Shown here: one piece after another, positions 1-64,000 of the stretch
Numbering within the stretch: position 1 is the stretch's first letter
Layout: every line of letters starts with the position of its first letter
NCBI RefSeq assembly: GCF_963675395.1
Contig: NZ_OY776222.1
Coordinates: forward strand, 372,001-436,000
Length of the DNA: 64,000 nt
Origin: an uncultured Vibrio sp.
Lineage (GTDB): Bacteria; Pseudomonadota; Gammaproteobacteria; Enterobacterales; Vibrionaceae
Direction of reading: 5' to 3'
The notes under the pieces: model-generated
Databases searched by the model: none
Seen by the model: the letters and a program-made list of their open reading frames with translations, nothing else
What the model was told of the DNA's origin: nothing
Translations under genes and position numbers: made by a program

Positions 1-686
1 TGCTAATGCCGGAAGGCTCAAACGATAAAAGCTTTGCTATGACCTCAAGCTTCAGTTGCATGCTGATGTCGACGTTGACGCTGCTTGGTGGCGAACCCCC
101 GCAGCAATGGCAACGCCAAATCAGCGCCACCGCAACATTGTGTGAAGCTAAGCTCGAGCAGTGGCAAGCAAGCATCAAATCTCTTGCGGCTCTGCCCTAC
201 CAACGCTTGGTAGTACTAGGCAGCGGCGGTTTTGCCGGACTTGCCCGTGAAGCCTCTCTGAAATCATTGGAGCTGAGCGCAGGTAAGGTGATGACTACCT
301 TCGACTCTTCTTTGGGGTTCCGCCATGGGCCTAAGTTCTCCATTAACCAGCAGGCACTTGTGATTCAACTGCTTTCCAGTAACAACTACACCCGTCAGTA
401 CGATTTGGATCTGTTGCATGAGATTCGTCGTGACAACCAAACGCTCGCGCACGTGGCGATCAGCGAATTTGCCATGAATGAAGACGATGTGTTTGAACTT
501 GGTCAACTCGGATTGGGAGATCAATGGCTCTGTTTCCCATTCATCCTGTTCTGCCAAATGTTGGCGTTTGAAAAGTCACTCCTGTTGGGGTTAGGGCCGG
601 ATAACCCATGCCCGACAGGTGAAGTTAACCGTGTAGTGCAAGGTGTCACCATCTACCCATTCAATTACTCATTTAAAAAGGAATAA
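1..686 (+). CDS. agaS: AgaS, sugar-phosphate isomerase/deaminase (5' truncated by window edge)
   Basis: C-terminal 227 codons of an SIS-domain protein of the AgaS family, which acts on galactosamine-6-phosphate or tagatose-6-phosphate in the cytoplasm during N-acetylgalactosamine catabolism. The reading frame is open to the left edge (first full codon at base 3), so the start lies outside. Visible family features are the AMTSSFSCM stretch near residue 11 of the visible part, the glycine-rich VLGSGGFAGLAREA segment and the DSSLGFRHGPK motif of the second SIS domain. The stop (684-686) is 3 bases before agaV, so the genes are cotranscribed. In E. coli agaS lies downstream of the PTS genes; here it precedes them. 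The family is clear; the exact substrate rests on context. Confidence 0.9.
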   Translation, partial: LMPEGSNDKSFAMTSSFSCMLMSTLTLLGGEPPQQWQRQISATATLCEAKLEQWQASIKSLAALPYQRLVVLGSGGFAGLAREASLKSLELSAGKVMTTFDSSLGFRHGPKFSINQQALVIQLLSSNNYTRQYDLDLLHEIRRDNQTLAHVAISEFAMNEDDVFELGQLGLGDQWLCFPFILFCQMLAFEKSLLLGLGPDNPCPTGEVNRVVQGVTIYPFNYSFKKE

Positions 687-689
687 ACC

Positions 690-1163
690 ATGCCAAATAT
701 CGTTTTAAGTCGCATTGATGAGCGCCTTGTTCACGGACAAGTCGGTGTTCAATGGGTAGGTTTTGCCAACGCCAACATTATCGTCGTCGTCAACAACGAG
801 GTAGCGGAAGATTTCATTCAACAGAATCTGATGGAAATGGTGCTTGCAGACGGTATCGCTATCCGATTTTGGACGGTGCAGAAAACCATCGACACCATTC
901 ATAAAGCCTCTGAACGTCAACGTATTCTATTGGTATGCCGCACGCCCAAAGACTTCCGCCAATTGGTGGAAGGTGGCGTACCAATTAGCAATATCAACGT
1001 AGGGAACATGCACTACGTGGAAGGTAAAAAACAAATCTCCAAAACGGTTTCAGTTGATTCTGAAGACCTGGCGGAATTTGCACAATTAAAAGCGCGAGGT
1101 GTGACCTGCACGATCCAAGGTGTGCCCACTGAAAGCGCAACAGATCTCTTTACTCTTATCTAA
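690..1163 (+). CDS. agaV: PTS system N-acetylgalactosamine-type EIIB (mannose family)
   Basis: Cytoplasmic phosphocarrier of 157 residues, normal for mannose-family EIIB. The N-terminus carries RIDERLVHGQV, in which His15 is the expected phosphorylation site that receives phosphate from EIIA and passes it to the incoming sugar. A Shine-Dalgarno-like AAAAGGA sits just upstream of the ATG at 690. It is followed by EIIC, EIID and EIIA genes, giving a complete mannose-family permease next to agaS and agaY, so the substrate is most likely N-acetylgalactosamine or galactosamine. Mannose-family EIIBs for other amino sugars look similar, so the sugar assignment is contextual. Confidence 0.9.
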   Translation: MPNIVLSRIDERLVHGQVGVQWVGFANANIIVVVNNEVAEDFIQQNLMEMVLADGIAIRFWTVQKTIDTIHKASERQRILLVCRTPKDFRQLVEGGVPISNINVGNMHYVEGKKQISKTVSVDSEDLAEFAQLKARGVTCTIQGVPTESATDLFTLI

Positions 1164-1181
1164 ATATTAAGGACACCAATT

Positions 1182-1961
1182 ATGGAAATAGGACTATTTC
1201 AGGCGTTGATGCTCGGCATTTTAGCCTTCTTGGCCGGCCTAGATTTATTTAACGGTCTCACCCACTTCCACCGTCCAGTTGTACTCGGTCCACTTGTCGG
1301 CCTAATTTTAGGCGACTTGCAAACCGGTATTTTGGTCGGCGGTACACTGGAGCTGATCTGGATGGGACTCGCGCCTCTTGCAGGTGCGCAACCGCCCAAT
1401 GTAATCATAGGTACGATCGTCGGCACAGCTTTCGCTATCACAACCAAAGTAGAGCCAAATGTCGCGGTTGGTGTTGCGGTGCCGTTCGCGGTCGCGGTTC
1501 AGATGGGTATTACTCTACTCTTCTCGGCGATGTCAGCGGTGATGTCTAAGTGTGATGAATACGCGCAAGCTGCCGACACTGACGGTATCGAACGTATCAA
1601 CTACACGGCTCTTGCAGTATTAGGGACGTTCTACTTCTTATGCGCATTTTTACCTATCTACCTTGGTGCAGAGCATGCTGGCAAAATCGTTGAAGTTCTG
1701 CCAAAAGACCTCATCGACGGTTTAGGCGTCGCAGGTGGCATCATGCCAGCAATTGGTTTTGCGGTACTGATGAAAATTATGATGAAGAACGCTTACATCC
1801 CTTACTTCATCCTTGGATTTGTCGCCGCTGCGTGGATACAGCTACCAATTCTGGCGATTGCCGCCGCAGCCACCGCAATGGCGATTATCGACTTTATGCG
1901 CAAATCAGAACCTACCCCAGCAATGACAGCATCAGTAGAGGATTTTGAAGATGGAATCTAA
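1182..1961 (+). CDS. agaW: PTS EIIC, mannose family (AgaW type)
   Basis: Integral membrane permease subunit of 259 residues, nearly all hydrophobic segments. It contains the EIIC hallmark GGTLELIWMGLAPLAGAQPPN around residues 50-70, which belongs to the sugar-binding region of mannose-family EIIC. It starts 18 bases after agaV with AAGGA upstream, and its 3' end overlaps the EIID start by 11 bases, suggesting translational coupling. With EIID it forms the inner-membrane channel that imports and phosphorylates N-acetylgalactosamine or galactosamine. Confidence 0.88.
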   Translation: MEIGLFQALMLGILAFLAGLDLFNGLTHFHRPVVLGPLVGLILGDLQTGILVGGTLELIWMGLAPLAGAQPPNVIIGTIVGTAFAITTKVEPNVAVGVAVPFAVAVQMGITLLFSAMSAVMSKCDEYAQAADTDGIERINYTALAVLGTFYFLCAFLPIYLGAEHAGKIVEVLPKDLIDGLGVAGGIMPAIGFAVLMKIMMKNAYIPYFILGFVAAAWIQLPILAIAAAATAMAIIDFMRKSEPTPAMTASVEDFEDGI

Positions 1962-2841
1962 TGTAAGTGTAAGTAATGAACTCGACCTCCGTGGCCAAAA
2001 CGTTGATGTGCAACCAGCAGCTGGGGTATCTCAAGATGAATATGAGAACAAGGAGATTGGTGCGGAGTTAACCAAAGCCGACATCAACCGTATGGCATGG
2101 CGCTCACTCCTGTTACAAGCGTCTTTTAACTACGAACGTATGCAGGCAGCGGGTTGGCTATATGGTCTGATCCCAGCATTAAAAAAGATCCACACCAACA
2201 AGGCTGATCTATCTAAAGCGATGCAAGGTCACATGGGCTTCTTCAACACTCACCCATTTTTGGTGACATTCGTCATGGGCATCGTACTGGCGATGGAGCG
2301 TTCAAAGCAAAACATCAACAGTATTCAAAGTACCAAGATTGCCGTAGGTGCGCCAATGGGTGGTATCGGTGACGCCATGTTCTGGCTAACGCTATTGCCG
2401 ATTTGTGGTGGTATCGGCGCAGACTTGGCGCTGCAAGGTTCCATTATGGGTGCGGTGTTCTTCTTCGTGTTGTTTAACGTGGTGCACTTTGGCTTGCGCT
2501 TCGGCCTTGCTCACTACGCCTACCGTATGGGTGTCGCGGCAATTCCGGTTATCAAAGCCAATACCAAGAAAGTCGGACACGCGGCTTCTATGGTCGGTAT
2601 GACCGTGATTGGCGCGCTGGTTGCGACCTACGTTCGCCTGTCAACCACCGCTGAAATCACCGCAGGTGACGCCGTGGTGAAACTGCAGGGCGATGTTATC
2701 GATAAGTTGATGCCAGCGTTTTTACCACTGGTGTACACCCTTGCGATGTATGCCCTTGTTAAACGCGGTTGGAGCCCTCTCAAACTTATCGGTATCACGG
2801 TTGCGCTTGGTGTTGCTGGTCGCTTTATGGGCTTCCTATAA
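1951..2841 (+). CDS. agaE: PTS EIID, mannose family (AgaE type)
   Basis: Membrane subunit of 296 residues that partners EIIC. The family motifs are present: LLQASFNYERMQAAGW near residue 50, the conserved GHMGFFNTHPF near residue 92, and PMGGIGDAMFW around residue 130. I chose the ATG at 1951 over the in-frame ATG at 1945, since both overlap the end of agaW and 1951 gives the more usual spacing from the upstream purine-rich stretch; the choice is not certain. It is followed after 59 bases by the EIIA gene. Confidence 0.88.
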   Translation: MESNVSVSNELDLRGQNVDVQPAAGVSQDEYENKEIGAELTKADINRMAWRSLLLQASFNYERMQAAGWLYGLIPALKKIHTNKADLSKAMQGHMGFFNTHPFLVTFVMGIVLAMERSKQNINSIQSTKIAVGAPMGGIGDAMFWLTLLPICGGIGADLALQGSIMGAVFFFVLFNVVHFGLRFGLAHYAYRMGVAAIPVIKANTKKVGHAASMVGMTVIGALVATYVRLSTTAEITAGDAVVKLQGDVIDKLMPAFLPLVYTLAMYALVKRGWSPLKLIGITVALGVAGRFMGFL

Positions 2842-2900
2842 CCCTTACTTCCACACGCAGTATTGGGGCTGTTAAGTCAGCCCCTATTGAGGATAGAAAC

Positions 2901-3327
2901 ATGATTGCAGTAATTCTTTCTGGTCACGGTGGGTTTGCATCGGGCATTGAGAAAGCGATTCACCAAGTGATTGGCGAACAGCAACAATTCATAGCGTTAG
3001 ACTTTCCTGAAGAGTCCACCACGCAGCAACTTGAAGCGCAGATGCGCCAAGCGATCGAAAAGATCGACTCAGGCGAAGGTATTGTTGTTCTCACTGATTT
3101 GCTTGGTGGCTCGCCTTTTCGCACCGCGTCGCTACTCAGCCAAGAGCGTGCTGACATGCAAGTCGTGACGGGCACCAATCTGCAAATGGCAGCCGAAATG
3201 CTGCTAGAGCGCGACGAGCTCAAACTTATCGAATTTCGTGACCAAGCGATTGAATGTGGTCATCGCGGTATTACCTCACTCGCTGCTGAAATGGCGTTGA
3301 AAGACAAAGCAACCACAGCGGAAGAAC

Positions 3328-3341
<14 letters not shown>
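2901..3341 (+). CDS. agaF: PTS EIIA, mannose family (AgaF type)
   Basis: Cytoplasmic EIIA of 146 residues. ILSGHGGFASG at the N-terminus holds His9, the residue phosphorylated by HPr, and VLTDLLGGSPFRTA near residue 60 is the typical mannose-EIIA active-site loop. The start at 2901 is preceded by GAGGATAG; an upstream in-frame extension to 2769 lies inside agaE in another frame and is not expected to be used. The last 14 bases overlap the remnant of agaA, the arrangement expected in an intact agaVWEFA operon. Confidence 0.9.
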
Positions 3342-4535
<1,194 letters not shown>

Positions 4536-4568
4536 CGTTTAAATGCCATTCCCCCTATAGATGGTATT

Positions 4569-4889
4569 TTAAGGAGTCTTAATCAGGCTCCTTTTTTTAT
4601 AGACACTAGTTAGCCTGAGATCGGGATAATCAAAGCTAATCAGTACAGTTTTTTCGCGCCTAACGTCCTTAAAATCAACGTAATAGGCCAGACTTTTATC
4701 TTTTTGAGAATTTGTTCGATTCTTTCTAAAAATACGAGCACTGACTGACGGTTCTATATCATTGAGTGAAAAGTGAGAGTTAGCACTAAATATGTTGTTA
4801 ATCGTGTGAATTTTCCATTTAAAGTTGCATGGGGCCAGAGAATTTTTACTGTTAGCTTTGCAGGTAGCTATTGAAATGGTCATATTCAA
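4569..4889 (-). CDS. Hypothetical protein, 106 aa (doubtful)
   Basis: An open frame of 106 codons opposite the aga terminator. I do not recognise it. The predicted product is basic and hydrophilic, with no signal peptide, membrane segment or known motif. Its last codons overlap the aga terminator hairpin. It sits in AT-rich DNA where chance frames of this length are less likely than in GC-rich DNA. It could be a small accessory gene or a chance frame. Confidence 0.25.
   Translation of the reverse strand: MNMTISIATCKANSKNSLAPCNFKWKIHTINNIFSANSHFSLNDIEPSVSARIFRKNRTNSQKDKSLAYYVDFKDVRREKTVLISFDYPDLRLTSVYKKRSLIKTP
4571..4599 (+). terminator. Rho-independent terminator of the aga operon
   Basis: An eight-pair stem (AAGGAGTC with GGCTCCTT, one G-T pair), a 7-base loop and a run of seven T, starting 35 bases after the agaY stop. 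Confidence 0.85.
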
Positions 4890-5111
4890 CAGTTGGTTAT
4901 GTGTTTTTTGTCATGTTTTTACCAAATTTGACATGGATTTTAATAAATTAATAACAAAAATTGACACCTGAGCAATGTCTCAATTTTATAAATACATTGC
5001 CCTGTTTTTTGGAGGCAGAACACAAAAAACACAAGGGTATTTTTTATTGTGGAATTATTTTGAACAAAATATGTCAATTGTCAGTAGTACAGAAAAATAG
5101 GGAGAAAAGGA

Positions 5112-5360
5112 ATGCCGGATATTTATTGCTCAGCCTGTAGAAAGTCGACTCAACACAAAGTCATAATGAGACGTTGTGAGTCACAACCAGTTGAAACCCT
5201 GACTGGCAAAGTTTTGAGCTTTACACAGTTGATGGCGAAGTTTGTTTCTGGCGAACACTATTATGAGATGGAGCCTCAGTACTACTGTCGTCGTTGTAAT
5301 CACCGAGCCATCGGTGAAGTGGTGCCACATCCGACCAGACAAACGTCTGCAATCATATAA
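5112..5360 (+). CDS. Small zinc-ribbon protein, 82 aa
   Basis: Product of 82 residues with two CxxC pairs: YCSAC at residues 5-9 and YYCRRC near residue 57. These are spaced as in zinc-ribbon domains, so a single structural zinc is likely. The stretch between them has no membrane segment. A good ribosome site (AGGGAGAAAAGG) precedes the ATG at 5112. It is monocistronic, with 220 bases of AT-rich DNA upstream. No function can be assigned; such small zinc ribbons are often nucleic-acid or protein adaptors. Confidence 0.7.
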   Translation: MPDIYCSACRKSTQHKVIMRRCESQPVETLTGKVLSFTQLMAKFVSGEHYYEMEPQYYCRRCNHRAIGEVVPHPTRQTSAII

Positions 5361-5854
5361 TTAAGTGGATGGCTATTGGTTAAAGTGCGCTGACCTTGAA
5401 TAACTTTTGAACAGCGAAAGCAAGTGCATTTAGTGTTAGGGTTGGGTGACTTGGTTAAATGGTGATGTAGAGCTACTGGCTCGTCAAAACGTTTAAATTA
5501 AGTTTCAGCCTCTACCTTCTGTTCTTTGTCTATATAGGGCACAACACGTGCGTTTCAACTCTACTTTTTTTGTGCGTTGCTAATGTCCCGCGCAACAAGT
5601 GCTGTTTTCCCCAGCGTGAACATGTTGCCTCTCATCATTCTTCGTGCTTTTTCCTTCTGTCTGTATTAAGCGCTATTTTTTATCAATTATCGTAAATTAG
5701 TTTCAATGATGGTGGATACGCTATTTGTGCCTGCTTTTTATGCGCAGCTAATACAAAAATAAAGCTGGTTTCACACGTTGTTCATTTGTCAGTTTGCAAA
5801 TAGGCCACTAATGATTATTGTGAGTCTCCATATGGTATGACTAGGGTGTGGTTG
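5361..5854. other. Intergenic region, no gene seen
   Basis: About 490 bases between the zinc-ribbon gene and the Lrp-type regulator. Frames are short and broken on both strands. It should hold the regulator promoter in its right part. No repeat, hairpin with T-run or known operator stood out. Confidence 0.5.
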
Positions 5855-6331
5855 ATGAGTTATCAATTGGACAGGATTGACTTACATATTTTGAGAGTAC
5901 TTCATTCACGAGGCCGAATTCCAGTTGTTGAACTAGCAAAGCAGATAAATTTAACAACGTCGCCTTGTTCTGATCGAGTGAAGAGATTAGAGAAAGAGGG
6001 CTACATCAATGGCTATCATGCAGAACTTAATGCGGAAAAGTTGGGTCTGGATGTACAAGTATTCATTCACATTCGCCTGGATCAAACCAGCTTTTCGATA
6101 TTTGAGAAGTTTGCTAAGGCAGTTGAGTTAATGCCAGAAATCGAGGAATGCTATTCACTCTCTGGTGACTTCGATACCATGATAAAAGTTCGCGTCAAAA
6201 GCATGAAAGCGTATCAAGAATTTATGTCGAGTAAACTTGGTACTCTACCAGGCGTGATTCAGACACGCAGTGAAGTGGTGATTGAAGAACATAAAACCGG
6301 ATTTGGTGTGAACCCTGAGTTGCTGGGTTAA
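5855..6331 (+). CDS. Lrp/AsnC family transcriptional regulator
   Basis: Regulator of 158 residues. LDRIDLHILRVLHSRGRI at the N-terminus leads into a helix-turn-helix (ELAKQINLTTSPCSDRVKRLE, about residues 26-46), followed by the linker GYINGYHAELN and a RAM ligand-binding domain (about 65-150). I prefer the ATG at 5855, preceded by AGGGTGTGG, over the in-frame ATG at 5837. It binds DNA as a dimer or octamer and usually answers to an amino acid. The regulated gene is not evident; the CtlX-type hydrolase at 7859 is a candidate because it is the nearest amino-acid gene, but the DUF445 gene lies between. Confidence 0.88.
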   Translation: MSYQLDRIDLHILRVLHSRGRIPVVELAKQINLTTSPCSDRVKRLEKEGYINGYHAELNAEKLGLDVQVFIHIRLDQTSFSIFEKFAKAVELMPEIEECYSLSGDFDTMIKVRVKSMKAYQEFMSSKLGTLPGVIQTRSEVVIEEHKTGFGVNPELLG

Positions 6332-6397
6332 GCTCACTCTGCTGCTGTTAAAAAGGAGCCGTTTGGCTAATGCCAGTCACTTAAGGATTCCTATAAG

Positions 6398-6532
6398 GTC
6401 ATTCCAGCGGGCCTTAGCGAGACTAGGAATCTAATATCAGCGCGCTGAGAGTAGAGAGAAGCATCTTTGATAACAAAGTACTCGGATAGAAGATCCTGAA
6501 TCACGCTCCTTCGTCGCGGTTCAGGATGACGG
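6398..6532. repeat. Intergenic inverted-repeat element of vibrio type
   Basis: About 135 bases bounded by GTCATTCC at the left and its inexact inverse GGATGAC at the right. The right arm (GATCCTGAATCACGCTCC and CGCGGTTCAGGATGACG) carries the self-complementary CCTGAA...TTCAGG core. Non-coding elements of this style occur between vibrio genes. A small frame inside it is a by-product of the repeat. Confidence 0.5.
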
Positions 6533-6562
6533 TTGACTGGGGTAGTCTTATTCCGTGGCGAT

Positions 6563-6587
6563 AAAAAAGGAGCTATATAGCTCCTTT
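6563..6587 (-). terminator. Rho-independent terminator after the DUF445 gene
   Basis: Self-complementary AAAGGAGCTA/TAGCTCCTTT followed, on the minus strand, by a T-run. It lies 28 bases past the stop of the DUF445 gene. Confidence 0.8.
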
Positions 6588-6614
6588 GTTGATATCGCAC
6601 GAAATAACAGCTGG

Positions 6615-7322
6615 TTAGCTACTGATTAAGGTCGTCAGAACACCAATTAAACCGCCAAATACACCGCCCCAGACGACAAGCCAACCTAAGTGTTCTTTAA
6701 TCATTTTCTGCACCATTTCTTTCACTAATGCAGGGGTCAGTTCGCTGAGTCGTTGATCGATAATGCTTTCAATGTTTAGCTTGATTTCTTCCATCATCGC
6801 GGGCGATTCAAACTGTTCTTTCAGGGCTTCTTTTACCGAGTCGCTTTGACTTAGTTCAACTAAGGATGCTTGCATTTTCTCGACAAAAGGTTGTTTCATC
6901 GGCTGAAGTGCCTCTGCGCCGCCAAACATAGCCAGCATGCCACCAAACTGAGATCCTTCGATTACTTCCACCAAAGAATCAAAAGCAGGATTGAAATCTA
7001 CCTTGTTAATCACAGGTTGAAGGTTAATGCTTGCCCCCCCCGCCATCTCTTTGTTTAAGAATCGGTCGATATTGGCTTCAGTAAAGAATTGTTCCATCAT
7101 CAGGTTCTTGATCGCGAGTTTGAACTCTTCAAATCGTGCTGGAATGACACCAGAGCCGTATAACCCGGGTACTCTTTCAAATAGCATGTGAATGGCAAGC
7201 CAGTTGGTGATAGCGCCGGAGAAGGCGAACAAACCTGCATACCAAAGATAGTTGTTTTGAAGTTGATGGCCAGCACCCATCAATATGATTGCGAGGACAT
7301 TGGTTAACAAACTTTTGTTCAT
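6615..7322 (-). CDS. DUF445 family membrane protein
   Basis: Protein of 235 residues of the DUF445 family (YheB/YjiN-like). The N-terminus has a hydrophobic stretch (LLTNVLAIILMGAG) and the family motif FSGAITNWLAIHMLFERVPGLYGSGVIP near residues 34-61. The middle is amphipathic helix. The last 30 residues hold a second membrane segment (LGWLVVWGGVFGGLIGVL). It should sit in the inner membrane with both ends anchored. The biochemical role is unknown. It is transcribed alone and has its own terminator. Confidence 0.85.
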   Translation of the reverse strand: MNKSLLTNVLAIILMGAGHQLQNNYLWYAGLFAFSGAITNWLAIHMLFERVPGLYGSGVIPARFEEFKLAIKNLMMEQFFTEANIDRFLNKEMAGGASINLQPVINKVDFNPAFDSLVEVIEGSQFGGMLAMFGGAEALQPMKQPFVEKMQASLVELSQSDSVKEALKEQFESPAMMEEIKLNIESIIDQRLSELTPALVKEMVQKMIKEHLGWLVVWGGVFGGLIGVLTTLISS

Positions 7323-7370
7323 AGTGACCAGTAATGTATGAAATTAGCAGTGAATTAAGTGGCGTGATTT

Positions 7371-7398
7371 TATACCCAAATAACCACGAGATGCTAGG
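7371..7398. repeat. Vibrio intergenic motif TATACCCAAATAACC
   Basis: TATACCCAAATAACCACGAGATGC in the gap upstream of the DUF445 gene. It is related to the inverted motif at 20055-20089 (TACCCAAG...CTTGGGT). Motifs of this form are recurrent between genes in vibrios; the present copy has only a weak second arm. Confidence 0.4.
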
Positions 7399-7858
7399 CT
7401 CCACGTGAACGTCTTGGTTCATCGGTGTGGAAGCGATTTGAAAAACGCGTCGTTCTGAATCAAAAATCGCTAGATTACGCGCGTACGCAACAAGTTGAAA
7501 ATACCTTAATCTGCCCTTTAATTTACTGAATTAAAATTCAGATATGTAGGTTTTTTATTGTCATCCCTCAATGTGTAATTTCTCCTGTTTAAAGCAATCT
7601 CAATACTGAATCGTGTATATTTTTAAGCTAACTCGGTGTAATTGACTATAATTTGAGTTCATAACGCTGATTTTTTTCGATTTGTAACCCGTATAACATA
7701 AAATTTTGAGCTTGTAAGGTGGCGCGAAATATTACTGACATTTTGTGGTTAAGCAGTAAATTTTCCTTTTGTCGAGATGAAATAATCGTGAAAACAGTAA
7801 AACCTTACTTAACAATGTATTTACAATCTCCTCATTCTAGTGATAAGGAATGTATCGG
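7399..7858. other. Intergenic region between divergent DUF445 and CtlX-type genes
   Basis: About 460 AT-rich bases that must hold promoters in both directions. A 75-codon plus-strand frame overlaps the start of the hydrolase gene and has no protein-like character. No confident operator was seen. Confidence 0.5.
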
Positions 7859-8860
7859 ATGCTATTACACGAATCAGTACCCCAATTTGCTAATGGGAAT
7901 GAAGAAAGCACACAAAGTGCTCTGCGCCATACCGCAAACTGCGTAGTGATGGTGCCACCTAAAGAATTTCGATTTAACGAAGAAACCGCGCGAGATAATG
8001 AGTTTCAAAATCAGGTGTCACTCAGCCAGAAAGAAGTGTCACAAAAAACGATGGCTGAATTTGCTGCAATGGTAGCAACGTTGCGTCAGGAAGGTGTTCA
8101 GGTTGTGGAGTTTGATTATCCTCTGTCCGATGTTGCGACACCTGATGCGGTATTCCCAAATAACTGGTTTAGTACAACCTGTGACGGGACTTTATATACA
8201 TTCCCTATGGCTTGTGAAAATCGCCAGAAAGAAGTTCGTCCTGACGCTTTGGTTGCTGCTCTAGCGCAAGCGGGTCGAGAAGTGCACCAGCAAGCCAGCT
8301 TAACGGAATACGTTCATGATGAAGCGTATTTGGAAAGTACTGGCGTGATGATTTTTGATCATTTTAACAAAACTGTGTATGCGGCACTTTCTCAGCGCTG
8401 TGACCGCTTAGTTTTGGAAGATTATGCAAGTCGTATTGGCTACGATCGTGTGATTTCATTCCAAACACGTTTGCCTTCTGGCTTGCCGATCTACCACACC
8501 AATGTGATGATGGCGGTGGGGGAACAGTTTTGTGTAATCTGTGATGAAGTGATCCCAGAGTTTGAGCGACGCTTCGTATTGAAATCACTGGCTAAAGACA
8601 AACAAGTGCTCTCAATTTCGGTTGAGCAGATGAATCAGTTTTGCGGCAACATCCTTCAACTGGAAACCGTGAACGGTGACAAAGTGATTGCGATGTCTCA
8701 ATCGGCATACCATGCATTTTCGCCAGCGCAAATAAACCAGTTGGCGACGCACGGTAAATTACTGCCGTTTGATGTGTCTACTATAGAATCTATCGGCGGT
8801 GGTTCGGTTCGCTGTATGTTGGGTGAAGTTTTCTTGCCAAACCGAGCATCTAGACTGTAA
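7859..8860 (+). CDS. CtlX-type citrulline/arginine hydrolase (guanidino-modifying enzyme superfamily)
   Basis: Cytoplasmic enzyme of 333 residues of the amidinotransferase / arginine-deiminase-related superfamily, closest in layout to citrulline-utilisation hydrolase CtlX. The substrate-binding N-part has CVVMVPPKEFRFN near residue 30 and VFPNNWFSTT near residue 98. The catalytic His lies in IYHTNVMM and the nucleophilic Cys in GGGSVRCMLGEVF, ten residues from the end. The ATG at 7859 is chosen because AAGGA lies nine bases upstream; an ATG at 7850 touches that motif directly and is less likely. The exact substrate is not proven by sequence. Confidence 0.8.
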   Translation: MLLHESVPQFANGNEESTQSALRHTANCVVMVPPKEFRFNEETARDNEFQNQVSLSQKEVSQKTMAEFAAMVATLRQEGVQVVEFDYPLSDVATPDAVFPNNWFSTTCDGTLYTFPMACENRQKEVRPDALVAALAQAGREVHQQASLTEYVHDEAYLESTGVMIFDHFNKTVYAALSQRCDRLVLEDYASRIGYDRVISFQTRLPSGLPIYHTNVMMAVGEQFCVICDEVIPEFERRFVLKSLAKDKQVLSISVEQMNQFCGNILQLETVNGDKVIAMSQSAYHAFSPAQINQLATHGKLLPFDVSTIESIGGGSVRCMLGEVFLPNRASRL

Positions 8861-8888
8861 GTACTTACTATTGCTATAGGTAAGAAAT

Positions 8889-8918
8889 AAAAGGCTAGCT
8901 TTGCAAGCTAGCCTTTTT
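8889..8918. terminator. Bidirectional terminator between convergent genes
   Basis: AAAAGGCTAGCTT-TGC-AAGCTAGCCTTTTT: long perfect stem with A-run before and T-run after. It serves the ctlX-like gene (plus) and the TonB receptor gene (minus). Confidence 0.9.
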
Positions 8919-8944
8919 AGTACATTAATATAATGACTTTTTGC

Positions 8945-10918
8945 TTAGAACTGGTAAGCCGCTGAAAGCTTGAAGTTACGTCCTGGCTCGTAGTCCGTAC
9001 GACCAAAATCATGAGAAGCATGAGATGAATAGTGTTCATTGAACATGTTCTCAACCGCAGCAGTAATGCTTAGGTCTTGCAACGTATTTGGAACCCATCG
9101 AACGTTGATATCGTGTACATCGTAGCCGTCTTTCGCTGAGTCTTCTTCGACGTCTTTGCTTAAGTCCAGTGCCCATTGGCTTGTCCAGTTTACAGACACA
9201 CCCACATCAGCGATGTCATATCCAATGTTTAATGAGATGCTATCACCGACTTCGTCATCCAGAGACTGGCCAACAACGTAGCTACTGCTGCTATTCACGT
9301 TTACGAACTCTGAGTCAGAGTGAGAGTAAGTCACACGGCCGCTCACGTCACCCTTACGCACGTTGAAAACAGATTCGAAACCTTGGATTTCAACATCACC
9401 TTCGTTGCTGTAAGTCGCCGCTTTTGCTGTCATTGTATCGTCGATGTAGTCGTCAATGTGAGTTTCAAATGCGGTGAAAGAGAAACCCAGAGTATCGAGT
9501 CCCAACACGTGTCGTGATTCGTAGGCAATGGCGGCTTCGTAGTTCACACCCGTTTCCGCTTTTAAATCAGAGTTGTAGCTAGAACCGGATGAAATATAAG
9601 AACCAGTTAAGCCTGGACCTTTAAACAGTTCTGTTGCTGCTGCGCGCAAAGTCCAGTTTTCAGTCAGTGCATATTGTGTCGACAGGGCAAACGTGAAGTC
9701 TTTAAACGTTTTGTCTGATGCTGCCATATCGACTTTGTAATGGTTATAGCGGGCTCCCGGTGTGACAAACCATGCATCAGTCAACGCGATCTCATCTTCA
9801 ACATAAAGTGCAAATGAGTCCGCGGTTTCTTTACTGTCAGAAACAGTAGTACCGTTAGTCACTTTTTTGGCTTCTTGCATTGTGCCTTCTGCACCATATC
9901 TTGCTGTGTGCTCAATGCCCGCCGTTTCTAGCATGGTCTCAGCCAGAACTTTAGCGCCATAAACTTGAGTATTACCTTCACCAACATCACTTGTGCTTGG
10001 GTTTTTATTCTGGTAATTCATTTCATTGAAGTATACGTTTGAGCGAACATCGGTGTTGCTCAGCGCTAGCTCATGAACCAGAGCGATGGTTTCACGTGTG
10101 TATTCAATCGGTCTGATGAAGTTTGAGTGATCGTAGGAGTTACCCATATTGGATTTTAACGTGTAATCACCCGCATCTTTATAGTAATCGTAGCTAAGTT
10201 CCAGACGGTTGATGTCGTTGGCATCCCAGCCAAACTTCACAAAGTAGTTTTCAGTTTTACCTTCTTCGCCGACTTGTTTCTCACCATCACCATCTTCTGG
10301 ATTGTTACGGTCGATAACGCTGTAGTAGGCAAGTGCATCAACGGTGTCTGTCAGTTGTGCGTAGCCTGTGCCTGAGTACTGGTAATAATCATTCGAGGCA
10401 TAGCCACCATTTACTCGGAAACCAGCTTCTTCACCAGCGCGAAGCAAATCTTTTGCGTCTTTGGTCTCAAAAGCAACACCGCCGCCTAGACCACTATTTA
10501 GTACAGAGTTTGTACCCACTTGTATATCTACAGCTTTGATGATGTCCGGGTTGATCAGCAGATTGCCAACATGGTGGAAGACATTGTTTGCCTGGCTTGC
10601 ACCATCAATCGTGATATCAAGATCCAATTCACTAACACCACGAATGTTGATGCTTTGGTTCAGCGAATGGGTACCGCCCACGTCAACACCGGCCTGATCA
10701 CGCAGGAGGTCACTTAAGTGGTCGGCTTGTTTCATAGAGATATCATCACTGAGTAGTGAGGTTGAGTCGCCGATGGAGGTACCCCACACGCTGAGAACCT
10801 CTGCGGTATCGGTGTTCTCTGCTGTGGTTCGCTCTTCCGCATAGGCGACAGAAGTAAAGGCGGCGGCTGTGCCAATAAGCAAAGCGATAGGGGTTAATTT
10901 AAATGGGGGAGCGTACAT
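8945..10918 (-). CDS. TonB-dependent outer-membrane receptor
   Basis: Outer-membrane gated channel of about 657 residues. A signal peptide (LTPIALLIGTAAAFTSVAYA) is followed by a TonB-box-like VLSVWGTS near residue 42. The plug domain (about 55-165) contains LSDLLRDQAGVDVGG, INIRGVSELDLDITIDG and GGGVAFETKDA. The barrel ends in a C-terminal aromatic residue (LSAAYQF), as required for membrane insertion. Three ATGs are tandem (10924, 10921, 10918); AGAAGGG best fits the third. The length and plug resemble siderophore or haem receptors of vibrios. No siderophore gene or clear Fur box is adjacent, so the ligand is open. Confidence 0.88.
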   Translation of the reverse strand: MYAPPFKLTPIALLIGTAAAFTSVAYAEERTTAENTDTAEVLSVWGTSIGDSTSLLSDDISMKQADHLSDLLRDQAGVDVGGTHSLNQSINIRGVSELDLDITIDGASQANNVFHHVGNLLINPDIIKAVDIQVGTNSVLNSGLGGGVAFETKDAKDLLRAGEEAGFRVNGGYASNDYYQYSGTGYAQLTDTVDALAYYSVIDRNNPEDGDGEKQVGEEGKTENYFVKFGWDANDINRLELSYDYYKDAGDYTLKSNMGNSYDHSNFIRPIEYTRETIALVHELALSNTDVRSNVYFNEMNYQNKNPSTSDVGEGNTQVYGAKVLAETMLETAGIEHTARYGAEGTMQEAKKVTNGTTVSDSKETADSFALYVEDEIALTDAWFVTPGARYNHYKVDMAASDKTFKDFTFALSTQYALTENWTLRAAATELFKGPGLTGSYISSGSSYNSDLKAETGVNYEAAIAYESRHVLGLDTLGFSFTAFETHIDDYIDDTMTAKAATYSNEGDVEIQGFESVFNVRKGDVSGRVTYSHSDSEFVNVNSSSSYVVGQSLDDEVGDSISLNIGYDIADVGVSVNWTSQWALDLSKDVEEDSAKDGYDVHDINVRWVPNTLQDLSITAAVENMFNEHYSSHASHDFGRTDYEPGRNFKLSAAYQF

Positions 10919-11171
10919 CATCATCCCTTCTAGATGTTATTGTAAATAAGAGTGATTTGTATTTTATATACGAAACAACATACGTCTATAAAAAAGCCAT
11001 TACATTTGTGCATCATAGGTATTTAAAAGATGAATGTGTTCAGTGTTGACAATGACGTACCGCCATTAGAACTGCGGGTTATGAACGATCAGGTGAGGGG
11101 AGGGGGGTAACTTATGGTCTTAAAAGGAACATGCTTTTATTATTGCATGCCAACTTATTGGTTTTAGAGCG
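10919..11171. other. Promoter region of the TonB receptor gene
   Basis: About 250 bases between the receptor start and the ahpF terminator. It includes AT-rich DNA with only partial resemblance to a Fur box around 10935-10965, which I do not call. A G-rich run lies near 11096-11108. Confidence 0.4.
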
Positions 11172-11200
11172 AAAAAGCCAGCAGATAGAGGCCTGCTGGC
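11172..11200 (-). terminator. Terminator of ahpC-ahpF
   Basis: On the minus strand, GCCAGCAG and CTGCTGGC form an 8-bp stem with an 8-base loop followed by TTTTTC. It lies 45 bases past the ahpF stop. Confidence 0.85.
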
Positions 11201-11244
11201 AAAGTCTTTGGGCTTCTTTTTTCTTATTCCACAACTTCTGGAGG

Positions 11245-12813
11245 TTAACCTTGTTTGCGAATTAGGTAGTCAAACGCACCTAAGCTTGCTTTTGCCCCTT
11301 CACCCATCGCGATGATGATCTGTTTGTAAGGTACGGTTGTTGCGTCACCCGCAGCGAATACACCTTCTAAGCTAGTTTCACCATGACTACCAACTTCGAT
11401 CTCACCACGTGGAGATAAGTTCACATCTGAATCTTTCAGCCACTCAGTGTTTGGAACCAGACCGATTTGGACGAAGATACCTGATAGCTCCAGTTCTTTG
11501 ATTGCATCTGTGTTACGGTCTTTGTATTTAAGGCCAGTTACGCGTTTGCCATCACCAACTACCTCAGTTGTTTGTGCCATGGTAATGATGTCGACGTTTG
11601 GTAGTGAGTTTGCTTTGTTGATCAGTACTTGGTCAGCACGTAAAACATCCGCAAATTCAAGAACCGTTACATGTTCCACGATACCAGCAAGGTCAATGGC
11701 CGCTTCGATGCCTGAGTTACCACCGCCGATAACGGCCGTCTTTTTACCTTTGAATAGCGGGCCGTCACAGTGAGGGCAGTATGCTACACCTTTATTACGG
11801 TACTCTTGCTCACCAGGGACATTCATTTCACGCCAGCGAGCGCCTGGACTCAGAATAACACTCTGACTCTTAAGCGTTGCGCCACTTTCTAACTGAATGT
11901 GGATGAGACCATCTTCAGTATGTGCTGCGCCCATTAGCTTGTTAGCTTGTTGCTCTGTGACAACGTCAACATCGTACTCTTTCAAGTGCTCGCCAAGATC
12001 AGCCGCCAGCTTCGGACCTTCGGTACGCTTAACCGATACAAAGTTTTCGATCGCCATGGTATCCATAACCTGACCACCAAAACGTTTAGCCACCACACCA
12101 GTGCGGATGCCTTTGCGTGCTGCGTAAAGTGCCGCTGCACTACCACCAGGACCACCACCTACAACGAGTACGTCGTACGGTTCTTTTTCACCCAGCGCTT
12201 TTACCGCTTTCTCGCTCGCGCTGTCGTCGACTTTGTTAAGGATTTCTGTCAGAGACATGCGGCCTTGGCCGAAGAGCTCACCGTTAACAAATACGCTTGG
12301 TACTGCCATGATATCGCGCTGCTTCACTTCGTTTTGGAACAAGGCACCATCGATCATGGTTGCTTTCACTTTCGGGTTAATCGCAGCCATCATGTTGAAC
12401 GCCTGAACAACATCAGGGCAGTTCTGGCAAGATAGAGAAATAAAGATTTCTACATCGAGATCCTTGTCTAGCGCAGCGATTTGTTCAATCACTTCTGGCT
12501 CTAGCTTAATTGGATGGCCGCCAGAATGAAGCAGAGCAAGGACTAATGACGTAAATTCATGACCCATAGGCAGGCCAGCAAAACGAAGTGCTGTTCCTTT
12601 AGTTGGGTTGGTTACCGTCATCACTGGTTTACGGTCACTTGCAGCGTCGTCACGAACCACAGAAATATGCTCGCTCATTTCCGCAATTTGATTGGCTAGA
12701 GACAAAATATCGTTTGCCGCTTTGCTTTCATCTAGGCTAACCACTAGACGTACGTCTTCTTTTACATTAGCCAGATATTGTTTGAGTTGTTGTTGGATCG
12801 CTTGGTCTAACAT
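11245..12813 (-). CDS. ahpF: Alkyl hydroperoxide reductase subunit F
   Basis: FAD- and NADH-dependent disulfide reductase of 522 residues that recycles AhpC. The N-terminal double-thioredoxin domain holds the CQNC redox pair (Cys129/Cys132). It is followed by an FAD-binding [15 protein letters not shown] motif near residue 219 and the thioredoxin-reductase-like domain with CPHC at Cys346/Cys349. The start is set at MLDQAIQ (12813), which matches family N-termini; an upstream in-frame ATG at 12840 would add nine unconserved residues. It lies 151 bases downstream of ahpC with an inverted repeat in the gap. Confidence 0.95.
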
Positions 12814-12869
12814 AGTTGTTATTACCTTTAAAAAACACAAGAGTGGTTACTCTGGATAAAAACATGAGG

Positions 12870-12922
12870 AGAGAGCAAACCGGTAAGAAGGTCGTCAAGG
12901 TATCTAACCCGGATTGCTCTCT
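12870..12922 (-). other. Long inverted repeat in the ahpC-ahpF gap
   Basis: AGAGAGCAAxCCGG (12870-12883) pairs with CCGGxTTGCTCTCT (12909-12922) around a 25-base loop. It has no strong T-run. It could stabilise ahpC mRNA or partly terminate it so that ahpC exceeds ahpF. Confidence 0.6.
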
Positions 12923-12964
12923 TTAATTAGGTCTTAATTCGAAACGTAGTTGGTTAATCTAAAA

Positions 12965-13522
12965 TTAGATTTTGCCTACTAGGTCTAGAGACGGTGCTAG
13001 TGTTTCTTCGCCTTCCTTCCATTTGGCTGGACAAACTTCGCCTGGGTGTGCCGCGACGTACTGAGCCGCTTTCACTTTGCGTAGTAGGTCTTCTGCGTCA
13101 CGACCGATGCCTTCTGCAGTGATTTCCATCGCCTGGATAGTACCTTCTGGGTCGATTAGGAATGTCGCACGGTCTGCAAGGCCTTGACCCTCACGCATCA
13201 CACCGAAGTTGTTTGTGATGTTGCCAGTTTGGTCGCCAAGCATGTAGTAGTTGATTTTGCCGATAGTCTCAGAACTGTCGTGCCATGCTTTGTGAGTGAA
13301 GTGAGTGTCAGTTGATACTGAGTAAACTTCAACGCCACGGCTTTGTAGTTCTGCGTAGTGGTCTGCTAAGTCACCTAGCTCGGTCGGACAAACGAACGTA
13401 AAGTCAGCTGGGTAGAAGAAGAATACCGCCCACTTACCTAGAACATCCTGCTCTGTTACTTGTACGAATTCGCCTTCTTTAAACGCTGTAGCTGTAAATG
13501 GTTTGATTTTAGTATTGATCAT
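12965..13522 (-). CDS. ahpC: Alkyl hydroperoxide reductase subunit C (2-Cys peroxiredoxin)
   Basis: Cytoplasmic peroxiredoxin of 185 residues that reduces H2O2 and organic peroxides. The peroxidatic Cys45 is in [11 protein letters not shown] and the resolving Cys164 in GEVCPAKW near the C-terminus. The GGLG-type loop, typical of sensitive Prx1/AhpC enzymes, appears as MLGDQTGNI. The start MINTKIKPF (13522) has AAAGGAAAG upstream; the longer frame from 13558 is not conserved. A near-perfect OxyR site lies 84-120 bases upstream. Confidence 0.95.
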
Positions 13523-13605
13523 TGCTTTACTTTCCTTTCGGTTATTTTGGATTAGCAAATCTTGCTGTCGGAAAGTATATTCGCATCTGAGTTAGGTTAA
13601 ATAAA

Positions 13606-13642
13606 ATTGCTTATAGCTATCTTATTGATAGCTGATTCCTAT
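13606..13642 (-). promoter_or_regulatory. OxyR binding site upstream of ahpC
   Basis: Four ATAG/CTAT-type elements at 11-base steps: ATTG (13606), CTAT (13617), ATAG (13628), CTAT (13639). Against the E. coli OxyR consensus (ATAGnTnnnAnCTAT-N7-ATAGnTnnnAnCTAT) 18 of 20 defined bases match. A further ATAG-N7-CTAT unit follows at 13651-13665, one base out of phase. The position fits activation of ahpC. Confidence 0.75.
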
Positions 13643-13746
13643 TTTCCCAAATAGAAAAAACCTATTAAGACTCTTCTGTGCTGACTATTTTTGGGGTTTT
13701 ATTTTTCACCCGTCTCGTGTCTGTTTGACAACATACAACGACAGGC

Positions 13747-14856
13747 TCAATATCCTGTCAGCTCCATATAGCCTGTTCCTGAATGAGACCCGTTAATGAT
13801 CACCGGACCTTCCCAATAGGTTACAGACAGCGGCATTTGTGCTTTTGGATTGAGTGCCGAAATAGTGATTTCAACTTGCTGAGTGGGGATCGCAAGCTGC
13901 CACTCGGTCGGATAATCGCGCCCTTGAATGGTCGTTTGTTTGGTCGCTTTTAGGCGGATGTCGTTTTGTGGAATCGCCGTTCCGCTGCCATCTTTCTGCA
14001 TCAGTTTTGCGTGCGAGTAACTGGCCAGTCCTGTTTTTAAATCGCGAAGCTGGAACACGACCAAGCTTGTTTCTTCAGACAGCCTTAGCGCAAACCAATC
14101 CCAACCTTGCTGTGATGCGAGCAAGTACTGTGAGCTCCACTCTCTGTCGATCCAACCTTTACCTGAGACTTGGTGAGTTTCACCATCAATGGTGATTTCT
14201 CCTTGTACTTCAATAAAGGGCTGACTGTAGTAATGCGATGCGGCCTGACCGTCGGCACTTTTGGTGCTGTATCCTTGCTCGCCTTGTTTTTGATAGGGCG
14301 CGTTGCTGTTTAGTGTGAGTGAGTAACCAAATTGCTTGGAATGGGTCTTTAATGTTGCAGGAAACAAGTCACTGGTTGATGATCTCCACTGCCAATCATC
14401 GAGATAAACACGAAATGGTGAGGTATCCACTCCAGCTAGCTCGCTGTGATCCCGTGACCACATTTCATCGGCGTAATGTTTGTCTTTGGTCGTAATAGCA
14501 CTGTGCGCCATGTAAATTTGATGGCTTTGCCATACCGCTTTTTTTTCTGCTGGTTCGTGTTTCTGTGGTACCGAAGCGAAACGAAATTGCGTCCATTGCA
14601 CACCGAGTGGATTGCCCCTTTCGTCGGTTAAGTTTGCCGTTAAGTACCACCATTCATGACGAAAATCGAGATGCGCTTGATGATCGGCAGGGAAGGTGAT
14701 CTCCACGCCTTTTACCACGGGAGTGAACGACTCGGTTTCGGCTGGTGCTTCACTTCCTCCTAATAACGCGCCTACATTTTGTTGCTGGGATTCTTCACAG
14801 CCGATAAGAGACAAGCAACCAAGAGCTAGCGCGACATGTTTTACGATGTGATTCAT
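13747..14856 (-). CDS. AttH-like lipoprotein (lipocalin-like / carotenoid 1,2-hydratase-like fold)
   Basis: Lipoprotein of 369 residues: a signal sequence ends in the lipobox SLIGC, with Cys20 as the lipidated residue. The body is an AttH / CrtC-type lipocalin-like domain with the family signature DFRHEWWYLTANL near residue 60 and the later GKGWIDREWSSQYL near 225. The gene starts at an ATG that overlaps the permease stop by one base, so it is translationally coupled to the ABC genes. In other bacteria AttH-like proteins accompany FtsX-type ABC systems. A cargo or lipid-binding role is inferred, not shown. Confidence 0.8.
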   Translation of the reverse strand: MNHIVKHVALALGCLSLIGCEESQQQNVGALLGGSEAPAETESFTPVVKGVEITFPADHQAHLDFRHEWWYLTANLTDERGNPLGVQWTQFRFASVPQKHEPAEKKAVWQSHQIYMAHSAITTKDKHYADEMWSRDHSELAGVDTSPFRVYLDDWQWRSSTSDLFPATLKTHSKQFGYSLTLNSNAPYQKQGEQGYSTKSADGQAASHYYSQPFIEVQGEITIDGETHQVSGKGWIDREWSSQYLLASQQGWDWFALRLSEETSLVVFQLRDLKTGLASYSHAKLMQKDGSGTAIPQNDIRLKATKQTTIQGRDYPTEWQLAIPTQQVEITISALNPKAQMPLSVTYWEGPVIINGSHSGTGYMELTGY

Positions 14857-17345
14857 CACAGTACCTCACTTTGTAAGCTGGATACCACAGGTTTACTCAC
14901 TAAGCGCCACAGCGGGATTAAAGTCGCAATCACCGCGGCTAAAATGGTGATAACACAGATACTGAATGCATCACTCCAACTCCATAGGTAGTTCAGGCTC
15001 CAGCCGAAAGCGCGCAAGGTGACGATGTCAGTGAGTAAATAGCCGACCAGCGCGCCAAGTGGCAAAGCGATGACTAGGGTGAAGCTGACCAAAGCGACAA
15101 TTTGTCCAACCACCATAACCATCAATTTTTGACGACTCACGCCAAGCGCATACAAGCGTGCAATGGCGGCTTTGCGCGCATCAAGCAACATAAAGCAAGC
15201 GCTGAACAAACCAATTACTGCCACTAATAAGGTTACGCCATTGAGCGCACGTGTGATGGCAAAAGTTTGCGAGAAGATATCTAATGCGACCGATTTAATT
15301 TTCGCCTGATCGTAGAGCTGACTTGAATGCAGGCTGAACTCCTTTTGTAATTGTTCATACATGGTTTTTTTGTCGCCGGAGACTTTGATACCAAGACTAA
15401 TCGGTAAGTCAGTAAAACCGCTCTCTTGCCACAATGTCGGCGCGAGTAAGACTTCACCATTGGGTGCGCCGTAATCATAGAAAATGGCTCCGACGATCAG
15501 CGTCTTGTCTTGCAACGCGTCGAGCTTCAGTTTACTACCCAGGGGTAAACCAAGTTTTACGGCGGTTGGCTCGCTGATCGCAGCCACCTCTCCCTGGTAG
15601 AAGCGCGGCCAGAACTCAGCAACACGAGACTTAAACACCATGGTTTGCTCTAAGGTGTCTTTGTCTTTGGTTCCAAGCCGGATAGGTAAGCCGTGCAAGC
15701 TATCATCGACATAGTACTGCTTATAGACCTTCTCAACGTTGTCGAACTGTTCCAGCGCATGCTCAACCTTCGCAATTTCACCCTGTGATGGACTGACGTA
15801 AATATCCGCATGTAGCCTTTGTTCGAGCCATTGCTTTAAAGTGGATTCAAAGCTGCCGACCAAGTTGTTCATGCCGATATTAGCGGTCACGGCGAGTAGC
15901 AACGCCATCATGGCAAGGGATAGCGGAGAAATCAGCTCACGCAGTTCAGCAAACAGATATTGTACCAAGCCAGATGTAGTTCGTTGTTCGCTCCAATTCG
16001 CTAATACGCTGAGCGTTTTCGGTAAATACAGAGGGATTGAAACCACCAACAAACCAAGCCATGCCATGGTGAAGCGATGATGTTCACTTAGCCATAACCC
16101 CGCCACTGATAGCACGGTAAGCACTATGCCGATAAGGAACAGCTTATTCTGGTTGGACGTTTCTGGTGCTTGATAAAGGCCACCATGAGAAGAGAGTGGC
16201 TGATGGACTCGCTGTTTAAAGTGCTGCCAACACGCGAGCAAAGTCGCAGCTAAAGTCAGCAACAGCGCCTGAGCCCACCATTGCCACTGCCAAGTGCCGG
16301 GGAGTAGAGTGGCACCATAAAGTTGCTCAAGCGTAAGTGCAACCGTTGGAAGTAACCAATGGCTCAATTGCATACCGAGGACAAAGCCAAGCGACGCGCC
16401 GAACGCCACCAAAATCATCAACTCAACTAACAGCGCAGCGAATACGATTTTCGGTTCAACACCAGCTTGCTGGATTTGCACTAGCAGGCGATTACGTTTG
16501 AGTAAGCTGTATTTCACGCCGTTATACGTGATAAACAGGCCGACTAGAAACGCCAACAAACTCATCGCAGTAAGGTTAAGGTGGAAGCTGTCCGTTAGCG
16601 AGCCAAGATCGGTGCTTTGGCTGTTGGCAACCCATTGTCCTTGTTCTCCGACTATGCTTTGCCATTTGGTAATATCATTGCTTTCAGTACCGAAAACGGC
16701 GATATAGCTCAGTTGTCCTGATTTGTTGAGTAACTGCTGGGCGAAGCCAATATCCATCAACATCCGGCTTCCCAATTGCCACTCATCCGGCAGCACAACC
16801 ACGTTGGTTTTGACGTCATCCAGAATTATGACATTCACGTTACCTAGGTTTTGGTGTTGGGATTGACTCATCATCACAATGGGTTCGCCCGCCAACAGCT
16901 GAGGCAGTGGCAATGCGTTATCAAATAGGGAAACATGGTGTTCGTTACTAGAGTCGGAGGAATGACGTGTTCCAGAGGTGATCGCCGCAATGAGTTCACT
17001 TCCTTGTACTGACCACCGACGGCCTTGTTCATCCCTGACTCGACCTTCAATCACAGGCAATGAGTCACTTAATCCCTGCTGCCGTAGTGAGAAGTAGAGT
17101 GATTCGGGCAAATATCGTTGACCCGCTGGTGGAACAATCAAGTTTTGTGCTTGAGCACTCAACTGCTCAGTGGATTCTGCATAGCTGCGCTTGGCGTTGA
17201 GATTGATGGCTTGCACGGCGACAAATAACGTCACGGCTAGCACGATACCAATCAGAATAGCGGCCGCTTGCAGTGGCGCCTGCCGATAGTGAGCGGCAAA
17301 CAGATGAAGTGCGAGCTTGGTGTGTATGAACCTAGTTTGCTTCAT
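14856..17345 (-). CDS. FtsX/MacB-type ABC transporter permease, double-size
   Basis: Inner-membrane protein of about 829 residues. An N-terminal membrane helix (AAAILIGIVLAVTLFVAVQ, about residues 27-45) precedes a periplasmic domain; a cluster of helices (about 240-470) precedes a second periplasmic domain and a C-terminal FtsX module with three helices. The size indicates two FtsX units in one chain. The start MKQTRF at 17345 overlaps the ATPase gene by 14 bases; the longer frame from 17387 is unlikely. With the ATPase and the AttH-like lipoprotein it forms a LolCDE/MacB-like machine that probably moves lipids or lipoproteins rather than importing nutrients. Confidence 0.82.
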   Translation of the reverse strand: MKQTRFIHTKLALHLFAAHYRQAPLQAAAILIGIVLAVTLFVAVQAINLNAKRSYAESTEQLSAQAQNLIVPPAGQRYLPESLYFSLRQQGLSDSLPVIEGRVRDEQGRRWSVQGSELIAAITSGTRHSSDSSNEHHVSLFDNALPLPQLLAGEPIVMMSQSQHQNLGNVNVIILDDVKTNVVVLPDEWQLGSRMLMDIGFAQQLLNKSGQLSYIAVFGTESNDITKWQSIVGEQGQWVANSQSTDLGSLTDSFHLNLTAMSLLAFLVGLFITYNGVKYSLLKRNRLLVQIQQAGVEPKIVFAALLVELMILVAFGASLGFVLGMQLSHWLLPTVALTLEQLYGATLLPGTWQWQWWAQALLLTLAATLLACWQHFKQRVHQPLSSHGGLYQAPETSNQNKLFLIGIVLTVLSVAGLWLSEHHRFTMAWLGLLVVSIPLYLPKTLSVLANWSEQRTTSGLVQYLFAELRELISPLSLAMMALLLAVTANIGMNNLVGSFESTLKQWLEQRLHADIYVSPSQGEIAKVEHALEQFDNVEKVYKQYYVDDSLHGLPIRLGTKDKDTLEQTMVFKSRVAEFWPRFYQGEVAAISEPTAVKLGLPLGSKLKLDALQDKTLIVGAIFYDYGAPNGEVLLAPTLWQESGFTDLPISLGIKVSGDKKTMYEQLQKEFSLHSSQLYDQAKIKSVALDIFSQTFAITRALNGVTLLVAVIGLFSACFMLLDARKAAIARLYALGVSRQKLMVMVVGQIVALVSFTLVIALPLGALVGYLLTDIVTLRAFGWSLNYLWSWSDAFSICVITILAAVIATLIPLWRLVSKPVVSSLQSEVL

Positions 17346-18036
17346 AGCGTGGCTTGTGGTTTTGTTGCTCAACGGCAAGGTGACCATTCTTCAAGTGTAA
17401 CTTAGTCTGCATAAAGCCAGCACATTCAGGGCTGTGAGTCACTAATATCACTGCGTTTTCACCTTGATTAGTAATTTCACTCAGCAGCTTCATGACCTCT
17501 AAGCCGGCTTTTTGATCGAGATTACCGGTAGGCTCGTCAGCAAGTAAAAGTTTAGGTTTGTGGGCTAACGCTCGGGCTATCGCGACACGCTGCTGTTGAC
17601 CACCAGAAAGTAAAGAGACATGCCTGTCGAGTAGTTCACTGATGCCTAAAGATTCCACCAAATAGTCACACCATTCATTCCATTTTAGTTGGTTCATATG
17701 CAGTGGGAAGGCAATGTTTTGTTTGACGTTAAGTGGGGTTAACAGGTTGAACTGTTGGAAGACGACGCCAAGTTTTTGGTATCGAAAACGGCTCCATTGT
17801 GGGTCTTTCCAAGCGGCGGTGTTTTCTCCATTCAGCCACAATTCACCAGCTGATAGAGGTTCAAAGCCCGCAATGATATTGAGTAAGGTACTTTTACCGC
17901 TGCCACTGGCCCCCGTTAATGCCACGCTTGCGCCGTTTGTCAAACTGAAGTCGACATCTTGCAGCACACGATGTGTCTCTTTGCCATCAACAAAGTTTTT
18001 ATTGGCACTTTTGAGTGTGACAAGTGGGCTTTCCAT
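17332..18036 (-). CDS. ABC transporter ATP-binding protein (LolD/MacB class)
   Basis: Cytoplasmic ATPase of 234 residues: Walker A GASGSGKST (about residues 40-48), Q-loop VVFQQFNLLTPLNV, signature LSGGQQQRVAIARAL, Walker B LLLADEPTGNLDQ and an H-loop in VTHSPECA. The GNLD after Walker B is typical of the LolD/MacB/FtsE group. It is the first gene of a three-gene operon with the permease and the AttH-like lipoprotein. Confidence 0.88.
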   Translation of the reverse strand: MESPLVTLKSANKNFVDGKETHRVLQDVDFSLTNGASVALTGASGSGKSTLLNIIAGFEPLSAGELWLNGENTAAWKDPQWSRFRYQKLGVVFQQFNLLTPLNVKQNIAFPLHMNQLKWNEWCDYLVESLGISELLDRHVSLLSGGQQQRVAIARALAHKPKLLLADEPTGNLDQKAGLEVMKLLSEITNQGENAVILVTHSPECAGFMQTKLHLKNGHLAVEQQNHKPRYEAN

Positions 18037-18193
18037 TTCCTCTCCCTTTAATCCAACAAGTTGTGTCGTTTCTTTTAGCGGTTTGTATCTATAAGATTTT
18101 AGGCAACAAACAGAAAAAGATATCGACTTCCTGACAACTTGTACTCAAAAGAGAAGGGAATGGATGAGTGGCTTGGAGAGAGAGCAGGCACAA

Positions 18194-18220
18194 AAAAGCT
18201 CGAGCAAGGCTCGAGCTTTT
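18194..18220 (-). terminator. Terminator after the DUF3297 gene
   Basis: Perfect 12-bp stem (AAAAGCTCGAGC / GCTCGAGCTTTT) with a 3-base loop and a T-run on the minus strand. Confidence 0.85.
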
Positions 18221-18242
18221 ACATCGGATTCAGCATCAAAGC

Positions 18243-18488
18243 TTACACGTAGTACGCTTCAACTTCGCCTTTCAGTTTGATCAGCATTGGGTTACCGAAA
18301 CGGTCTTTCGCTTTTGGAGACGCGATTTTTACCCAGCCTTCGCTCACGCAGTACTCTTCGACGTCAGTACGCTCTTTGCCGTTAAAACGGATACCGATTT
18401 GGTGATCAAAGCACTCTTTGACAAAGAATGGGCTACGTGGGTTGCCGGCAAGGCGATCTGGTAGAGCTGGTTTAGTAGTGTCGTTCAT
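18243..18488 (-). CDS. DUF3297 family protein
   Basis: Small protein of 81 residues matching the DUF3297 family: LPDRLAGNPRSPFF near the N-terminus, IGIRFNGKERTDVEEYC in the middle, and WVKI near residue 52. No signal peptide or membrane segment; probably cytoplasmic. Function unknown. It is monocistronic with its own terminator. Confidence 0.85.
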   Translation of the reverse strand: MNDTTKPALPDRLAGNPRSPFFVKECFDHQIGIRFNGKERTDVEEYCVSEGWVKIASPKAKDRFGNPMLIKLKGEVEAYYV

Positions 18489-18756
18489 TTTTTGACCTGG
18501 GTTTCGTAAGGAAAGTGCGTCATTGTAGTCAGTGTCTGCGTCGTGTTCAAGGTAACGTTACTCTCATGCATGGATGATTGTTTTCCATTTGGTTGTGTTG
18601 CTGTTATCAGACCGTATTTCATTAGCCCTAGCGTGTTTTATCGCTATCCTCTACATAAACAGATTGGCTGAAGGCATGCACAAAACCGCTATCACCATGT
18701 ATCTATGAGATTCCTAACAGCCAGACTGCTGATTCCTAAGTAATATCCGTGTCATC

Positions 18757-18879
18757 GTGAAAAATGCGCGTGATTACACCGAAATTGAGGGTGACCCACT
18801 TTGGGACCCCAACCGTCACACACGCATTAAACGCCTCATCTGGAAAGACGGTTTTCCACTCTTTGGCGAAGCGATCTAA
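18757..18879 (+). pseudogene. C-terminal remnant of a GH43-type arabinofuranosidase/xylosidase
   Basis: Forty codons ending in a stop just before galM: NARDYTEIEGDPLWDPNRHT then IKRLIWKDGFPLFGEAI. This is the characteristic tail of GH43 enzymes of the arabinan/xylan type (HAR.Y.EI.GDPL.DPNRHTR). In frame, the sequence is open only back to about 18733. The rest of the enzyme is absent, so this is the stump of a deleted gene. Its place beside galM and the ara genes suggests the locus once handled arabinose-containing oligosaccharides. Confidence 0.75.
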
Positions 18880-18935
18880 TCCTATTATCTCAGTACCTGC
18901 GTTTTGCAGGTACTGTGTTTTTGCAAGGAGCCCCT

Positions 18936-20015
18936 ATGCCCAACAGCATAATCTCACCCGACTCAATCAAATCCGCAATCGAACGCGATCTTTTCATCGA
19001 CGGCGAGCCTGCCAAGGTTCATATCTTACGTAATCATCACGGCATGATGGCCACCTTTATGGACATTGGTGCAACGTGGCTAAGTTGTCAGCTTCCAACT
19101 TCATCCTGCCCACGAGAAGTGTTGCTCGGTATGACATCACTGCGCGATTATCAGTCTCACTTGGCGTTTTTAGGTGCAACCATTGGTCGCTTCGCCAACC
19201 GCATCGCCAATGGGCAGTTCAGCTTAAACGGACAAACCTATTCCATTACTCGCAACAACAATGGCAACAGCCTCCACGGCGGTGTTGAAGGTTTTGATAA
19301 ACGCCGTTGGTTGGTGAAAGACAAAAGTGACGCACACATTACTTACTGTTTGATGTCTCCCGACGGTGATCAAGGTTTCCCGGGCAACCTGACTGCTGAA
19401 GTCGCTTATACGCTGACAGAAAACAACCAGTTATGTATTGAATACTCAGCGCTCTGTGACCAGAACTGCCCGATCAATCTGACTAACCACGCCTACTTTA
19501 ACCTTGATGGCGCGGAGTCGGGCCACACCATTCTTGATCATGAGCTGCAACTTCTTGCCAACGAATATCTGCCGACTGACGACCAGCTTATCCCAACTGG
19601 TGAGCTAAAAACGGTCCAAGGGAGCAGTTTTGATTTTACTAGCGCTCAGGTAATCGGTGACCGCTTGCTCCAAGACGAAGATCAGAAGCTAGCCAAAGGC
19701 TATGATCACGCTTTTACCTTGCCTGAAGAATTAACGGATGGCGTCAGCACTATCGCTCGCCTAACCAGCTCAGACAAGCTGGTGGAGATGTCTGTGTTTA
19801 CCGATAAACCTGCGATTCAGTTTTACAGTGGCAACTTCTTGGCAGGAACGCCTTCTCGCAATGGGGAGTATCGCGATTATCAAGGTCTGGCGCTTGAGAC
19901 CCAATTTTTACCAGATTGCCCAAACCACCCAGAATGGCCAGAGGCGAACAAACGCTTTATTACTCAAAAGTCGTTCTACCAGCATCAAACCAGTTACCAG
20001 TTTAGCTTTCAATAA
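18936..20015 (+). CDS. galM: Aldose 1-epimerase (galactose mutarotase family)
   Basis: Mutarotase of 359 residues. Signature regions are the TIGRFANRIANGQF stretch near residue 87, GNSLHGGVEGFDKR near 108, the catalytic-His segment NLTNHAYFNLDG near 185 and the catalytic Glu in ALETQFLPDCPNHPEWP near 325. The ATG at 18936 has AAGGAG upstream; the longer frame from 18915 has no such site. It interconverts sugar anomers in the cytoplasm. Lying between a GH43 stump and araC, it probably serves L-arabinose or galactose. The symbol follows the family. Confidence 0.88.
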   Translation: MPNSIISPDSIKSAIERDLFIDGEPAKVHILRNHHGMMATFMDIGATWLSCQLPTSSCPREVLLGMTSLRDYQSHLAFLGATIGRFANRIANGQFSLNGQTYSITRNNNGNSLHGGVEGFDKRRWLVKDKSDAHITYCLMSPDGDQGFPGNLTAEVAYTLTENNQLCIEYSALCDQNCPINLTNHAYFNLDGAESGHTILDHELQLLANEYLPTDDQLIPTGELKTVQGSSFDFTSAQVIGDRLLQDEDQKLAKGYDHAFTLPEELTDGVSTIARLTSSDKLVEMSVFTDKPAIQFYSGNFLAGTPSRNGEYRDYQGLALETQFLPDCPNHPEWPEANKRFITQKSFYQHQTSYQFSFQ

Positions 20016-20054
20016 TCTGAAATGATTCGGGCAGAAGAGAATCCTGCCCGACAT

Positions 20055-20089
20055 GTATACCCAAGCATCTTGAGGTGACTTGGGTTATA
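20055..20089. repeat. Vibrio intergenic inverted motif (TACCCAAG...CTTGGGT)
   Basis: TATACCCAAGCATCTTGAGG followed by TGACTTGGGTTATA: imperfect inverted repeat between convergent galM and araC. Motifs of this form are widespread in vibrio intergenic DNA. A second hairpin (CGGGCAG...CTGCCCG, 20028-20050) lies beside it without a T-run and may help terminate both genes. Confidence 0.55.
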
Positions 20090-20090
20090 G

Positions 20091-20927
20091 TTACATCACT
20101 TTCTCACGATAGAGTTTCGGGCTCAGTCCCGCTTTGTTCTTAAACACACGCGAAAAATAGAGTGGGTCAGAATAGCCAATCAGGCGAGAGATCTGGTTTA
20201 TCGAGTAGTTCGACGTCACCAACAACTGTTTTGCTCGGCTGATTCGTTGGTCATCACGCCATTGGATGATCGTCATACCGACTTCATCACGGAATAAATG
20301 CCCTAATCGAGAAGGCGACAAACAAACCAGATCGGCCAATGTTTCATTGCTGAAATCTTCATTGAGGTGTTTGGCCATGTAGTTCAATACGTTGGTGATT
20401 CGCGGGTCAACGAGTTTCTTGATCAAGTTTGGCTGATTCATTTTGCAGCGAATCAACAATTGCTCGAGCAAGTTGAGCGTCAATTCATCGCTGTATGGTT
20501 CGTCCTTTTTACTCAGATCTTCAATCTGCTTAAACAGCTGGTCGAGCTTTTCCTGAGCATCGATCTCGACACCTTTGGTGATAAACACGCCGTTGATGCA
20601 GTTTTCCCATTTAAGACGGTTTATCCAGTAGGCGCGAGGGCGAAAATAGATCCAGCGGTGATGCCAGTCTTCAGCCTCTTCTGAGCGATGGTAGTAGTGT
20701 GGTACACCAGTAGGAAAGAGTAGTAAATCGCCTTCATTGACCGTAAAGGATTCCTTACCGCGGAACACGGTACCCTGTCCCTTGACCGTCAAGTTGATGA
20801 TAAAGCCCTTCATTCCATTCGGCCGGTCTATCACAAAGTCTAGATCGTTGCCTTTTGAGATTGGCGTTAAGCCTGCAACTAAATGAGCATTGAAGTCATA
20901 TCCAGGTTTCAATGGATCGTTTTGCAT
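20091..20927 (-). CDS. araC: Arabinose operon regulator AraC
   Basis: Regulator of 278 residues, clearly AraC. The N-terminal arm and arabinose pocket read QNDPLKPGYDFNAHLVAGLTP, then LDFVIDRPNGMKGFIINLTVK. The jelly-roll end is IYFRPRAYW. The linker precedes two helix-turn-helix motifs in the last 100 residues (ETLADLVCLSPSRLGHLF and INQISRLIGYSDPLYFSRVF). It should repress without arabinose and activate with it. Matching half-sites lie in the araB-araF gap. It is transcribed alone, 435 bases downstream of the end of araA. Confidence 0.95.
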   Translation of the reverse strand: MQNDPLKPGYDFNAHLVAGLTPISKGNDLDFVIDRPNGMKGFIINLTVKGQGTVFRGKESFTVNEGDLLLFPTGVPHYYHRSEEAEDWHHRWIYFRPRAYWINRLKWENCINGVFITKGVEIDAQEKLDQLFKQIEDLSKKDEPYSDELTLNLLEQLLIRCKMNQPNLIKKLVDPRITNVLNYMAKHLNEDFSNETLADLVCLSPSRLGHLFRDEVGMTIIQWRDDQRISRAKQLLVTSNYSINQISRLIGYSDPLYFSRVFKNKAGLSPKLYREKVM

Positions 20928-21311
20928 TCTCTTTTCCGTATAACAGCATTAATAAGTGCCGCAAAAACGCGCGGCGAAAAATAAACCAGAGTGGGAAGCG
21001 TTGTTTAAGTCGTTGTTTTAACGCTCACCATGATTATCGGTTGTCGTCATTATGTTTTTGCGAGTGCAGAGGCCTAATTCGACATATCACATCGTTACAC
21101 TACAACTCGCCATGCTAAGCATAGATAGTTCAGTATAGTTGTCACAGATCACACTGCTATCATTGTTCCTTTCGCATGCGCACAGCTCACCAATTCTACT
21201 CGATTACTTTGCGCAGTAAAAAAATAGGTAATGAAAACGAGAAGTAGGGAATTATTCAAGCAAGTAGGGAGGATGGCATGATGTTCGGGAAGTCGGATAT
21301 TAGAAATATAG
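20928..21311. other. araC upstream region
   Basis: About 385 bases between araC and the araA terminator; araC promoter expected here. A TGTGATCTGTGACA-like sequence (minus strand, near 21140) is a half-match to a CRP site. No AraC half-site of the TAGC-N7-TCCATA form was found here. Confidence 0.4.
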
Positions 21312-21353
21312 CAAAACGCCTATTCAACTGACCCCCTCAGCCGAATAGGCGCT
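21312..21353 (-). terminator. Terminator of araBDA
   Basis: CGCCTATTC (21317-21325) pairs with GAATAGGCG (21343-21351); on the minus strand the stem is followed by TTTTGC. It lies 10 bases past the araA stop. Confidence 0.8.
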
Positions 21354-21362
21354 TGCGTGTTT

Positions 21363-22865
21363 TTAGATACCGCTGCTAAAACGGTAGAACAGACTGTTGT
21401 GTTTCAGCTCTGTTTTGAAGTCGCGAATGGTGGTGTTTTTGTCAATCACAACCAGCTCGATACCTGCAAATTCAGCGAAGTCTTCTAACATATCTAAGGT
21501 GACGTTTTGTGTGTATACGCTGTGGTGCGCACCACCTGCATGAATCCATGAAGTTGCCGACACTTCTAGGTTTGGTTGCGGCTCCCATAGCGCGTGTGCC
21601 ACTGGCAAGTTTGGTAGATCGGATGGTGGTGTCACGGTATCAATTTCATTCACCAACAAGCGGAAGCGGTTACCCAAATCAATCAAGGTTGCTACGAGTG
21701 CTGGGCCAGATTTCGCACTGAAAATAGCACGTGCGACATCGTCAGTTTTACCGATGGTATGGCGATGAATCTCAATCGATGGTTTTTCAGCAGCGATAGT
21801 CGGACATACTTCCAACATGTGCGCGCCCAGTACCTGGCCTTCACCCGTTAGGTTGTAGGTGTAGTCTTCCATGAAAGACGTGCCGCCTGGTAGACCTTGC
21901 CCCATGGTTTTGATGATGCGTGTCAGTGCTGCGGTTTTCCAGTCGCCTTCACCACCGTAACCGTAGCCTTTTTCCATTAAGCGTTGTGTTGCCAGGCCTG
22001 GCAGGTTAGTTAACCCAGTTAGGTTTTCAAACGTGTTTACAAACGCCATGCAGCCACGCTCTTGCAGGAAGGTTTCCATACCGAGTTCAAGACGGGCTTC
22101 GTTCTTAAGAATTTCCAGTTGCTCTGGTGTTTCAAAGATCTCAGGTGCGATTCGATACGTTGAGCGGTACTCTTCCAGCAGGGCATTGATTGCACTGTCT
22201 TCTACTTGATTGACGACTTCAGTTAGTTCACCTAAACCGTAAGCGTGCACTTCAAAACCGAACTCGATTTGTGCGCTTACTTTGTTCCCTTCAGTTACGG
22301 CCACTTGGCGCATGTTATCGCCAAAGCGCGCCACACGTAACGTGTGGCTCTCGTGCCAACCAATGGCAGCACGGCACCAATGGTCAAGTTGCTTGCGCAC
22401 TGACGCTTTCTGCCAGTGGCCAACGATAACGCGGCGATCCAAACCAAGGCGTGTACCGATAAAGCCAAATTCGCGGTCACCGTGCGCACTTTGGTTCAGG
22501 TTCATGTAGTTCATGTCGATGCTTTCCCAAGGAAGCGCTTCGCTGAATTGGGTGTGCAGATGAACAAACGGCTTATTCAGTTGCTTAAGGCCCGAAATCC
22601 ACATTTTGGCTGGCGAGAAAGTGTGCATCCAAAGCACCACACCGAGACAGTTTTCATCGTTATTGGCTTGTTGGCAAACGCTAAGGATTTCTTCTGGTGA
22701 CTTCACTGTTTCTTTACACACAACAGGCACGCACACATCGTCGCTCTGGTTAAAGCCTGCAACGATCTCTTCGCTGTTTTTTGCCACTTGCTCCAATACT
22801 CTAGGACCGTATAGGTGCTGTGAACCGGTGATAAACCATACAGATTTGTTTGTTAAATCTTTCAT
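21363..22865 (-). CDS. araA: L-arabinose isomerase
   Basis: Enzyme of 500 residues converting L-arabinose to L-ribulose. It matches the E. coli family over its length: [20 protein letters not shown] at the N-terminus, [16 protein letters not shown] near residue 83, [15 protein letters not shown] (metal-binding Glu) near 300, FMEDYTYNL near 330 and [15 protein letters not shown] with the metal-binding His near 447. The start at 22865 has GAGGCACTT upstream; the longer frame from 22892 is unconserved. It is the last gene of araBDA, an order that differs from E. coli araBAD. Confidence 0.96.
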
Positions 22866-22928
22866 AAGTGCCTCTGTTATTCTGTGTCGCATTGGTCGCC
22901 TCGCCAGTTGCCAGGCGACAATTGTTGG

Positions 22929-23663
22929 TTATTTTTGTCCGTAGTACGCGTCTTTACCGTGCTTGCGTAAGTAGTGTTTATCCAGCAAGGTCTGCGGGAT
23001 TGGTAACGTGCTCGGGTTTATTGACAGTGTGCGGAACGCCATTTTTGCGACTTCTTCCACCACCACGGCGTTATGTACTGCGTTATGTGGGTCGGTTCCC
23101 CAAGTAAATGGCGCGTGCTCACGGACCAAGATGCCAGGAATTGCCATTGGGTCAGTTGCACCGATTGTCTCAACGATGACTTTGCCGGTATTCAGCTCGT
23201 AGTCGCTTTCAATCTCTTGTTGCGTTAAAGCGCGAGCACAAGGAATATGACCGTAGAAATAGTCCGCGTGCGTGGTACCGAATGCTGGAATTGCCGCGCC
23301 AGCTTGTGCCCATGACGTCGCATAAGAAGAGTGGGTATGGACGATGCCACCAATTGAAGGGAACTGACGGTAAAGCTCTAGGTGTGTCGCAGTATCTGAA
23401 GAAGGTTTCAGATCGCCTTCGACGATTTGGCCTTGCAAATCGACGACCACCATGTTTTCTGCGCTGAGATCGCTGTATTCGACGCCACTTGGCTTAATAA
23501 CCACTAAGCCTGATGCGCGGTCAATGCCTGAAACATTGCCCCAGGTGAACGTCACGAGGTTGTGGCGCTGAAGGTCCATATTGGCTTGCCACACTTGATG
23601 GCGAAGGGTTTTCATGCGTTCAGCCAATGAATCGACTTCATTCCATGCTGTTTGTTCAGACAT
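22929..23663 (-). CDS. araD: L-ribulose-5-phosphate 4-epimerase
   Basis: Class II aldolase-like epimerase of about 244 residues that makes D-xylulose-5-phosphate, joining arabinose to the pentose phosphate pathway. Visible motifs are [14 protein letters not shown] near residue 36, IKPSGVEY near 57, and the zinc-site [14 protein letters not shown] near 91 plus the later His pair in the [18 protein letters not shown] segment. The ATG at 23663 has CAGGAG eight bases upstream and overlaps the araB end by 8 bases. An in-frame GTG two codons earlier is less likely. Confidence 0.95.
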
Positions 23664-25362
23664 CTTCACGCTCCTGAGATTGATGGAACTCCGCCATTTG
23701 TTCCATGTGTTGACCTAGTTGACGATAAGTCGCGTATCGCTCTGCTCGTAGTGCTTGCACTTCTGGGTTCGGTGAATAAGTTTGACGTACAGGGCTTGCC
23801 ATCACGTCTTGTGCGGCTTTGGTATCTGGGTAAACGCCTGCCGCGACTGCAGCAAATATCGCCGCACCTAATGCACAACATTGATCCGATTCAACCACGA
23901 TGATTTCACGACCAATTACATCTGCACACATCTGCATCACGTAAGGAGATTTCTGAGCGATACCACCGATTGCGATTACGCGTTCAACTTTGACGTCTTG
24001 CTCAATGAAGCAATCTACAATCGCTTTGGCGCCGTGAGCGGTTGACTCAACCAGTGCTGAAAAAATGGCTGGTGAAGCACTGCCAAGGTTTAAGTCACAG
24101 ATAGCGCCTTTTAATCGTTGGTTTGCGTATGGGGTGCGTCGGCCATTGAGCCAGTCCATTGCTACTGGCGTGTACTGGTCGATACCTTGTTGCTCTGCGG
24201 CTTGTGAAAGCATGGGTAATAAGTCAGACGCAATTTGTTCTGCTTTCGGTGCAAAGTCAGGGTTACTTTCTGCGTACGCCTGTAATGGCCACATTAGAAC
24301 GTTCTTAAACCAAGCGTACATATCACCAAATGCAGATTGTCCGGCTTCTAGTGCGAGTAACTCTGGCATCGCACTGCCTTCAACCTGGCCACAAATGCCG
24401 TGAATGGTGCGATCGCTAACCTGATCCGATTCAACCATCAGAATGTCACACGTTGAGGTACCAATTACTTTAACCAAATCATTGGCACCAGCACCTGCAC
24501 CAACCGCGCCCATGTGGCAGTCGAATTCGCCAATCGCAATTGCAATACCTTCTGGTAGCCGCAGCTTTTCTGCCCATGCTTGTGACAAATAACCAGCGGC
24601 TTGGTCCGAAGTGAATACTTCTGTGAACATACGATCGCGAATGCCATCCAGTGTTGGAGAAATAGCACTTAAAAACGCTTGGTCAGGCAGACCACCCCAG
24701 CTGTCATGCCACATTGCTTTATGTCCGGCGGCACAAATACCACGACGCAGTTGTTGTGGATGTTGAGCGTCGGCGAGAATCGCCGGAATCCAGTCACAAA
24801 GTTCAACCCAGCTGTACGCGCTTTTAGCGACTTGTTCGTCTTGCTCGCTAACCCAAGCGGCTTTAGCCCAGAACCATTCCGATGAATAAATACCACCGAT
24901 GTAACGGGTGTAATCGGTGAAATCACCTGAGTGGGCAAGCTCATTAATCAGATCCGCTTTTGACACAGAGGTGTGATCTTTCCAAAGCACAAACATCGCA
25001 TTTGGGTTGTTTTCGAATTCCGGTAGTAAAGCCAGAATGTTGCCATTTTCGTCAATCGGAGCCGGTGTTGAGCCTGTTGTATCGACACCGATACCAACAA
25101 TGGAAGCGGCCAGTTCAGGTGATACTGTGGTCAGGACTTCTTGAATCGCACTGGTCATTGCATCCAGATAATCTTGAGGGTGATGCCTGAATTGAGATTG
25201 AGCAGGCTGACAATATAGCCCTTTCATCCATCGCGGGTAATAGACGACAGACGAAGATACTTCTTGGCCTGTTTGTGCATTAACGATAAGGGCACGTACG
25301 GAGTCTGAACCGAAGTCCAAACCAATGACATGCTGCTGTTGTTGTGTGTTTATTGTGTCCAT
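23656..25362 (-). CDS. araB: L-ribulokinase
   Basis: FGGY-type sugar kinase of 568 residues phosphorylating L-ribulose at the 5-position. [15 protein letters not shown] is the N-terminal phosphate-binding loop; [17 protein letters not shown] lies near residue 88, the catalytic [18 protein letters not shown] near 300, and the C-terminal ATP site with [16 protein letters not shown] near 455. It is the first gene of the minus-strand operon. The start codon has GGAG upstream and lies 69 bases from the AraC direct repeat at 25431-25468. Confidence 0.95.
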
Positions 25363-25430
25363 GACTGCTCCAGCTTTTGGTAAGCAAACTAAATCTACTT
25401 GTTGTTATAGCTAGAGGAGGGAAGTTATCC

Positions 25431-25468
25431 CATAAAGAGGTCTGCTAATTTTATGGACAAAAACGTCA
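25431..25468 (-). promoter_or_regulatory. AraC direct-repeat site for araBDA (araI1-I2 type)
   Basis: Read on the minus strand, TGACGTTTTTGTCCATA (25468-25452) and TAGCAGACCTCTTTATG (25447-25431) begin exactly 21 bases apart. That is the E. coli araI1-I2 spacing. The first unit matches E. coli araI1 (TAGCATTTTTATCCATA) at 13 of 17 positions; the second has a perfect TAGC box. The distance to araB fits a pBAD-like promoter. Confidence 0.75.
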
Positions 25469-25480
25469 TGGACTATTTTT

Positions 25481-25496
25481 TGTGTTCCTTTTAACA
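25481..25496 (-). promoter_or_regulatory. Possible CRP site for araBDA
   Basis: TGTGTTCCTTTTAACA has 8 of 10 core bases of TGTGA-N6-TCACA. It lies 13 bases upstream of the araI1-like unit, close to the position of the CRP site at E. coli pBAD. Confidence 0.45.
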
Positions 25497-25601
25497 CCTT
25501 CTTTTGTCAGGTCAGAATGGCAAAATCCCTGCTAGTTCAACGCTTGCATTAGGTTATTTAGCACGGGTTGTAACGATTGGTCGCATAATTGAGATCTGTG
25601 T

Positions 25602-25639
25602 CATAGCCACTCTGGCTAAATGAATGGACAAATTCGCTA
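25602..25639. promoter_or_regulatory. Second AraC direct-repeat site, near araF
   Basis: Read on the minus strand, TAGCGAATTTGTCCATT (25639-25623) is a perfect TAGC-N7-TCCAT half-site. TAGCCAGAGTGGCTATG (25618-25602) begins 21 bases later. It lies 94 bases upstream of the araF start. It could activate araFGH, or pair with the 25431-25468 site for looping. Confidence 0.7.
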
Positions 25640-25650
25640 CATTCTTCCGC

Positions 25651-25666
25651 TGTGATTTTTGTCACT
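25651..25666 (+). promoter_or_regulatory. CRP site for araFGH
   Basis: TGTGATTTTTGTCACT matches TGTGA-N6-TCACA at 9 of 10 core positions, 67-82 bases before the araF start codon and 11 bases downstream of the AraC repeat. Confidence 0.65.
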
Positions 25667-25732
25667 AACAAATGCTCTCAAATCCACAAATATGTATTAC
25701 GAACACTCACCCTTACCAGTGGATGGATAACA

Positions 25733-26731
25733 ATGAAACTAAAAAAACTACTCACAATCGCTGCCCTATCTGGCGTAACTATGCTTAGTGCTTCTGCTAA
25801 TGCATTCTTTGGTTCAAATGATGAAACGAGACTAGGCTATCTGGTTAAGCAGCCTGAAGAGCCATGGTTCCAAACGGAATGGTCATTTGCGGAAAAAGCT
25901 GGCAAAGATTTAGGCTTTGAAGTAGTAAAAATGGCGGTGCCTGATGGCGAAAAAACCCTTAATGCTATCGACACTCTCGCGGCGCAAGGCGCGAAAGGCT
26001 TCGTTATCTGTACACCTGACCCTAAATTAGGTCCTGCAATCATGGCGAAGGCAAAGAGCTACGACCTAAAAGTCGTCACGGTAGATGACCAGTTCCTAAA
26101 TGCGAAAGGCGAGCCAATGACAGAAGTACCATTGGTTATGATGGCGGCTACTGCTATCGGTGAACGCCAAGGCACCGAGCTATACAAAGAAATGCAGAAG
26201 CGCAACTGGGATGCTTCTGTAACTGGTGTGATGGCAATCACTGCGGATGAGCTCGATACTGCGCGTCGTCGTGTAGACGGTTCAATTTCTGCACTTAAAG
26301 CCGCAGGCTTCCCTGGCGACCAAATTTACCGCGTACCAACGAAAACCAATGATATCCCAGGTGCGTTGGACGCTGCGAACTCTCTACTTGTTCAATACCC
26401 TGACGTTAAGCAATGGCTTATCGTTGGTATGAACGACAACACAGTATTAGGTGGTGTACGTGCAACGGAAGGCCAAGGCTTTGGTTCAGACAACGTAATC
26501 GGTATTGGTATCAATGGTGTTGATGCGGTGAATGAACTTGCAAAATCTCAACCAACGGGTTTCTACGGTTCGCTACTACCTAGTCCAGACGTGCACGGCT
26601 ACAAGAGTATCGAGTCTCTATACAAGTGGGTACAAGAAGACGTTCAGCCAGAGAAATTTGTCGAAGTGACTGACGTTGTGCTTATCACACGTGATAATTT
26701 CAAAGACGAACTGGCGAAAAAAGGGCTGTAA
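25733..26731 (+). CDS. araF: L-arabinose periplasmic binding protein
   Basis: Periplasmic sugar-binding protein of 332 residues of the pentose-binding (type I) family. Signal peptide: MKLKKLLTIAALSG then cleavage after ASANA. The mature part reads LGYLVKQPEEPWFQTEWSFA, as in AraF, then IDTLAAQGAKGFVICTPDP and the hinge region with DELDTARRRVDGSISALKAAG. The ATG at 25733 is chosen because the signal peptide begins there; the frame from 25652 would bury it. It is the first gene of araFGH, divergent from araBDA and next to AraC and CRP sites. Confidence 0.94.
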   Translation: MKLKKLLTIAALSGVTMLSASANAFFGSNDETRLGYLVKQPEEPWFQTEWSFAEKAGKDLGFEVVKMAVPDGEKTLNAIDTLAAQGAKGFVICTPDPKLGPAIMAKAKSYDLKVVTVDDQFLNAKGEPMTEVPLVMMAATAIGERQGTELYKEMQKRNWDASVTGVMAITADELDTARRRVDGSISALKAAGFPGDQIYRVPTKTNDIPGALDAANSLLVQYPDVKQWLIVGMNDNTVLGGVRATEGQGFGSDNVIGIGINGVDAVNELAKSQPTGFYGSLLPSPDVHGYKSIESLYKWVQEDVQPEKFVEVTDVVLITRDNFKDELAKKGL

Positions 26732-26790
26732 GCTCAATTTCGGTGACGGCCGACTTGGTCGTCACCAACTGATTTAACGGAGAGAATGTC

Positions 26791-28308
26791 ATGGCGAAGT
26801 CCCCCTCTTACATCGAGTTTCGAAATATTTCGAAGCACTTCCCTGGTGTGAAGGCATTGAACAACGTGAGTTTCCGTGCTGATGCTGGCAGTGTTCACGC
26901 TTTGATGGGAGAAAATGGTGCGGGTAAATCAACGCTACTCAAAACTTTAAGTGGTTTTCATCAGCCAACGGAAGGTCACATCGCGATTGATGGTAAAGAA
27001 GTGGCGCTGAATTCAACCAAGGATGCCCTTGAGCACGGTATTGCCATTATTTATCAAGAGCTCAACTTGGTGCCTGAGCTGACGGTTGCAGAAAACATTT
27101 ACCTTGGTCAATTACCGACTAAAGGTGGCCGAGTGGATACTGAAACTCTCAACAAGAACGCACGTGTTCAGTTAGAGCGTTTAGGTGAAACATTCGACCC
27201 TTCTTGCCAACTAAAAGAGTTGTCTATTGGGCAATGGCAAATGGTTGAAATTGCTAAAGCACTGAGCCGAAACGCACAAATTATTGCTTTTGATGAGCCA
27301 ACCAGTAGTTTGTCACAGCGTGAAATTCAAAACCTGTTCAAGGTTATCCGAGAACTGCGTGATGCGGGCAAAATCATCATGTACGTATCACACCGTATGG
27401 AAGAGATCTTCGACCTGTGTGATGCATTAACTATCTTCAAAGATGGCCAGCACGTTCAATCATTTACTGACCTTTCAGTGCTGACTAACGATCGCTTAGT
27501 TGAGCTGATGGTTGGTCGTGAAATCAGCGACATCTTCAATTACCGCTCACGTGAACACGGTAAGAGTGGTTTGCGACTCGAAAACTTCGAAGGTCCAGGA
27601 TTAAGCGCACCGGTTTCTCTTGATATAAAACAGGGTGAAATCCTAGGTTTGTTTGGGCTGGTCGGAGCTGGTCGTACTGAGCTTACTCGCCTCATTTTCG
27701 GCGCAGATAAAAAGACAGGCGGTGACCTTTACCTGCACGATGTAAAAATTGGTATTAAAACACCTCAAGATGCTATCCGTGCTGGGATCACGCTTTGTTC
27801 AGAAGATCGAAAAGCAGACGGTATCGTACCTATCATGTCGGTACAAGAGAACACCAATATCAGTGCACGCCCTTGGCACTTAAAATTCAAGAGCTTGATT
27901 GATTTCGATTGGGAAAAAAACAACGCTTCCAAGCAAAAGCAAGCTCTGAATGTCAAAGCTTCTTCTCTGGAACAGCCAATCGGTAAACTATCAGGTGGTA
28001 ATCAACAGAAAGTGATTCTTGGTCGTTGGCTGTCAACGGCAATGAGCGTCATCTTACTGGACGAACCTACCCGTGGTATTGACGTGGGTGCCAAATCTGA
28101 AATTTACGAACTCATTTTTAAGCTGGCAGAAAACGGAGTAACGGTACTCGTTGTTTCCAGCGACTTACCAGAAGTGTTGGGAATCTCTGACCGTGTACTT
28201 GTTATGAAAGACGGCGCGGTAACCGGTGAACTACAACGTGACGAATTCAATGAACAAACTGCACTTCGTCTAGCCATGCTAGATAAAGAAGATTCGGCAG
28301 CAGCTTAA
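26791..28308 (+). CDS. araG: L-arabinose ABC transporter ATP-binding protein
   Basis: Double-domain sugar ABC ATPase of 505 residues. The first half has Walker A GENGAGKST (about residue 37), signature LSIGQWQMVEIAKAL and Walker B IIAFDEPTSSLS. The second half has the degenerate P-loop GLVGAGRTE, the sugar-importer-specific CSEDRKADGIVP, signature KLSGGNQQKVILGRWL and Walker B ILLDEPTRGIDVGAK. It powers uptake with AraH. It starts 59 bases after araF with a good ribosome site (GGAGAG). Confidence 0.94.
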   Translation: MAKSPSYIEFRNISKHFPGVKALNNVSFRADAGSVHALMGENGAGKSTLLKTLSGFHQPTEGHIAIDGKEVALNSTKDALEHGIAIIYQELNLVPELTVAENIYLGQLPTKGGRVDTETLNKNARVQLERLGETFDPSCQLKELSIGQWQMVEIAKALSRNAQIIAFDEPTSSLSQREIQNLFKVIRELRDAGKIIMYVSHRMEEIFDLCDALTIFKDGQHVQSFTDLSVLTNDRLVELMVGREISDIFNYRSREHGKSGLRLENFEGPGLSAPVSLDIKQGEILGLFGLVGAGRTELTRLIFGADKKTGGDLYLHDVKIGIKTPQDAIRAGITLCSEDRKADGIVPIMSVQENTNISARPWHLKFKSLIDFDWEKNNASKQKQALNVKASSLEQPIGKLSGGNQQKVILGRWLSTAMSVILLDEPTRGIDVGAKSEIYELIFKLAENGVTVLVVSSDLPEVLGISDRVLVMKDGAVTGELQRDEFNEQTALRLAMLDKEDSAAA

Positions 28309-28325
28309 AATTAAGGAATATCATT

Positions 28326-29315
28326 ATGTCTACTTCTAGTCCTACAAAAGCTCTAGAGTCAGCACCTAAAACTGGCGGCTTCAGCTTCGCAAAAATTTGG
28401 GATAAGTTTGGAATGCTAATGGTGTTTGCAGGACTATTTCTGCTTTGCGCCCTGTTTGTTCCTTACTTTGCAACCTTTATCAACATGAAAGGTCTTGGCC
28501 TGGCTATCTCGATGAGCGGTATGGTCGCCTGTGCCATGCTGTTCTGTCTTGCCTGTGGTGACCTAGACCTTTCTGTGGCATCTATCATTGCTTGTTCTGG
28601 CGTTGTCACCGCTGTGGCTATCAACGCAACGAGCAGCGTGGTACTGGGTGTTGGGACAGGCTTACTTTCTGGTGTAGCTTTTGGTCTGTTAAACGGTTTT
28701 GTTATTGCCAAACTGCAAATCAATGCATTGATCACCACACTAGCAACCATGCAGATTGCACGTGGTCTTGGCTACATCATTTCTGACGGTAAAGCGGTTG
28801 GTATCACAGAAGAGAGTTTCTTCGCTTTGGGTAACTCTTCATTCATCGGAATTCCAACTCCGGTTTGGCTAACACTGATTACATTCGCAGTATTCGCTTT
28901 CCTTTTAAACCGCACGGTTTACGGACGTAACACTCTGGCGATTGGTGGTAATGAGGAAGCCGCTCGTCTTGCGGGTGTGAACGTGGTGAAAACGAAGATG
29001 ATGATCTTCACGATCTCTGGTTTCATATCAGCGCTTGCAGGTGTCATTCTGGCAGCACGTATGACTTCTGGTCAGCCTATGACTTCTGTTGGCTTCGAGC
29101 TGGTGGTTATCTCGGCATGTGTATTGGGTGGCGTATCTTTGAAAGGGGGTATCGGTAAAGTTTCTTACGTTATCGCTGGTGTGTTAATTCTGGGTACTGT
29201 AGAAAACGCGATGAACCTTCTGAACATGTCTCCGTTTGCTCAGTATGTTGTGCGTGGTGCTATCTTACTAGCGGCTGTTATCTTTGACCGCTACAAACAG
29301 ACAGCAAAAGCTTAA
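28326..29315 (+). CDS. araH: L-arabinose ABC transporter permease
   Basis: Inner-membrane permease of 329 residues, one of the AraH/RbsC family with eight to ten hydrophobic segments. Family motifs are ACGDLDLSVASIIACSG near residue 78, the LNGFVIAKLQINALITTLATM stretch near 122, and the cytoplasmic GGNEEAARLAGVNV loop near 210, which contacts the ATPase. It ends the operon, 17 bases after araG, and is followed by a terminator. Confidence 0.93.
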   Translation: MSTSSPTKALESAPKTGGFSFAKIWDKFGMLMVFAGLFLLCALFVPYFATFINMKGLGLAISMSGMVACAMLFCLACGDLDLSVASIIACSGVVTAVAINATSSVVLGVGTGLLSGVAFGLLNGFVIAKLQINALITTLATMQIARGLGYIISDGKAVGITEESFFALGNSSFIGIPTPVWLTLITFAVFAFLLNRTVYGRNTLAIGGNEEAARLAGVNVVKTKMMIFTISGFISALAGVILAARMTSGQPMTSVGFELVVISACVLGGVSLKGGIGKVSYVIAGVLILGTVENAMNLLNMSPFAQYVVRGAILLAAVIFDRYKQTAKA

Positions 29316-29349
29316 ACGACTAGCTTAACCAAGACACTTAATTATGTAG

Positions 29350-29377
29350 AAAAGTCCCTTCAGATATGAGGGGACTT
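29350..29377 (+). terminator. Terminator of araFGH
   Basis: AAAAGTCCC and GGGACTTTT form a 9-10 bp stem followed by a T-run, 35 bases past araH. Confidence 0.85.
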
Positions 29378-29816
29378 TTTTATTTTCCCGCCCTACAGAT
29401 GTTTGAAGTACTGAGCGTTGACGGTGGGATGAATCCGCAACGTTTACGACATTATCACGACACTCCAACCTTCAGAAGGCTGCTAGCAGCTTTTATATGC
29501 TCGCGAACCCAACCATCACTTCTAGTCTCATTCTGGATATCGAGTTCTTACTTTTACTGTTTGGTAAGAGCCATATTCATATGCGTAGCAAGATTTTCAT
29601 CGAGGAAAAATAAAGCATCTTCAATAATCAGAGGTATACATTTTTATATTTTTCCCTCCATAGCATTTTTTAAATATTAATTAATATATTTATCAAAATA
29701 ATTGCGAGCCATATCTAATTTTTATAAACTCGTGAATTTTCCATCAATGAATTGTTTGTTTTTTAAATACATTAATGTGTTGCATCTTGTTACATTTTTT
29801 CGTGTAGGACATACAT

Positions 29817-29830
29817 TTGATCTTAATCAA
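29817..29830. promoter_or_regulatory. FNR-type box
   Basis: TTGATCTTAATCAA is a perfect match to the FNR consensus TTGAT-N4-ATCAA, 246 bases upstream of the porin start. The distance is long for direct activation unless the transcription start is far upstream. Confidence 0.5.
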
Positions 29831-29929
29831 TTAACCACAGGTAAGTTTATTATTTTTAATGCATAAAACTTCATATCGTTACTTTACAAATATGGGTTTA
29901 ATTATGATCTTGATCTTGTTTATTAAAAT

Positions 29930-29944
29930 TAAAATAACATTTCA
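29930..29944. promoter_or_regulatory. KdgR-like operator upstream of the 30-kb porin
   Basis: TAAAATAACATTTCA, the inverse of TGAAATGTTATTTTA, fits TGAAAYRNYRTTTYA at every position. It is 131 bases upstream of the porin start. Because the region is AT-rich, this copy is weaker evidence than those at 40-60 kb. Confidence 0.45.
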
Positions 29945-30075
29945 ATTTTAAATTGAATTTATTTCGATAATATTATCCAAGAAGCGCATTCAGCATAAGA
30001 ATGTAATCTCTAGCCTATAAATACTTTTAATACAATTAGTTGCGTTAAATTTTTATGCAACACATGGAGTACGAT

Positions 30076-31050
30076 ATGAACATCAAACCTTTAGCTATTG
30101 CAATTTCTGTTCTATTCACTGGTGCAGCAGCAGCTGGCGAAATTTACAAATCAGACGAAAATACAGTTGAACTGTCAGGTTGGGCAAAAGGTATCGCAAT
30201 CTACGTTAATGCTGATGATAAAAAGAAAGAACCACACGTATTTACAGATGCACACCTAAAAGTTAAAGGTACGCATCAATTGAATGAAGATGCGAAACTA
30301 ATTGGTTCTTTTGCAATTAATGCTGGCGACAGTGTGACAAAAGAAAACCGCAATGCAGAATTCGCTGATATTAAATTAGAATTTGACCACACTACTTACG
30401 GTAATTTCTCTTTCGGTGATACTGGTAACTCATTTGGCGCAGTTGAAAAGGCGAAACAAGGTGAAGGTACTAACCTATACATCATCGGTCAAGGTGGTGT
30501 AGACGGCCAAGGCATCCGTTACAAGAAAAAAGTCAACGATCTTGAGTTTTCAGCAAACTATGAAACTGACAGCGATTCAGACAACGAAGCAAACTTCGCT
30601 ACATCTCTAAACTACAAAGTAGACGATTTCTCTGCAGCGGTAGCTTACGGTTCTGACGGTGACAAAGCGAACTCTGTCGGTTTAGCTGGTGATGTAACAC
30701 TGGGTGATTTCAAATTTGGCGCAGCATTCATTTCTTTCGAAAACGCAGCGAGCTTGAAAGCAAGCGACAGTGTAGAACTTAAGCTTGAATCTCCAAACGA
30801 CGGTGAAACATACTCTGTAGCAGCAGCGTACACATTTGACTGTTTCAAAGTTTACGGTTCACTTCAATACGCAGATGGTGATCTACAAGGTACGAATGTA
30901 GAAGCGCAAACTGCATACCTAGGTCTTGGCTACGATGTCACTGACTCATTCAAAACAGACTTTGTCGTTCAAACTGGCTCTGTAGAACAGGAAGGCGAAG
31001 AGAAGAAAGACGGTTACGGCCTTAAGTTTGTAGCTAAATACTCGTTCTAA
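30076..31050 (+). CDS. Gram-negative general-type outer-membrane porin
   Basis: Barrel protein of 324 residues. Signal peptide MNIKPLAIAISVLFTGAAAA, cleaved before GEIY. The mature part alternates short strands with acidic loops and has porin patterns such as VELSGWAKGIAIY, TYGNFSFGDTGNSFGAV and repeated FSAAVAYGSDGD/FKVYGSLQYADGD units. It ends in KYSF, a terminal Phe needed for barrel assembly. The start at 30076 has GGAG five bases upstream; two earlier in-frame ATGs (30055, 30064) would precede the signal peptide. Codon use is AT-rich like its upstream DNA. The solute is unknown; the KdgR-like site hints at oligouronides. Confidence 0.85.
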   Translation: MNIKPLAIAISVLFTGAAAAGEIYKSDENTVELSGWAKGIAIYVNADDKKKEPHVFTDAHLKVKGTHQLNEDAKLIGSFAINAGDSVTKENRNAEFADIKLEFDHTTYGNFSFGDTGNSFGAVEKAKQGEGTNLYIIGQGGVDGQGIRYKKKVNDLEFSANYETDSDSDNEANFATSLNYKVDDFSAAVAYGSDGDKANSVGLAGDVTLGDFKFGAAFISFENAASLKASDSVELKLESPNDGETYSVAAAYTFDCFKVYGSLQYADGDLQGTNVEAQTAYLGLGYDVTDSFKTDFVVQTGSVEQEGEEKKDGYGLKFVAKYSF

Positions 31051-31095
31051 TTTTTAGTTCCATTACTAATCCACTGCTTTACCTCTCTTAAAGCC

Positions 31096-31126
31096 ACCCG
31101 CATTCCGGTTTGAATGCGGGTTTTTT
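31096..31126 (+). terminator. Terminator after the 30-kb porin
   Basis: ACCCGCATT and AATGCGGGT form a 9-bp stem with an 8-base loop and six T, 45 bases past the stop. Confidence 0.88.
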
Positions 31127-31194
31127 GCATTTTACAGTTCGGTAAAGTGCTTTCGAAAATTTCTAAATTGCTCTGCATTACTCTTGTTTAAAGG

Positions 31195-31442
31195 GGCTTT
31201 GTTGCAGAATTCAACTTGAGAGCGAACACTAGCTAAATCGTTTGTATTTTAAACGATATACTGGGTTGCGGGCATACCTATCCCTGTTAGCTTGTTGAGT
31301 GCTTTGATCAGGGAATTATTGTACTTGCACCAGTTAGTGGTTTTGTAGCGAGGCTTCGGCATGAAAACAAAGTCAGTGAATGAATGTCCCTGATCTGATC
31401 GTAAGATTCTGATTTAGTTCATTCGATTTCTGCAACAAAGCC
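31195..31442 (-). mobile_element. Internally deleted IS5/IS903-group element (MITE-like, 248 bp)
   Basis: Bounded by GGCTTTGTTGCAGAA at the left and its inverse TTCTGCAACAAAGCC at the right. On the minus strand it contains a 37-codon frame (31362-31249) that joins the first about 16 residues of an IS903-type transposase (MPKPRYKTTNWCKYNNSL) directly and in frame to its last about 20 (IKALNKLTGIGMPATQYIV). The same ends exist in the fuller copy at 55006-56051. No 9-bp target duplication is visible. It lies directly against the ytfQ tail. Confidence 0.8.
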
Positions 31443-31511
31443 GAGTCAAAACTCTACTTACCTGAAGACGCACAGTCACAGCTCGAAATGAAAAAAGACC
31501 TTGGTTATTAA
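31443..31511 (+). pseudogene. ytfQ: C-terminal stump of YtfQ, galactofuranose-binding protein
   Basis: Twenty-two codons and a stop (ESKLYLPEDAQSQLEMKKD then LGY) match the end of E. coli YtfQ, which reads KSTLYLPDTAKEELEKKKN then MGY. The upstream side is cut exactly at the right end of the IS-derived element, so the rest of ytfQ is lost. The stump precedes a damaged ytfR, the natural gene order of the galactofuranose ABC operon. Confidence 0.8.
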
Positions 31512-31521
31512 TTTTTAGCTA

Positions 31522-31554
31522 AAGACCTCTCATCACAATGTGATGAGAGGTCTT
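31522..31554. repeat. Perfect 16-bp inverted repeat before ytfR
   Basis: AAGACCTCTCATCACA, one A, then the exact inverse TGTGATGAGAGGTCTT. It lies between the ytfQ stop and the ytfR start. Such intercistronic hairpins after a binding-protein gene often protect the upstream mRNA; here it is a relic. Confidence 0.8.
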
Positions 31555-31563
31555 GGAGTTTGT

Positions 31564-32646
31564 ATGTCTTCGGATTTAGGTAACAATGACGTTGTCTTAC
31601 GCGCACAAGGGATCAGCAAGCACTTCCCAGGGGTAAAGGCACTACAAAATGTCGATTTCTCACTGCGAAAAGGGGAGATCATGGCGTTACTCGGTGAGAA
31701 CGGGGCTGGGAAGTCAACCTTAGTCAAAACGCTCACTGGGGTTTATCAACGAGACGCGGGAGATATTTACTTAGATGGGCAATCCATTTCACCGCAAAAT
31801 ACCGCGCATGCTCAGCAACTGGGGATAGGTACGGTTTATCAAGAAGTGAATCTATTGCCCAATATGTCAGTCATGGATAACCTTTTTATTGGTAATGAAC
31901 CGAAAAAATGGGGGCTTGTTGATCGCAAACGCATGGCGCAGCAAGCTATGCAAATCATGTCTAGTTATGGGTTTAATCTGGATGTCACGCAAGCGCTAAA
32001 CAGCTTTTCTGTTGCTATCCAACAAGTTATTTCTATTGCCAGAGCTGTATCGCTTTCGGCGAAGATACTGATTCTCGACGAGCCAACGGCCAGTTTGGAC
32101 AGTAGTGAAGTATCAATGCTGTTTGGCATCATGCGTGATTTGCGTGAGAAAGGCATTAGTTTGGTATTCATCACCCATTTCCTTGATCAGGTGTATGAAG
32201 TCAGTGACCGCATTACGGTGTTACGAAATGGCGAGTTAGTTGGCACGAAAGAGACAAGCCAGTTACCTCAAATCGAACGGGTTAAGTGGATGCTAGGACG
32301 TGAGTTGGAAGATAACGCTCTGAAACGTGCTGGAAAAACCAAATTCAGTGATGAACCTGTCGCCGAGTTTTCTGATTATGGAAAGCGCGGGACGATTGAA
32401 CCGTTCGACCTCAAAGTCCATGCTGGTGAGATCGTGGGTCTAGCTGGGTTACTTGGTTCTGGTCGTCAGGCGTCATTGAATGGCCTCGGATTCTGTCCTG
32501 AAGATCGCAAAACCGACGGTATTGTGGGAGCGGCATCAGTAAGGGAGAACATCATTCTAGCGTTGCAGGCGCAACGTGGGTGGTTTCGACCTATTTCCCG
32601 TGCCGATCAGGAAGATATGTCTCAACCGCGGCATGCTTGCGGCTGA
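31564..32646 (+). pseudogene. ytfR: YtfR, galactofuranose ABC transporter ATP-binding protein, deleted internally and at the 3' end
   Basis: The first ATPase domain is intact: GISKHFPGVKALQNVDF, Walker A GENGAGKST, NSFSVAIQQVISIARAV as the signature region, Walker B ILILDEPTASLD. In the second domain, GLAGLLGSGR joins directly to QASLNGLGFCPEDRKTDG (about position 32467), losing some 35 codons that follow the second P-loop. The frame then ends after GWFRPISRADQE with nine unrelated residues and a stop, so the signature, Walker B and C-terminus of domain 2 are missing. Functional YtfR is about 500 residues; this frame has 360. With ytfQ lost and no permease genes following, transport is dead. 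Confidence 0.85.
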
Positions 32647-32689
32647 AGAAATCGCCCGAAACCTTAAAGAGCTTTTAGAGCGCTCTTAG
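32621..32689 (+). other. Unassigned C-terminal gene fragment joined to ytfR
   Basis: In a frame different from ytfR, LNRGMLAAEEIARNLKELL then ERS and a stop. It reads like the genuine helical end of another protein, fused by the deletion that removed the ytfR end. I do not recognise the parent gene. Confidence 0.4.
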
Positions 32690-32719
32690 TTCGTCATCGA
32701 GCTGCGATAGAGCAAAAAC

Positions 32720-32749
32720 GAAAAAGCCAACCTCGCAGGGAGGTTGGCA
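32720..32749 (-). terminator. Terminator of ptsG
   Basis: GCCAACCTC and GAGGTTGGC form a 9-bp stem with a 5-base loop; on the minus strand it is followed by TTTTTCG. Confidence 0.88.
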
Positions 32750-32777
32750 AATCTTACCTATATTGGGGGAGGTAAGA

Positions 32778-34220
32778 TCAGGAGGCCGCGAGTACGCTGT
32801 GCACTTCTGACTTGATCGAGTCAGACTGCGTACCGAAAATCGCTTGTAAACTGTCGCCAATCACCAGTACATCTCGTGCGCCAAGTGCTTTCAGCTTAGC
32901 AACATCAACGTTAGCAATGTCTTTAACCGAGACGCGCAGACGAGTGATACACGCGTCAACAGATTTAATGTTAGCTTTTCCGCCAAGTGCAGCCACCACA
33001 TCTACAGCAATTTCATCAGGTTGTCCGGCAATCTTCACTTCTGCAATGTCAGTTTCGCGACCCGGCGTTTTCAGATCCAACTTCACAATGAGGAAGCGGA
33101 ACAAGCCGTAGTACAACGTCGCCCAGATTGGACCGATGATGATGAACATCCATGCGTTGGTTGACATCGGGTAGTAAAGGAAAAACTGGATTGCGCCGTG
33201 AGCAAAGTCGGTACTGTGCTTGATTTCCAAAAATGCGGTGATGGCAAAAGCAATGCCAGTTAGGAAAATGTGAATGACGTATAGCACTGGCGCGACGAAT
33301 AAGAAGGTAAATTCGATTGGTTCAGTAATACCGGTTAACCAAGAGGTCAACGCTGCTGACATCATCAAACCACCGACAATCTTCTTACGCTCAGGCGTCG
33401 CACAGTGGTAAATCGCCAGCGCTGCTGCTGGTAGTGCCCACATTGAGTACATAAAGCCGCCTGACAGATAACCTGCAGTTTTATCACCCGCGAAGAAGCG
33501 AGTTAACTCACCAGTAAACTCTTTACCTGTGTCTGGGTCTACGTAGCTGCCGACTTCAAAGAAGAACGGCGCATTCCAGATGTGGTGCAAACCAACCGGG
33601 AGTAAAGAACGCTCACCTGCTCCGTATATAGCCCAAGCAAGAACCGGGTTTTGGTACGCGGCCCAATGAGAAAATGCGTCAAGAAGCTGTCCGACAGGTG
33701 GCCATGCGAACGCGAGAATTGCACCGACAGCGATTGCGGAAAGACCAGTAACGATTGGCACAAATCGCTTACCTGCGAAGAAACCTAAATACTCTGGCAG
33801 CTTTATATTGTAGAAGCGGTTATACATGATCGCGGCAACTGCACCAATAAAAATGCCGCCAAATACCCCAGTCTGCAGTGTATCAACGCCCATTATTGTG
33901 GCGCCGGTCTCTAGACCACGAAGCCCAGTGACGATACCTAAAGAAGCATTCATTATGATAAGGCCGACTAAGCCTGCTAACGCTGCCGCACCGTCATTGC
34001 CCTTTGATAATCCGAGCGCCACGCCAACCGCGAACATCAGTTGCATGTTGCCAAACACGCCGTCGCCCGCGGCAAGCATCACTTTGTTGATCGCGTCCGG
34101 AATAAACGCAAAACCAGCGTTGCCAAGACCGAGCATTAAGCCCGCCACAGGTAACACCGCCACAGGCAGCATCAAAGCCCGCCCTATTTTTTGTAGTTGT
34201 CCAAATATACTTGCAAACAT
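32778..34220 (-). CDS. ptsG: PTS glucose-type EIIBC (PtsG family)
   Basis: Membrane permease and phosphotransfer protein of 480 residues. The EIIC domain (about 1-380) reads very like E. coli Pts[17 protein letters not shown] at the start, [17 protein letters not shown] near residue 143, [10 protein letters not shown] near 216 and [17 protein letters not shown] near 308. A DLKTPGRE linker leads to EIIB with the phosphorylated Cys424 in [16 protein letters not shown] precedes the start. It is divergent from a two-component operon and has its own terminator. N-acetylglucosamine-type relatives are close, so glucose is the likely but not proven substrate. Confidence 0.88.
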
Positions 34221-34253
34221 GGTTTCCTCCTGACAAAAGTCAGTTTTTTTTGA

Positions 34254-34272
34254 GACCTGATTCCTTCAGGTC
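34254..34272. promoter_or_regulatory. Inverted repeat in the ptsG leader
   Basis: GACCTGA-TTCCT-TCAGGTC, a perfect 7-bp inverted repeat, 34-52 bases upstream of the ptsG start codon. It may be an operator or a leader hairpin. Confidence 0.45.
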
Positions 34273-34343
34273 ATGTTGTTTCACGTAAGGTCAGGATGAT
34301 CATAGCGAGGAAGGCGACGGCCAAGGTTACAAAAGGCAATCAG

Positions 34344-34365
34344 TTTGTAAGTGGCTGCTTACAAA
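34344..34365. promoter_or_regulatory. TTTGTAAG-N6-CTTACAAA operator candidate in the ptsG / two-component gap
   Basis: Perfect 8-bp inverted repeat between divergent ptsG and the regulator operon. A related GTTACAAAA occurs at 34327-34335. A likely target of the adjacent response regulator or another sugar regulator. Confidence 0.55.
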
Positions 34366-34463
34366 TCTCTGATATCGAGAAGTGAAAATTGCAATCGCCT
34401 CGATTGTGCCAGTGAAATTAAGAATGCATGATATTGACCAGTGGAAAATACAGGGAGATAAGG

Positions 34464-35171
34464 ATGGAAAACAAGCAGATACTGGTCGTCGATGACAATC
34501 TTGACCTTCGTGAAGCGTTGTCGGATTACCTTGGTCGAGCGGGGTTTGAGGTGCTCTGCGCAGAAAACGGTGACGTGATGTGGCAACTGCTAAAAGAGCA
34601 CCATCCTGATTTAATCATCCTTGATATTATGATGCCTGGCGAAGATGGCTTTACCCTGTGCCAGAAGCTGCGTAAAAACTCCGATATTCCGATCATAATG
34701 CTCACTGCTGTCACCGAAGAAGCCGACCGAGTCGCCGGGCTAGAAATGGGTGCCGACGACTACATCACCAAGTCATTCAGCCCACGTGAATTGCTTGCTC
34801 GTGTTAAAACCATCCTCAGACGCAGTCAATCGACGTCAAATACAAAACTGACGCGTAAAGTACGATTTGACGATTGGATATTAGACACCGTGACTCGACA
34901 ACTTACCCAAGTTTCGAGACGGGAGGTTAAGCAGCTAAGTGGTGCAGACCTCTCACTGCTCGGCTTGTTCGTCAACCATGCTCAATTGATCCTCTCTCGT
35001 GATGATATTGCACGCGAGATCTGGGGACGTGATGCCGACCCGTTTGAACGCGGCATTGACGTGCAGATCAGTCGCTTGCGTCATCATCTCGAAGATAAAG
35101 ATCGTTCACTTATCCTAACGGTGCGCAACAAAGGCTACATGCTCACCACGGATGTACATTATGAGAATTAG
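34464..35171 (+). CDS. OmpR-family response regulator (GltR-like by context)
   Basis: Regulator of 235 residues. The receiver domain has ILVVDDN at the N-terminus, phosphorylated Asp54 in LIILDIMMPGEDG, Thr in MLTAV and the Lys in YITKSFSPRELLARV. It is followed by a winged-helix domain (about 135-230) ending in VRNKGYML. The ATG at 34464 has AGGAG-like ATAAGG upstream; the longer frame from 34428 is not conserved. Its 3' end overlaps the kinase gene. The third gene encodes a GtsA-like glucose-binding protein, a grouping like the Pseudomonas GltR/GtrS glucose system. Confidence 0.88.
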   Translation: MENKQILVVDDNLDLREALSDYLGRAGFEVLCAENGDVMWQLLKEHHPDLIILDIMMPGEDGFTLCQKLRKNSDIPIIMLTAVTEEADRVAGLEMGADDYITKSFSPRELLARVKTILRRSQSTSNTKLTRKVRFDDWILDTVTRQLTQVSRREVKQLSGADLSLLGLFVNHAQLILSRDDIAREIWGRDADPFERGIDVQISRLRHHLEDKDRSLILTVRNKGYMLTTDVHYEN

Positions 35172-36591
35172 ACGCTGGACGGGATCACTGGTTGTCCGAA
35201 CCAGTGTTTTTCTGCTGCTGGTGATTATTCTGGCTCAGCTACTATCGGGCATCATCTGGTATCAGCACGCCAGCGAACGGGACAAAGAAGGTCTCACCAC
35301 CACGGTTAGAAGCCTCGCACTGAGCGCCTCTTCAACCATTGCCTTTTTTCAAACTCTGCCTTCTGAATATCGTCACCTGGTCCTTAACCAATTAAGAAGT
35401 ATGGGTGGGACGCGATTTTTTGTTTCACTCAATAATCATCAAATTCAAGTTGACCCATTGCCGGAGAGCGAACGCAAAACCTTAGTGATTAACCAAGTTC
35501 GCCAGGTGTTAAAGAGTGAGTTGAACGGCATTCCTAATATCAATGTTGAGTTTACCCAGCGCGACAAACTCAAAGTATTTAACAACGAGTTGCCTATCGA
35601 CGAACTACCACTATTGTGGGCGCATTATTCCCTTTCGTTTGGCGACCTCAATCCGCCCATTCTGGTGATGCAGGTCGAAGTGGCGAAAAACGAATGGTTT
35701 TATCTCGCGGCGGTGCTGCCTGCACCCTACATAAATCTAGAAACTAACTATTTTGAACTGCGACAATGGTGGACGCTGCTGTTATCGGCACTAATGCTAC
35801 TGGTGTGTACGTGGTTTATTGTCCGTAAAGAGATTCAACCCATGCGTGAGCTGGCAAAAGCCGCGACTCTGATGTCGAGCCGTTTGGATGTGCCTGAAGT
35901 GTCTGAACGTGGTAGCAACGAACTCAAAGCCGCGGTACGCGCGTTCAACAAAATGAACCGACGCATAGATAGCCATATTAAAGATCGAGAGATGCTCTTC
36001 AGTGCCATTTCACATGACCTTAAAACTCCGATTGCTTGCTTGAAGCTGCGGGCAGAAATGTTGGACAACGATGCTGACAGAGAGCGTTTTACCCGCCTAA
36101 GCAACGACTTAGATTTGATGGTCAAAGGCGCGCTGCAATGCATTAAAGAGACCGATATTCACGAGGAAATTGAACCAATCAATTTCTCCCAGCTGATTCA
36201 ACATATCTCTTCCAGTATCACCGATGCACCGGACACGATTCGAATTCACGGTGAAATCCGTCCCCATTTTGCTGGTAAGCCACTGGCGATTAAGCGCTGC
36301 ATTCAGAACCTGGTCGATAACGCACTCAAATACGGCGACCAAGTAGACATTACTTTGAATGAAAGCCAAGAATCTATCTGCATAAAAGTTGAAGACCATG
36401 GCGATGGCGTAGACGATGGGTTATTAGAAAAACTCTGCCAACCTTACTTCCGTGCTAGCAAAGACAAAGAAGGAAACGGGTTGGGACTCACTATTTCGCA
36501 GAGTATTGCAAAAGCGCACGGCGGCAGTTTGTCGTTGAGCCATTCTCAGCTTGGCGGCCTTTGCGCCACACTGATTTTCCCGAGAGACTGA
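35161..36591 (+). CDS. Membrane sensor histidine kinase (GtrS-like by context)
   Basis: Kinase of about 476 residues. An N-terminal membrane helix (about 13-33), a periplasmic domain of about 165 residues, a second helix (about 203-222) and HAMP lead to the H-box with His285 in SAISHDLKTPIACL. The catalytic domain has the N-box NLVDNALKYGD, G1 VEDHGDGVDDG and G2 GNGLGLTISQSIA. The start is either 35152 or 35161, both overlapping the regulator stop; I use 35161. The stop is 2 bases before the binding-protein gene. The large periplasmic domain could receive a signal from that protein. Confidence 0.88.
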   Translation: MRIRRWTGSLVVRTSVFLLLVIILAQLLSGIIWYQHASERDKEGLTTTVRSLALSASSTIAFFQTLPSEYRHLVLNQLRSMGGTRFFVSLNNHQIQVDPLPESERKTLVINQVRQVLKSELNGIPNINVEFTQRDKLKVFNNELPIDELPLLWAHYSLSFGDLNPPILVMQVEVAKNEWFYLAAVLPAPYINLETNYFELRQWWTLLLSALMLLVCTWFIVRKEIQPMRELAKAATLMSSRLDVPEVSERGSNELKAAVRAFNKMNRRIDSHIKDREMLFSAISHDLKTPIACLKLRAEMLDNDADRERFTRLSNDLDLMVKGALQCIKETDIHEEIEPINFSQLIQHISSSITDAPDTIRIHGEIRPHFAGKPLAIKRCIQNLVDNALKYGDQVDITLNESQESICIKVEDHGDGVDDGLLEKLCQPYFRASKDKEGNGLGLTISQSIAKAHGGSLSLSHSQLGGLCATLIFPRD

Positions 36592-36593
36592 CT

Positions 36594-37838
36594 ATGAACA
36601 AACTGGCATTCTTGTTCCCACTGTTGATCGCACCTCATTTTGCTCACGCTGAAACACCACGAGGGATTGAGGTTTTACATTGGTGGACATCTGATGGCGA
36701 ACAGCAAGCACTTCAAATCTTGCAAGCACAACTCAAACAACACGATATCGAGCTGATTCAAAGCCCAGTCCTAGGCGGCGGTGGCGATAGCGCCATGACG
36801 GTGTTGCAAGCCAGGGCACTTGCAGGCAATCCTCCGAGTTTCGCTCAAATTGAAGGCCCTAGCATCAAAGCATGGGATGCGATTGGCATTTTATACAACG
36901 TTGACGTAGTCGCTGAAAAGCAGCGCTGGAACGAAGTGCTATACCCACTTTCTATCGAGATAAATAAAACACCAAACGGCTATGTCGCGCTACCTTTGAC
37001 CTTGCATCGCCTGAACTGGCTTTGGGTAAACCACAAGCTGCTCAACCAACTTGGATTGTCTGTACCTAAAAACTGGCAAGAGATGTTTAGCGCGATGGAA
37101 CTGGCCAAGAGAAACAGCATGATTCCTATTGCCATCGGTGAGCAACCTTGGCAGGTGGCACAGCTATTCGAGAACTTGGTTATATCAACGGGTGGCGTTG
37201 AGTTTTACACCAAGGCGATGGTTAAGTTGGAGCATGACAGCATTGACAGCGACACACTGCGAGAAGCGCTAAACCAATTTCGTCGTCTGAGTTTACTTAT
37301 CGACGACCAGTTGCCGGACAGAAAATGGGATTCCGCCACCAAAGCCTTAGCCAACGATAAAGCGTTATTTCAAATTGGTGGCGACTGGATTTTGGGTGAG
37401 CTGTTCGCCAATCAAGTCTCGGTTCCTCAAGACATCGGCTGTTACCCAACGCCAGATAGTGATGGGGTCTTTCTCTACAATATGGACAGTTTCGTGTTTA
37501 TGTCGAGTAAGTCGTTTTCTGTGGATGACGCCAGAAAAACCGAAAACGCGCTCGCCGATGTGAATTTTCAAGCCGAATTTAACCGCGTGAAAGGTTCAAT
37601 TCCGGTACGTACCGACATTGATATCAGCGATTTTAACCCCTGCCAGATTCAGTCTTATCAAGACTTTCATTACGGTATTAAACACAATCTTGCTGTGCCA
37701 AGTATGATTGATTCCATGGCGGTGAACCCCGTCGCCCAACAAGCGATAAACTCAGAAATCTTCCGCTATTACCGAAACCCAGACATGGGGCCAGATGAGC
37801 TGATTAAGCGCATTATTGCAATTTCGCAAAGTGGCTAA
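36594..37838 (+). CDS. GtsA-like periplasmic glucose/sugar-binding protein, third gene of a two-component operon
   Basis: Extracellular solute-binding protein family 1, 414 residues with a signal peptide ending in HFAHA. It reads like the glucose-binding GtsA of Pseudomonas: IEVLHWWTSDGEQQAL at the mature N-terminus, VLGGGGDSAMTVLQARALAGNPPSFAQ, WLWVNHKLLNQLG and FQIGGDWILGE. It follows the kinase with 2 bases between, and no permease or ATPase gene is present in the operon. That makes a transport role unlikely and a role as periplasmic glucose sensor for the kinase likely. This role is inference from gene order. Confidence 0.85.
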   Translation: MNKLAFLFPLLIAPHFAHAETPRGIEVLHWWTSDGEQQALQILQAQLKQHDIELIQSPVLGGGGDSAMTVLQARALAGNPPSFAQIEGPSIKAWDAIGILYNVDVVAEKQRWNEVLYPLSIEINKTPNGYVALPLTLHRLNWLWVNHKLLNQLGLSVPKNWQEMFSAMELAKRNSMIPIAIGEQPWQVAQLFENLVISTGGVEFYTKAMVKLEHDSIDSDTLREALNQFRRLSLLIDDQLPDRKWDSATKALANDKALFQIGGDWILGELFANQVSVPQDIGCYPTPDSDGVFLYNMDSFVFMSSKSFSVDDARKTENALADVNFQAEFNRVKGSIPVRTDIDISDFNPCQIQSYQDFHYGIKHNLAVPSMIDSMAVNPVAQQAINSEIFRYYRNPDMGPDELIKRIIAISQSG

Positions 37839-37897
37839 CTAAGTGTCGCCCCAACAGGCTAGGTTTATACTAGAGCATGGGCTTTCGAAGTGAATCA

Positions 37898-37919
37898 GAG
37901 AGCCCAAACTTGGGCTCTC
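37898..37919. terminator. Terminator-like hairpin between convergent genes
   Basis: GAGAGCCCA-AACT-TGGGCTCTC, perfect 9-bp stem, between the sugar-binding gene (plus) and the sulfatase (minus). No long T-run on either side. Confidence 0.6.
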
Positions 37920-37949
37920 GTGGTTTAAGCAATGATAAACGAGCAGCTA

Positions 37950-39416
37950 TTAGCGAGTGCGTGGTGTTTTAATACTCTTTTCAAGCAGCGCCGCTAACTC
38001 TTGTACTTTTTCGGGATACTGCTTGGCGAGGTTAACAACCTGGCCAATATCATCGTGCAAATCAAATAACTGAGCGCTGGAAAGGTTGCCTTTTTCATTC
38101 CCTGTGTATTGACAGATAAAATCGTCATCGTGCGGCGGAATATAAGCGTAGCGTTGGTCTCTGAAGACCTTCTTATATTGCATCCCTTCTAGCACCATGT
38201 TGTTTCGGCCTTGAGGCTCCTTACCCAATAAAGTGTCTAGCAGCGGTTGGCTATCTGGTGCTTCTTCCTCTTGCAGATCAGAGCCCGTTAGCTGAGCAAA
38301 ACAGTGATAAAGGTCGACTTGGTTGAACAACGCTTGCGTTTCTCCTCGGGTAGCGCCATTTGGCCAGCGGAGAATAAATGGCACTCGTGTTCCACCTTCA
38401 AATAAGCTGTATTTCCCGCCACGCAATGGGCCTGCCATTCGGTGCTCGCCGTTGAATTCTACCGCTTGATCTTTGTAGCCATCGTTTAGGACCGGGCCAT
38501 TATCGCTGGAGAAGATTACAATGGTATTGTCTGCCAGTTGCAACTCTTCCAATTTATCGAGTACTTGCCCGATGCACCAATCCATTTCGACGATCACATC
38601 GCCGCGAACACCGTGGGGTGTAGCGCCTCTAAAGCGAGGATTCGGGATACGTGGTACGTGTGGTTGATGCAAGGCGTAGTAAAGGAAAAACGGCTGATCT
38701 TGGTTCTGCTCGATAAAATCAATGGCTTTGCCAGCAAAGACTTCGCCCATGGTTTCATCATCCCAGATTGCGGATTGACCGCCGCGCATGTGACCGATAC
38801 GGCTAACGCCATTAATGATCGTACCGTCGTGGCCATGATCGTACATGACATCCAGAAGCTCTGGGTTGCGACGGCCTGTAGGTACGTCATCAAAGGCTTG
38901 ATCCCAATCGTAGGTCACTTCAATTGGATCTGAAAGATCAAGATTATCGACATGGCGATTGTTGATGAAGACACACGGTACGCGGTCATTCGTCGCGGCC
39001 ATGATATACGAATCGTCAAAACCCACATCGTTTGGTGTTCCCTGAATTTCCTGATTGAAATCGAGCTCACCATTGCCGAGTCCTAAATGCCATTTACCTA
39101 CGATGCCAGTGCGATATCCTGCTTTTTGGAACATTTTTGGCATCGTAAAATCGGAGATGGTGATGATCTGCGGTGCATCACCAGGTAAAACGGCGGCGTT
39201 GGGGTTACGCCAAGGGTACGAGCCTGTAAGCAAACTGTAGCGCGACGGAGTACACGTTGCCGCAGTGGCATAACCTTGGTGGAATTTAAGCCCGTCTTCC
39301 GCCAATTTATCCAAGTTAGGCGTTGGAATGTTGTTGGCTCCGTAACAGCTCAAATCGCCGAAACCGAGATCATCGGCATAGATAATAATTACATTAGGTT
39401 GGGTGTGGTTACTCAT
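37950..39416 (-). CDS. Cytoplasmic-type sulfatase (S1 family) A
   Basis: Sulfatase of 488 residues. Cys55 in ATCTPSRYSLLTG is the residue converted to formylglycine; metal ligands are in IIYADDLGFGD (Asp pair) and IFSSDNGPVLNDG; GIVGKWHLG is the usual second motif. There is no signal peptide, so it should act in the cytoplasm on imported sulfated oligosaccharides. It lies 26 bases after sulfatase B in one operon, divergent from the maturase gene. The sulfatase subfamily and the sugar position it attacks cannot be decided by eye. Confidence 0.88.
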   Translation of the reverse strand: MSNHTQPNVIIIYADDLGFGDLSCYGANNIPTPNLDKLAEDGLKFHQGYATAATCTPSRYSLLTGSYPWRNPNAAVLPGDAPQIITISDFTMPKMFQKAGYRTGIVGKWHLGLGNGELDFNQEIQGTPNDVGFDDSYIMAATNDRVPCVFINNRHVDNLDLSDPIEVTYDWDQAFDDVPTGRRNPELLDVMYDHGHDGTIINGVSRIGHMRGGQSAIWDDETMGEVFAGKAIDFIEQNQDQPFFLYYALHQPHVPRIPNPRFRGATPHGVRGDVIVEMDWCIGQVLDKLEELQLADNTIVIFSSDNGPVLNDGYKDQAVEFNGEHRMAGPLRGGKYSLFEGGTRVPFILRWPNGATRGETQALFNQVDLYHCFAQLTGSDLQEEEAPDSQPLLDTLLGKEPQGRNNMVLEGMQYKKVFRDQRYAYIPPHDDDFICQYTGNEKGNLSSAQLFDLHDDIGQVVNLAKQYPEKVQELAALLEKSIKTPRTR

Positions 39417-39442
39417 TAAAATTCCTTATTGGTGCCAAAGTA

Positions 39443-40909
39443 TTAGAACAAGTCATATGGAAGCAAGTGATCAAGTACTCGGCCATCAGCCCATGGATCA
39501 TCAGTTCGAACTAATTCCTCCGCCATGGCGCGTAAAAGACGGCGAAGGTCTGGTTCATCGGGGTCAAAGGCTAGGTTATTGGTTTGGTATGGGTCTTGGA
39601 GATTGTCGAAAAATTGGGTTTTTTCGAGCTGACCAAAATCATCAATGTGTAGTGCTAAGGAGTAGCGTTCAGTTTTAATGCCTCGGGCGGCAGCGAAATA
39701 GCCTCGAATTTTGCCATCTGCACTTGGTGGGCAATTAATGTTCTTTAGATAGAGAGCATAAGTCGGGCTGTTGTCCATTGTACCAGAGCGGAAAACCTCG
39801 GTGAGATCGTGACCATGAATGTTGCTTGGGCAAGATGATGAAAGCCCCATTAATCCCAACACGGTTGGCATAATGTCAGCACTACTCAAAAATGCTGGAT
39901 GTTGCTTTGCTTGGTTCTGCTGGGCAGTTTTCAGGATGAAAGGCACTGAGAACGCCTCGTTGTAGAGGCAGTTTTTGGCATCATTTACACCTTGGCTGCA
40001 CAAGGTTTCACCGTGGTCACTGGTAAATACGACAATAGTATTGTCCCATTCACCCATCGCCTTAAGTGTCTCAACCAAGCGCCCGAACTCACTGTCGGTG
40101 CCCGTGACATTAGCAAAGTAATAAGGCGCACTATGGGCTTTCTCGAGACTCGTATCGGCATTGTCTCGTAATAAAAGCTCGTCAACTGGTGTGTCTTTGT
40201 AACGTAGCCAGTCTTCTAAACGGCAATCATCAAGACTGTCGTACGGGCTGTGTGGCGGGTTCATCGAGATAAACAGTGCAAACGGTTTGTCTGCGTCGCG
40301 CTGGTTCTGCTCGTTCTTCAGGTATTCAATTGCCTTGTCGGTTTCATGTTCTGCCGACCACACTTTTGGCTCGTGGCGATGGCCTTCGGTGTCGTAATAG
40401 TGTGGATTGTTGTGTTCATCAAACGTGCCGTATCCATACCAATAGTCGATACCATGGCGGCGCTGCGGTTCGGTATAGGAGTCCCAGGCAGGAACATTCG
40501 GGTCAACATAATGACCGGGTTTCGTCGGATCGTTTGGTGTCGGTACATCCAAATGCCATTTGCCGATGTAACCGACGTGATAGCCAGCCATTGACAGGAC
40601 ATCAGTGAAACAAATCGCGCTTTCTGGCAACTCGGAATCAACGCGATCTGAGTTACAGTTCAGTGGTACGCCACTGCGGGATGGGAATTGTCCGGTCATT
40701 AGGCTGCCACGGTGTGGGCTACAAACCGGGCAGTTACTTACGGCGTTGTTAAGCAGAGTCGACTGCTGAATAAAGGTATCTAGATTGGGTGTGTAGACAG
40801 GGTCTCCGACACCTGGAATTAAGTCACGATAGTTGGGATCTTGCCAGATACCCAACGACATCAGGCGGAACTGATCGGGGAAGACATAGAGTAAATTGGG
40901 CTTTTTCAT
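39443..40909 (-). CDS. Cytoplasmic-type sulfatase (S1 family) B
   Basis: Sulfatase of 488 residues, first gene of the minus-strand pair. Cys63 in CPVCSPHRGSLMTG fits the C-x-P-x-R maturation motif. VFPDQFRL near the N-terminus, YIGKWHLDVP, and VFTSDHGETLCSQG supply metal and sulfate ligands. No signal peptide. It differs from sulfatase A throughout, so the two probably remove sulfate from different positions or sugars. A KdgR-like operator sits 35 bases before its start codon. Confidence 0.88.
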   Translation of the reverse strand: MKKPNLLYVFPDQFRLMSLGIWQDPNYRDLIPGVGDPVYTPNLDTFIQQSTLLNNAVSNCPVCSPHRGSLMTGQFPSRSGVPLNCNSDRVDSELPESAICFTDVLSMAGYHVGYIGKWHLDVPTPNDPTKPGHYVDPNVPAWDSYTEPQRRHGIDYWYGYGTFDEHNNPHYYDTEGHRHEPKVWSAEHETDKAIEYLKNEQNQRDADKPFALFISMNPPHSPYDSLDDCRLEDWLRYKDTPVDELLLRDNADTSLEKAHSAPYYFANVTGTDSEFGRLVETLKAMGEWDNTIVVFTSDHGETLCSQGVNDAKNCLYNEAFSVPFILKTAQQNQAKQHPAFLSSADIMPTVLGLMGLSSSCPSNIHGHDLTEVFRSGTMDNSPTYALYLKNINCPPSADGKIRGYFAAARGIKTERYSLALHIDDFGQLEKTQFFDNLQDPYQTNNLAFDPDEPDLRRLLRAMAEELVRTDDPWADGRVLDHLLPYDLF

Positions 40910-40943
40910 GATTCATATTAGTAATGGATTTAAAATATTATAT

Positions 40944-40958
40944 TGAAACGAGGTTTTA
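40944..40958. promoter_or_regulatory. KdgR-like operator, sulfatase operon
   Basis: TGAAACGAGGTTTTA, one mismatch to TGAAAYRNYRTTTYA. It is 35 bases upstream of the sulfatase B start. Confidence 0.65.
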
Positions 40959-40993
40959 AAATTGTTGTTTGTGATCACGGATTGATAAAAAAT

Positions 40994-41008
40994 TAAAATG
41001 TCGTTTTA
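40994..41008. promoter_or_regulatory. KdgR-like operator, maturase gene
   Basis: TAAAATGTCGTTTTA, one mismatch to the 15-mer consensus. It is 38 bases upstream of the maturase start, mirroring the copy on the sulfatase side. Confidence 0.6.
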
Positions 41009-41045
41009 AAATTAATAGCAAATCAAGAGTTAAGGTTTAGTTACA

Positions 41046-42248
41046 GTGTCACATGTTATTCCCACCAGCAAAGTGAAAGCAAAGCGTCCGTTTCATATTC
41101 TGTCGAAACCAATTGGACCCTTGTGCAACTTGGATTGCGAATATTGCTTCTACCTCGACAAAACCGACTATTACCCAACAACCAAGCAGTTTGATATGGG
41201 AGGCACCACGCTTGAGGCGCACATAAAAAGCTATATTGAGAGCCAGCCTGTTGGTTGTCTTGAAGTCACTTTTGGTTGGCAGGGAGGGGAGCCGACCCTA
41301 AGAGGGCTGGATTTTTTCCGCCAAGTTGTGGCGTTGCAAAAGAAGTACGCTCGCCCGGGAATGAAGATCATCAATACGCTACAAACTAATGGTGTGCTGA
41401 TCAATGACAACTGGGCTGCATTTCTTAAACAGCATGAGTTTTTGGTTGGTATCAGTATTGATGGGGATGAAGAACTGCATGACTACTATCGCAAAACTCG
41501 CAGTGGCAAAGGCTCTTATCGTCAGGTGATCCAAGGTTTGCAGACGCTACAAAAGTATCAGGTCGATACTAATGTGTTGACCGTGATTCAGAACCACAAT
41601 GGTAACCATGGCAAGCGGGTATATCGGCACTTGAAACAACTTGGGGTGACGTTTATTCAGTTCATCCCGATTGTAGAACCGGAGAAAGGTAAAGGTGTCT
41701 CAGAGCGAAGCGTATCACCGACGCAGTTTGGTCAGTTCATGGTCGATGTATTTGAAGAGTGGCGCAAAGGAGATATTGGCAAGGTGTACGTCAGCCATTT
41801 TGATAATGCGCTCGGTATGCATTTGGGTATGCCGTCTTCTATCTGTGTACACGCCCCTCAGTGTGGCGAGAATCTTGTGATTGAGCATAATGGTGATGTG
41901 TATAGCTGTGACCATTTCGTTTATCCACAATTTAAAGTGGGAAATATCAACCAGCGAGATTACCCTGACTTGATAGAAACACCAATCCAGCAACAATTTG
42001 CTACCCGTAAGCCGACTGGTAGCCAAATCCATTGCCAGCGATGTGACCAACGTTCGCTTTGTCATGGCGCTTGCCCAGCGCAGAGAATTAATGCAAACGG
42101 GGAGTTATCTATATCCGCAAAGCACTATCTGTGTGACGGATATTATCAGTTTTTTTCTCATCTTCGCCCTTACCTTGATGCGATGGGGCGATGTTTGCAA
42201 CGTGGCTTGCCACCAATTTATTACGCGCGATTTATGTGCCAGAACTAA
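41046..42248 (+). CDS. Anaerobic-type sulfatase-maturating enzyme (radical SAM)
   Basis: Radical SAM / SPASM enzyme of 400 residues that oxidises the sulfatase active-site Cys or Ser to formylglycine. The S-adenosylmethionine cluster motif is Cys27, Cys31, Cys34 in PLCNLDCEYCFYLDK. FGWQGGEPTLRG follows near residue 78. The C-terminal SPASM domain has CVHAPQCGENLVIEHNGDVY, then CDHFV, CQRCDQRSLCHGACPA and a final Cys in YLCDGYYQFF, enough to hold two more clusters. It begins with GTG at 41046, preceded by TAAGG. It faces the two sulfatases across a 136-base gap, so it probably matures them. Confidence 0.92.
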   Translation: MSHVIPTSKVKAKRPFHILSKPIGPLCNLDCEYCFYLDKTDYYPTTKQFDMGGTTLEAHIKSYIESQPVGCLEVTFGWQGGEPTLRGLDFFRQVVALQKKYARPGMKIINTLQTNGVLINDNWAAFLKQHEFLVGISIDGDEELHDYYRKTRSGKGSYRQVIQGLQTLQKYQVDTNVLTVIQNHNGNHGKRVYRHLKQLGVTFIQFIPIVEPEKGKGVSERSVSPTQFGQFMVDVFEEWRKGDIGKVYVSHFDNALGMHLGMPSSICVHAPQCGENLVIEHNGDVYSCDHFVYPQFKVGNINQRDYPDLIETPIQQQFATRKPTGSQIHCQRCDQRSLCHGACPAQRINANGELSISAKHYLCDGYYQFFSHLRPYLDAMGRCLQRGLPPIYYARFMCQN

Positions 42249-42316
42249 TACCAACCTAAGCCGGCAGTTGACCATTTCGTTTAGGTTAAACATCAAGTCA
42301 TAGAGCTCCCTACAAC

Positions 42317-42349
42317 CACTGACGCTGAACAGAAGTTCATGCGTCAGTG
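42317..42349 (+). terminator. Hairpin after the maturase gene
   Basis: CACTGACGC and GCGTCAGTG enclose an inner TGAAC/GTTCA stem, giving a long hairpin 69 bases past the stop. The following T-run is weak (CCATTTTCC). Confidence 0.65.
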
Positions 42350-42448
42350 CGCCATTTTCCTATTCGTGTTTAACAAGCCAGTATATCTGCGCGTGTTTGG
42401 TCCATGAGTAGCAGGTCAAGGTTCATATACTCTCTTAGATTTAATTAT

Positions 42449-42463
42449 TGAAACGACGTTTTA
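42449..42463. promoter_or_regulatory. KdgR-like operator, DUF2264/ABC operon (1)
   Basis: TGAAACGACGTTTTA fits the 15-mer consensus fully, 170 bases upstream of the DUF2264 gene start. Confidence 0.65.
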
Positions 42464-42521
42464 AATATATTGCCATCTCTAGTTCAATTTTGTGAGCTGG
42501 GTGGACATTGAACTAAAAAAA

Positions 42522-42536
42522 CAAAACGTAGTTTTG
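42522..42536. promoter_or_regulatory. Degenerate copy of the operator (2)
   Basis: CAAAACGTAGTTTTG is a perfect palindrome about a central T but has four mismatches to the 15-mer consensus. It is listed because it lies between two better copies. Confidence 0.35.
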
Positions 42537-42554
42537 ATCTTCATATCATAAATA

Positions 42555-42569
42555 TAAAAAAGCGTTTCA
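42555..42569. promoter_or_regulatory. KdgR-like operator, DUF2264/ABC operon (3)
   Basis: TAAAAAAGCGTTTCA, the inverse of TGAAACGCTTTTTTA, one mismatch to consensus, 63 bases upstream of the DUF2264 start. Confidence 0.55.
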
Positions 42570-42632
42570 ATAATTATGGTGAATAGGCTTTAATTCATTT
42601 CATTGATGATTTTGTTGTTAAGCGAGTAACCC

Positions 42633-44354
42633 GTGGCAATAAGTTTGAATGGTTTGGCAAATACGGCGCAAGGATGCACAAGCCGTTCTGAAACTCTGAA
42701 AATGCTAAAAGTGATTGTAGAGCGCCAAATGGAAGTTGTTCGTGGTACAACACAAGACGTGCCAAACTTCAACAGTGCTGCGCACTACACTGCAGACGCA
42801 GCTGGTATCGAACATATCTGTCGTTTGATGTGGGGAGCAGTGCCAGCAGGAGAGGTGCTAAGAGATGAACACGCCGAGTTGCTCCAGTTAATTGCCAATG
42901 GCACCAACCCATTGCACTCAGACTTTTGGCAATTTCCACGTAACTATGACCAACGTGTCGTGGAGATGTCATCGATTGCTGTCGCGCTGATTGATGCCAA
43001 TGAGTTTTACTGGCAGCCATTAGATCGCGAGCAGCGCACCAATCTTGTGACTTGGTTAAATTCCGTCTCCGATTTAGAGCTACCACCAAACAACTGGCGC
43101 TGGTTTCGAGTACTTATCTTAAAAGCGCTGTCATTACTCGGTGTCGACATTCAGCAACAGGTACTTGACCAAGACCTCGCGTTTATTGATGAAATGCATT
43201 TAACAAACGGGTGGTACCAAGATGGCCTCACGGGGGTGGTGGACTATTATAACCCGTTTGCTTTCCAACTTTACGCCTTGATTTATGCTCGCTGGGATAA
43301 CTCAAATAGCGAATTCAGTAAGGTTTTGGTCCGCCGTGCGATTGAGTTCTCCCATCGCTACCAATATTGGTTTGGTGAAGATGGTCAGCCTCTCTGTTAT
43401 GGCCGTTCGTTAAACTATCGCTTTGCTGGCGCTGCTTTTTGGGCGGAATTGGCGCGTAGTGAACACCCTGATATTGATATCGCAACGGCAAAGAGTTACT
43501 GGATGCAAAACATGCGCTGGTGGGCGACTCAGCCAATCTGGGATCAACAGGCACAGCTGTTACCAGGCTTTGCTTACCCTAATTTACTTGCGAGTGAATT
43601 CTATACCAGTTACGCGTCACCAATGCTGGCACTGAAAGCCTTTAACGCCCTCTATCTAGCTGAACAGCATCCATTTTGGACGGTAGAAGAGCAACCACTA
43701 TCTAGCAACATGCCCGCCACGTGGATTGGTGAGCATCACCTGATCACCCGTCGTCAAGGTAGTTATCTGTTGACCAATAGCGCACCTGCAAACGAGCTGC
43801 GTCATTGTAATGACAAATACAGCAAATTTGCCTACAGCTCCGCGCATGGACTGTGTGTTGAATCAACCCATTGGTTGGAGCAGGGTTGGGCGGGAGACAA
43901 TATTTTTGCCTTTGCCCATCCGCAGACTCGTCAATGGATTAGCCGCACCCGAAATATCAATAGCTATCGTGAAGGCGATGCATTGGTCTCGCTATGGCAG
44001 CCGTTTGAAGGTTGTGTGGTGAAAACGCGTCAACAATTTATTGAGCAGGGCGAACTTCGCAGCCACGAAATCACCACAGACTTTGCGTTGGAATTTGTCA
44101 TGACAGGGTATGCCGTGGATGGCTGGTCAGCTTGGTTCAGTCATCAGGTGATTCAGCCTGCGCGAGTCGAATCAGAGCGACTCTTTAGTGAACTGATTTT
44201 ATTGCAAGGTGAAGGGCAAACCCGAGTATACCCTTGCGCACCTAACACCAATTTACTTTATCCCCAAGCAAGTGTTCCAGCCATTACTGGTCGTATCGAA
44301 CCCGGTACACACCAGTATATTGTCGCCGTGAACGCTGGCAATGTGCCTCGCTGA
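42633..44354 (+). CDS. DUF2264 family protein, probable GH154 glycoside hydrolase
   Basis: Protein of 573 residues of the DUF2264 family, which I recall as the basis of glycoside hydrolase family GH154 (beta-glucuronidase activity reported). An (alpha/alpha) barrel is suggested by helices carrying NNWRWFRVLILKAL near residue 151, GWYQDGLTGVVDYYNPFAFQ near 190, and QPLCYGRSLNYRFAGAAFWA near 251. The C-terminal part looks beta-rich. No signal peptide, so cytoplasmic. It begins with GTG (42633) with a weak ribosome site; an internal ATG at 42702 would cut into conserved sequence. It heads the ABC transporter operon. Confidence 0.75.
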   Translation: MAISLNGLANTAQGCTSRSETLKMLKVIVERQMEVVRGTTQDVPNFNSAAHYTADAAGIEHICRLMWGAVPAGEVLRDEHAELLQLIANGTNPLHSDFWQFPRNYDQRVVEMSSIAVALIDANEFYWQPLDREQRTNLVTWLNSVSDLELPPNNWRWFRVLILKALSLLGVDIQQQVLDQDLAFIDEMHLTNGWYQDGLTGVVDYYNPFAFQLYALIYARWDNSNSEFSKVLVRRAIEFSHRYQYWFGEDGQPLCYGRSLNYRFAGAAFWAELARSEHPDIDIATAKSYWMQNMRWWATQPIWDQQAQLLPGFAYPNLLASEFYTSYASPMLALKAFNALYLAEQHPFWTVEEQPLSSNMPATWIGEHHLITRRQGSYLLTNSAPANELRHCNDKYSKFAYSSAHGLCVESTHWLEQGWAGDNIFAFAHPQTRQWISRTRNINSYREGDALVSLWQPFEGCVVKTRQQFIEQGELRSHEITTDFALEFVMTGYAVDGWSAWFSHQVIQPARVESERLFSELILLQGEGQTRVYPCAPNTNLLYPQASVPAITGRIEPGTHQYIVAVNAGNVPR

Positions 44355-44421
44355 GTTAAATGTCTACGTGAAGCACGAAAGAATCAATCCTCAAACTTAT
44401 ATAAAAATCAGGGAGTTACTG

Positions 44422-46341
44422 ATGAGTTATAAGAATAGCTTACCTCTACTTGGCAAAGTCGCTATCGCGGTTGCAGCCTCTGTCTCTTTTTCTGCTATGG
44501 CGGATACGTACAACGAAGCTCCACAGCTAAAAGAGTTGGTTGCAGCAGGGCAACTCGCCCCTGTTTCTGAGCGTTTGCCTGAAAACCCACTTGTTGTTGA
44601 GCCGATTGAATCTATCGGTCAATACGGCGGTGAATTGCGTCTGCTTGGATTGAAAGCAGACCGTGGTCACCGTATGCGTATGCTGAAGTACGACAACTTA
44701 TTTAACTTTAACCGTCACTATACTGGTATTGAGCCTAATCTTGCGACCAGCTACACCGTAAATGAAGATCTAACTGAGTACACGATCAGCTTGCGTAAAG
44801 GTGTTAAGTGGTCAGACGGCTCTGAGTTTACAGCAGATGACATCAAGTTCTACTTGGATCTGATCAATCGTGAAGACTGGTCTGGTAACCGACCTCTATA
44901 CGCAAGTGCGCCGGGTGACGCTGTAGGTGAAGTTGTCGATAAATACACAATCAAGATCAAGCTTAAAAAAGCAGATGGTATGTTCATTCGCAAACTGGCG
45001 AACACCGATGGCTCAAACATCGTTCAGTTCCCAAAACACTACTGTCAGCAGTACCTGCCTGAAGTAAACCCTAAAGCGAATGAAGAAGCAAAAGCAGCAG
45101 GCTTTGATAGTTGGCAACAATACTTCCAGACTAAGTGTCGCGCGATTTATTTCCAAGAAAGTTACCAAAACCCAGACCGCCCGACAGTAAACGCTTGGAA
45201 GGTAAAAGTGGTTCCAGGTCCGCAAACTCAGTATGCAGTTTGGGAACGTAACCCATACTATTGGCAAGTAGATACAGCCGGTAACCAATTGCCTTACCTA
45301 GATTCGGTTTACTTTTCTTACTCAGAAAATAAAGAAGAGATGGTTCTTCGTGCTGCGGCGGGTGAGACTGATTTTCAAACACGCCACATTGGTGTAGCCA
45401 AATACCGTCCAATGCTAATTGAAAACGAGAATAAAGGTCAATTTACCTACGCCACTCGTCCAAGTACCAGCATGAACGCGGTAATCCTAGGTTTCAACCA
45501 AACGCACAAAGATCCTGTTAAGCGCGAGCTATTCTCTAACAAAGACTTCCGTGTCGCGTTATCTCACGCGATTGACCGTGAAGGCATCAGCGAAACAGTA
45601 TTCTCTGGTGTCGTTGCGCCTTATCAAGCGGCTCCATCTGAAGGCAGTGCATTTTACGATGAAGAGTTTGCCAATCAGTACACGGAGTTTAACCAAGAAC
45701 TTGCCAACCAATTGCTGGACAAAGTAGGTCTAAACAAGAAAGACGACGATGGTTATCGACTTGATAAAAATGGCAACCGTCTTCGTATTGAAGCACTGGT
45801 TAACCAACAAAAAGTTGGTGAAACCACAGACATTCTTGAGCTTGTGAAAAACGATTGGAAAGACGTGGGCGTATTCCTAGATATTCGCATCGTTGAAGGT
45901 TCTTACCTGCAAACACAACGCTTGGCTAACGAGTATGACTTAGTGCCAGCGAAAGGTGACGGTGGTATCGGTGTGTTGGATACTTTCCGCAGCTACGCAC
46001 CTCAAAACCCAGAGTCTACCTGGGGTCTAGGCTACTACTACTGGATGACAGATACTTCACACGCTAATGCTGTTGAGCCACCTGCACACGTTAAGAAACA
46101 AATTGAGCTTTACCGTGCTATGGGCAAAACTTCTTCTCATGAAGAACAGTCTAAGTTAATGCAGCAAATTGTTGATATTGCGAAAGAAAATTTCTATGTG
46201 ATTGGTACGGTTCAACCTCTAGATGAAGGTGTGATCATTCGTAAAGGCGTTCGCAACGCTGATACTGAGGTTCCAAACTCATACAGTATCGCTTCGCCAG
46301 GTCCTATGCGTACCGCTCAACTTTGGAAGGAATCTAAATAA
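44422..46341 (+). CDS. Oligopeptide/oligosaccharide-type periplasmic binding protein (SBP family 5)
   Basis: Periplasmic protein of 639 residues. A signal peptide (LLGKVAIAVAASVSFSAMA) starts at the ATG 44422, preceded by AGGGAG; the longer frame from 44341 runs back into the DUF2264 gene. Family 5 features: YGGELRLLGLK near the mature start, LTEYTISLRKGVKWSDGSEF, and KDFRVALSHAIDREGISETVF. Family 5 proteins bind peptides but also cello-, chito- and other oligosaccharides in several bacteria. Here the neighbours indicate a charged oligosaccharide. A strong hairpin separates it from the permeases. Confidence 0.88.
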   Translation: MSYKNSLPLLGKVAIAVAASVSFSAMADTYNEAPQLKELVAAGQLAPVSERLPENPLVVEPIESIGQYGGELRLLGLKADRGHRMRMLKYDNLFNFNRHYTGIEPNLATSYTVNEDLTEYTISLRKGVKWSDGSEFTADDIKFYLDLINREDWSGNRPLYASAPGDAVGEVVDKYTIKIKLKKADGMFIRKLANTDGSNIVQFPKHYCQQYLPEVNPKANEEAKAAGFDSWQQYFQTKCRAIYFQESYQNPDRPTVNAWKVKVVPGPQTQYAVWERNPYYWQVDTAGNQLPYLDSVYFSYSENKEEMVLRAAAGETDFQTRHIGVAKYRPMLIENENKGQFTYATRPSTSMNAVILGFNQTHKDPVKRELFSNKDFRVALSHAIDREGISETVFSGVVAPYQAAPSEGSAFYDEEFANQYTEFNQELANQLLDKVGLNKKDDDGYRLDKNGNRLRIEALVNQQKVGETTDILELVKNDWKDVGVFLDIRIVEGSYLQTQRLANEYDLVPAKGDGGIGVLDTFRSYAPQNPESTWGLGYYYWMTDTSHANAVEPPAHVKKQIELYRAMGKTSSHEEQSKLMQQIVDIAKENFYVIGTVQPLDEGVIIRKGVRNADTEVPNSYSIASPGPMRTAQLWKESK

Positions 46342-46374
46342 TTTCGTTGAACTAGGTATGGGTAAACCAGACCT

Positions 46375-46406
46375 GTTAGCCGCAGTCACTAGCAGCTGCG
46401 GCTAAC
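46375..46406 (+). other. Intercistronic hairpin after the binding-protein gene
   Basis: GTTAGCCGCAG and CTGCGGCTAAC form a perfect 11-bp stem with a 10-base loop, followed by CCTTTTGTTTT. It probably raises binding-protein mRNA over the permease part by partial termination or protection. Confidence 0.75.
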
Positions 46407-46454
46407 GAACCTTTTGTTTTAACTGTTTGCGAATTCGCAAATGTAGGAATAATT

Positions 46455-47450
46455 ATGAGCAGTTTTTTTCTGTATATAGGACAAAGATTAGCGGCGGTGT
46501 TTACCACGTTGCTTGTCGTGTCTATTTTAGTTTTTGTCGTTATTGATTTACCACCGGGTGATTTTGCTTCTGCAAAAATCGCAGAAATGGCCGCCATGGG
46601 TCAAGATGTCGATCCAGAGCAGATACTTGTTTTGCGTGAAATGTTTGGTTTGGATAAACCTTTGCATGAGCGTTACGTAAGTTGGATTGGAGGCCTACTT
46701 ACAGGGGATTTGGGACTTTCTTTGGTTAACAATAAACCAGTTTGGGAAAACATTCAGCCTACGCTGTTGCCTACCATTCTTCTCGCTTGCGCAGTACTGG
46801 TTTTTAAATTTACGTTAGCTATTCCAATCGGTGTTTATTCTGCTCTGCGTCAATATTCTGTTGGCGATTACATCGCAACTATATTTGGCTTCATTGGTAT
46901 GGCAACGCCTAACTTCGTTATTGCGATTGTTGCCTTGCTGATTGGCTATTACTCATTTGACGTGATGCTGTCTGGTCTCTACTCACCAGAGTATATCTCT
47001 CAACCTATGAGTTTCGAAAAATTCATGAATGGTGTTAGCCGTAGCTGGCTGTATATTCTCGTTGCTGGTACAGCAGGTATGGCGGGTATCATCCGCATTA
47101 TGCGTGCCAACTTGCTCGATGAATTGACTAAGCCTTATGTAAAAACCGCACGAGCGAAAGGCCAAAAAGAATTTACGCTGTTAGTTAAGTACCCAATTCG
47201 TGTTGCGTGTTTACCACTTGCTGCGACGATTGGTTGGCAATTACCACTTCTTATCAGTGCGGACGTAATTGTAAGCCAGGTGTTGAACATCCCTACAATG
47301 GGACCAACCATGCTTAGCGCATTGCGTAACCAAGATATGTACCTAGCTGGTGACATTCTATTGCTGATGTCTACCTTAACTATTATAGGTACCATCATTT
47401 CTGACCTCATCATGTATTGGGTAGACCCTCGCGTACGCGCTGGTCTTTAA
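46455..47450 (+). CDS. ABC permease, DppB/OppB type
   Basis: Inner-membrane permease of 331 residues with six or so hydrophobic segments. The N-terminal helix AAVFTTLLVVSILVFVVIDLPPGD and the cytoplasmic EAA loop (LLDELTKPYVKTARAKGQKE near residue 220) are typical. It pairs with the following DppC-type permease. Confidence 0.9.
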   Translation: MSSFFLYIGQRLAAVFTTLLVVSILVFVVIDLPPGDFASAKIAEMAAMGQDVDPEQILVLREMFGLDKPLHERYVSWIGGLLTGDLGLSLVNNKPVWENIQPTLLPTILLACAVLVFKFTLAIPIGVYSALRQYSVGDYIATIFGFIGMATPNFVIAIVALLIGYYSFDVMLSGLYSPEYISQPMSFEKFMNGVSRSWLYILVAGTAGMAGIIRIMRANLLDELTKPYVKTARAKGQKEFTLLVKYPIRVACLPLAATIGWQLPLLISADVIVSQVLNIPTMGPTMLSALRNQDMYLAGDILLLMSTLTIIGTIISDLIMYWVDPRVRAGL

Positions 47451-47466
47451 CCGAGGAGTAATCATC

Positions 47467-48642
47467 ATGACAGCTAATATTCAAACTGCTCCTTCCAATA
47501 GCATGTTTGCTCGAGTATGGAAGCGAAAGAAAAAACAGATTGACCTATCGGAAGCAACCGCTTGGCAATTGATTGGTATTAAGTTAAGACGTCACAAACT
47601 GGCTTGGTATAGTATGTGGTTTTTAGCTCTAATCTATTTTGTCGCTGCATTCGCGGAGTTTTTTGCACCGTTTAACTCAAGTGATAACTGGCGTCGATAC
47701 ACTTACGCGCCGCCACAAGAAGTCAATTTATTTGAAAAGACGGATAACGGTTGGGACTGGGCACCGCACTTGATTGGCTACGACGTGAAAACGGACATGC
47801 GGTCCTTAAAGCGTCATTACACCGAAAATCCAGCCAAGAAAGTTTATTTTGAATTTTTTGGTGAGGTAGAACCGTACACGCTAGCTGGGTTCATTCCTAT
47901 GAAGTACAAGTTAGTCGTACCAAATAATAAACGTGATCCTTTCTTCATCCTTGGTTCTGATCGAATGGGACGCGATATGTTATCGCGATTAATTCATGGT
48001 GCACGTATCTCGCTGTCGGTTGGTCTAATTGGTGTATTTTTTACCTTTTTCATCGGAATTTTGGTGGGTGGTATCTCTGGTTACTTTGGTGGAAGAGTTG
48101 ATAACTTTATCCAACGTACCATGGAAATAGTTAAATCTGTGCCAACACTTCCGCTTTGGATGGCGCTAGGTGCATCATTACCTAATGACTGGAGCTCGTT
48201 GCAGCGCTACTTCCTGATAACCATTATCTTAGGTTTGGTTGCATGGCCTGATATGGCTCGCGTTGTCCGCAGCCGCTTCATGTCATTGAAGAGCGAAGAG
48301 TATGTTGCAGCGGCATGGTTAGATGGTAACTCGCCATTTGAAATTATCCGCCGTTACATGGTGCCAAACTTCCTGAGCCATATTATCGCTGTTGTTACGC
48401 TAGCTATTCCGGCCATGATTTTGGGTGAAACGGCGCTTAGCTTCTTAGGTCTCGGCCTTCAACCACCAATGGTGAGTTGGGGTGTCTTGTTACAAGAAGC
48501 CCAAAACATCCGTGCTCTAGCGGATGCAATTTGGCTGTTAATTCCAGCAGCAAGTGTGGTTATTGCTATTCTCGCGATGAACTTTGTAGGCGACGGTTTA
48601 CGTGACGCCTGCGACCCTTACCATGAACAAGGTGCAAAATAA
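47467..48642 (+). CDS. ABC permease, DppC/OppC type, with long insert
   Basis: Permease of 391 residues, longer than the usual about 300. After the first helix (WYSMWFLALIYFVAAFAEFF, about residues 47-66) there is a periplasmic stretch of about 110 residues before LGSDRMGRDMLSRLIHGAR, the conserved entry to the core. The EAA loop is KSEEYVAAAWLDGNSPFEI near residue 276, and ALSFLGLGLQPPMVSWG follows. The long periplasmic insert could shape a docking surface for a large binding protein. It starts 16 bases after the first permease. Confidence 0.88.
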   Translation: MTANIQTAPSNSMFARVWKRKKKQIDLSEATAWQLIGIKLRRHKLAWYSMWFLALIYFVAAFAEFFAPFNSSDNWRRYTYAPPQEVNLFEKTDNGWDWAPHLIGYDVKTDMRSLKRHYTENPAKKVYFEFFGEVEPYTLAGFIPMKYKLVVPNNKRDPFFILGSDRMGRDMLSRLIHGARISLSVGLIGVFFTFFIGILVGGISGYFGGRVDNFIQRTMEIVKSVPTLPLWMALGASLPNDWSSLQRYFLITIILGLVAWPDMARVVRSRFMSLKSEEYVAAAWLDGNSPFEIIRRYMVPNFLSHIIAVVTLAIPAMILGETALSFLGLGLQPPMVSWGVLLQEAQNIRALADAIWLLIPAASVVIAILAMNFVGDGLRDACDPYHEQGAK

Positions 48643-48652
48643 GGTATTTAAA

Positions 48653-50326
48653 ATGGCGGAAAAAATTCTTGAAGTTAAAGATCTTAACGTCAGCTTCCCG
48701 ACAACGATGGAAACATTCCACGCTGTTAAAAACGTATCGTTTGATTTAAATCGTGGGGAAACCTTGTCTGTAATTGGTGAGTCTGGCTCTGGTAAATCGG
48801 TGACAACCAGCGCGATTCTTCAACTGCTGGACAAGCCAGGACGCATTGATTCAGGGGAAATTCTTTATCATACAGATGGGTCCATGGTGGATATCACTAC
48901 GTTGCATCCGCGTAGTGAAGAAATGCGTAGTTTGCGTCGCTTTAACTTCTCATTGGTATCGCAGGAGCCAATGGCAGCACTGAGTCCTGTTCATACGGTT
49001 GGCGATCAAATTAAAGAAGTGCTTTGTCTTGTTGACCCCGGCATCACGAAACAAGTGGCTCATGAACGTGCAGTTGAACTTTTGAATCAGGTGCAAATGC
49101 CTGAGCCGGAAAGTTTGATTAACAAGTACTCGTTCCAGCTATCTGGTGGCCAGCGCCAACGAGTAGTCATTGCGATGGCGATTGCCAGTCGTCCAGATGT
49201 ATTAATTGCCGACGAGCCAACAACGGCGTTAGATGTGACAACTCAAGCTGAAATTTTGGATTTGTTTGCCAAACTACAGCAAGAGATAGGCATGGCTATT
49301 TTGTTCATTACTCATGATTTAGGGGTAGTGGCACAGATCTCTGACCGTGTCGTCGTTATGGAAAAAGGTGTTGTTGTTGAGCAAGGAGATGTACGCCAAA
49401 TCTTCGAACAACCGGAGCATCCATATACGATCAAGCTAATGAATGCGACGCGTGCGCTAGAGCTACCTTCTAAGGTGAAAAAACCGTTTGTTTACGCAGG
49501 GCAAACACCGCTTTTAGATGTAAATAATGTCACTAAAGTGTTTGAAAAGCCGAGTAAAATGTTCGAGAAAAAACAATTTATGACGGCGGTTAACAATGCG
49601 ACGTTAACGCTGCATCCAGGTGAATCTTTGGGAATTGTTGGTGAGTCCGGTTCGGGAAAAAGTACCTTAGGTCGAGCGATTTTAGGTATGCAGCCAGCAA
49701 CGTCAGGTAACATTCGTTACGTAGACGAAAATAGTGACATCGAGCTTGAGCTTGCTGACTATAAGCGTGTGAAACGCGATCCTTTGTTTGCTGATCTGCG
49801 TTTGATTTTCCAGGACCCGTGGTCCTCTTTAAATCCACGTATGACGGTTGCGGATATCATTGAAGAACCACTGAAACTGCTTCGTACAGAGATGAGTGCG
49901 CAAGAACGTAAAGATCGCGTACGTAATATGATGCGTAGAGTTGGTTTGCCAGCGGAGTTCTCAAGCCGCTATCCGCACGCGTTCTCGGGGGGACAGCGTC
50001 AGCGAATTGTTATCGCTCGCGCGCTAGTGACAATCCCTAAACTCATCATTGCTGATGAGGCGACGGCAGCATTGGACGTATCACTGCGTGCTCAGGTTTT
50101 GGACCTGTTGATTGAATTCCAAAACGAATTTGGCACATCGTTCATCTTGATCACTCATGACATCGCAACAGTGAAGTACTTCTGTGATCGAGTGATCGTA
50201 CTGCAGCACGGCACGATAATGGAGCAGGGTACTATCGAGCAGGTAATTCATAACCCACAAGAACCATACACGCAAAAATTGATTGCAGCGGTTCCTGTGG
50301 CCGAACTACCTAAAGAAGTGGCGTAA
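48653..50326 (+). CDS. Fused DppD-DppF-type ABC ATPase
   Basis: A 557-residue protein with two complete ATPase domains. Domain 1: Walker A GESGSGKSVT near residue 41, signature LSGGQRQRVVIAMAI, Walker B LIADEPTTALD. Domain 2: Walker A GESGSGKSTLG near 337, signature FSGGQRQRIVIARAL, Walker B IIADEATAALD. Each ends in the oligopeptide-family tail (YT.KL). Typical OppD and OppF are separate; here they are one chain. In the second Walker B, Ala replaces the usual Pro after the catalytic Glu. The start at 48653 is 10 bases after the permease; longer frames overlap it. Confidence 0.9.
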   Translation: MAEKILEVKDLNVSFPTTMETFHAVKNVSFDLNRGETLSVIGESGSGKSVTTSAILQLLDKPGRIDSGEILYHTDGSMVDITTLHPRSEEMRSLRRFNFSLVSQEPMAALSPVHTVGDQIKEVLCLVDPGITKQVAHERAVELLNQVQMPEPESLINKYSFQLSGGQRQRVVIAMAIASRPDVLIADEPTTALDVTTQAEILDLFAKLQQEIGMAILFITHDLGVVAQISDRVVVMEKGVVVEQGDVRQIFEQPEHPYTIKLMNATRALELPSKVKKPFVYAGQTPLLDVNNVTKVFEKPSKMFEKKQFMTAVNNATLTLHPGESLGIVGESGSGKSTLGRAILGMQPATSGNIRYVDENSDIELELADYKRVKRDPLFADLRLIFQDPWSSLNPRMTVADIIEEPLKLLRTEMSAQERKDRVRNMMRRVGLPAEFSSRYPHAFSGGQRQRIVIARALVTIPKLIIADEATAALDVSLRAQVLDLLIEFQNEFGTSFILITHDIATVKYFCDRVIVLQHGTIMEQGTIEQVIHNPQEPYTQKLIAAVPVAELPKEVA

Positions 50327-50373
50327 AGTTCACTGGTTACTCTAACTCAGGGTGACTTTAAGTTGTCTTTAAC

Positions 50374-50398
50374 AGGCCGCGTTATGCGGCCTTTTTTA
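50374..50398 (+). terminator. Terminator of the DUF2264/ABC operon
   Basis: AGGCCGC and GCGGCCT stem, short TTAT loop, then TTTTTTA, 47 bases past the stop. Confidence 0.88.
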
Positions 50399-50439
50399 TT
50401 TTCAGAATTCGTAAACTATAAAAATATTAAAAGGTCCCT

Positions 50440-52443
50440 ATGAAGTTTTGGCAAGATCTGTCCATCGTGAGGCGTATCTACATTAGCTTTACCTTACTGC
50501 TGCTAGCGATGATTTCGATTACAGGCGTGAGTTTGCTCCAAGGTAACTTGCAGTCCGATCGTACCCATATAGTGACTGAAGTGATTTCTCCTTATATGGT
50601 GGAACTTGATCGGGTTACCGTTCACTTGCTTACTAGCCAAGCCCTGGCTAACTCTTATTTCACGCCGTTAGATAACGGCATGCATAAAAAAATCGAATCT
50701 CAGTTTTTAAAAAACCATGAGATCTATGATGAAAAACGGTTGGAGCTGGAAGCTTTGTTCACCAAGCTCAACGAATACCAAATCGATTTGTTAACAATTC
50801 CACATGACATCGCACTATTTTCTAAAACCCTCGACTTGTTCAAGCGGTATCAACAAGTTGTCGGCACAGAGCAATGGATAGAGGATCGGTCTACGCAGTT
50901 TGCTTTAGACAGCACCAAAATGAAACGTGTCGCTTATAGCTTGTCTGACTCGGTTGATGATATGAATGCCAGCTTTATGGCAAACGATTTAGCGGCCACC
51001 ATTGATTCACTGGTCTTTAATACCAATAAAGGCTTAAACTCGAATTCGGCGGAAGTTATCGATGGACTTATCAAAAAGAATCGTGCTGTCACCGAGAGGA
51101 TTCTTAAAACCAGTCAGTCTCTAGCGGAAAAAACACGCGGCTATACAACACGCGATCAAAAACTCCTGAAGGCTGTGATCGATCATGCGACGAATGAACA
51201 AGGCGTGTTGCTTAAACATTATCGCGCCATGGTGGAACAGGCTGAAGTATTCGATCTCCTCGCTGGGGTTCAGTCAGATACGGCACAATTAATTGAACAG
51301 TTTGTCCTTCAGTCTGAACAGCTTAGGCAACTTTCTGAACAGCAAGTTGAGCAAGTCAATGTAATGCAATCTAGGGGAGAAAAACTGATCATTTTGGTTA
51401 CGTCAGTCTCTTTTTTAATTGTGTCAATTGTCGCTGTGACACTAAGTCGGACGATTCGTAACGCGTTATATATGCTTAAATCGTCGTTAAATCGTATCGA
51501 AAATGGCGATTTGACGTTGTCTACCGGCATTAAAAGTAACAACGAGTTTGGCGAATTGTCTAACTCGATAGATCAAATGATCAATACACTTAAGCACTTG
51601 GTGGCATTGGTACAGTCAGTATCCCATCAGCAAAACCAGCTCGCTAATCACAATCAAGTGACGGCCTGTCAAAGTCAAAAATCGCTTGAGTCACAGCGCA
51701 TCGAAACCGAAAGTGTCGCAGCGGCGATGAACGAAATGGAAAACTCGGTCGCGGAGGTCTCCCAAGCAACACGCACAAGCCAAACTCAGTTAACCGATAT
51801 TGAGCGTTCGGTCATGAAAGGACAACAACAAACCACCGGCAACTTAGAGGCGCAAAATCGGCTGTCACAAGCTCTCAAAGAGTCCGCAGATGCCATATTG
51901 CGAGTGAGTGACGTAAGCACAGAGATAGGTCGTGTGCTCGAAGTGATTCAAGCCATAGCGGATCAAACCAATTTACTCGCGCTTAATGCCGCCATTGAGG
52001 CCGCAAGAGCTGGAAACATGGGGCGCGGTTTTGCCGTAGTTGCGGACGAGGTTAGGGAACTTGCTGGTCGTACGGGGCGTTCAACTCAAGAGATCCATAC
52101 AATGACTCAATTATTACATGAATCGGTTGAGCAGGCGGTCCAGCAAGTGGAGCAATGCCATTTTTATATGCAGCACTCGCGCGAGTCATCAAATCAAACC
52201 AGTATTCTAATGCAAGGCATTCAAGCATCAATTTCTGAACTTGCTCAGTTGGGAGCACATATCGCTTCGGCAACAGAACAGCAACAAAACACTGCGATAG
52301 ACATAGCAAAAAACATCAGTCGAATCTCAGACATCGCGTCATCGAATTCAAAAGGTGCTGTGGAAGTGGCAGCAAACGGACAGAAATTGCAAGAGTTGTC
52401 GATAGAGCAACTTAAATTGATTGATCACTATAAACTGGGGTGA
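50440..52443 (+). CDS. Methyl-accepting chemotaxis protein
   Basis: Chemoreceptor of 667 residues. A first membrane helix (about 13-33), a long periplasmic helical sensor (about 34-315), a second helix (about 320-340, [18 protein letters not shown]), HAMP, and the signalling tip [20 protein letters not shown] through [18 protein letters not shown] near residues 505-540. Methylation helices flank it. The sensor lacks a recognisable Cache or PAS domain and looks like a four-helix bundle or longer helical module. Lying between the ABC operon and the OprD porin, it may steer cells to the same glycan, perhaps through the binding protein. It has no C-terminal CheR-docking pentapeptide. Confidence 0.9.
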
Positions 52444-52446
52444 GTG

Positions 52447-52599
52447 ATGGTGATGCGTCGAGGATTAGGTTTATCCAACAAAGCGATTCGAGTTCACAAC
52501 AAGCGTTCCATCTTAACGCATTTGGCTAAAAGTGGTCCCTTGAGTGAGTCAGAGTTGGCGTCCCGCACTCAGCATCCAACGCAGGAAGCAAGATACTGA
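52447..52599 (+). pseudogene. N-terminal remnant of a ROK-family repressor
   Basis: Fifty codons starting 3 bases after the chemoreceptor stop. MRRGLGLSNKAIRVHNKRSI then LTHLAKSGPLSESELASRT is the winged-helix start of ROK regulators (NagC/Mlc/XylR type). The frame breaks after TQHPTQEARY. The sugar-binding ROK domain is absent. It suggests that a local repressor was lost. Confidence 0.65.
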
Positions 52600-52619
52600 A
52601 TACATTGGATACTGAATCA

Positions 52620-52666
52620 AAAATCACACTACATAGTTAACCAAGTTAACTATGTAGTGTGATTTT
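52620..52666. terminator. Perfect 22-bp hairpin (bidirectional terminator-like)
   Basis: Arms AAAATCACACTACATAGTTAAC and its exact inverse (52645-52666) around a CAA loop, with the A-run before and T-run after inside the arms. It closes the chemoreceptor/ROK-remnant unit. The arm is unusually long for a terminator. Confidence 0.7.
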
Positions 52667-52692
52667 GGTACTTGGGAGCTGTTGCAGCTTGA

Positions 52693-52872
52693 GTGATTGA
52701 TATTTCTATCCCAAAAATTCAGCCGTTGGGCGGTGAATATAGCGCGGTGAATTTGAGTGACATCTCTCAGGCATATAAGTATCGATGGAAAGTATTAATC
52801 TTCGGTTTCAATCTAAAACTAAAGTTAGGATCTTTTTGGAGCAAACTGATCGAATTGATTAGAGCATTTTGA
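52693..52872 (+). other. Possible gene fragment, 59 codons
   Basis: Open frame starting GTG without ribosome site: IDISIPKIQPLGGEYSAVNL, then SDISQAYKYRWKVLIFGFNL. It has protein-like composition but I do not recognise it. It may be a C-terminal stump left by the same deletions that cut the ROK gene. Confidence 0.3.
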
Positions 52873-53297
52873 CCGCAACAATAAAACAGCGACAATTAGC
52901 TAATTATATTGTTGAGAAATTAGCCTTGGTTGAACGACACTCTCAAAATAACCACTAAAAACTTAGGAACTTAGATCAATTAGGAACGCAGCTAAAATTA
53001 ACATCCGAGAAACAAAATAATATCGTTATACAGTTTTTTATTTGTGATGAAAAATAACTGCTGAGCTTCACACCGCCGCGGCGCGTATTTCTCACAAGCT
53101 AGGTAAGAGTACCCCCACGGTAAATAATCGCTTATACAAGCCCGCTATCGCAGCGGGATATTTTGTTACCTTTTGATAACTTATATGTACTTGCGTACTC
53201 ATGGTTTGCTTGGGTTTTATACCGAGATAATTCAGGTCACTAATTAAGCGCTTAAAGGCGATAGTCGAAAGCGGTCAAAGACATAGAACTCGATAAA
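52873..53297. other. Gene debris with HTH-like fragments
   Basis: No intact gene. Short frames look like pieces of a regulator: TIKQRQLANYIVEKLALVER (ending 52958), LDQLGTQLKLTSEKQNNIVI (around 52975-53056), and AARISHKLGKSTPTVNNRLY (53060-53176), separated by frameshifts. The last resembles a helix-turn-helix. A hairpin CCCGCT-ATCGC-AGCGGG (53141-53157) followed by ATATTTT may be an old terminator. Confidence 0.4.
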
Positions 53298-53322
53298 CAA
53301 AAAGCCCGGCGCAAGGCCGGGC
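53298..53322 (-). terminator. Terminator of the OprD-type porin gene
   Basis: GCCCGGC-5 bases-GCCGGGC stem followed on the minus strand by TTTTTG, 27 bases past the stop. Confidence 0.88.
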
Positions 53323-53348
53323 GAAGAGTAAAAGACAGGTTTAAAGGA

Positions 53349-54764
53349 TTACTTGAGTTTCACGCTGTATGAGATAAGAACTTTCAGGTCGTTACGATCG
53401 TTCTTATGCACAATGTCGTCGCCACGGAACTGAGCGCGGTAAGTACGAATGTTCAAACCTTCTAGCGCACCGTCTAGGAATTTGTAGCCTACGTGCCAGT
53501 CAAATGAAGTCATTGAACCATCGTATTCTTCCGCGTCTTTGCTAGAGCGAACGTTTGTTGCGTAGTTACCGCCAACACTCGCAGTTAGTTCAGGTAGACC
53601 CCAATCCGCAAAGTTGTAGTTCACTGCCAGTTTCGCCGCGCGCGCACCATCCACGTTGTAGTCTTCTAGCTGAGAAGTCGCCTGCATGAAGTTACGGTTG
53701 TCTGAGTTCGCCCAAGGCGTTAAACGGAAGTTGTAAGTCAGGTCTTGGCCACGAGTATCGGTGTCACTCAAGCCAGCGATCCAGGTGAAACCACCATGTT
53801 TAAGGTTAGCGCCTAAGCCGTAGTAGCTTTGCGCTTTTGGATCTTTCACGTTTGGATTCAGATCGCTTTCTTCAGCAATAGAGCCGTGGTAGAAGGCGGT
53901 TAGACCCAAATCTGCACCGCCTAAATCAAAACCGTACTTACCCAGTGCTTGCCAGTTTGTGCGGTAATCTTTACCGACACCGTAACCAAGGTCGATTTGA
54001 CCGCCACCGAATTTGTAGATCGCACCTACCGTTTGGATATGATCAATGATCGTATTAGTCGTATCAGAACCTGATTTTTGATTTTGATGCCACTTAGTGG
54101 TCATAGGTAGGAATTCTTTTTGCCAGTCGTTCTTGAATTCGTCAGCAATCGCGTAACCCAAAACCAAGTTACCAAAGTGTGCTTTTGCCTCTATACCACG
54201 GTAAGCATGTGGGTTAAGACCCCAGCTTGAACGGATAGTACCAATGTTGATACGAGTGTAACCGCCGCGTACAGCAAGACCGACATCTTCATCGCCAAAT
54301 TTTGCTTTCAATGCCGCGATTGTCAGTGCTGCATAAGACTTTTCACAACCCTTGCCGTCATAAGATGAGTTACCTTCACATTCGTGATCATAGTAAAGGA
54401 TCTCAGATATGCCTGTAGTGTCGCCCAGCTTCAGGTTGGTATTTGCCCACAAATCAAGGCCGATCGTATCTTTGAAGTAGCCTGATTTGTAATCCCAAGC
54501 CAATTGCAGAGTTTGGTTTTCGATGTTTGGTACCCAGTGACCATCTGCATTTTTATCTTCACGATCACGAATGTATAAGAAGGAGTGAATAGTAGATGTT
54601 GAACTATCGTAAAACGCTTGTTTCGCTTGTGCTGCTAAATCAACCGCTGCTGCACTCTCGTTAAGTACGTCCGTCGGATCCGTATCATTTGCTAATACCG
54701 AGCCAGAGACTAGCACCGCAATAATAGAGGCACTAACCATAGAGAGATTGGTTCTATTTTTCAT
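53349..54764 (-). CDS. OprD-family outer-membrane porin
   Basis: Barrel protein of 471 residues. The signal peptide MKNRTNLSMVSASIIAVLVS ends near SVLAN. The mature part matches the OprD/chitoporin group: a region after residue 45 with STIHSFLYIRDRED, QLAWDYKSGYFKDTIGLDLW, and late YNFADWGLPELTASVGG and GLNIRTYRAQFRG repeats. OprD-family porins conduct amino acids, aromatic acids or chito-oligosaccharides. Position and a KdgR-like site 70 bases upstream suggest charged oligosaccharides. The start is set at 54764; two earlier in-frame ATGs are possible. Confidence 0.85.
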   Translation of the reverse strand: MKNRTNLSMVSASIIAVLVSGSVLANDTDPTDVLNESAAAVDLAAQAKQAFYDSSTSTIHSFLYIRDREDKNADGHWVPNIENQTLQLAWDYKSGYFKDTIGLDLWANTNLKLGDTTGISEILYYDHECEGNSSYDGKGCEKSYAALTIAALKAKFGDEDVGLAVRGGYTRINIGTIRSSWGLNPHAYRGIEAKAHFGNLVLGYAIADEFKNDWQKEFLPMTTKWHQNQKSGSDTTNTIIDHIQTVGAIYKFGGGQIDLGYGVGKDYRTNWQALGKYGFDLGGADLGLTAFYHGSIAEESDLNPNVKDPKAQSYYGLGANLKHGGFTWIAGLSDTDTRGQDLTYNFRLTPWANSDNRNFMQATSQLEDYNVDGARAAKLAVNYNFADWGLPELTASVGGNYATNVRSSKDAEEYDGSMTSFDWHVGYKFLDGALEGLNIRTYRAQFRGDDIVHKNDRNDLKVLISYSVKLK

Positions 54765-54833
54765 ATCCATGCTTTCCATTTGTTTGTTTTGATTTATTGT
54801 TCTAATAATATACAAAAAGAATGATTTTTAAAC

Positions 54834-54848
54834 AGAAACATTGTTTTA
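54834..54848. promoter_or_regulatory. KdgR-like operator, OprD porin gene
   Basis: AGAAACATTGTTTTA, one mismatch to TGAAAYRNYRTTTYA and the copy closest to the enterobacterial KdgR core AAACATTGTTT. It is 70 bases upstream of the porin start. Confidence 0.6.
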
Positions 54849-55005
54849 TAAATTAAAAATAAGATCATCATCAAAGTTAAAATAATATTTCATGAATTAG
54901 TGTGACGTAGAAAGAATAAACAATGTGAATGCAAAATGTGCTATGAGAAACCGATTGCAAATCGTCTATAGATGGATGGGATGTTCGGTACTTTTGGAAG
55001 GAGAG

Positions 55006-56051
55006 GGCTTTGCTTAATTCAGAGATAAGACATACCTACCCCATTATGGTTGATTTTCAAACGATATACTGAATTTCAGGCATACCAAGCCCTTTAAGCT
55101 TGTTTAGCGCTTTAATCATGGCGTAAGTTTCACCAACCTGAGCAGTGTAGTTTCTCAGGGTTAATCTCCCACCTAACAACTGTTTCACACAATACATGGC
55201 TGTTTCAGAAAGCGAACGCTTGTGATAACCGTACCGCTTCTCCCACTTCTTATTGGAGCCGTAGAGTTTTTGGCAACCCATCGTTAGGTTGCGAGGGTGT
55301 CCTTGCTCCCAGAAGGCTGCCCCTTCTCTTGGTGGGATCAGCGGAACAGTTCGCTTGACTCGTATAGCATCATGGTAATGCCTTGTGTCGTAAGCACTAT
55401 CACCAGATATTTCGAGGATTCGTCGGCGTGTTTGCTTGGGCAAGCTAGGAAGGACTTCTGCATCGGTGACATTAGATAAACTCAGCTCTGCTGCGACTAT
55501 TTCGTGGGAACTGGTATCGACGGCTAAATGCAAATTTCTCCAGACTCTACGCTTCCCGTACCATGCTTTTTGACTTTCCACTCCCCTTAGCCATATACCT
55601 TGAGGCCAGTGGCATCAATGGCTAGGTGTTGTATAGCCCCTCTGGTTTTAGTCTTAAATGAAATCTCAACGTCTTTAGCTCGACGGCTTATGCAGGTGTA
55701 ATGCGGACAAACAAGCGGGACGTTAGCCAGCTTAAATACTGAGTCTATAAAACCTTGCAGCGCTCTCAATGGCATAGAGAAAACTCGTTTACCATCAGTG
55801 CTGAAGTAATGGCTAAGTCGCTGAATCGGCGAGGTCTTCCACGATTGCCTCGTGTGTTTTTCTCCCACTCAGCTATCGCTTCCTCATCAATCCAAAAGGT
55901 CAGAGAACTACGGTTTATTAAGGCTTTATTGTACTGCTTCCAGTTACTTGTTTTGTAATGAGGCTTAGGCATTAGGCTACGACGATAAATGGATGTAACC
56001 GATCAGATCGTAGCGTCTTGAATTAGTTCCATTGATTTAAGCAACAAAGCC
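55006..56051 (-). mobile_element. IS5-family, IS903-group insertion sequence (inactive)
   Basis: About 1046 bases. The right end reads, inward, GGCTTTGTTGCTTAAATCAA; the left end reads GGCTTTGCTTAATTCA, the same with a two-base loss. Size and transposase match the IS903 group of IS5. No 9-bp target repeat is visible. It has the same orientation as the deleted copy at 31195-31442. Confidence 0.85.
55057..55972 (-). pseudogene. IS903-group transposase, interrupted
   Basis: Three pieces of one DDE transposase. The N-part (MPKPHYKTSNWKQYNKAL, then RGRPRRFSDLAITSALMV) shifts frame near 55780. The middle (KRVFSMPLRALQGFIDSVFK to HLAIDATGLKVYG, first catalytic Asp) ends at an in-frame TAA near 55587. 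After a further frameshift the C-part (GKRRVWRNLHLAVD, ISGDSAYDT with the second Asp, RYGYHKRSLSETAMY with the Glu) runs to the end at 55057. One nonsense codon and two frameshifts make it non-functional. Confidence 0.88.
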
Positions 56052-56124
56052 GTATGAGTTGTTAATAGGAGAGGTAAGTAGTGAGGGACAAGTTAATTGT
56101 TCAATTTTCTTTATTAAAAAAAAA

Positions 56125-56143
56125 AAGAGCCCCTAAGGGCTCT
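56125..56143 (-). terminator. Orphan minus-strand terminator
   Basis: AAGAGCCC-CTA-AGGGCTCTT with a run of at least ten T on the minus strand. No minus-strand gene lies just upstream of it (56144-56650), so it probably belongs to a gene removed or displaced next to the IS. Confidence 0.6.
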
Positions 56144-56441
56144 TGAAGTATGCAAACAGTATGTTAGGAAATATAAAGCTATATCTCATTTCAACAAGTA
56201 ACTACTTTCGTAGGGCCAATACCAGTCAAAATTTACCTAGAGTTATCAAAGGCTTTAAGTTTTTAATGCAGCTAACTTAACCTCATTCAAAACCATCATA
56301 TTTTCAATTACTCATATCCAATACCTTTGGGTTAAAACAATTAACCTGATACTGAATTTATATTTCATAAACTGTGATCAATTAATTTGTTAATTATCGT
56401 TCACAGTTAAATCTTATCACTATGGAGTGATAAATCAATTC

Positions 56442-56456
56442 TGAAACGATGTTTTA
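56442..56456. promoter_or_regulatory. KdgR-like operator, sulP-galE-galT (1)
   Basis: TGAAACGATGTTTTA, full match to TGAAAYRNYRTTTYA, 199 bases before sulP. Confidence 0.65.
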
Positions 56457-56496
56457 CAATCCGTGTCACACATTTGAAATTAATGAAAAATAAAAA

Positions 56497-56511
56497 TGAA
56501 ATGACGTTTCA
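56497..56511. promoter_or_regulatory. KdgR-like operator, sulP-galE-galT (2)
   Basis: TGAAATGACGTTTCA, full match and the most symmetric copy in the window. It lies 55 bases from the first, about five helical turns, so dimers could sit on the same face. Confidence 0.68.
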
Positions 56512-56654
56512 ATAAATCTTGATTGAGTGGGAGTGATTGTTTATAGTTTTTGTGTTCATTTTGCTGCTGTATGAATTTTTGGTTTTTGGGTGAGTACAGG
56601 AAAGCGAGATGATCATCTTCCCTCCATAAATCGACTGTTGTTAGAGGAATCGTG

Positions 56655-58280
56655 ATGCGCGCTGTTGAACATCGCAAGTTGTCCCTTCTGTTTCCGTTTT
56701 TAAAGTGGTCTTCAAAGGTAAACTCTCAAACCCTTAAAGCGGATGTTTTAGCCGGACTTACAGGGGCGATTATCGTGCTCCCCCAAGGCATTGCTTATGC
56801 CATGATTGCAGGTTTGCCACCTGAGTTCGGTCTGTATACTGCAATTATCCCTGCTATTTTGGCATCACTGTTTGGCTCATCGCATCATTTGATTTCGGGC
56901 CCAACAGCGGCACTTTCGGTGATTGTTTTTACCACCATAAGCCAGTTCGCTGATCCAGGAACGCCTATCTATATTCAGCTCTGCTTTACCTTGACCCTGT
57001 GCGCAGGGATCATTCAATTGCTTTTCGGACTCTTGCGTTTTGGCGCTGTGGTCAACTTCGTTTCCCACTCAGTGGTGCTTGGGTTCACTCTTGGGGCGGC
57101 TATTGTTATCGGAGTCAGCCAGCTAAAACATGTATTGGGTTTGCAATACGACTCAGGTGAAACGGCGATTGAAAATATTAGTTTGCTTGTCAGCAATATC
57201 AATGCGCTAAATGGTAAAGAGTTATTGGTGGGGGTTATTACCATCGCTGTTTGTGTGTTGTGTAAACGCCTTTGGCCCAAACTACCTCATATGTTATTGG
57301 CAACCTTGGTAGCGATGGGGTTTGCGACTTGGATGAATCACGCCGGTAACGAGGTATTGATGGTTAGCCAAGTCAGCAGTAACTATTTAAGCCTGTCTTC
57401 TCCTTTTGTGGGTGTTAGCCACCTATCTGCCATGCTTGACGGTGTTTTTGCTGTCGCGATGCTGGGGCTGGTAGAAGCGATTTCAATTAGTCGTTCGGTC
57501 GCGATGAAATCTCGCCAACAGCTTGATAGTAACCAAGAGTTTATCGGCCAGGGGATCTCAAATATTGTTGGCTCATTTTTCTCTTGTTATGTCTCCTCGG
57601 GGTCTTTCACCCGTAGTGGCGTCAATTACAGTAGTGGTGCGCAAACACCACTAGCGGCCGTGTTTGCTGGCTTATTTTTATTGATCATTATGGTTCTGTT
57701 TGCTCCGTATGCAGCCTATATACCGATTGCAGGTATGGGCGGCTTGTTGCTGGTTGTCGCTTGGAACCTGGTGGATGTTCATCACATTAAAGTGATTGCA
57801 AAACATGATGGTAAAGAAATCTTTATTTTGGTATTGACCAGTTTATCTGCGATTTTTCTTCACCTTGAACTTTCTATTTATGTTGGCGTTGCTGCCTCTC
57901 TCTTCTTCTATCTGCGCAGAACGTCGCGTCCCACTATCGAGTTGCTTAATTGCGATGAGCTGAATATTGATGATCAGCAAGATATCGCGGTGATCCGCAT
58001 CAACGGCTCGATTTTCTTTGGTTGCGTTCAATACCTCCATCAAGAGTTGCAGAAAATCAGTTCTAAGCAATTGATTATTTTAGGAAGAGGGATCAACTTC
58101 ATTGATCATCTCGGAGTCCAGATGCTCGATGATTATGTATCAACCAGTGGGCGGAGCATCTATTTCTGTCGCTTTAAAGCTAACGCCAAAGCATCACTGT
58201 TAAATGGTGCAACGTCGGTTCGAGAAGAGCAGTTTTCAGACCGATTGACGCCATTGTTAAAGCTAATTTGTAAGAGGTAA
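56655..58280 (+). CDS. SulP-family anion transporter with STAS domain
   Basis: Inner-membrane protein of 541 residues. The SulP signature region LTGAIIVLPQGIAYAMIAGLPPEFGLYTA lies near residues 34-62, followed by about ten hydrophobic segments. A C-terminal cytoplasmic STAS domain (about 430-535) contains VIRINGSIFFGCVQYL and FIDHLGVQMLDDY. SulP proteins carry sulfate, bicarbonate or organic anions. Here it is in the operator-sharing set with two sulfatases, so handling the sulfate freed in the cytoplasm is a fitting role, though direction is not shown by sequence. The ATG at 56655 follows AGAGGAAT; a GTG one codon earlier is possible. galE follows after 3 bases. Confidence 0.85.
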   Translation: MRAVEHRKLSLLFPFLKWSSKVNSQTLKADVLAGLTGAIIVLPQGIAYAMIAGLPPEFGLYTAIIPAILASLFGSSHHLISGPTAALSVIVFTTISQFADPGTPIYIQLCFTLTLCAGIIQLLFGLLRFGAVVNFVSHSVVLGFTLGAAIVIGVSQLKHVLGLQYDSGETAIENISLLVSNINALNGKELLVGVITIAVCVLCKRLWPKLPHMLLATLVAMGFATWMNHAGNEVLMVSQVSSNYLSLSSPFVGVSHLSAMLDGVFAVAMLGLVEAISISRSVAMKSRQQLDSNQEFIGQGISNIVGSFFSCYVSSGSFTRSGVNYSSGAQTPLAAVFAGLFLLIIMVLFAPYAAYIPIAGMGGLLLVVAWNLVDVHHIKVIAKHDGKEIFILVLTSLSAIFLHLELSIYVGVAASLFFYLRRTSRPTIELLNCDELNIDDQQDIAVIRINGSIFFGCVQYLHQELQKISSKQLIILGRGINFIDHLGVQMLDDYVSTSGRSIYFCRFKANAKASLLNGATSVREEQFSDRLTPLLKLICKR

Positions 58281-58283
58281 TTC

Positions 58284-59300
58284 ATGAAAGTATTAGTGAC
58301 GGGTGGCTGCGGCTATATCGGCAGTCATGCTTGTGTCGCATTGGCTGAAGCAGGGCATGAGCCGATTGTGCTAGATAACTTCAGCAACAGTAACCCTAAG
58401 GCCGTGGTTCGTATTGAGAAATTGATTGGGCGTCCATTGGTTGTCTATCAGGGGGACATTCGTGATCGTCTCGCGCTTGATTGCATTTTCGAACAGCACA
58501 ATATCGGCGCGGTAATGCATTTCGCTGGGTTAAAAGCCGTCGGCGAATCGGTGGCGAAACCGCTCGAGTATTACGACAACAATGTCACAGGAACGCTGAA
58601 TTTACTGGCTGCGATGAGAGCCGCACATATTTACCGCTTGATCTTCAGTTCATCGGCTACGGTATATGGCGATCCTCTAACGGTTCCTATTTCTGAAGCT
58701 GCTCCAACCGGCGCGACGACTAACCCATATGGCACCAGTAAACATATGGTTGAAAGTTGTTTAAGAGATTTCTCCACCGCGAACCCGGACTGGAGCATCA
58801 CTCTGTTACGTTACTTCAACCCCATCGGTGCGCACCCTAGCGGTTTAATTGGTGAAGATCCAACTGGCATTCCTAATAACCTGATGCCGTTTATTACTCA
58901 AGTGGCGATTGGACGACGCGATACCCTGTCTGTTTTTGGTAATGATTACCCAACGCCTGATGGCACAGGTGTGCGTGACTACATTCATGTGCAGGATCTC
59001 GTCGAAGGCCATGTGGCGGCACTGGAAGTGCGAGGTTACATCAGCGGGTTGCATGTCTATAACCTCGGAACGGGTAACGGTGTCAGCGTTTTAGATATGG
59101 TTGCGGCGATGAATAAGGTGCTGGGTCGAGAGTTACCAGTACGCATCGAACCGCGAAGAGCGGGTGATATTGCTCAGTGTTTTGCCGAAGTGGATAAGGC
59201 TGAGAAAGAGCTTGGTTGGAGCGCGAATCACGATTTAATGGATATGGTTGAGCACAGTTGGAACTGGCAGCAGCGCAATCCGAATGGTTACCAATCTTAA
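58284..59300 (+). CDS. galE: UDP-glucose 4-epimerase
   Basis: Short-chain dehydrogenase-type epimerase of 338 residues. NAD-binding VTGGCGYIGSHACVALAEAG at the start, DIRD near residue 60, catalytic Ser in FSSSATVYGDP near 124 and the YxxxK pair in NPYGTSKHMVE near 149. Length is typical. It interconverts UDP-galactose and UDP-glucose. Here it lies between sulP (3-base gap) and galT (17-base gap) without galK, which suits galactose-1-phosphate made by the GH112 phosphorylase rather than by galactokinase. Confidence 0.94.
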   Translation: MKVLVTGGCGYIGSHACVALAEAGHEPIVLDNFSNSNPKAVVRIEKLIGRPLVVYQGDIRDRLALDCIFEQHNIGAVMHFAGLKAVGESVAKPLEYYDNNVTGTLNLLAAMRAAHIYRLIFSSSATVYGDPLTVPISEAAPTGATTNPYGTSKHMVESCLRDFSTANPDWSITLLRYFNPIGAHPSGLIGEDPTGIPNNLMPFITQVAIGRRDTLSVFGNDYPTPDGTGVRDYIHVQDLVEGHVAALEVRGYISGLHVYNLGTGNGVSVLDMVAAMNKVLGRELPVRIEPRRAGDIAQCFAEVDKAEKELGWSANHDLMDMVEHSWNWQQRNPNGYQS

Positions 59301-59317
59301 TTTTTTAAGGAAACATT

Positions 59318-60367
59318 ATGTCTCAATCATTTGATGTTGCAGAGCACCCTCACCGTCGTTTTAATCCCCTTACGGGTGAGTGGGTGCTGGTGTCGCCTCA
59401 TCGTGCGAAAAGACCGTGGCAGGGACAACAAGAAACACTCAATATTGAAAACCTGCCAAGTTATGACAATAACTGCTTTTTGTGCCCAACCAATAAGCGA
59501 ATCAGCGGTGATGTGAACCCAAATTATCAAGGCACTTTCGTTTTTAAGAACGACTTTGCTGCCCTCACTGAGCAAACCCCTGATTCACCGGTTAGTGATG
59601 ATCCTCTTTTTCAACTTCATAGTGCGAAAGGGGAAAGTCGAGTGATCTGTTTCTCGCCTGATCACAGCCGTACATTGCCAGAATTGAGCTTGGAAGAAAT
59701 TGGTCAAGTGATTACTACTTGGATGGAACAGACGCAAGAGCTTAGCCAGCGTTACCCTTGGGTTCAGGTATTTGAAAACAAGGGTGAAAGCATGGGGTGC
59801 TCTCAACCTCATCCACATGGTCAAATTTGGGCAAACAGCTTCGTGCCTACCTTGGTAGCAAAAAAAGACCAGCAGCAGCAGAACTATTTTGAACGATACC
59901 ATAGCCCTCTATTGCTGGATTATGTGCAGCGTGAAGTGACGTCTGGTGAACGTGTTGTTGTAGAAAGTGAATACTGGGTGGCATTGGTTCCTTACTGGGC
60001 GGCCTGGCCATTCGAAACACTGGTCTTGCCAAAAGTTAAGCTAAGCCGACTGACGGAAATGACTCCGGAGATCGAGGCTGATCTTGCTAAGACCATTAAA
60101 GTGTTAACCACTAAATACGACAATCTTTTTCAGTGTTCCTTCCCTTACTCAATGGGCTGGCATGGCGCACCGTTTATTGCAGGTAATCCAGACGCGTATT
60201 GGCAAGTACATGCGAGCTTTTTACCGCCACTACTGCGGAGTGCGACAGTACGAAAATTCATGGTGGGATACGAAATGCTAGCCGAGAGTCAGCGTGACTT
60301 AACGCCAGAGCAAGCGGCAGAACGTCTACGCAATGCGTCAGAGACTCACTACAAGCAACAAGATTAG
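59318..60367 (+). CDS. galT: Galactose-1-phosphate uridylyltransferase
   Basis: Enzyme of 349 residues with the HIT-superfamily active site [12 protein letters not shown] near residue 160, where the His between the two prolines carries the uridylyl group. Other motifs are the N-terminal [18 protein letters not shown] and the zinc-site [15 protein letters not shown]. It moves UMP from UDP-glucose to galactose-1-phosphate. It follows galE in the KdgR-like set and would use galactose-1-phosphate from GH112. Confidence 0.95.
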
Positions 60368-60376
60368 CTGTGCGAA

Positions 60377-60403
60377 GTTCGGAGAAGAAACGCTTCTCCG
60401 AAC
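60377..60403 (+). terminator. Hairpin after galT
   Basis: GTTCGGAGAAG and CTTCTCCGAAC form a perfect 11-bp stem with a 5-base loop; the T-run is absent, so termination may be partial. Confidence 0.6.
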
Positions 60404-60498
60404 GGTTAAATCATGAAGGTGGATGGCGGTTGACGAGTTTGACCATTCGCTGTAACAGGAAGCTGACAATCAGCTTTTTTTGAAATTAACATTTAAAA

Positions 60499-60513
60499 TG
60501 AAATGATGTTTTA
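60499..60513. promoter_or_regulatory. KdgR-like operator, GH88-GH112 operon
   Basis: TGAAATGATGTTTTA, full match to the 15-mer consensus, 108 bases upstream of the GH88 start. Confidence 0.65.
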
Positions 60514-60621
60514 AAAATGTGAGCGGGCTTTGCGTTTATAGAAAAGCATCACTGTAAACTATAGATATATCATTGAGCATAACCCTCAGTTTGCATTACA
60601 AAGTTTTAAGAGATTTTCGGT

Positions 60622-61791
60622 ATGAGTGAAACGATAACTTTGCGTCCGTTGCCAAGCACACTGGACGAAACAAAAGTGGTGAACCATCTATCTACGGTCG
60701 TAGAAGCGATTAAGCGTAATATTGCTAAAATTGGTGAGCGTAACCCAAAAATCGGTACTTCCGAACACCAATGGGATTACTGCGACCAGTTTGATTGGGT
60801 GTCGTCTTTTTGGACAGGCGAGTTATGGCTCTGCTATCAAATGACAGCCGATCAGCAATTTAAAAACAGCGCCAAGCTGCGCAAACAATATTTTGCCGAC
60901 ATGTTGCTTGATCCTTTCTGGTTAGATCACGACCTAGGATTCCAATACAGCTTAAGCTGCGTGGCCGATTACAAATTGACCGGCGATGAAGAGTCAAAAA
61001 TGATGGCAATTCGCGCCGCTGATCACCTCATCCATCGTTTCCGCAAGATTGGTGGTTACATTGTTGCGTGGAATGACACGCATCCGCTCGGCCCTGAAAT
61101 TACGCAAGGTAAATCTATCATCGATTCGCTGCAAAATACTGCGTTACTGTTTTGGGCGTCAAAAGTGACAGGTTCTCCCGTTTATGCGCAAGCGGCAACT
61201 CGACACAGCGAGACTCTGGCCAAGCATATTGTGCGTGATGATTACTCGACGTATCACTCATTTAACTTCCATCCGGTAACACAGGAGCCGATTAAAGGTG
61301 AGACGTTCCAAGGCTTCGCGGATGACTCCTGTTGGGCTCGCGGGCAGTCATGGGCCATTCATGGTTTCGCCCAAACTTATCTGTATACCCAAGACGAGAA
61401 ATTCCTAACGCTGGCGAAGAAGCTAGCCCGCTACGCCGTAGAGCAAATTACCGACGATGGCGTTCCAGTTTGGGATTACTCGCTACCAAGTAATGAAATT
61501 CAGTATAAAGATAGCTCCGCAGGCGCGATTACTGCCGCAGGATTACTGTTGATTTCTCAGTGTATTCAAGACCCAGAAGAAGCGAAGCAGTACCGCGATT
61601 GGGGCAACTTCTTGTTGCAAGGTCTGATGAATAGCTGTGATTTAACGGGCGATGAATCTGCACTTGGCTTGCTTGCGCATGGTGCCTCGTTTGTCAAAGT
61701 TGGCCTGTGCGACAACATGCTGCCGTACGGTGATTACTACTACCTAGAAGCTTTGATGCGCGCAAACGGTTATCAGAAGTTCTTCTGGTAA
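60622..61791 (+). CDS. GH88 unsaturated glucuronyl hydrolase
   Basis: Enzyme of 389 residues that hydrates the double bond of 4,5-unsaturated uronates at oligosaccharide ends made by polysaccharide lyases, freeing an unsaturated uronate and the next sugar. The two catalytic Asp are expected at Asp104 (LDHDLGFQYS) and Asp168 (SIIDSLQNTALLFWAS). FADDSCWARGQSWAIHGFAQ near residue 235 and KDSSAGAITAAGLLLIS near 295 are also family motifs. No signal peptide, so cytoplasmic. It is followed after 66 bases by GH112. Substrates of relatives include chondroitin, hyaluronan and heparin disaccharides. Confidence 0.9.
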   Translation: MSETITLRPLPSTLDETKVVNHLSTVVEAIKRNIAKIGERNPKIGTSEHQWDYCDQFDWVSSFWTGELWLCYQMTADQQFKNSAKLRKQYFADMLLDPFWLDHDLGFQYSLSCVADYKLTGDEESKMMAIRAADHLIHRFRKIGGYIVAWNDTHPLGPEITQGKSIIDSLQNTALLFWASKVTGSPVYAQAATRHSETLAKHIVRDDYSTYHSFNFHPVTQEPIKGETFQGFADDSCWARGQSWAIHGFAQTYLYTQDEKFLTLAKKLARYAVEQITDDGVPVWDYSLPSNEIQYKDSSAGAITAAGLLLISQCIQDPEEAKQYRDWGNFLLQGLMNSCDLTGDESALGLLAHGASFVKVGLCDNMLPYGDYYYLEALMRANGYQKFFW

Positions 61792-61812
61792 GCGAACTCG
61801 ATTATCTGTTCA

Positions 61813-61831
61813 GGGGGAGAACATTTCCCCC
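61813..61831 (+). other. Short hairpin between GH88 and GH112 genes
   Basis: GGGGGA-7 bases-TCCCCC in the 66-base gap. It may tune expression of the second gene. Confidence 0.45.
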
Positions 61832-61857
61832 TCTCTCCCAACTTTTTGGAGCCTATC

Positions 61858-64000
61858 ATGACCCAATTTGCCTCTCGTAAAGGTCATATGACCCTGCCTG
61901 TCGAAGAAGGGCAGGAAGAAGTAGTTCTGGATTTATACCAGCGTTGGCAAGCGGATGCACTCCGCGATAGCGATGGTACCACCATGCCAGATTCTTTAGC
62001 TGAGCAAGACAGTGACATCTATTCGGTGATGTGCCTTGTTCGAGCGGACCAGGAATACGCTAATCAGCATCCAGAGTACCTACATCGTAAATATCTGATG
62101 TCTTTTCCTGTCACAGCAATGAGCGATCGCGTTGAGATTTTTCCACTCGAAGGTTACAGCAAAGACAAATATGAGCTGGATGATGACAGTGAGCCGAAGC
62201 TTTGGTGGGAAGTTCGAAACCGCACCTTGAACGAAGTGATTCCGGCTGACATGTGGGAATTTGATGCGGAACATCAGCGTATCGATATCTACGATGCGAT
62301 CCCTTATCACGAGTACACCATTACCTTTATGGCGCGCCAAGTTTGGGACAGCGTTTCTATGTACAACGCGCTGACCAACGATTGGAAAGGCCCTCGTATT
62401 AAGAGTCTCGACCCATATCATCCAGAATGTCGTGCTCATTTGTTAAACCATTTTGCACACTGGTTAGAAACGCACCCGAATACCACAGTGGTTCGATTCA
62501 CCACCTTTGCATTTTTGTTTGTGATTGATACTGGTGAGAAAAACCAAGACATCTATCGAGATTGGACCGGTTACGGCGAAACCGTGAGCCCACGAGCGCT
62601 AGAAGATTTTGAAAAGCGCTTTGGCTATAAATTGTCTCCTGAAGATTTTGTCGATGCCGGTTACTACAACGGTACTTATAAAGTGCCATCTAAGCAGTAT
62701 CAAGACTGGATGACCTTTGTCCAAGAATTCGTCGTGGAGTTTGCCGCAGAGTTAGTCAACATGGCTCATCAAGCAGGCAAAAAGACCGCGATGTTCCAGG
62801 GTGATCACTGGATTGGAACGGAACCATTCCTTGAGAGCTACCAAAAGATTGGTATCGATATTAATGTCGGCGCGGTAGAAGATGGCGTAGCACTACGTCG
62901 TTTAACGGATTCAGGCGGTGATCAGATTCGCGAAGCGCGTTTTTATCCTTATTTCTTCCCTGATGTATTCCGCGAAGGTAATGATCCGGTTGTTGAGTCT
63001 ATGTCTAACTGGACTAAGATTCGCCGTGCCATGCTGCAAAAGCCGTTAGACCGCATTGGCTATGGTGGTTACTTGTCACTTGCGAATCAGTTCCCGCACT
63101 TTATCGACCATGTAACAGAAATCTCAAGTCAGTTCGGTGACTACCTTGAGTACACGCAACGCAGTGAATCGAAAAAAGTAGCAGGAAAAGTTGCGGTACT
63201 GAGCGCATGGGGCGCCGCGCGTAGCTGGTTGCAAAACCAAGCTCGCGACCAACGTTTTTACGTACCACCTCGTCCTGATGTCATGGAGCTTGTGGGTAAC
63301 AACATCCTTGAGTGTCTATCTGGATTGCCATTTGACGTTGAGTTCATTAGCTTTGATGACATTGCCGAAAAAGGCATCGATCCAGAGATAAAAGTGATCA
63401 TCAACACGGGTGATGCGAACTCTGCATGGAGTGGTGGCGAGTGTTGGGACGATCCAAAAGTTATCGTGGCACTGCGTCAGTTTGTTGCCGAAGGTGGTGG
63501 CTTACTGGGGGTATCTGAGCCTTCTGCGTGGCAGAAAAATGGTCGTTACTTCCAGCTTGGCGATGTGTTTGGGTTAGAAAAAGAAACCTCCCTGACAATG
63601 GGACGTGTTGCGATGCCACTGCAAATCGTAGAGAACCATTACTTAAGTCAATTCATTAAGGGTGACGAAGACTTCGGTAACCCAAGCTATGTGTATCCAC
63701 AAGCGGACGACTTGACGGTACTGGCAGCGCAAGGGCAACACTTGGCGTTAACGGCGCGCGGATACGGAGCTGGCCGAGCTGTGTATCTGGGTAACTTGCC
63801 ATTCAGTATGGAAAACGCTCGTTTACTACAGCACATTCTGTTGTGGCTGACTCAGCAGGAAGCGCTTTCGCATGCATGGTTGTCTAACAACCCGTATGTC
63901 GATGTCGCTTTTTATCCAGAGACGAATAAAGCCACAGCCGTGAACTTCACCAGTCAAGCTCAGCAGGTCACGGTATTCAATACGCAGGGTGAACCGCAGC
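61858..64000 (+). CDS. GH112 beta-1,3-galactosyl-N-acetylhexosamine phosphorylase (3' end outside window)
   Basis: First 714 codons of a GH112 phosphorylase, a family of about 720 residues, so only a few codons are missing. The enzyme splits Gal-beta-1,3-GlcNAc or Gal-beta-1,3-GalNAc with phosphate to galactose-1-phosphate and the HexNAc. The N-terminus (RKGHMTLPVEEGQEEVVLDL), the region RFTTFAFLFVIDTGEKNQDI, and FQGDHWIGTEPFLESY are typical; a later GH-A-like and Rossmann-like part contains NTGDANSAWSGGECWDDP. No signal peptide. TTGGAG precedes the start. It fits with galT and galE upstream. Confidence 0.9.
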   Translation, partial: MTQFASRKGHMTLPVEEGQEEVVLDLYQRWQADALRDSDGTTMPDSLAEQDSDIYSVMCLVRADQEYANQHPEYLHRKYLMSFPVTAMSDRVEIFPLEGYSKDKYELDDDSEPKLWWEVRNRTLNEVIPADMWEFDAEHQRIDIYDAIPYHEYTITFMARQVWDSVSMYNALTNDWKGPRIKSLDPYHPECRAHLLNHFAHWLETHPNTTVVRFTTFAFLFVIDTGEKNQDIYRDWTGYGETVSPRALEDFEKRFGYKLSPEDFVDAGYYNGTYKVPSKQYQDWMTFVQEFVVEFAAELVNMAHQAGKKTAMFQGDHWIGTEPFLESYQKIGIDINVGAVEDGVALRRLTDSGGDQIREARFYPYFFPDVFREGNDPVVESMSNWTKIRRAMLQKPLDRIGYGGYLSLANQFPHFIDHVTEISSQFGDYLEYTQRSESKKVAGKVAVLSAWGAARSWLQNQARDQRFYVPPRPDVMELVGNNILECLSGLPFDVEFISFDDIAEKGIDPEIKVIINTGDANSAWSGGECWDDPKVIVALRQFVAEGGGLLGVSEPSAWQKNGRYFQLGDVFGLEKETSLTMGRVAMPLQIVENHYLSQFIKGDEDFGNPSYVYPQADDLTVLAAQGQHLALTARGYGAGRAVYLGNLPFSMENARLLQHILLWLTQQEALSHAWLSNNPYVDVAFYPETNKATAVNFTSQAQQVTVFNTQGEPQ

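Follow-up and report, generated by a model that had tools for sequence, protein, structure and literature searches.

Genes and palindromes of the island

The 64-kb window, that is, the whole stretch of marine Vibrio DNA that was analyzed, carries a gene island of sulfatase, transport, and glycoside-processing functions (Table 1). The maturase role of the radical-SAM/SPASM protein is inferred from the neighboring genes. A PL8 lyase follows GH88-GH112 just beyond the window edge, and this enzyme points to chondroitin or hyaluronan as the likely substrate of the island. Unlike in many relatives, kduI, kdgK-eda, and a presumed kduD are absent from the island here, and no match to KduI was found anywhere in this genome.

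Table 1. Genes, gene remnant, and predicted or candidate operator sites in the window
Feature	Position	Strand	Sequence or basis
Candidate operator before porin gene	29930..29944	.	Exact pattern; matrix rank 7
Two sulfatases (PF00884)	37950..40909	-	Domain match
Predicted KdgR-type operator, sulfatase/maturase divergent region	40944..40958	.	TGAAACGAGGTTTTA; matrix rank 8
Predicted operator no. 2, sulfatase/maturase region	40994..41008	.	TAAAATGTCGTTTTA; 50 bp on from 40944; matrix rank 4
Radical-SAM/SPASM protein, sulfatase-maturase type	41046..42248	+	Domains
Predicted upstream operator of DUF2264/ABC operon	42449..42463	.	TGAAACGACGTTTTA; matrix rank 3
Partial palindrome	42522..42536	.	CAAAACGTAGTTTTG; matrix rank 99
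Predicted downstream operator of DUF2264/ABC operon	42555..42569	.	TAAAAAAGCGTTTCA; matrix rank 1
DUF2264 protein and oligopeptide-type ABC transporter (SBP5, two permeases, double ATPase)	42633..50326	+	
kdgR-B stump, final 22 codons or so, with broken reading frame	53060..53124	+	tblastn, residues 240-262
OprD-family porin	53349..54815	-	
Weak candidate operator before OprD	54834..54848	.	AGAAACATTGTTTTA; matrix rank 10, blind-palindrome rank 12
Second candidate operator before OprD	54878..54892	.	TAAAATAATATTTCA; exact pattern, matrix rank 9
Predicted operator 1 of pair before sulP-galE-galT	56442..56456	.	TGAAACGATGTTTTA; matrix rank 5
Predicted operator 2 of sulP-galE-galT pair	56497..56511	.	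TGAAATGACGTTTCA; perfect palindrome; matrix rank 2
sulP-galE-galT	56652..60367	+	
Predicted operator before GH88-GH112-PL8	60499..60513	.	TGAAATGATGTTTTA; matrix rank 6
GH88 and GH112	60622..64000, runs on to 64044	+	

The original prediction had listed nine palindromes in this region and proposed that they tie six promoters into one KdgR regulon. All nine coordinates hold such palindromes, eight of them within one mismatch of TGAAAYRNYRTTTYA on the better strand (none at 42449, 56442, 56497, and 60499; one at 40944, 40994, 42555, and 54834) and the ninth, at 42522, degenerate. The sites do recur at nearly all promoters of the region, but these amount to five intergenic regions rather than six promoters because a single divergent region serves the two sulfatases as well as the maturase. 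The palindrome at 42522 was absent among the 31 matches to TGAAAYRNYRTTTYA with up to two mismatches and was ruled out as an operator by its matrix rank; it would be a partial copy at most. The right half of this palindrome, AGTTTTGATC, was retained while the left half was lost in 3 of 15 aligned genomes (G211, G092, and G095), the 15 being a subset of the 25 genus genomes with a DUF2264 gene that was picked for keeping the downstream site. Since the right half is retained without the left, it may be a promoter element. The CRP consensus matched none of six intergenic regions in the window with fewer than three mismatches. Sigma-70 scans gave 3, 4, and 2 matches (the last before GH88) against shuffle means of 3.9, 5.1, and 0.6, respectively; no promoter is claimed on these counts.

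Specificity of the motif

The scoring matrix was trained on 26 distinct sites that had been preselected with a loose pattern. Because this training was circular, a blind 15-bp palindrome, TGAAAaGnCtTTTCA, was learned from the sequences upstream of 29 kdgR genes in other Vibrio genomes without the pattern of the original prediction. At this width, seven of the nine listed sites took window ranks 1 to 7 and 54834 ranked 12th; at widths of 17 and 19, 56442 dropped to 10th and 8th, respectively, and 54834 fell outside the top 14. Matrix scores of at least 14 were found at nine window positions, namely, seven of the listed sites plus 29930 and 54878. Of the other two listed sites, 54834 is weak and 42522 is no operator by matrix; 54878 and 29930 had been missed. 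A score of 14 was reached nowhere in three 16-kb stretches around other IclR genes, where the top scores were 11.8, 11.4, and 10.8.

In the whole genome (4.77 Mb), the exact pattern occurred at nine places, six of them inside the window and four of these six on the original list. The binomial P value of this enrichment, about 5e-10, is overly favorable, since these very sites had supplied the pattern. A symmetric version matched 24 places, of which 8 fall in the window, 2 at kdgR, and the other 14 in the rest of the genome; the reversed control gave 17. The window and kdgR-kduD together account for 10 of the 24 places, and the 14 matches elsewhere count against the KdgR reading. When one mismatch was allowed, the genome gave 106 strand matches versus 79 for the control. 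This means that single weak sites elsewhere mean little, and the one-mismatch pattern was rejected as a genome-wide regulon finder. The same count is what favors reading the palindromes as AT-rich chance occurrences without function. That reading was rejected on intergenic placement and conservation, and we give it almost no credence: all nine matrix-strong positions are intergenic, where 0.22 were expected in an equal amount of intergenic sequence, and the position and spacing of the sites are kept in genomes whose DUF2264 proteins range down to about 50% identity.

Outside the island, exact sites precede murQ-PTS genes, which are accompanied by an RpiR-family protein, and the DeoR-family regulator gene of a fucosidase locus. 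Since these genes have other regulators, a similar motif could be recognized by a different protein, be it the RpiR- or DeoR-family protein or another IclR protein; the NCBIfam scan covered three of the four IclR proteins, the fourth being L032. We consider it highly improbable that such a protein is the reader of the island sites. First, a close ortholog (at least 90%) of the DeoR-family protein was present in only 4 of the 29 genomes searched, this one included, and the protein was missing at E<=1e-60 from five of the nine DUF2264 genomes among them (G177, G223, G049, G092, and G116) that have the island operators. Second, a site was found in only 3 of 30 murQ-type loci, a count that follows murQ and not the RpiR gene. 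Third, the motif tracks kdgR, kduI/kdgK, and the island, and it fits the published KdgR motif. Of the remaining matches, site C2:2866925 has two ORFs nearby without an NCBIfam family match, and site L028:7956 was excluded since it lies over the start of the fucosidase.

Two KdgR paralogues and conserved predicted operators

A KdgR-type gene in the genome, on which the original prediction had staked itself in advance, was found. Its product, KdgR-A, matched the NCBIfam equivalog NF011671 with 467.3 bits compared to a cut-off of 275, and an alignment of its effector domain to E. coli KdgR (1ysp) scored 240 bits over 177 residues. No other protein of this genome, which has four IclR_C matches in all, matched KdgR at E<=1e-90. 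The gene shares a chromosome with the sulfatases, at a distance of about 111 kb, and its neighbors are kduD, a gene for an RpiB/LacAB-family isomerase, kdgK, and eda; streptococcal DhuI is likewise an RpiB/LacAB-family protein. Two operator-type sites stand between kdgR and kduD-kdgK-eda, and among the 30 best KdgR-A loci, 29 showed a site (at most one mismatch) within 300 bp upstream of kdgR. The sites anticipated at kdu and kdg genes were therefore present, here in the kdgR-kduD region and, in relatives, between kduI and kdgK-eda.

The DUF2264 gene occurs in 25 of 227 genomes of the genus, and all 25 carry KdgR-A or a second paralogue, KdgR-B, compared to 109 of 227 genus genomes with a KdgR overall, although this co-occurrence counts related genomes as if they were independent. 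KdgR-B was found in 20 of the 25 and sat among island genes in all 15 surroundings inspected. The two paralogues form separate clades in the tree (support 100/99), and their recognition helices are near-identical (SKATTYRFLQTM in the KdgR of this genome; SKSTVYRFLQTM in KdgR-B and E. coli K-12 KdgR). At E<=1e-90, with A and B split by identity and, for the loci inspected, also by tree, the census gave 5 genomes with KdgR-A only, 19 with KdgR-B only, 1 with both, and none with neither; the operators stand at corresponding places.

In the present genome, the island's own kdgR-B is deleted, with a stump left behind (Table 1). The flanks at 52818-53057 and 53059-53383 match either side of the gap that holds an intact kdgR-B in genome G069. 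The original prediction had placed the regulator in trans, and the sole KdgR does lie outside the window, but the deleted island paralogue had gone unseen.

The predicted operators themselves are widely kept. First, a site scoring at least 14 was present upstream of the DUF2264 gene in 24 of the 25 genomes and missing in one, and the operator pair kept a spacing of 105 to 107 bp in 17. Second, 22 of the 25 genomes have the GH88 operator between -80 and -190, two of them with two mismatches. It was missing in three, and in the two of these that were inspected, galT precedes GH88 by no more than about 45 bp. A KdgR is also present in G089 and G026, where no site with at most one mismatch precedes the more distant GH88. 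Third, the sulfatase/maturase intergenic region held a site scoring at least 13 in 14 of 20 relatives and none in the other 6. Fourth, all 17 named loci showing the genes had an operator either upstream of sulP or in the region that separates kduI from kdgK, paired at 55 to 56 bp in 13. A good example is given by several relatives in which the sulP-type pair stands between kduI and kdgK-eda; in their homologous island, the same operators are found at kduI, kdgK-eda, and presumed kduD. Finally, the 29930-type site preceded the porin gene in all five genomes with that gene (this one included; 29 searched).

The loss of KdgR-B raises the question of whether the operators are relics of its control, which would go unread after the deletion and leave the island constitutive or otherwise controlled. 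In G097, G183, G049, and G223, too, no KdgR-B turned up at E<=1e-90, and some sites of G049 and G223 are weaker. Against this, the five genomes with KdgR-A only keep most operators strong, their differences fall, by eye, mostly at free or purine/pyrimidine-exchange positions, and the KdgR-A promoter bears like operators. Relic status therefore appears quite unlikely.

A candidate KDG switch and its known relatives

The published gammaproteobacterial KdgR motif, RWWGAAACGNCGTTTCAKKA (PMC8222616, Table 1), has the window motif as its core, as expected if the palindromes are KdgR-like operators. Judged from sequence, the KdgR regulon interpretation of the original prediction is supported, and the sites are very probably KdgR operators that place a chondroitin/hyaluronan-type island under one KDG-relieved switch. 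The PL8 lyase and GH88 would release unsaturated uronate, which enzymes encoded beside kdgR would convert to KDG. KDG would then relieve repression by DNA-bound KdgR and open the island genes, as with pectin in Dickeya, where KDG is described as releasing KdgR with induction of the genes (PMC8688573). After the loss of KdgR-B, KdgR-A, the sole KdgR of the genome, would act on the island in trans. We lean toward such a hand-over, in which the island shed its own KdgR and KDG-pathway genes, kept its operators, and is now wired to the housekeeping KdgR. The locus thus offers a concrete candidate switch, KDG with KdgR, for a Vibrio glycosaminoglycan island, and a natural experiment in which a pathway changes its repressor while the operators stay.

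The KdgR regulon is a known kind of system, and the island is a further member of it; what goes beyond the original prediction is the KdgR-B paralogue and its deletion. The regulator family and the KDG genes (kduD, kdgK, and eda; kduI in relatives) are shared with the gammaproteobacterial regulon, as is the operator consensus (PMC8222616), whereas the targets here form a sulfatase/PL8/GH88/GH112 glycosaminoglycan-type island whose local repressor paralogue was lost. In Vibrio, the oligogalacturonide cluster of V. parahaemolyticus is given as a member of the KdgR regulon by PMC6537148, which cites Rodionov et al. 2004. By description, the island also resembles region XII of Vibrio vulnificus, a 33-kb island on the second chromosome with an arylsulfatase cluster and "arylsulfatase regulator," chondroitinase genes, and an oligopeptide ABC transporter; the passages describing it name no KdgR-type regulator, and the island is considered there as a possible marker for clinical genotypes (PMC3360785). 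The hyaluronic acid locus of V. alginolyticus LWW-9 is likewise a Vibrio glycosaminoglycan locus with KDG as an intermediate, and a term search of the main text returned no mention of IclR, KdgR, or a regulator (PMC8222515). The Streptococcus/Lactobacillus cluster (UGL, isomerase, reductase, KdgK, and KdgA) takes glycosaminoglycan uronates via KDG to pyruvate but belongs to other hosts with PTS-type uptake, and KdgR appears in that article only in a reference title (PMC6045597). In the titles, abstract openings, and passages of the open-access literature covered, no tie of KdgR to a Vibrio chondroitin or hyaluronan locus was found.

A second locus, which lies on the large chromosome and includes an alpha-L-fucosidase, may also come under the KdgR circuit. 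Fucosylated chondroitin sulfate would be our guess for a substrate, and the locus carries a paralogous binding protein that is 75% identical.

Probable identity of the shared operator and its regulator

Inspection of the window sequence bore out the positions of all nine sites that the original prediction had read as a KdgR-like operator shared across the island (the sulfatase/DUF2264/sulP/GH88 region). The exact pattern occurred at 9 places genome-wide, 6 of them inside the window. The symmetric pattern occurred at 24, of which the window holds 8, the kdgR locus 2, and the rest of the genome 14; its reversed control gave 17. Because the pattern was drawn from the predicted sites themselves, two further tests were made. 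First, with a matrix trained on sites found upstream of kdgR in other genomes, which gives the scores used below, eight of the nine sites fell within the window's top 10. All 9 window positions scoring at least 14 were intergenic (0.22 expected), and the three 16-kb stretches retrieved around other IclR genes had no position reaching this score. Second, a palindrome was learned pattern-free from 29 kdgR upstream regions, with this genome excluded and near relatives kept, and it read TGAAAaGnCtTTTCA. At width 15, it placed predicted sites at window ranks 1 to 7 and 12; at widths 17 and 19, site 56442 dropped to 10th and 8th, respectively, and 54834 fell outside the top 14, while the other six stayed within the top seven. 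The window's site is also the core of the gamma-proteobacterial KdgR motif RWWGAAACGNCGTTTCAKKA as listed in Table 1 of PMC8222616.

A kdgR homolog encoded outside the window was likewise anticipated and is present; the distance from it is ∼74 kb to the start of the window and ∼111 kb to the sulfatases. It is one of four IclR_C matches in the genome and the single KdgR match at E ≤1e-90; the NCBIfam scan covered two of the other three IclR proteins, and both were under the KdgR cutoff. The gene is divergent from kduD, a YgjV-type membrane protein, a LacAB/RpiB-family protein, kdgK, and eda, and two operator sites lie at this locus, in line with the expectation of sites at kdu/kdg genes. KduI (PF04962) had no match in the genome, and therefore the RpiB/LacAB protein beside kdgK is likely the isomerase. 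The sharing of the operator is confirmed, and its interpretation as a KdgR regulon is supported, at the level of sequence, by the published-motif core, the kdgR-derived palindrome and matrix rankings, and the KdgR gene itself. Such a regulon is of a known kind; within the literature searched, what is novel is this member and the loss of its local repressor.

Coordinates of features discussed in the text
Feature	Coordinates	Remark
Predicted operator sites	window 40944, 40994, 42449, 42522, 42555, 54834, 56442, 56497, 60499	
kdgR (KdgR-A)	C1:297838-298617	NCBIfam equivalog, 467.3 bits (cutoff 275)
Sites at kdgR locus	L025:7687 and L025:7759	
DUF2264 gene	window 42633-44354	
Flank matching G069 upstream of kdgR-B	window 52818-53057	87.5% match
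Flank matching G069 from last codons of kdgR-B	window 53059-53383	81% match
Broken IS transposase	window 55057-55972	between OprD and sulP; DDE_Tnp_1 fragment and two shorter ORFs
PL8 lyase gene		just beyond window end
Site before porin gene	window 29930-29944	∼125 bp upstream
Porin gene	window 30055-31050	behind sugar ABC-transporter genes
Sites on large contig	L028:8235 and 12291	∼2.815 Mb; upstream of DeoR-family regulator and of binding protein
murQ-PTS site	L027:7981	exact site

Conservation and arrangement in relatives

The DUF2264 protein was found at E ≤1e-100 in 25 of 227 genus genomes, this one included. All 25 also carry GH88 (E ≤1e-60) and KdgR (E ≤1e-90), the latter compared to 109 of 227 overall. 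Upstream of DUF2264, a site scoring at least 14 is present in 24 genomes: 17 have a pair spaced 105 to 107 bp apart (with one member scoring just 11.1 in two cases), and 7 have a single site. The remaining genome lacks a nearby site. GH88 is preceded by a site at −80 to −190 in 22 of the 25 (20 with ≤1 mismatch and 2 with 2) and lacks one in three. Five additional loci with a more distant GH88 all lack a site of ≤1 mismatch within 300 bp; KdgR at E ≤1e-90 is absent from three of these genomes (G052, G067, and G079) and present in two (G089 and G026). The sulfatase-maturase intergenic region carries a site scoring at least 13 in 14 of the 20 relatives fetched (out of 24) and none in 6, and 29 of the best-scoring 30 KdgR loci have a kdgR upstream site with ≤1 mismatch. 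In all 15 genomes aligned (of 25), a TGTGA stands unchanged between the two operators upstream of position 42633, within variable flanks, and is possibly half of a CRP-like site.

Among 21 named loci, 17 have sulP or kduI/kdgK, and at these genes 13 of the 17 carry a pair 55 to 56 bp apart scoring at least 14; the other 4 carry a single site. V. mimicus, V. metoecus, V. hepatarius (two loci), Vibrio sp. JPW-9-11-11, and three Enterovibrio loci share an arrangement in which the pair is flanked by kduI on one side and kdgK-eda on the other, with sulP or galT coming next; in the fourth Enterovibrio locus, E. nigricans, one member alone scores at least 14. Vibrio sp. S9_S30 has the pair between kduI and sulP. 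The window's pair (56442 and 56497) is immediately upstream of sulP, kdgK-eda is absent, and the broken IS copy sits at about kduI's position in relatives. Also absent is the short-chain dehydrogenase, presumed to be KduD, that 14 of the 21 loci carry between galT and GH88. Leaving aside kdgR-B, whose loss does not depend on this reasoning, we infer that kduI, kdgK-eda, and the presumed kduD were lost rather than never gained here. In V. mexicanus (L038), a KduD-YgjV-RpiB-KdgK-Eda set like that beside KdgR-A is inside the island itself, several genes of which match in broken pieces.

Two KdgR paralogues and the deleted island copy

The fetched KdgR sequences (30 A and 16 B) form two separate clades, each 100/99. 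The housekeeping KdgR-A clade takes in this genome's copy beside kduD, to which the island-type KdgR-B proteins are 65 to 69% identical. The recognition helix is SKATTYRFLQTM in this KdgR-A and SKSTVYRFLQTM in KdgR-B and E. coli. Of the 25 DUF2264 genomes, 5 have A alone, 19 have B alone, and 1 has both; G226, a KdgR-B genome, has an additional 61% relative. Surroundings were fetched for 15 of 20 B genomes, and in all 15, kdgR-B is within 19.5 kb of island genes (transporter, MCP, or DUF2264), with the nearest recognized transporter/MCP gene at 5 to 7 kb in G177 and G173. In G162, which has no DUF2264 match, island genes were not seen around kdgR-B.

In this genome, kdgR-B is reduced to a stump of ∼22 codons with a broken frame. 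Two adjoining stretches of the window match G069 sequence, one upstream of its kdgR-B and the other starting inside the last codons of that gene, and the ∼1.04 kb that separates them in G069 is missing here. The equivalent regions of G097, G183, G049, and G223 had no recognizable kdgR-B.

Island content, proposed control, and further sites

The window is bases 372001 to 436000 of the smaller contig (1.57 Mb) of two in a 4.77-Mb genome. The closest named matches of its GH88 protein, 98 to 99% identical, come from a Vibrionaceae MAG and Vibrio sp. J1-1, which makes the host a Vibrio. The gene set comprises two sulfatases, a radical-SAM/SPASM protein of maturase type, the DUF2264 protein with an oligopeptide-type ABC transporter, an MCP, an OprD porin, sulP-galE-galT, GH88, and GH112; together with the PL8 lyase, these genes point to chondroitin or hyaluronan as the probable substrate. 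By description, the island resembles V. vulnificus region XII as outlined in PMC3360785. The DUF2264 protein resembles solved beta-D-glucuronic acid/glucuronate dehydratases (9o4u, 66 bits; 9nwf, 63 bits) and may provide a further route from glucuronate.

In Dickeya, KdgR repression is relieved by KDG, according to PMC8688573; by analogy, KdgR-A would keep the island repressed until KDG appears. Operators are spaced 105 to 107 bp, 55 to 56 bp, and, at most kdgR pairs, 71 to 74 bp apart. These fixed spacings, not all of which are a whole number of helical turns, suggest paired KdgR binding, perhaps with a DNA loop.

Other KdgR-type sites were also seen. The site before the porin gene is present in all five genomes with that porin, this one included, among 29 searched. 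On the large contig, the binding protein is 75% identical to the window's SBP5 and adjoins an alpha-l-fucosidase. All 4 close loci retain the site before the DeoR-family regulator, and all 3 loci that have the binding protein, this one included, retain the site before it. Another precedes a murQ-PTS cluster with its own RpiR-family regulator and occurs, among 30 murQ-type loci, only in this genome (G000), G183, and G097.
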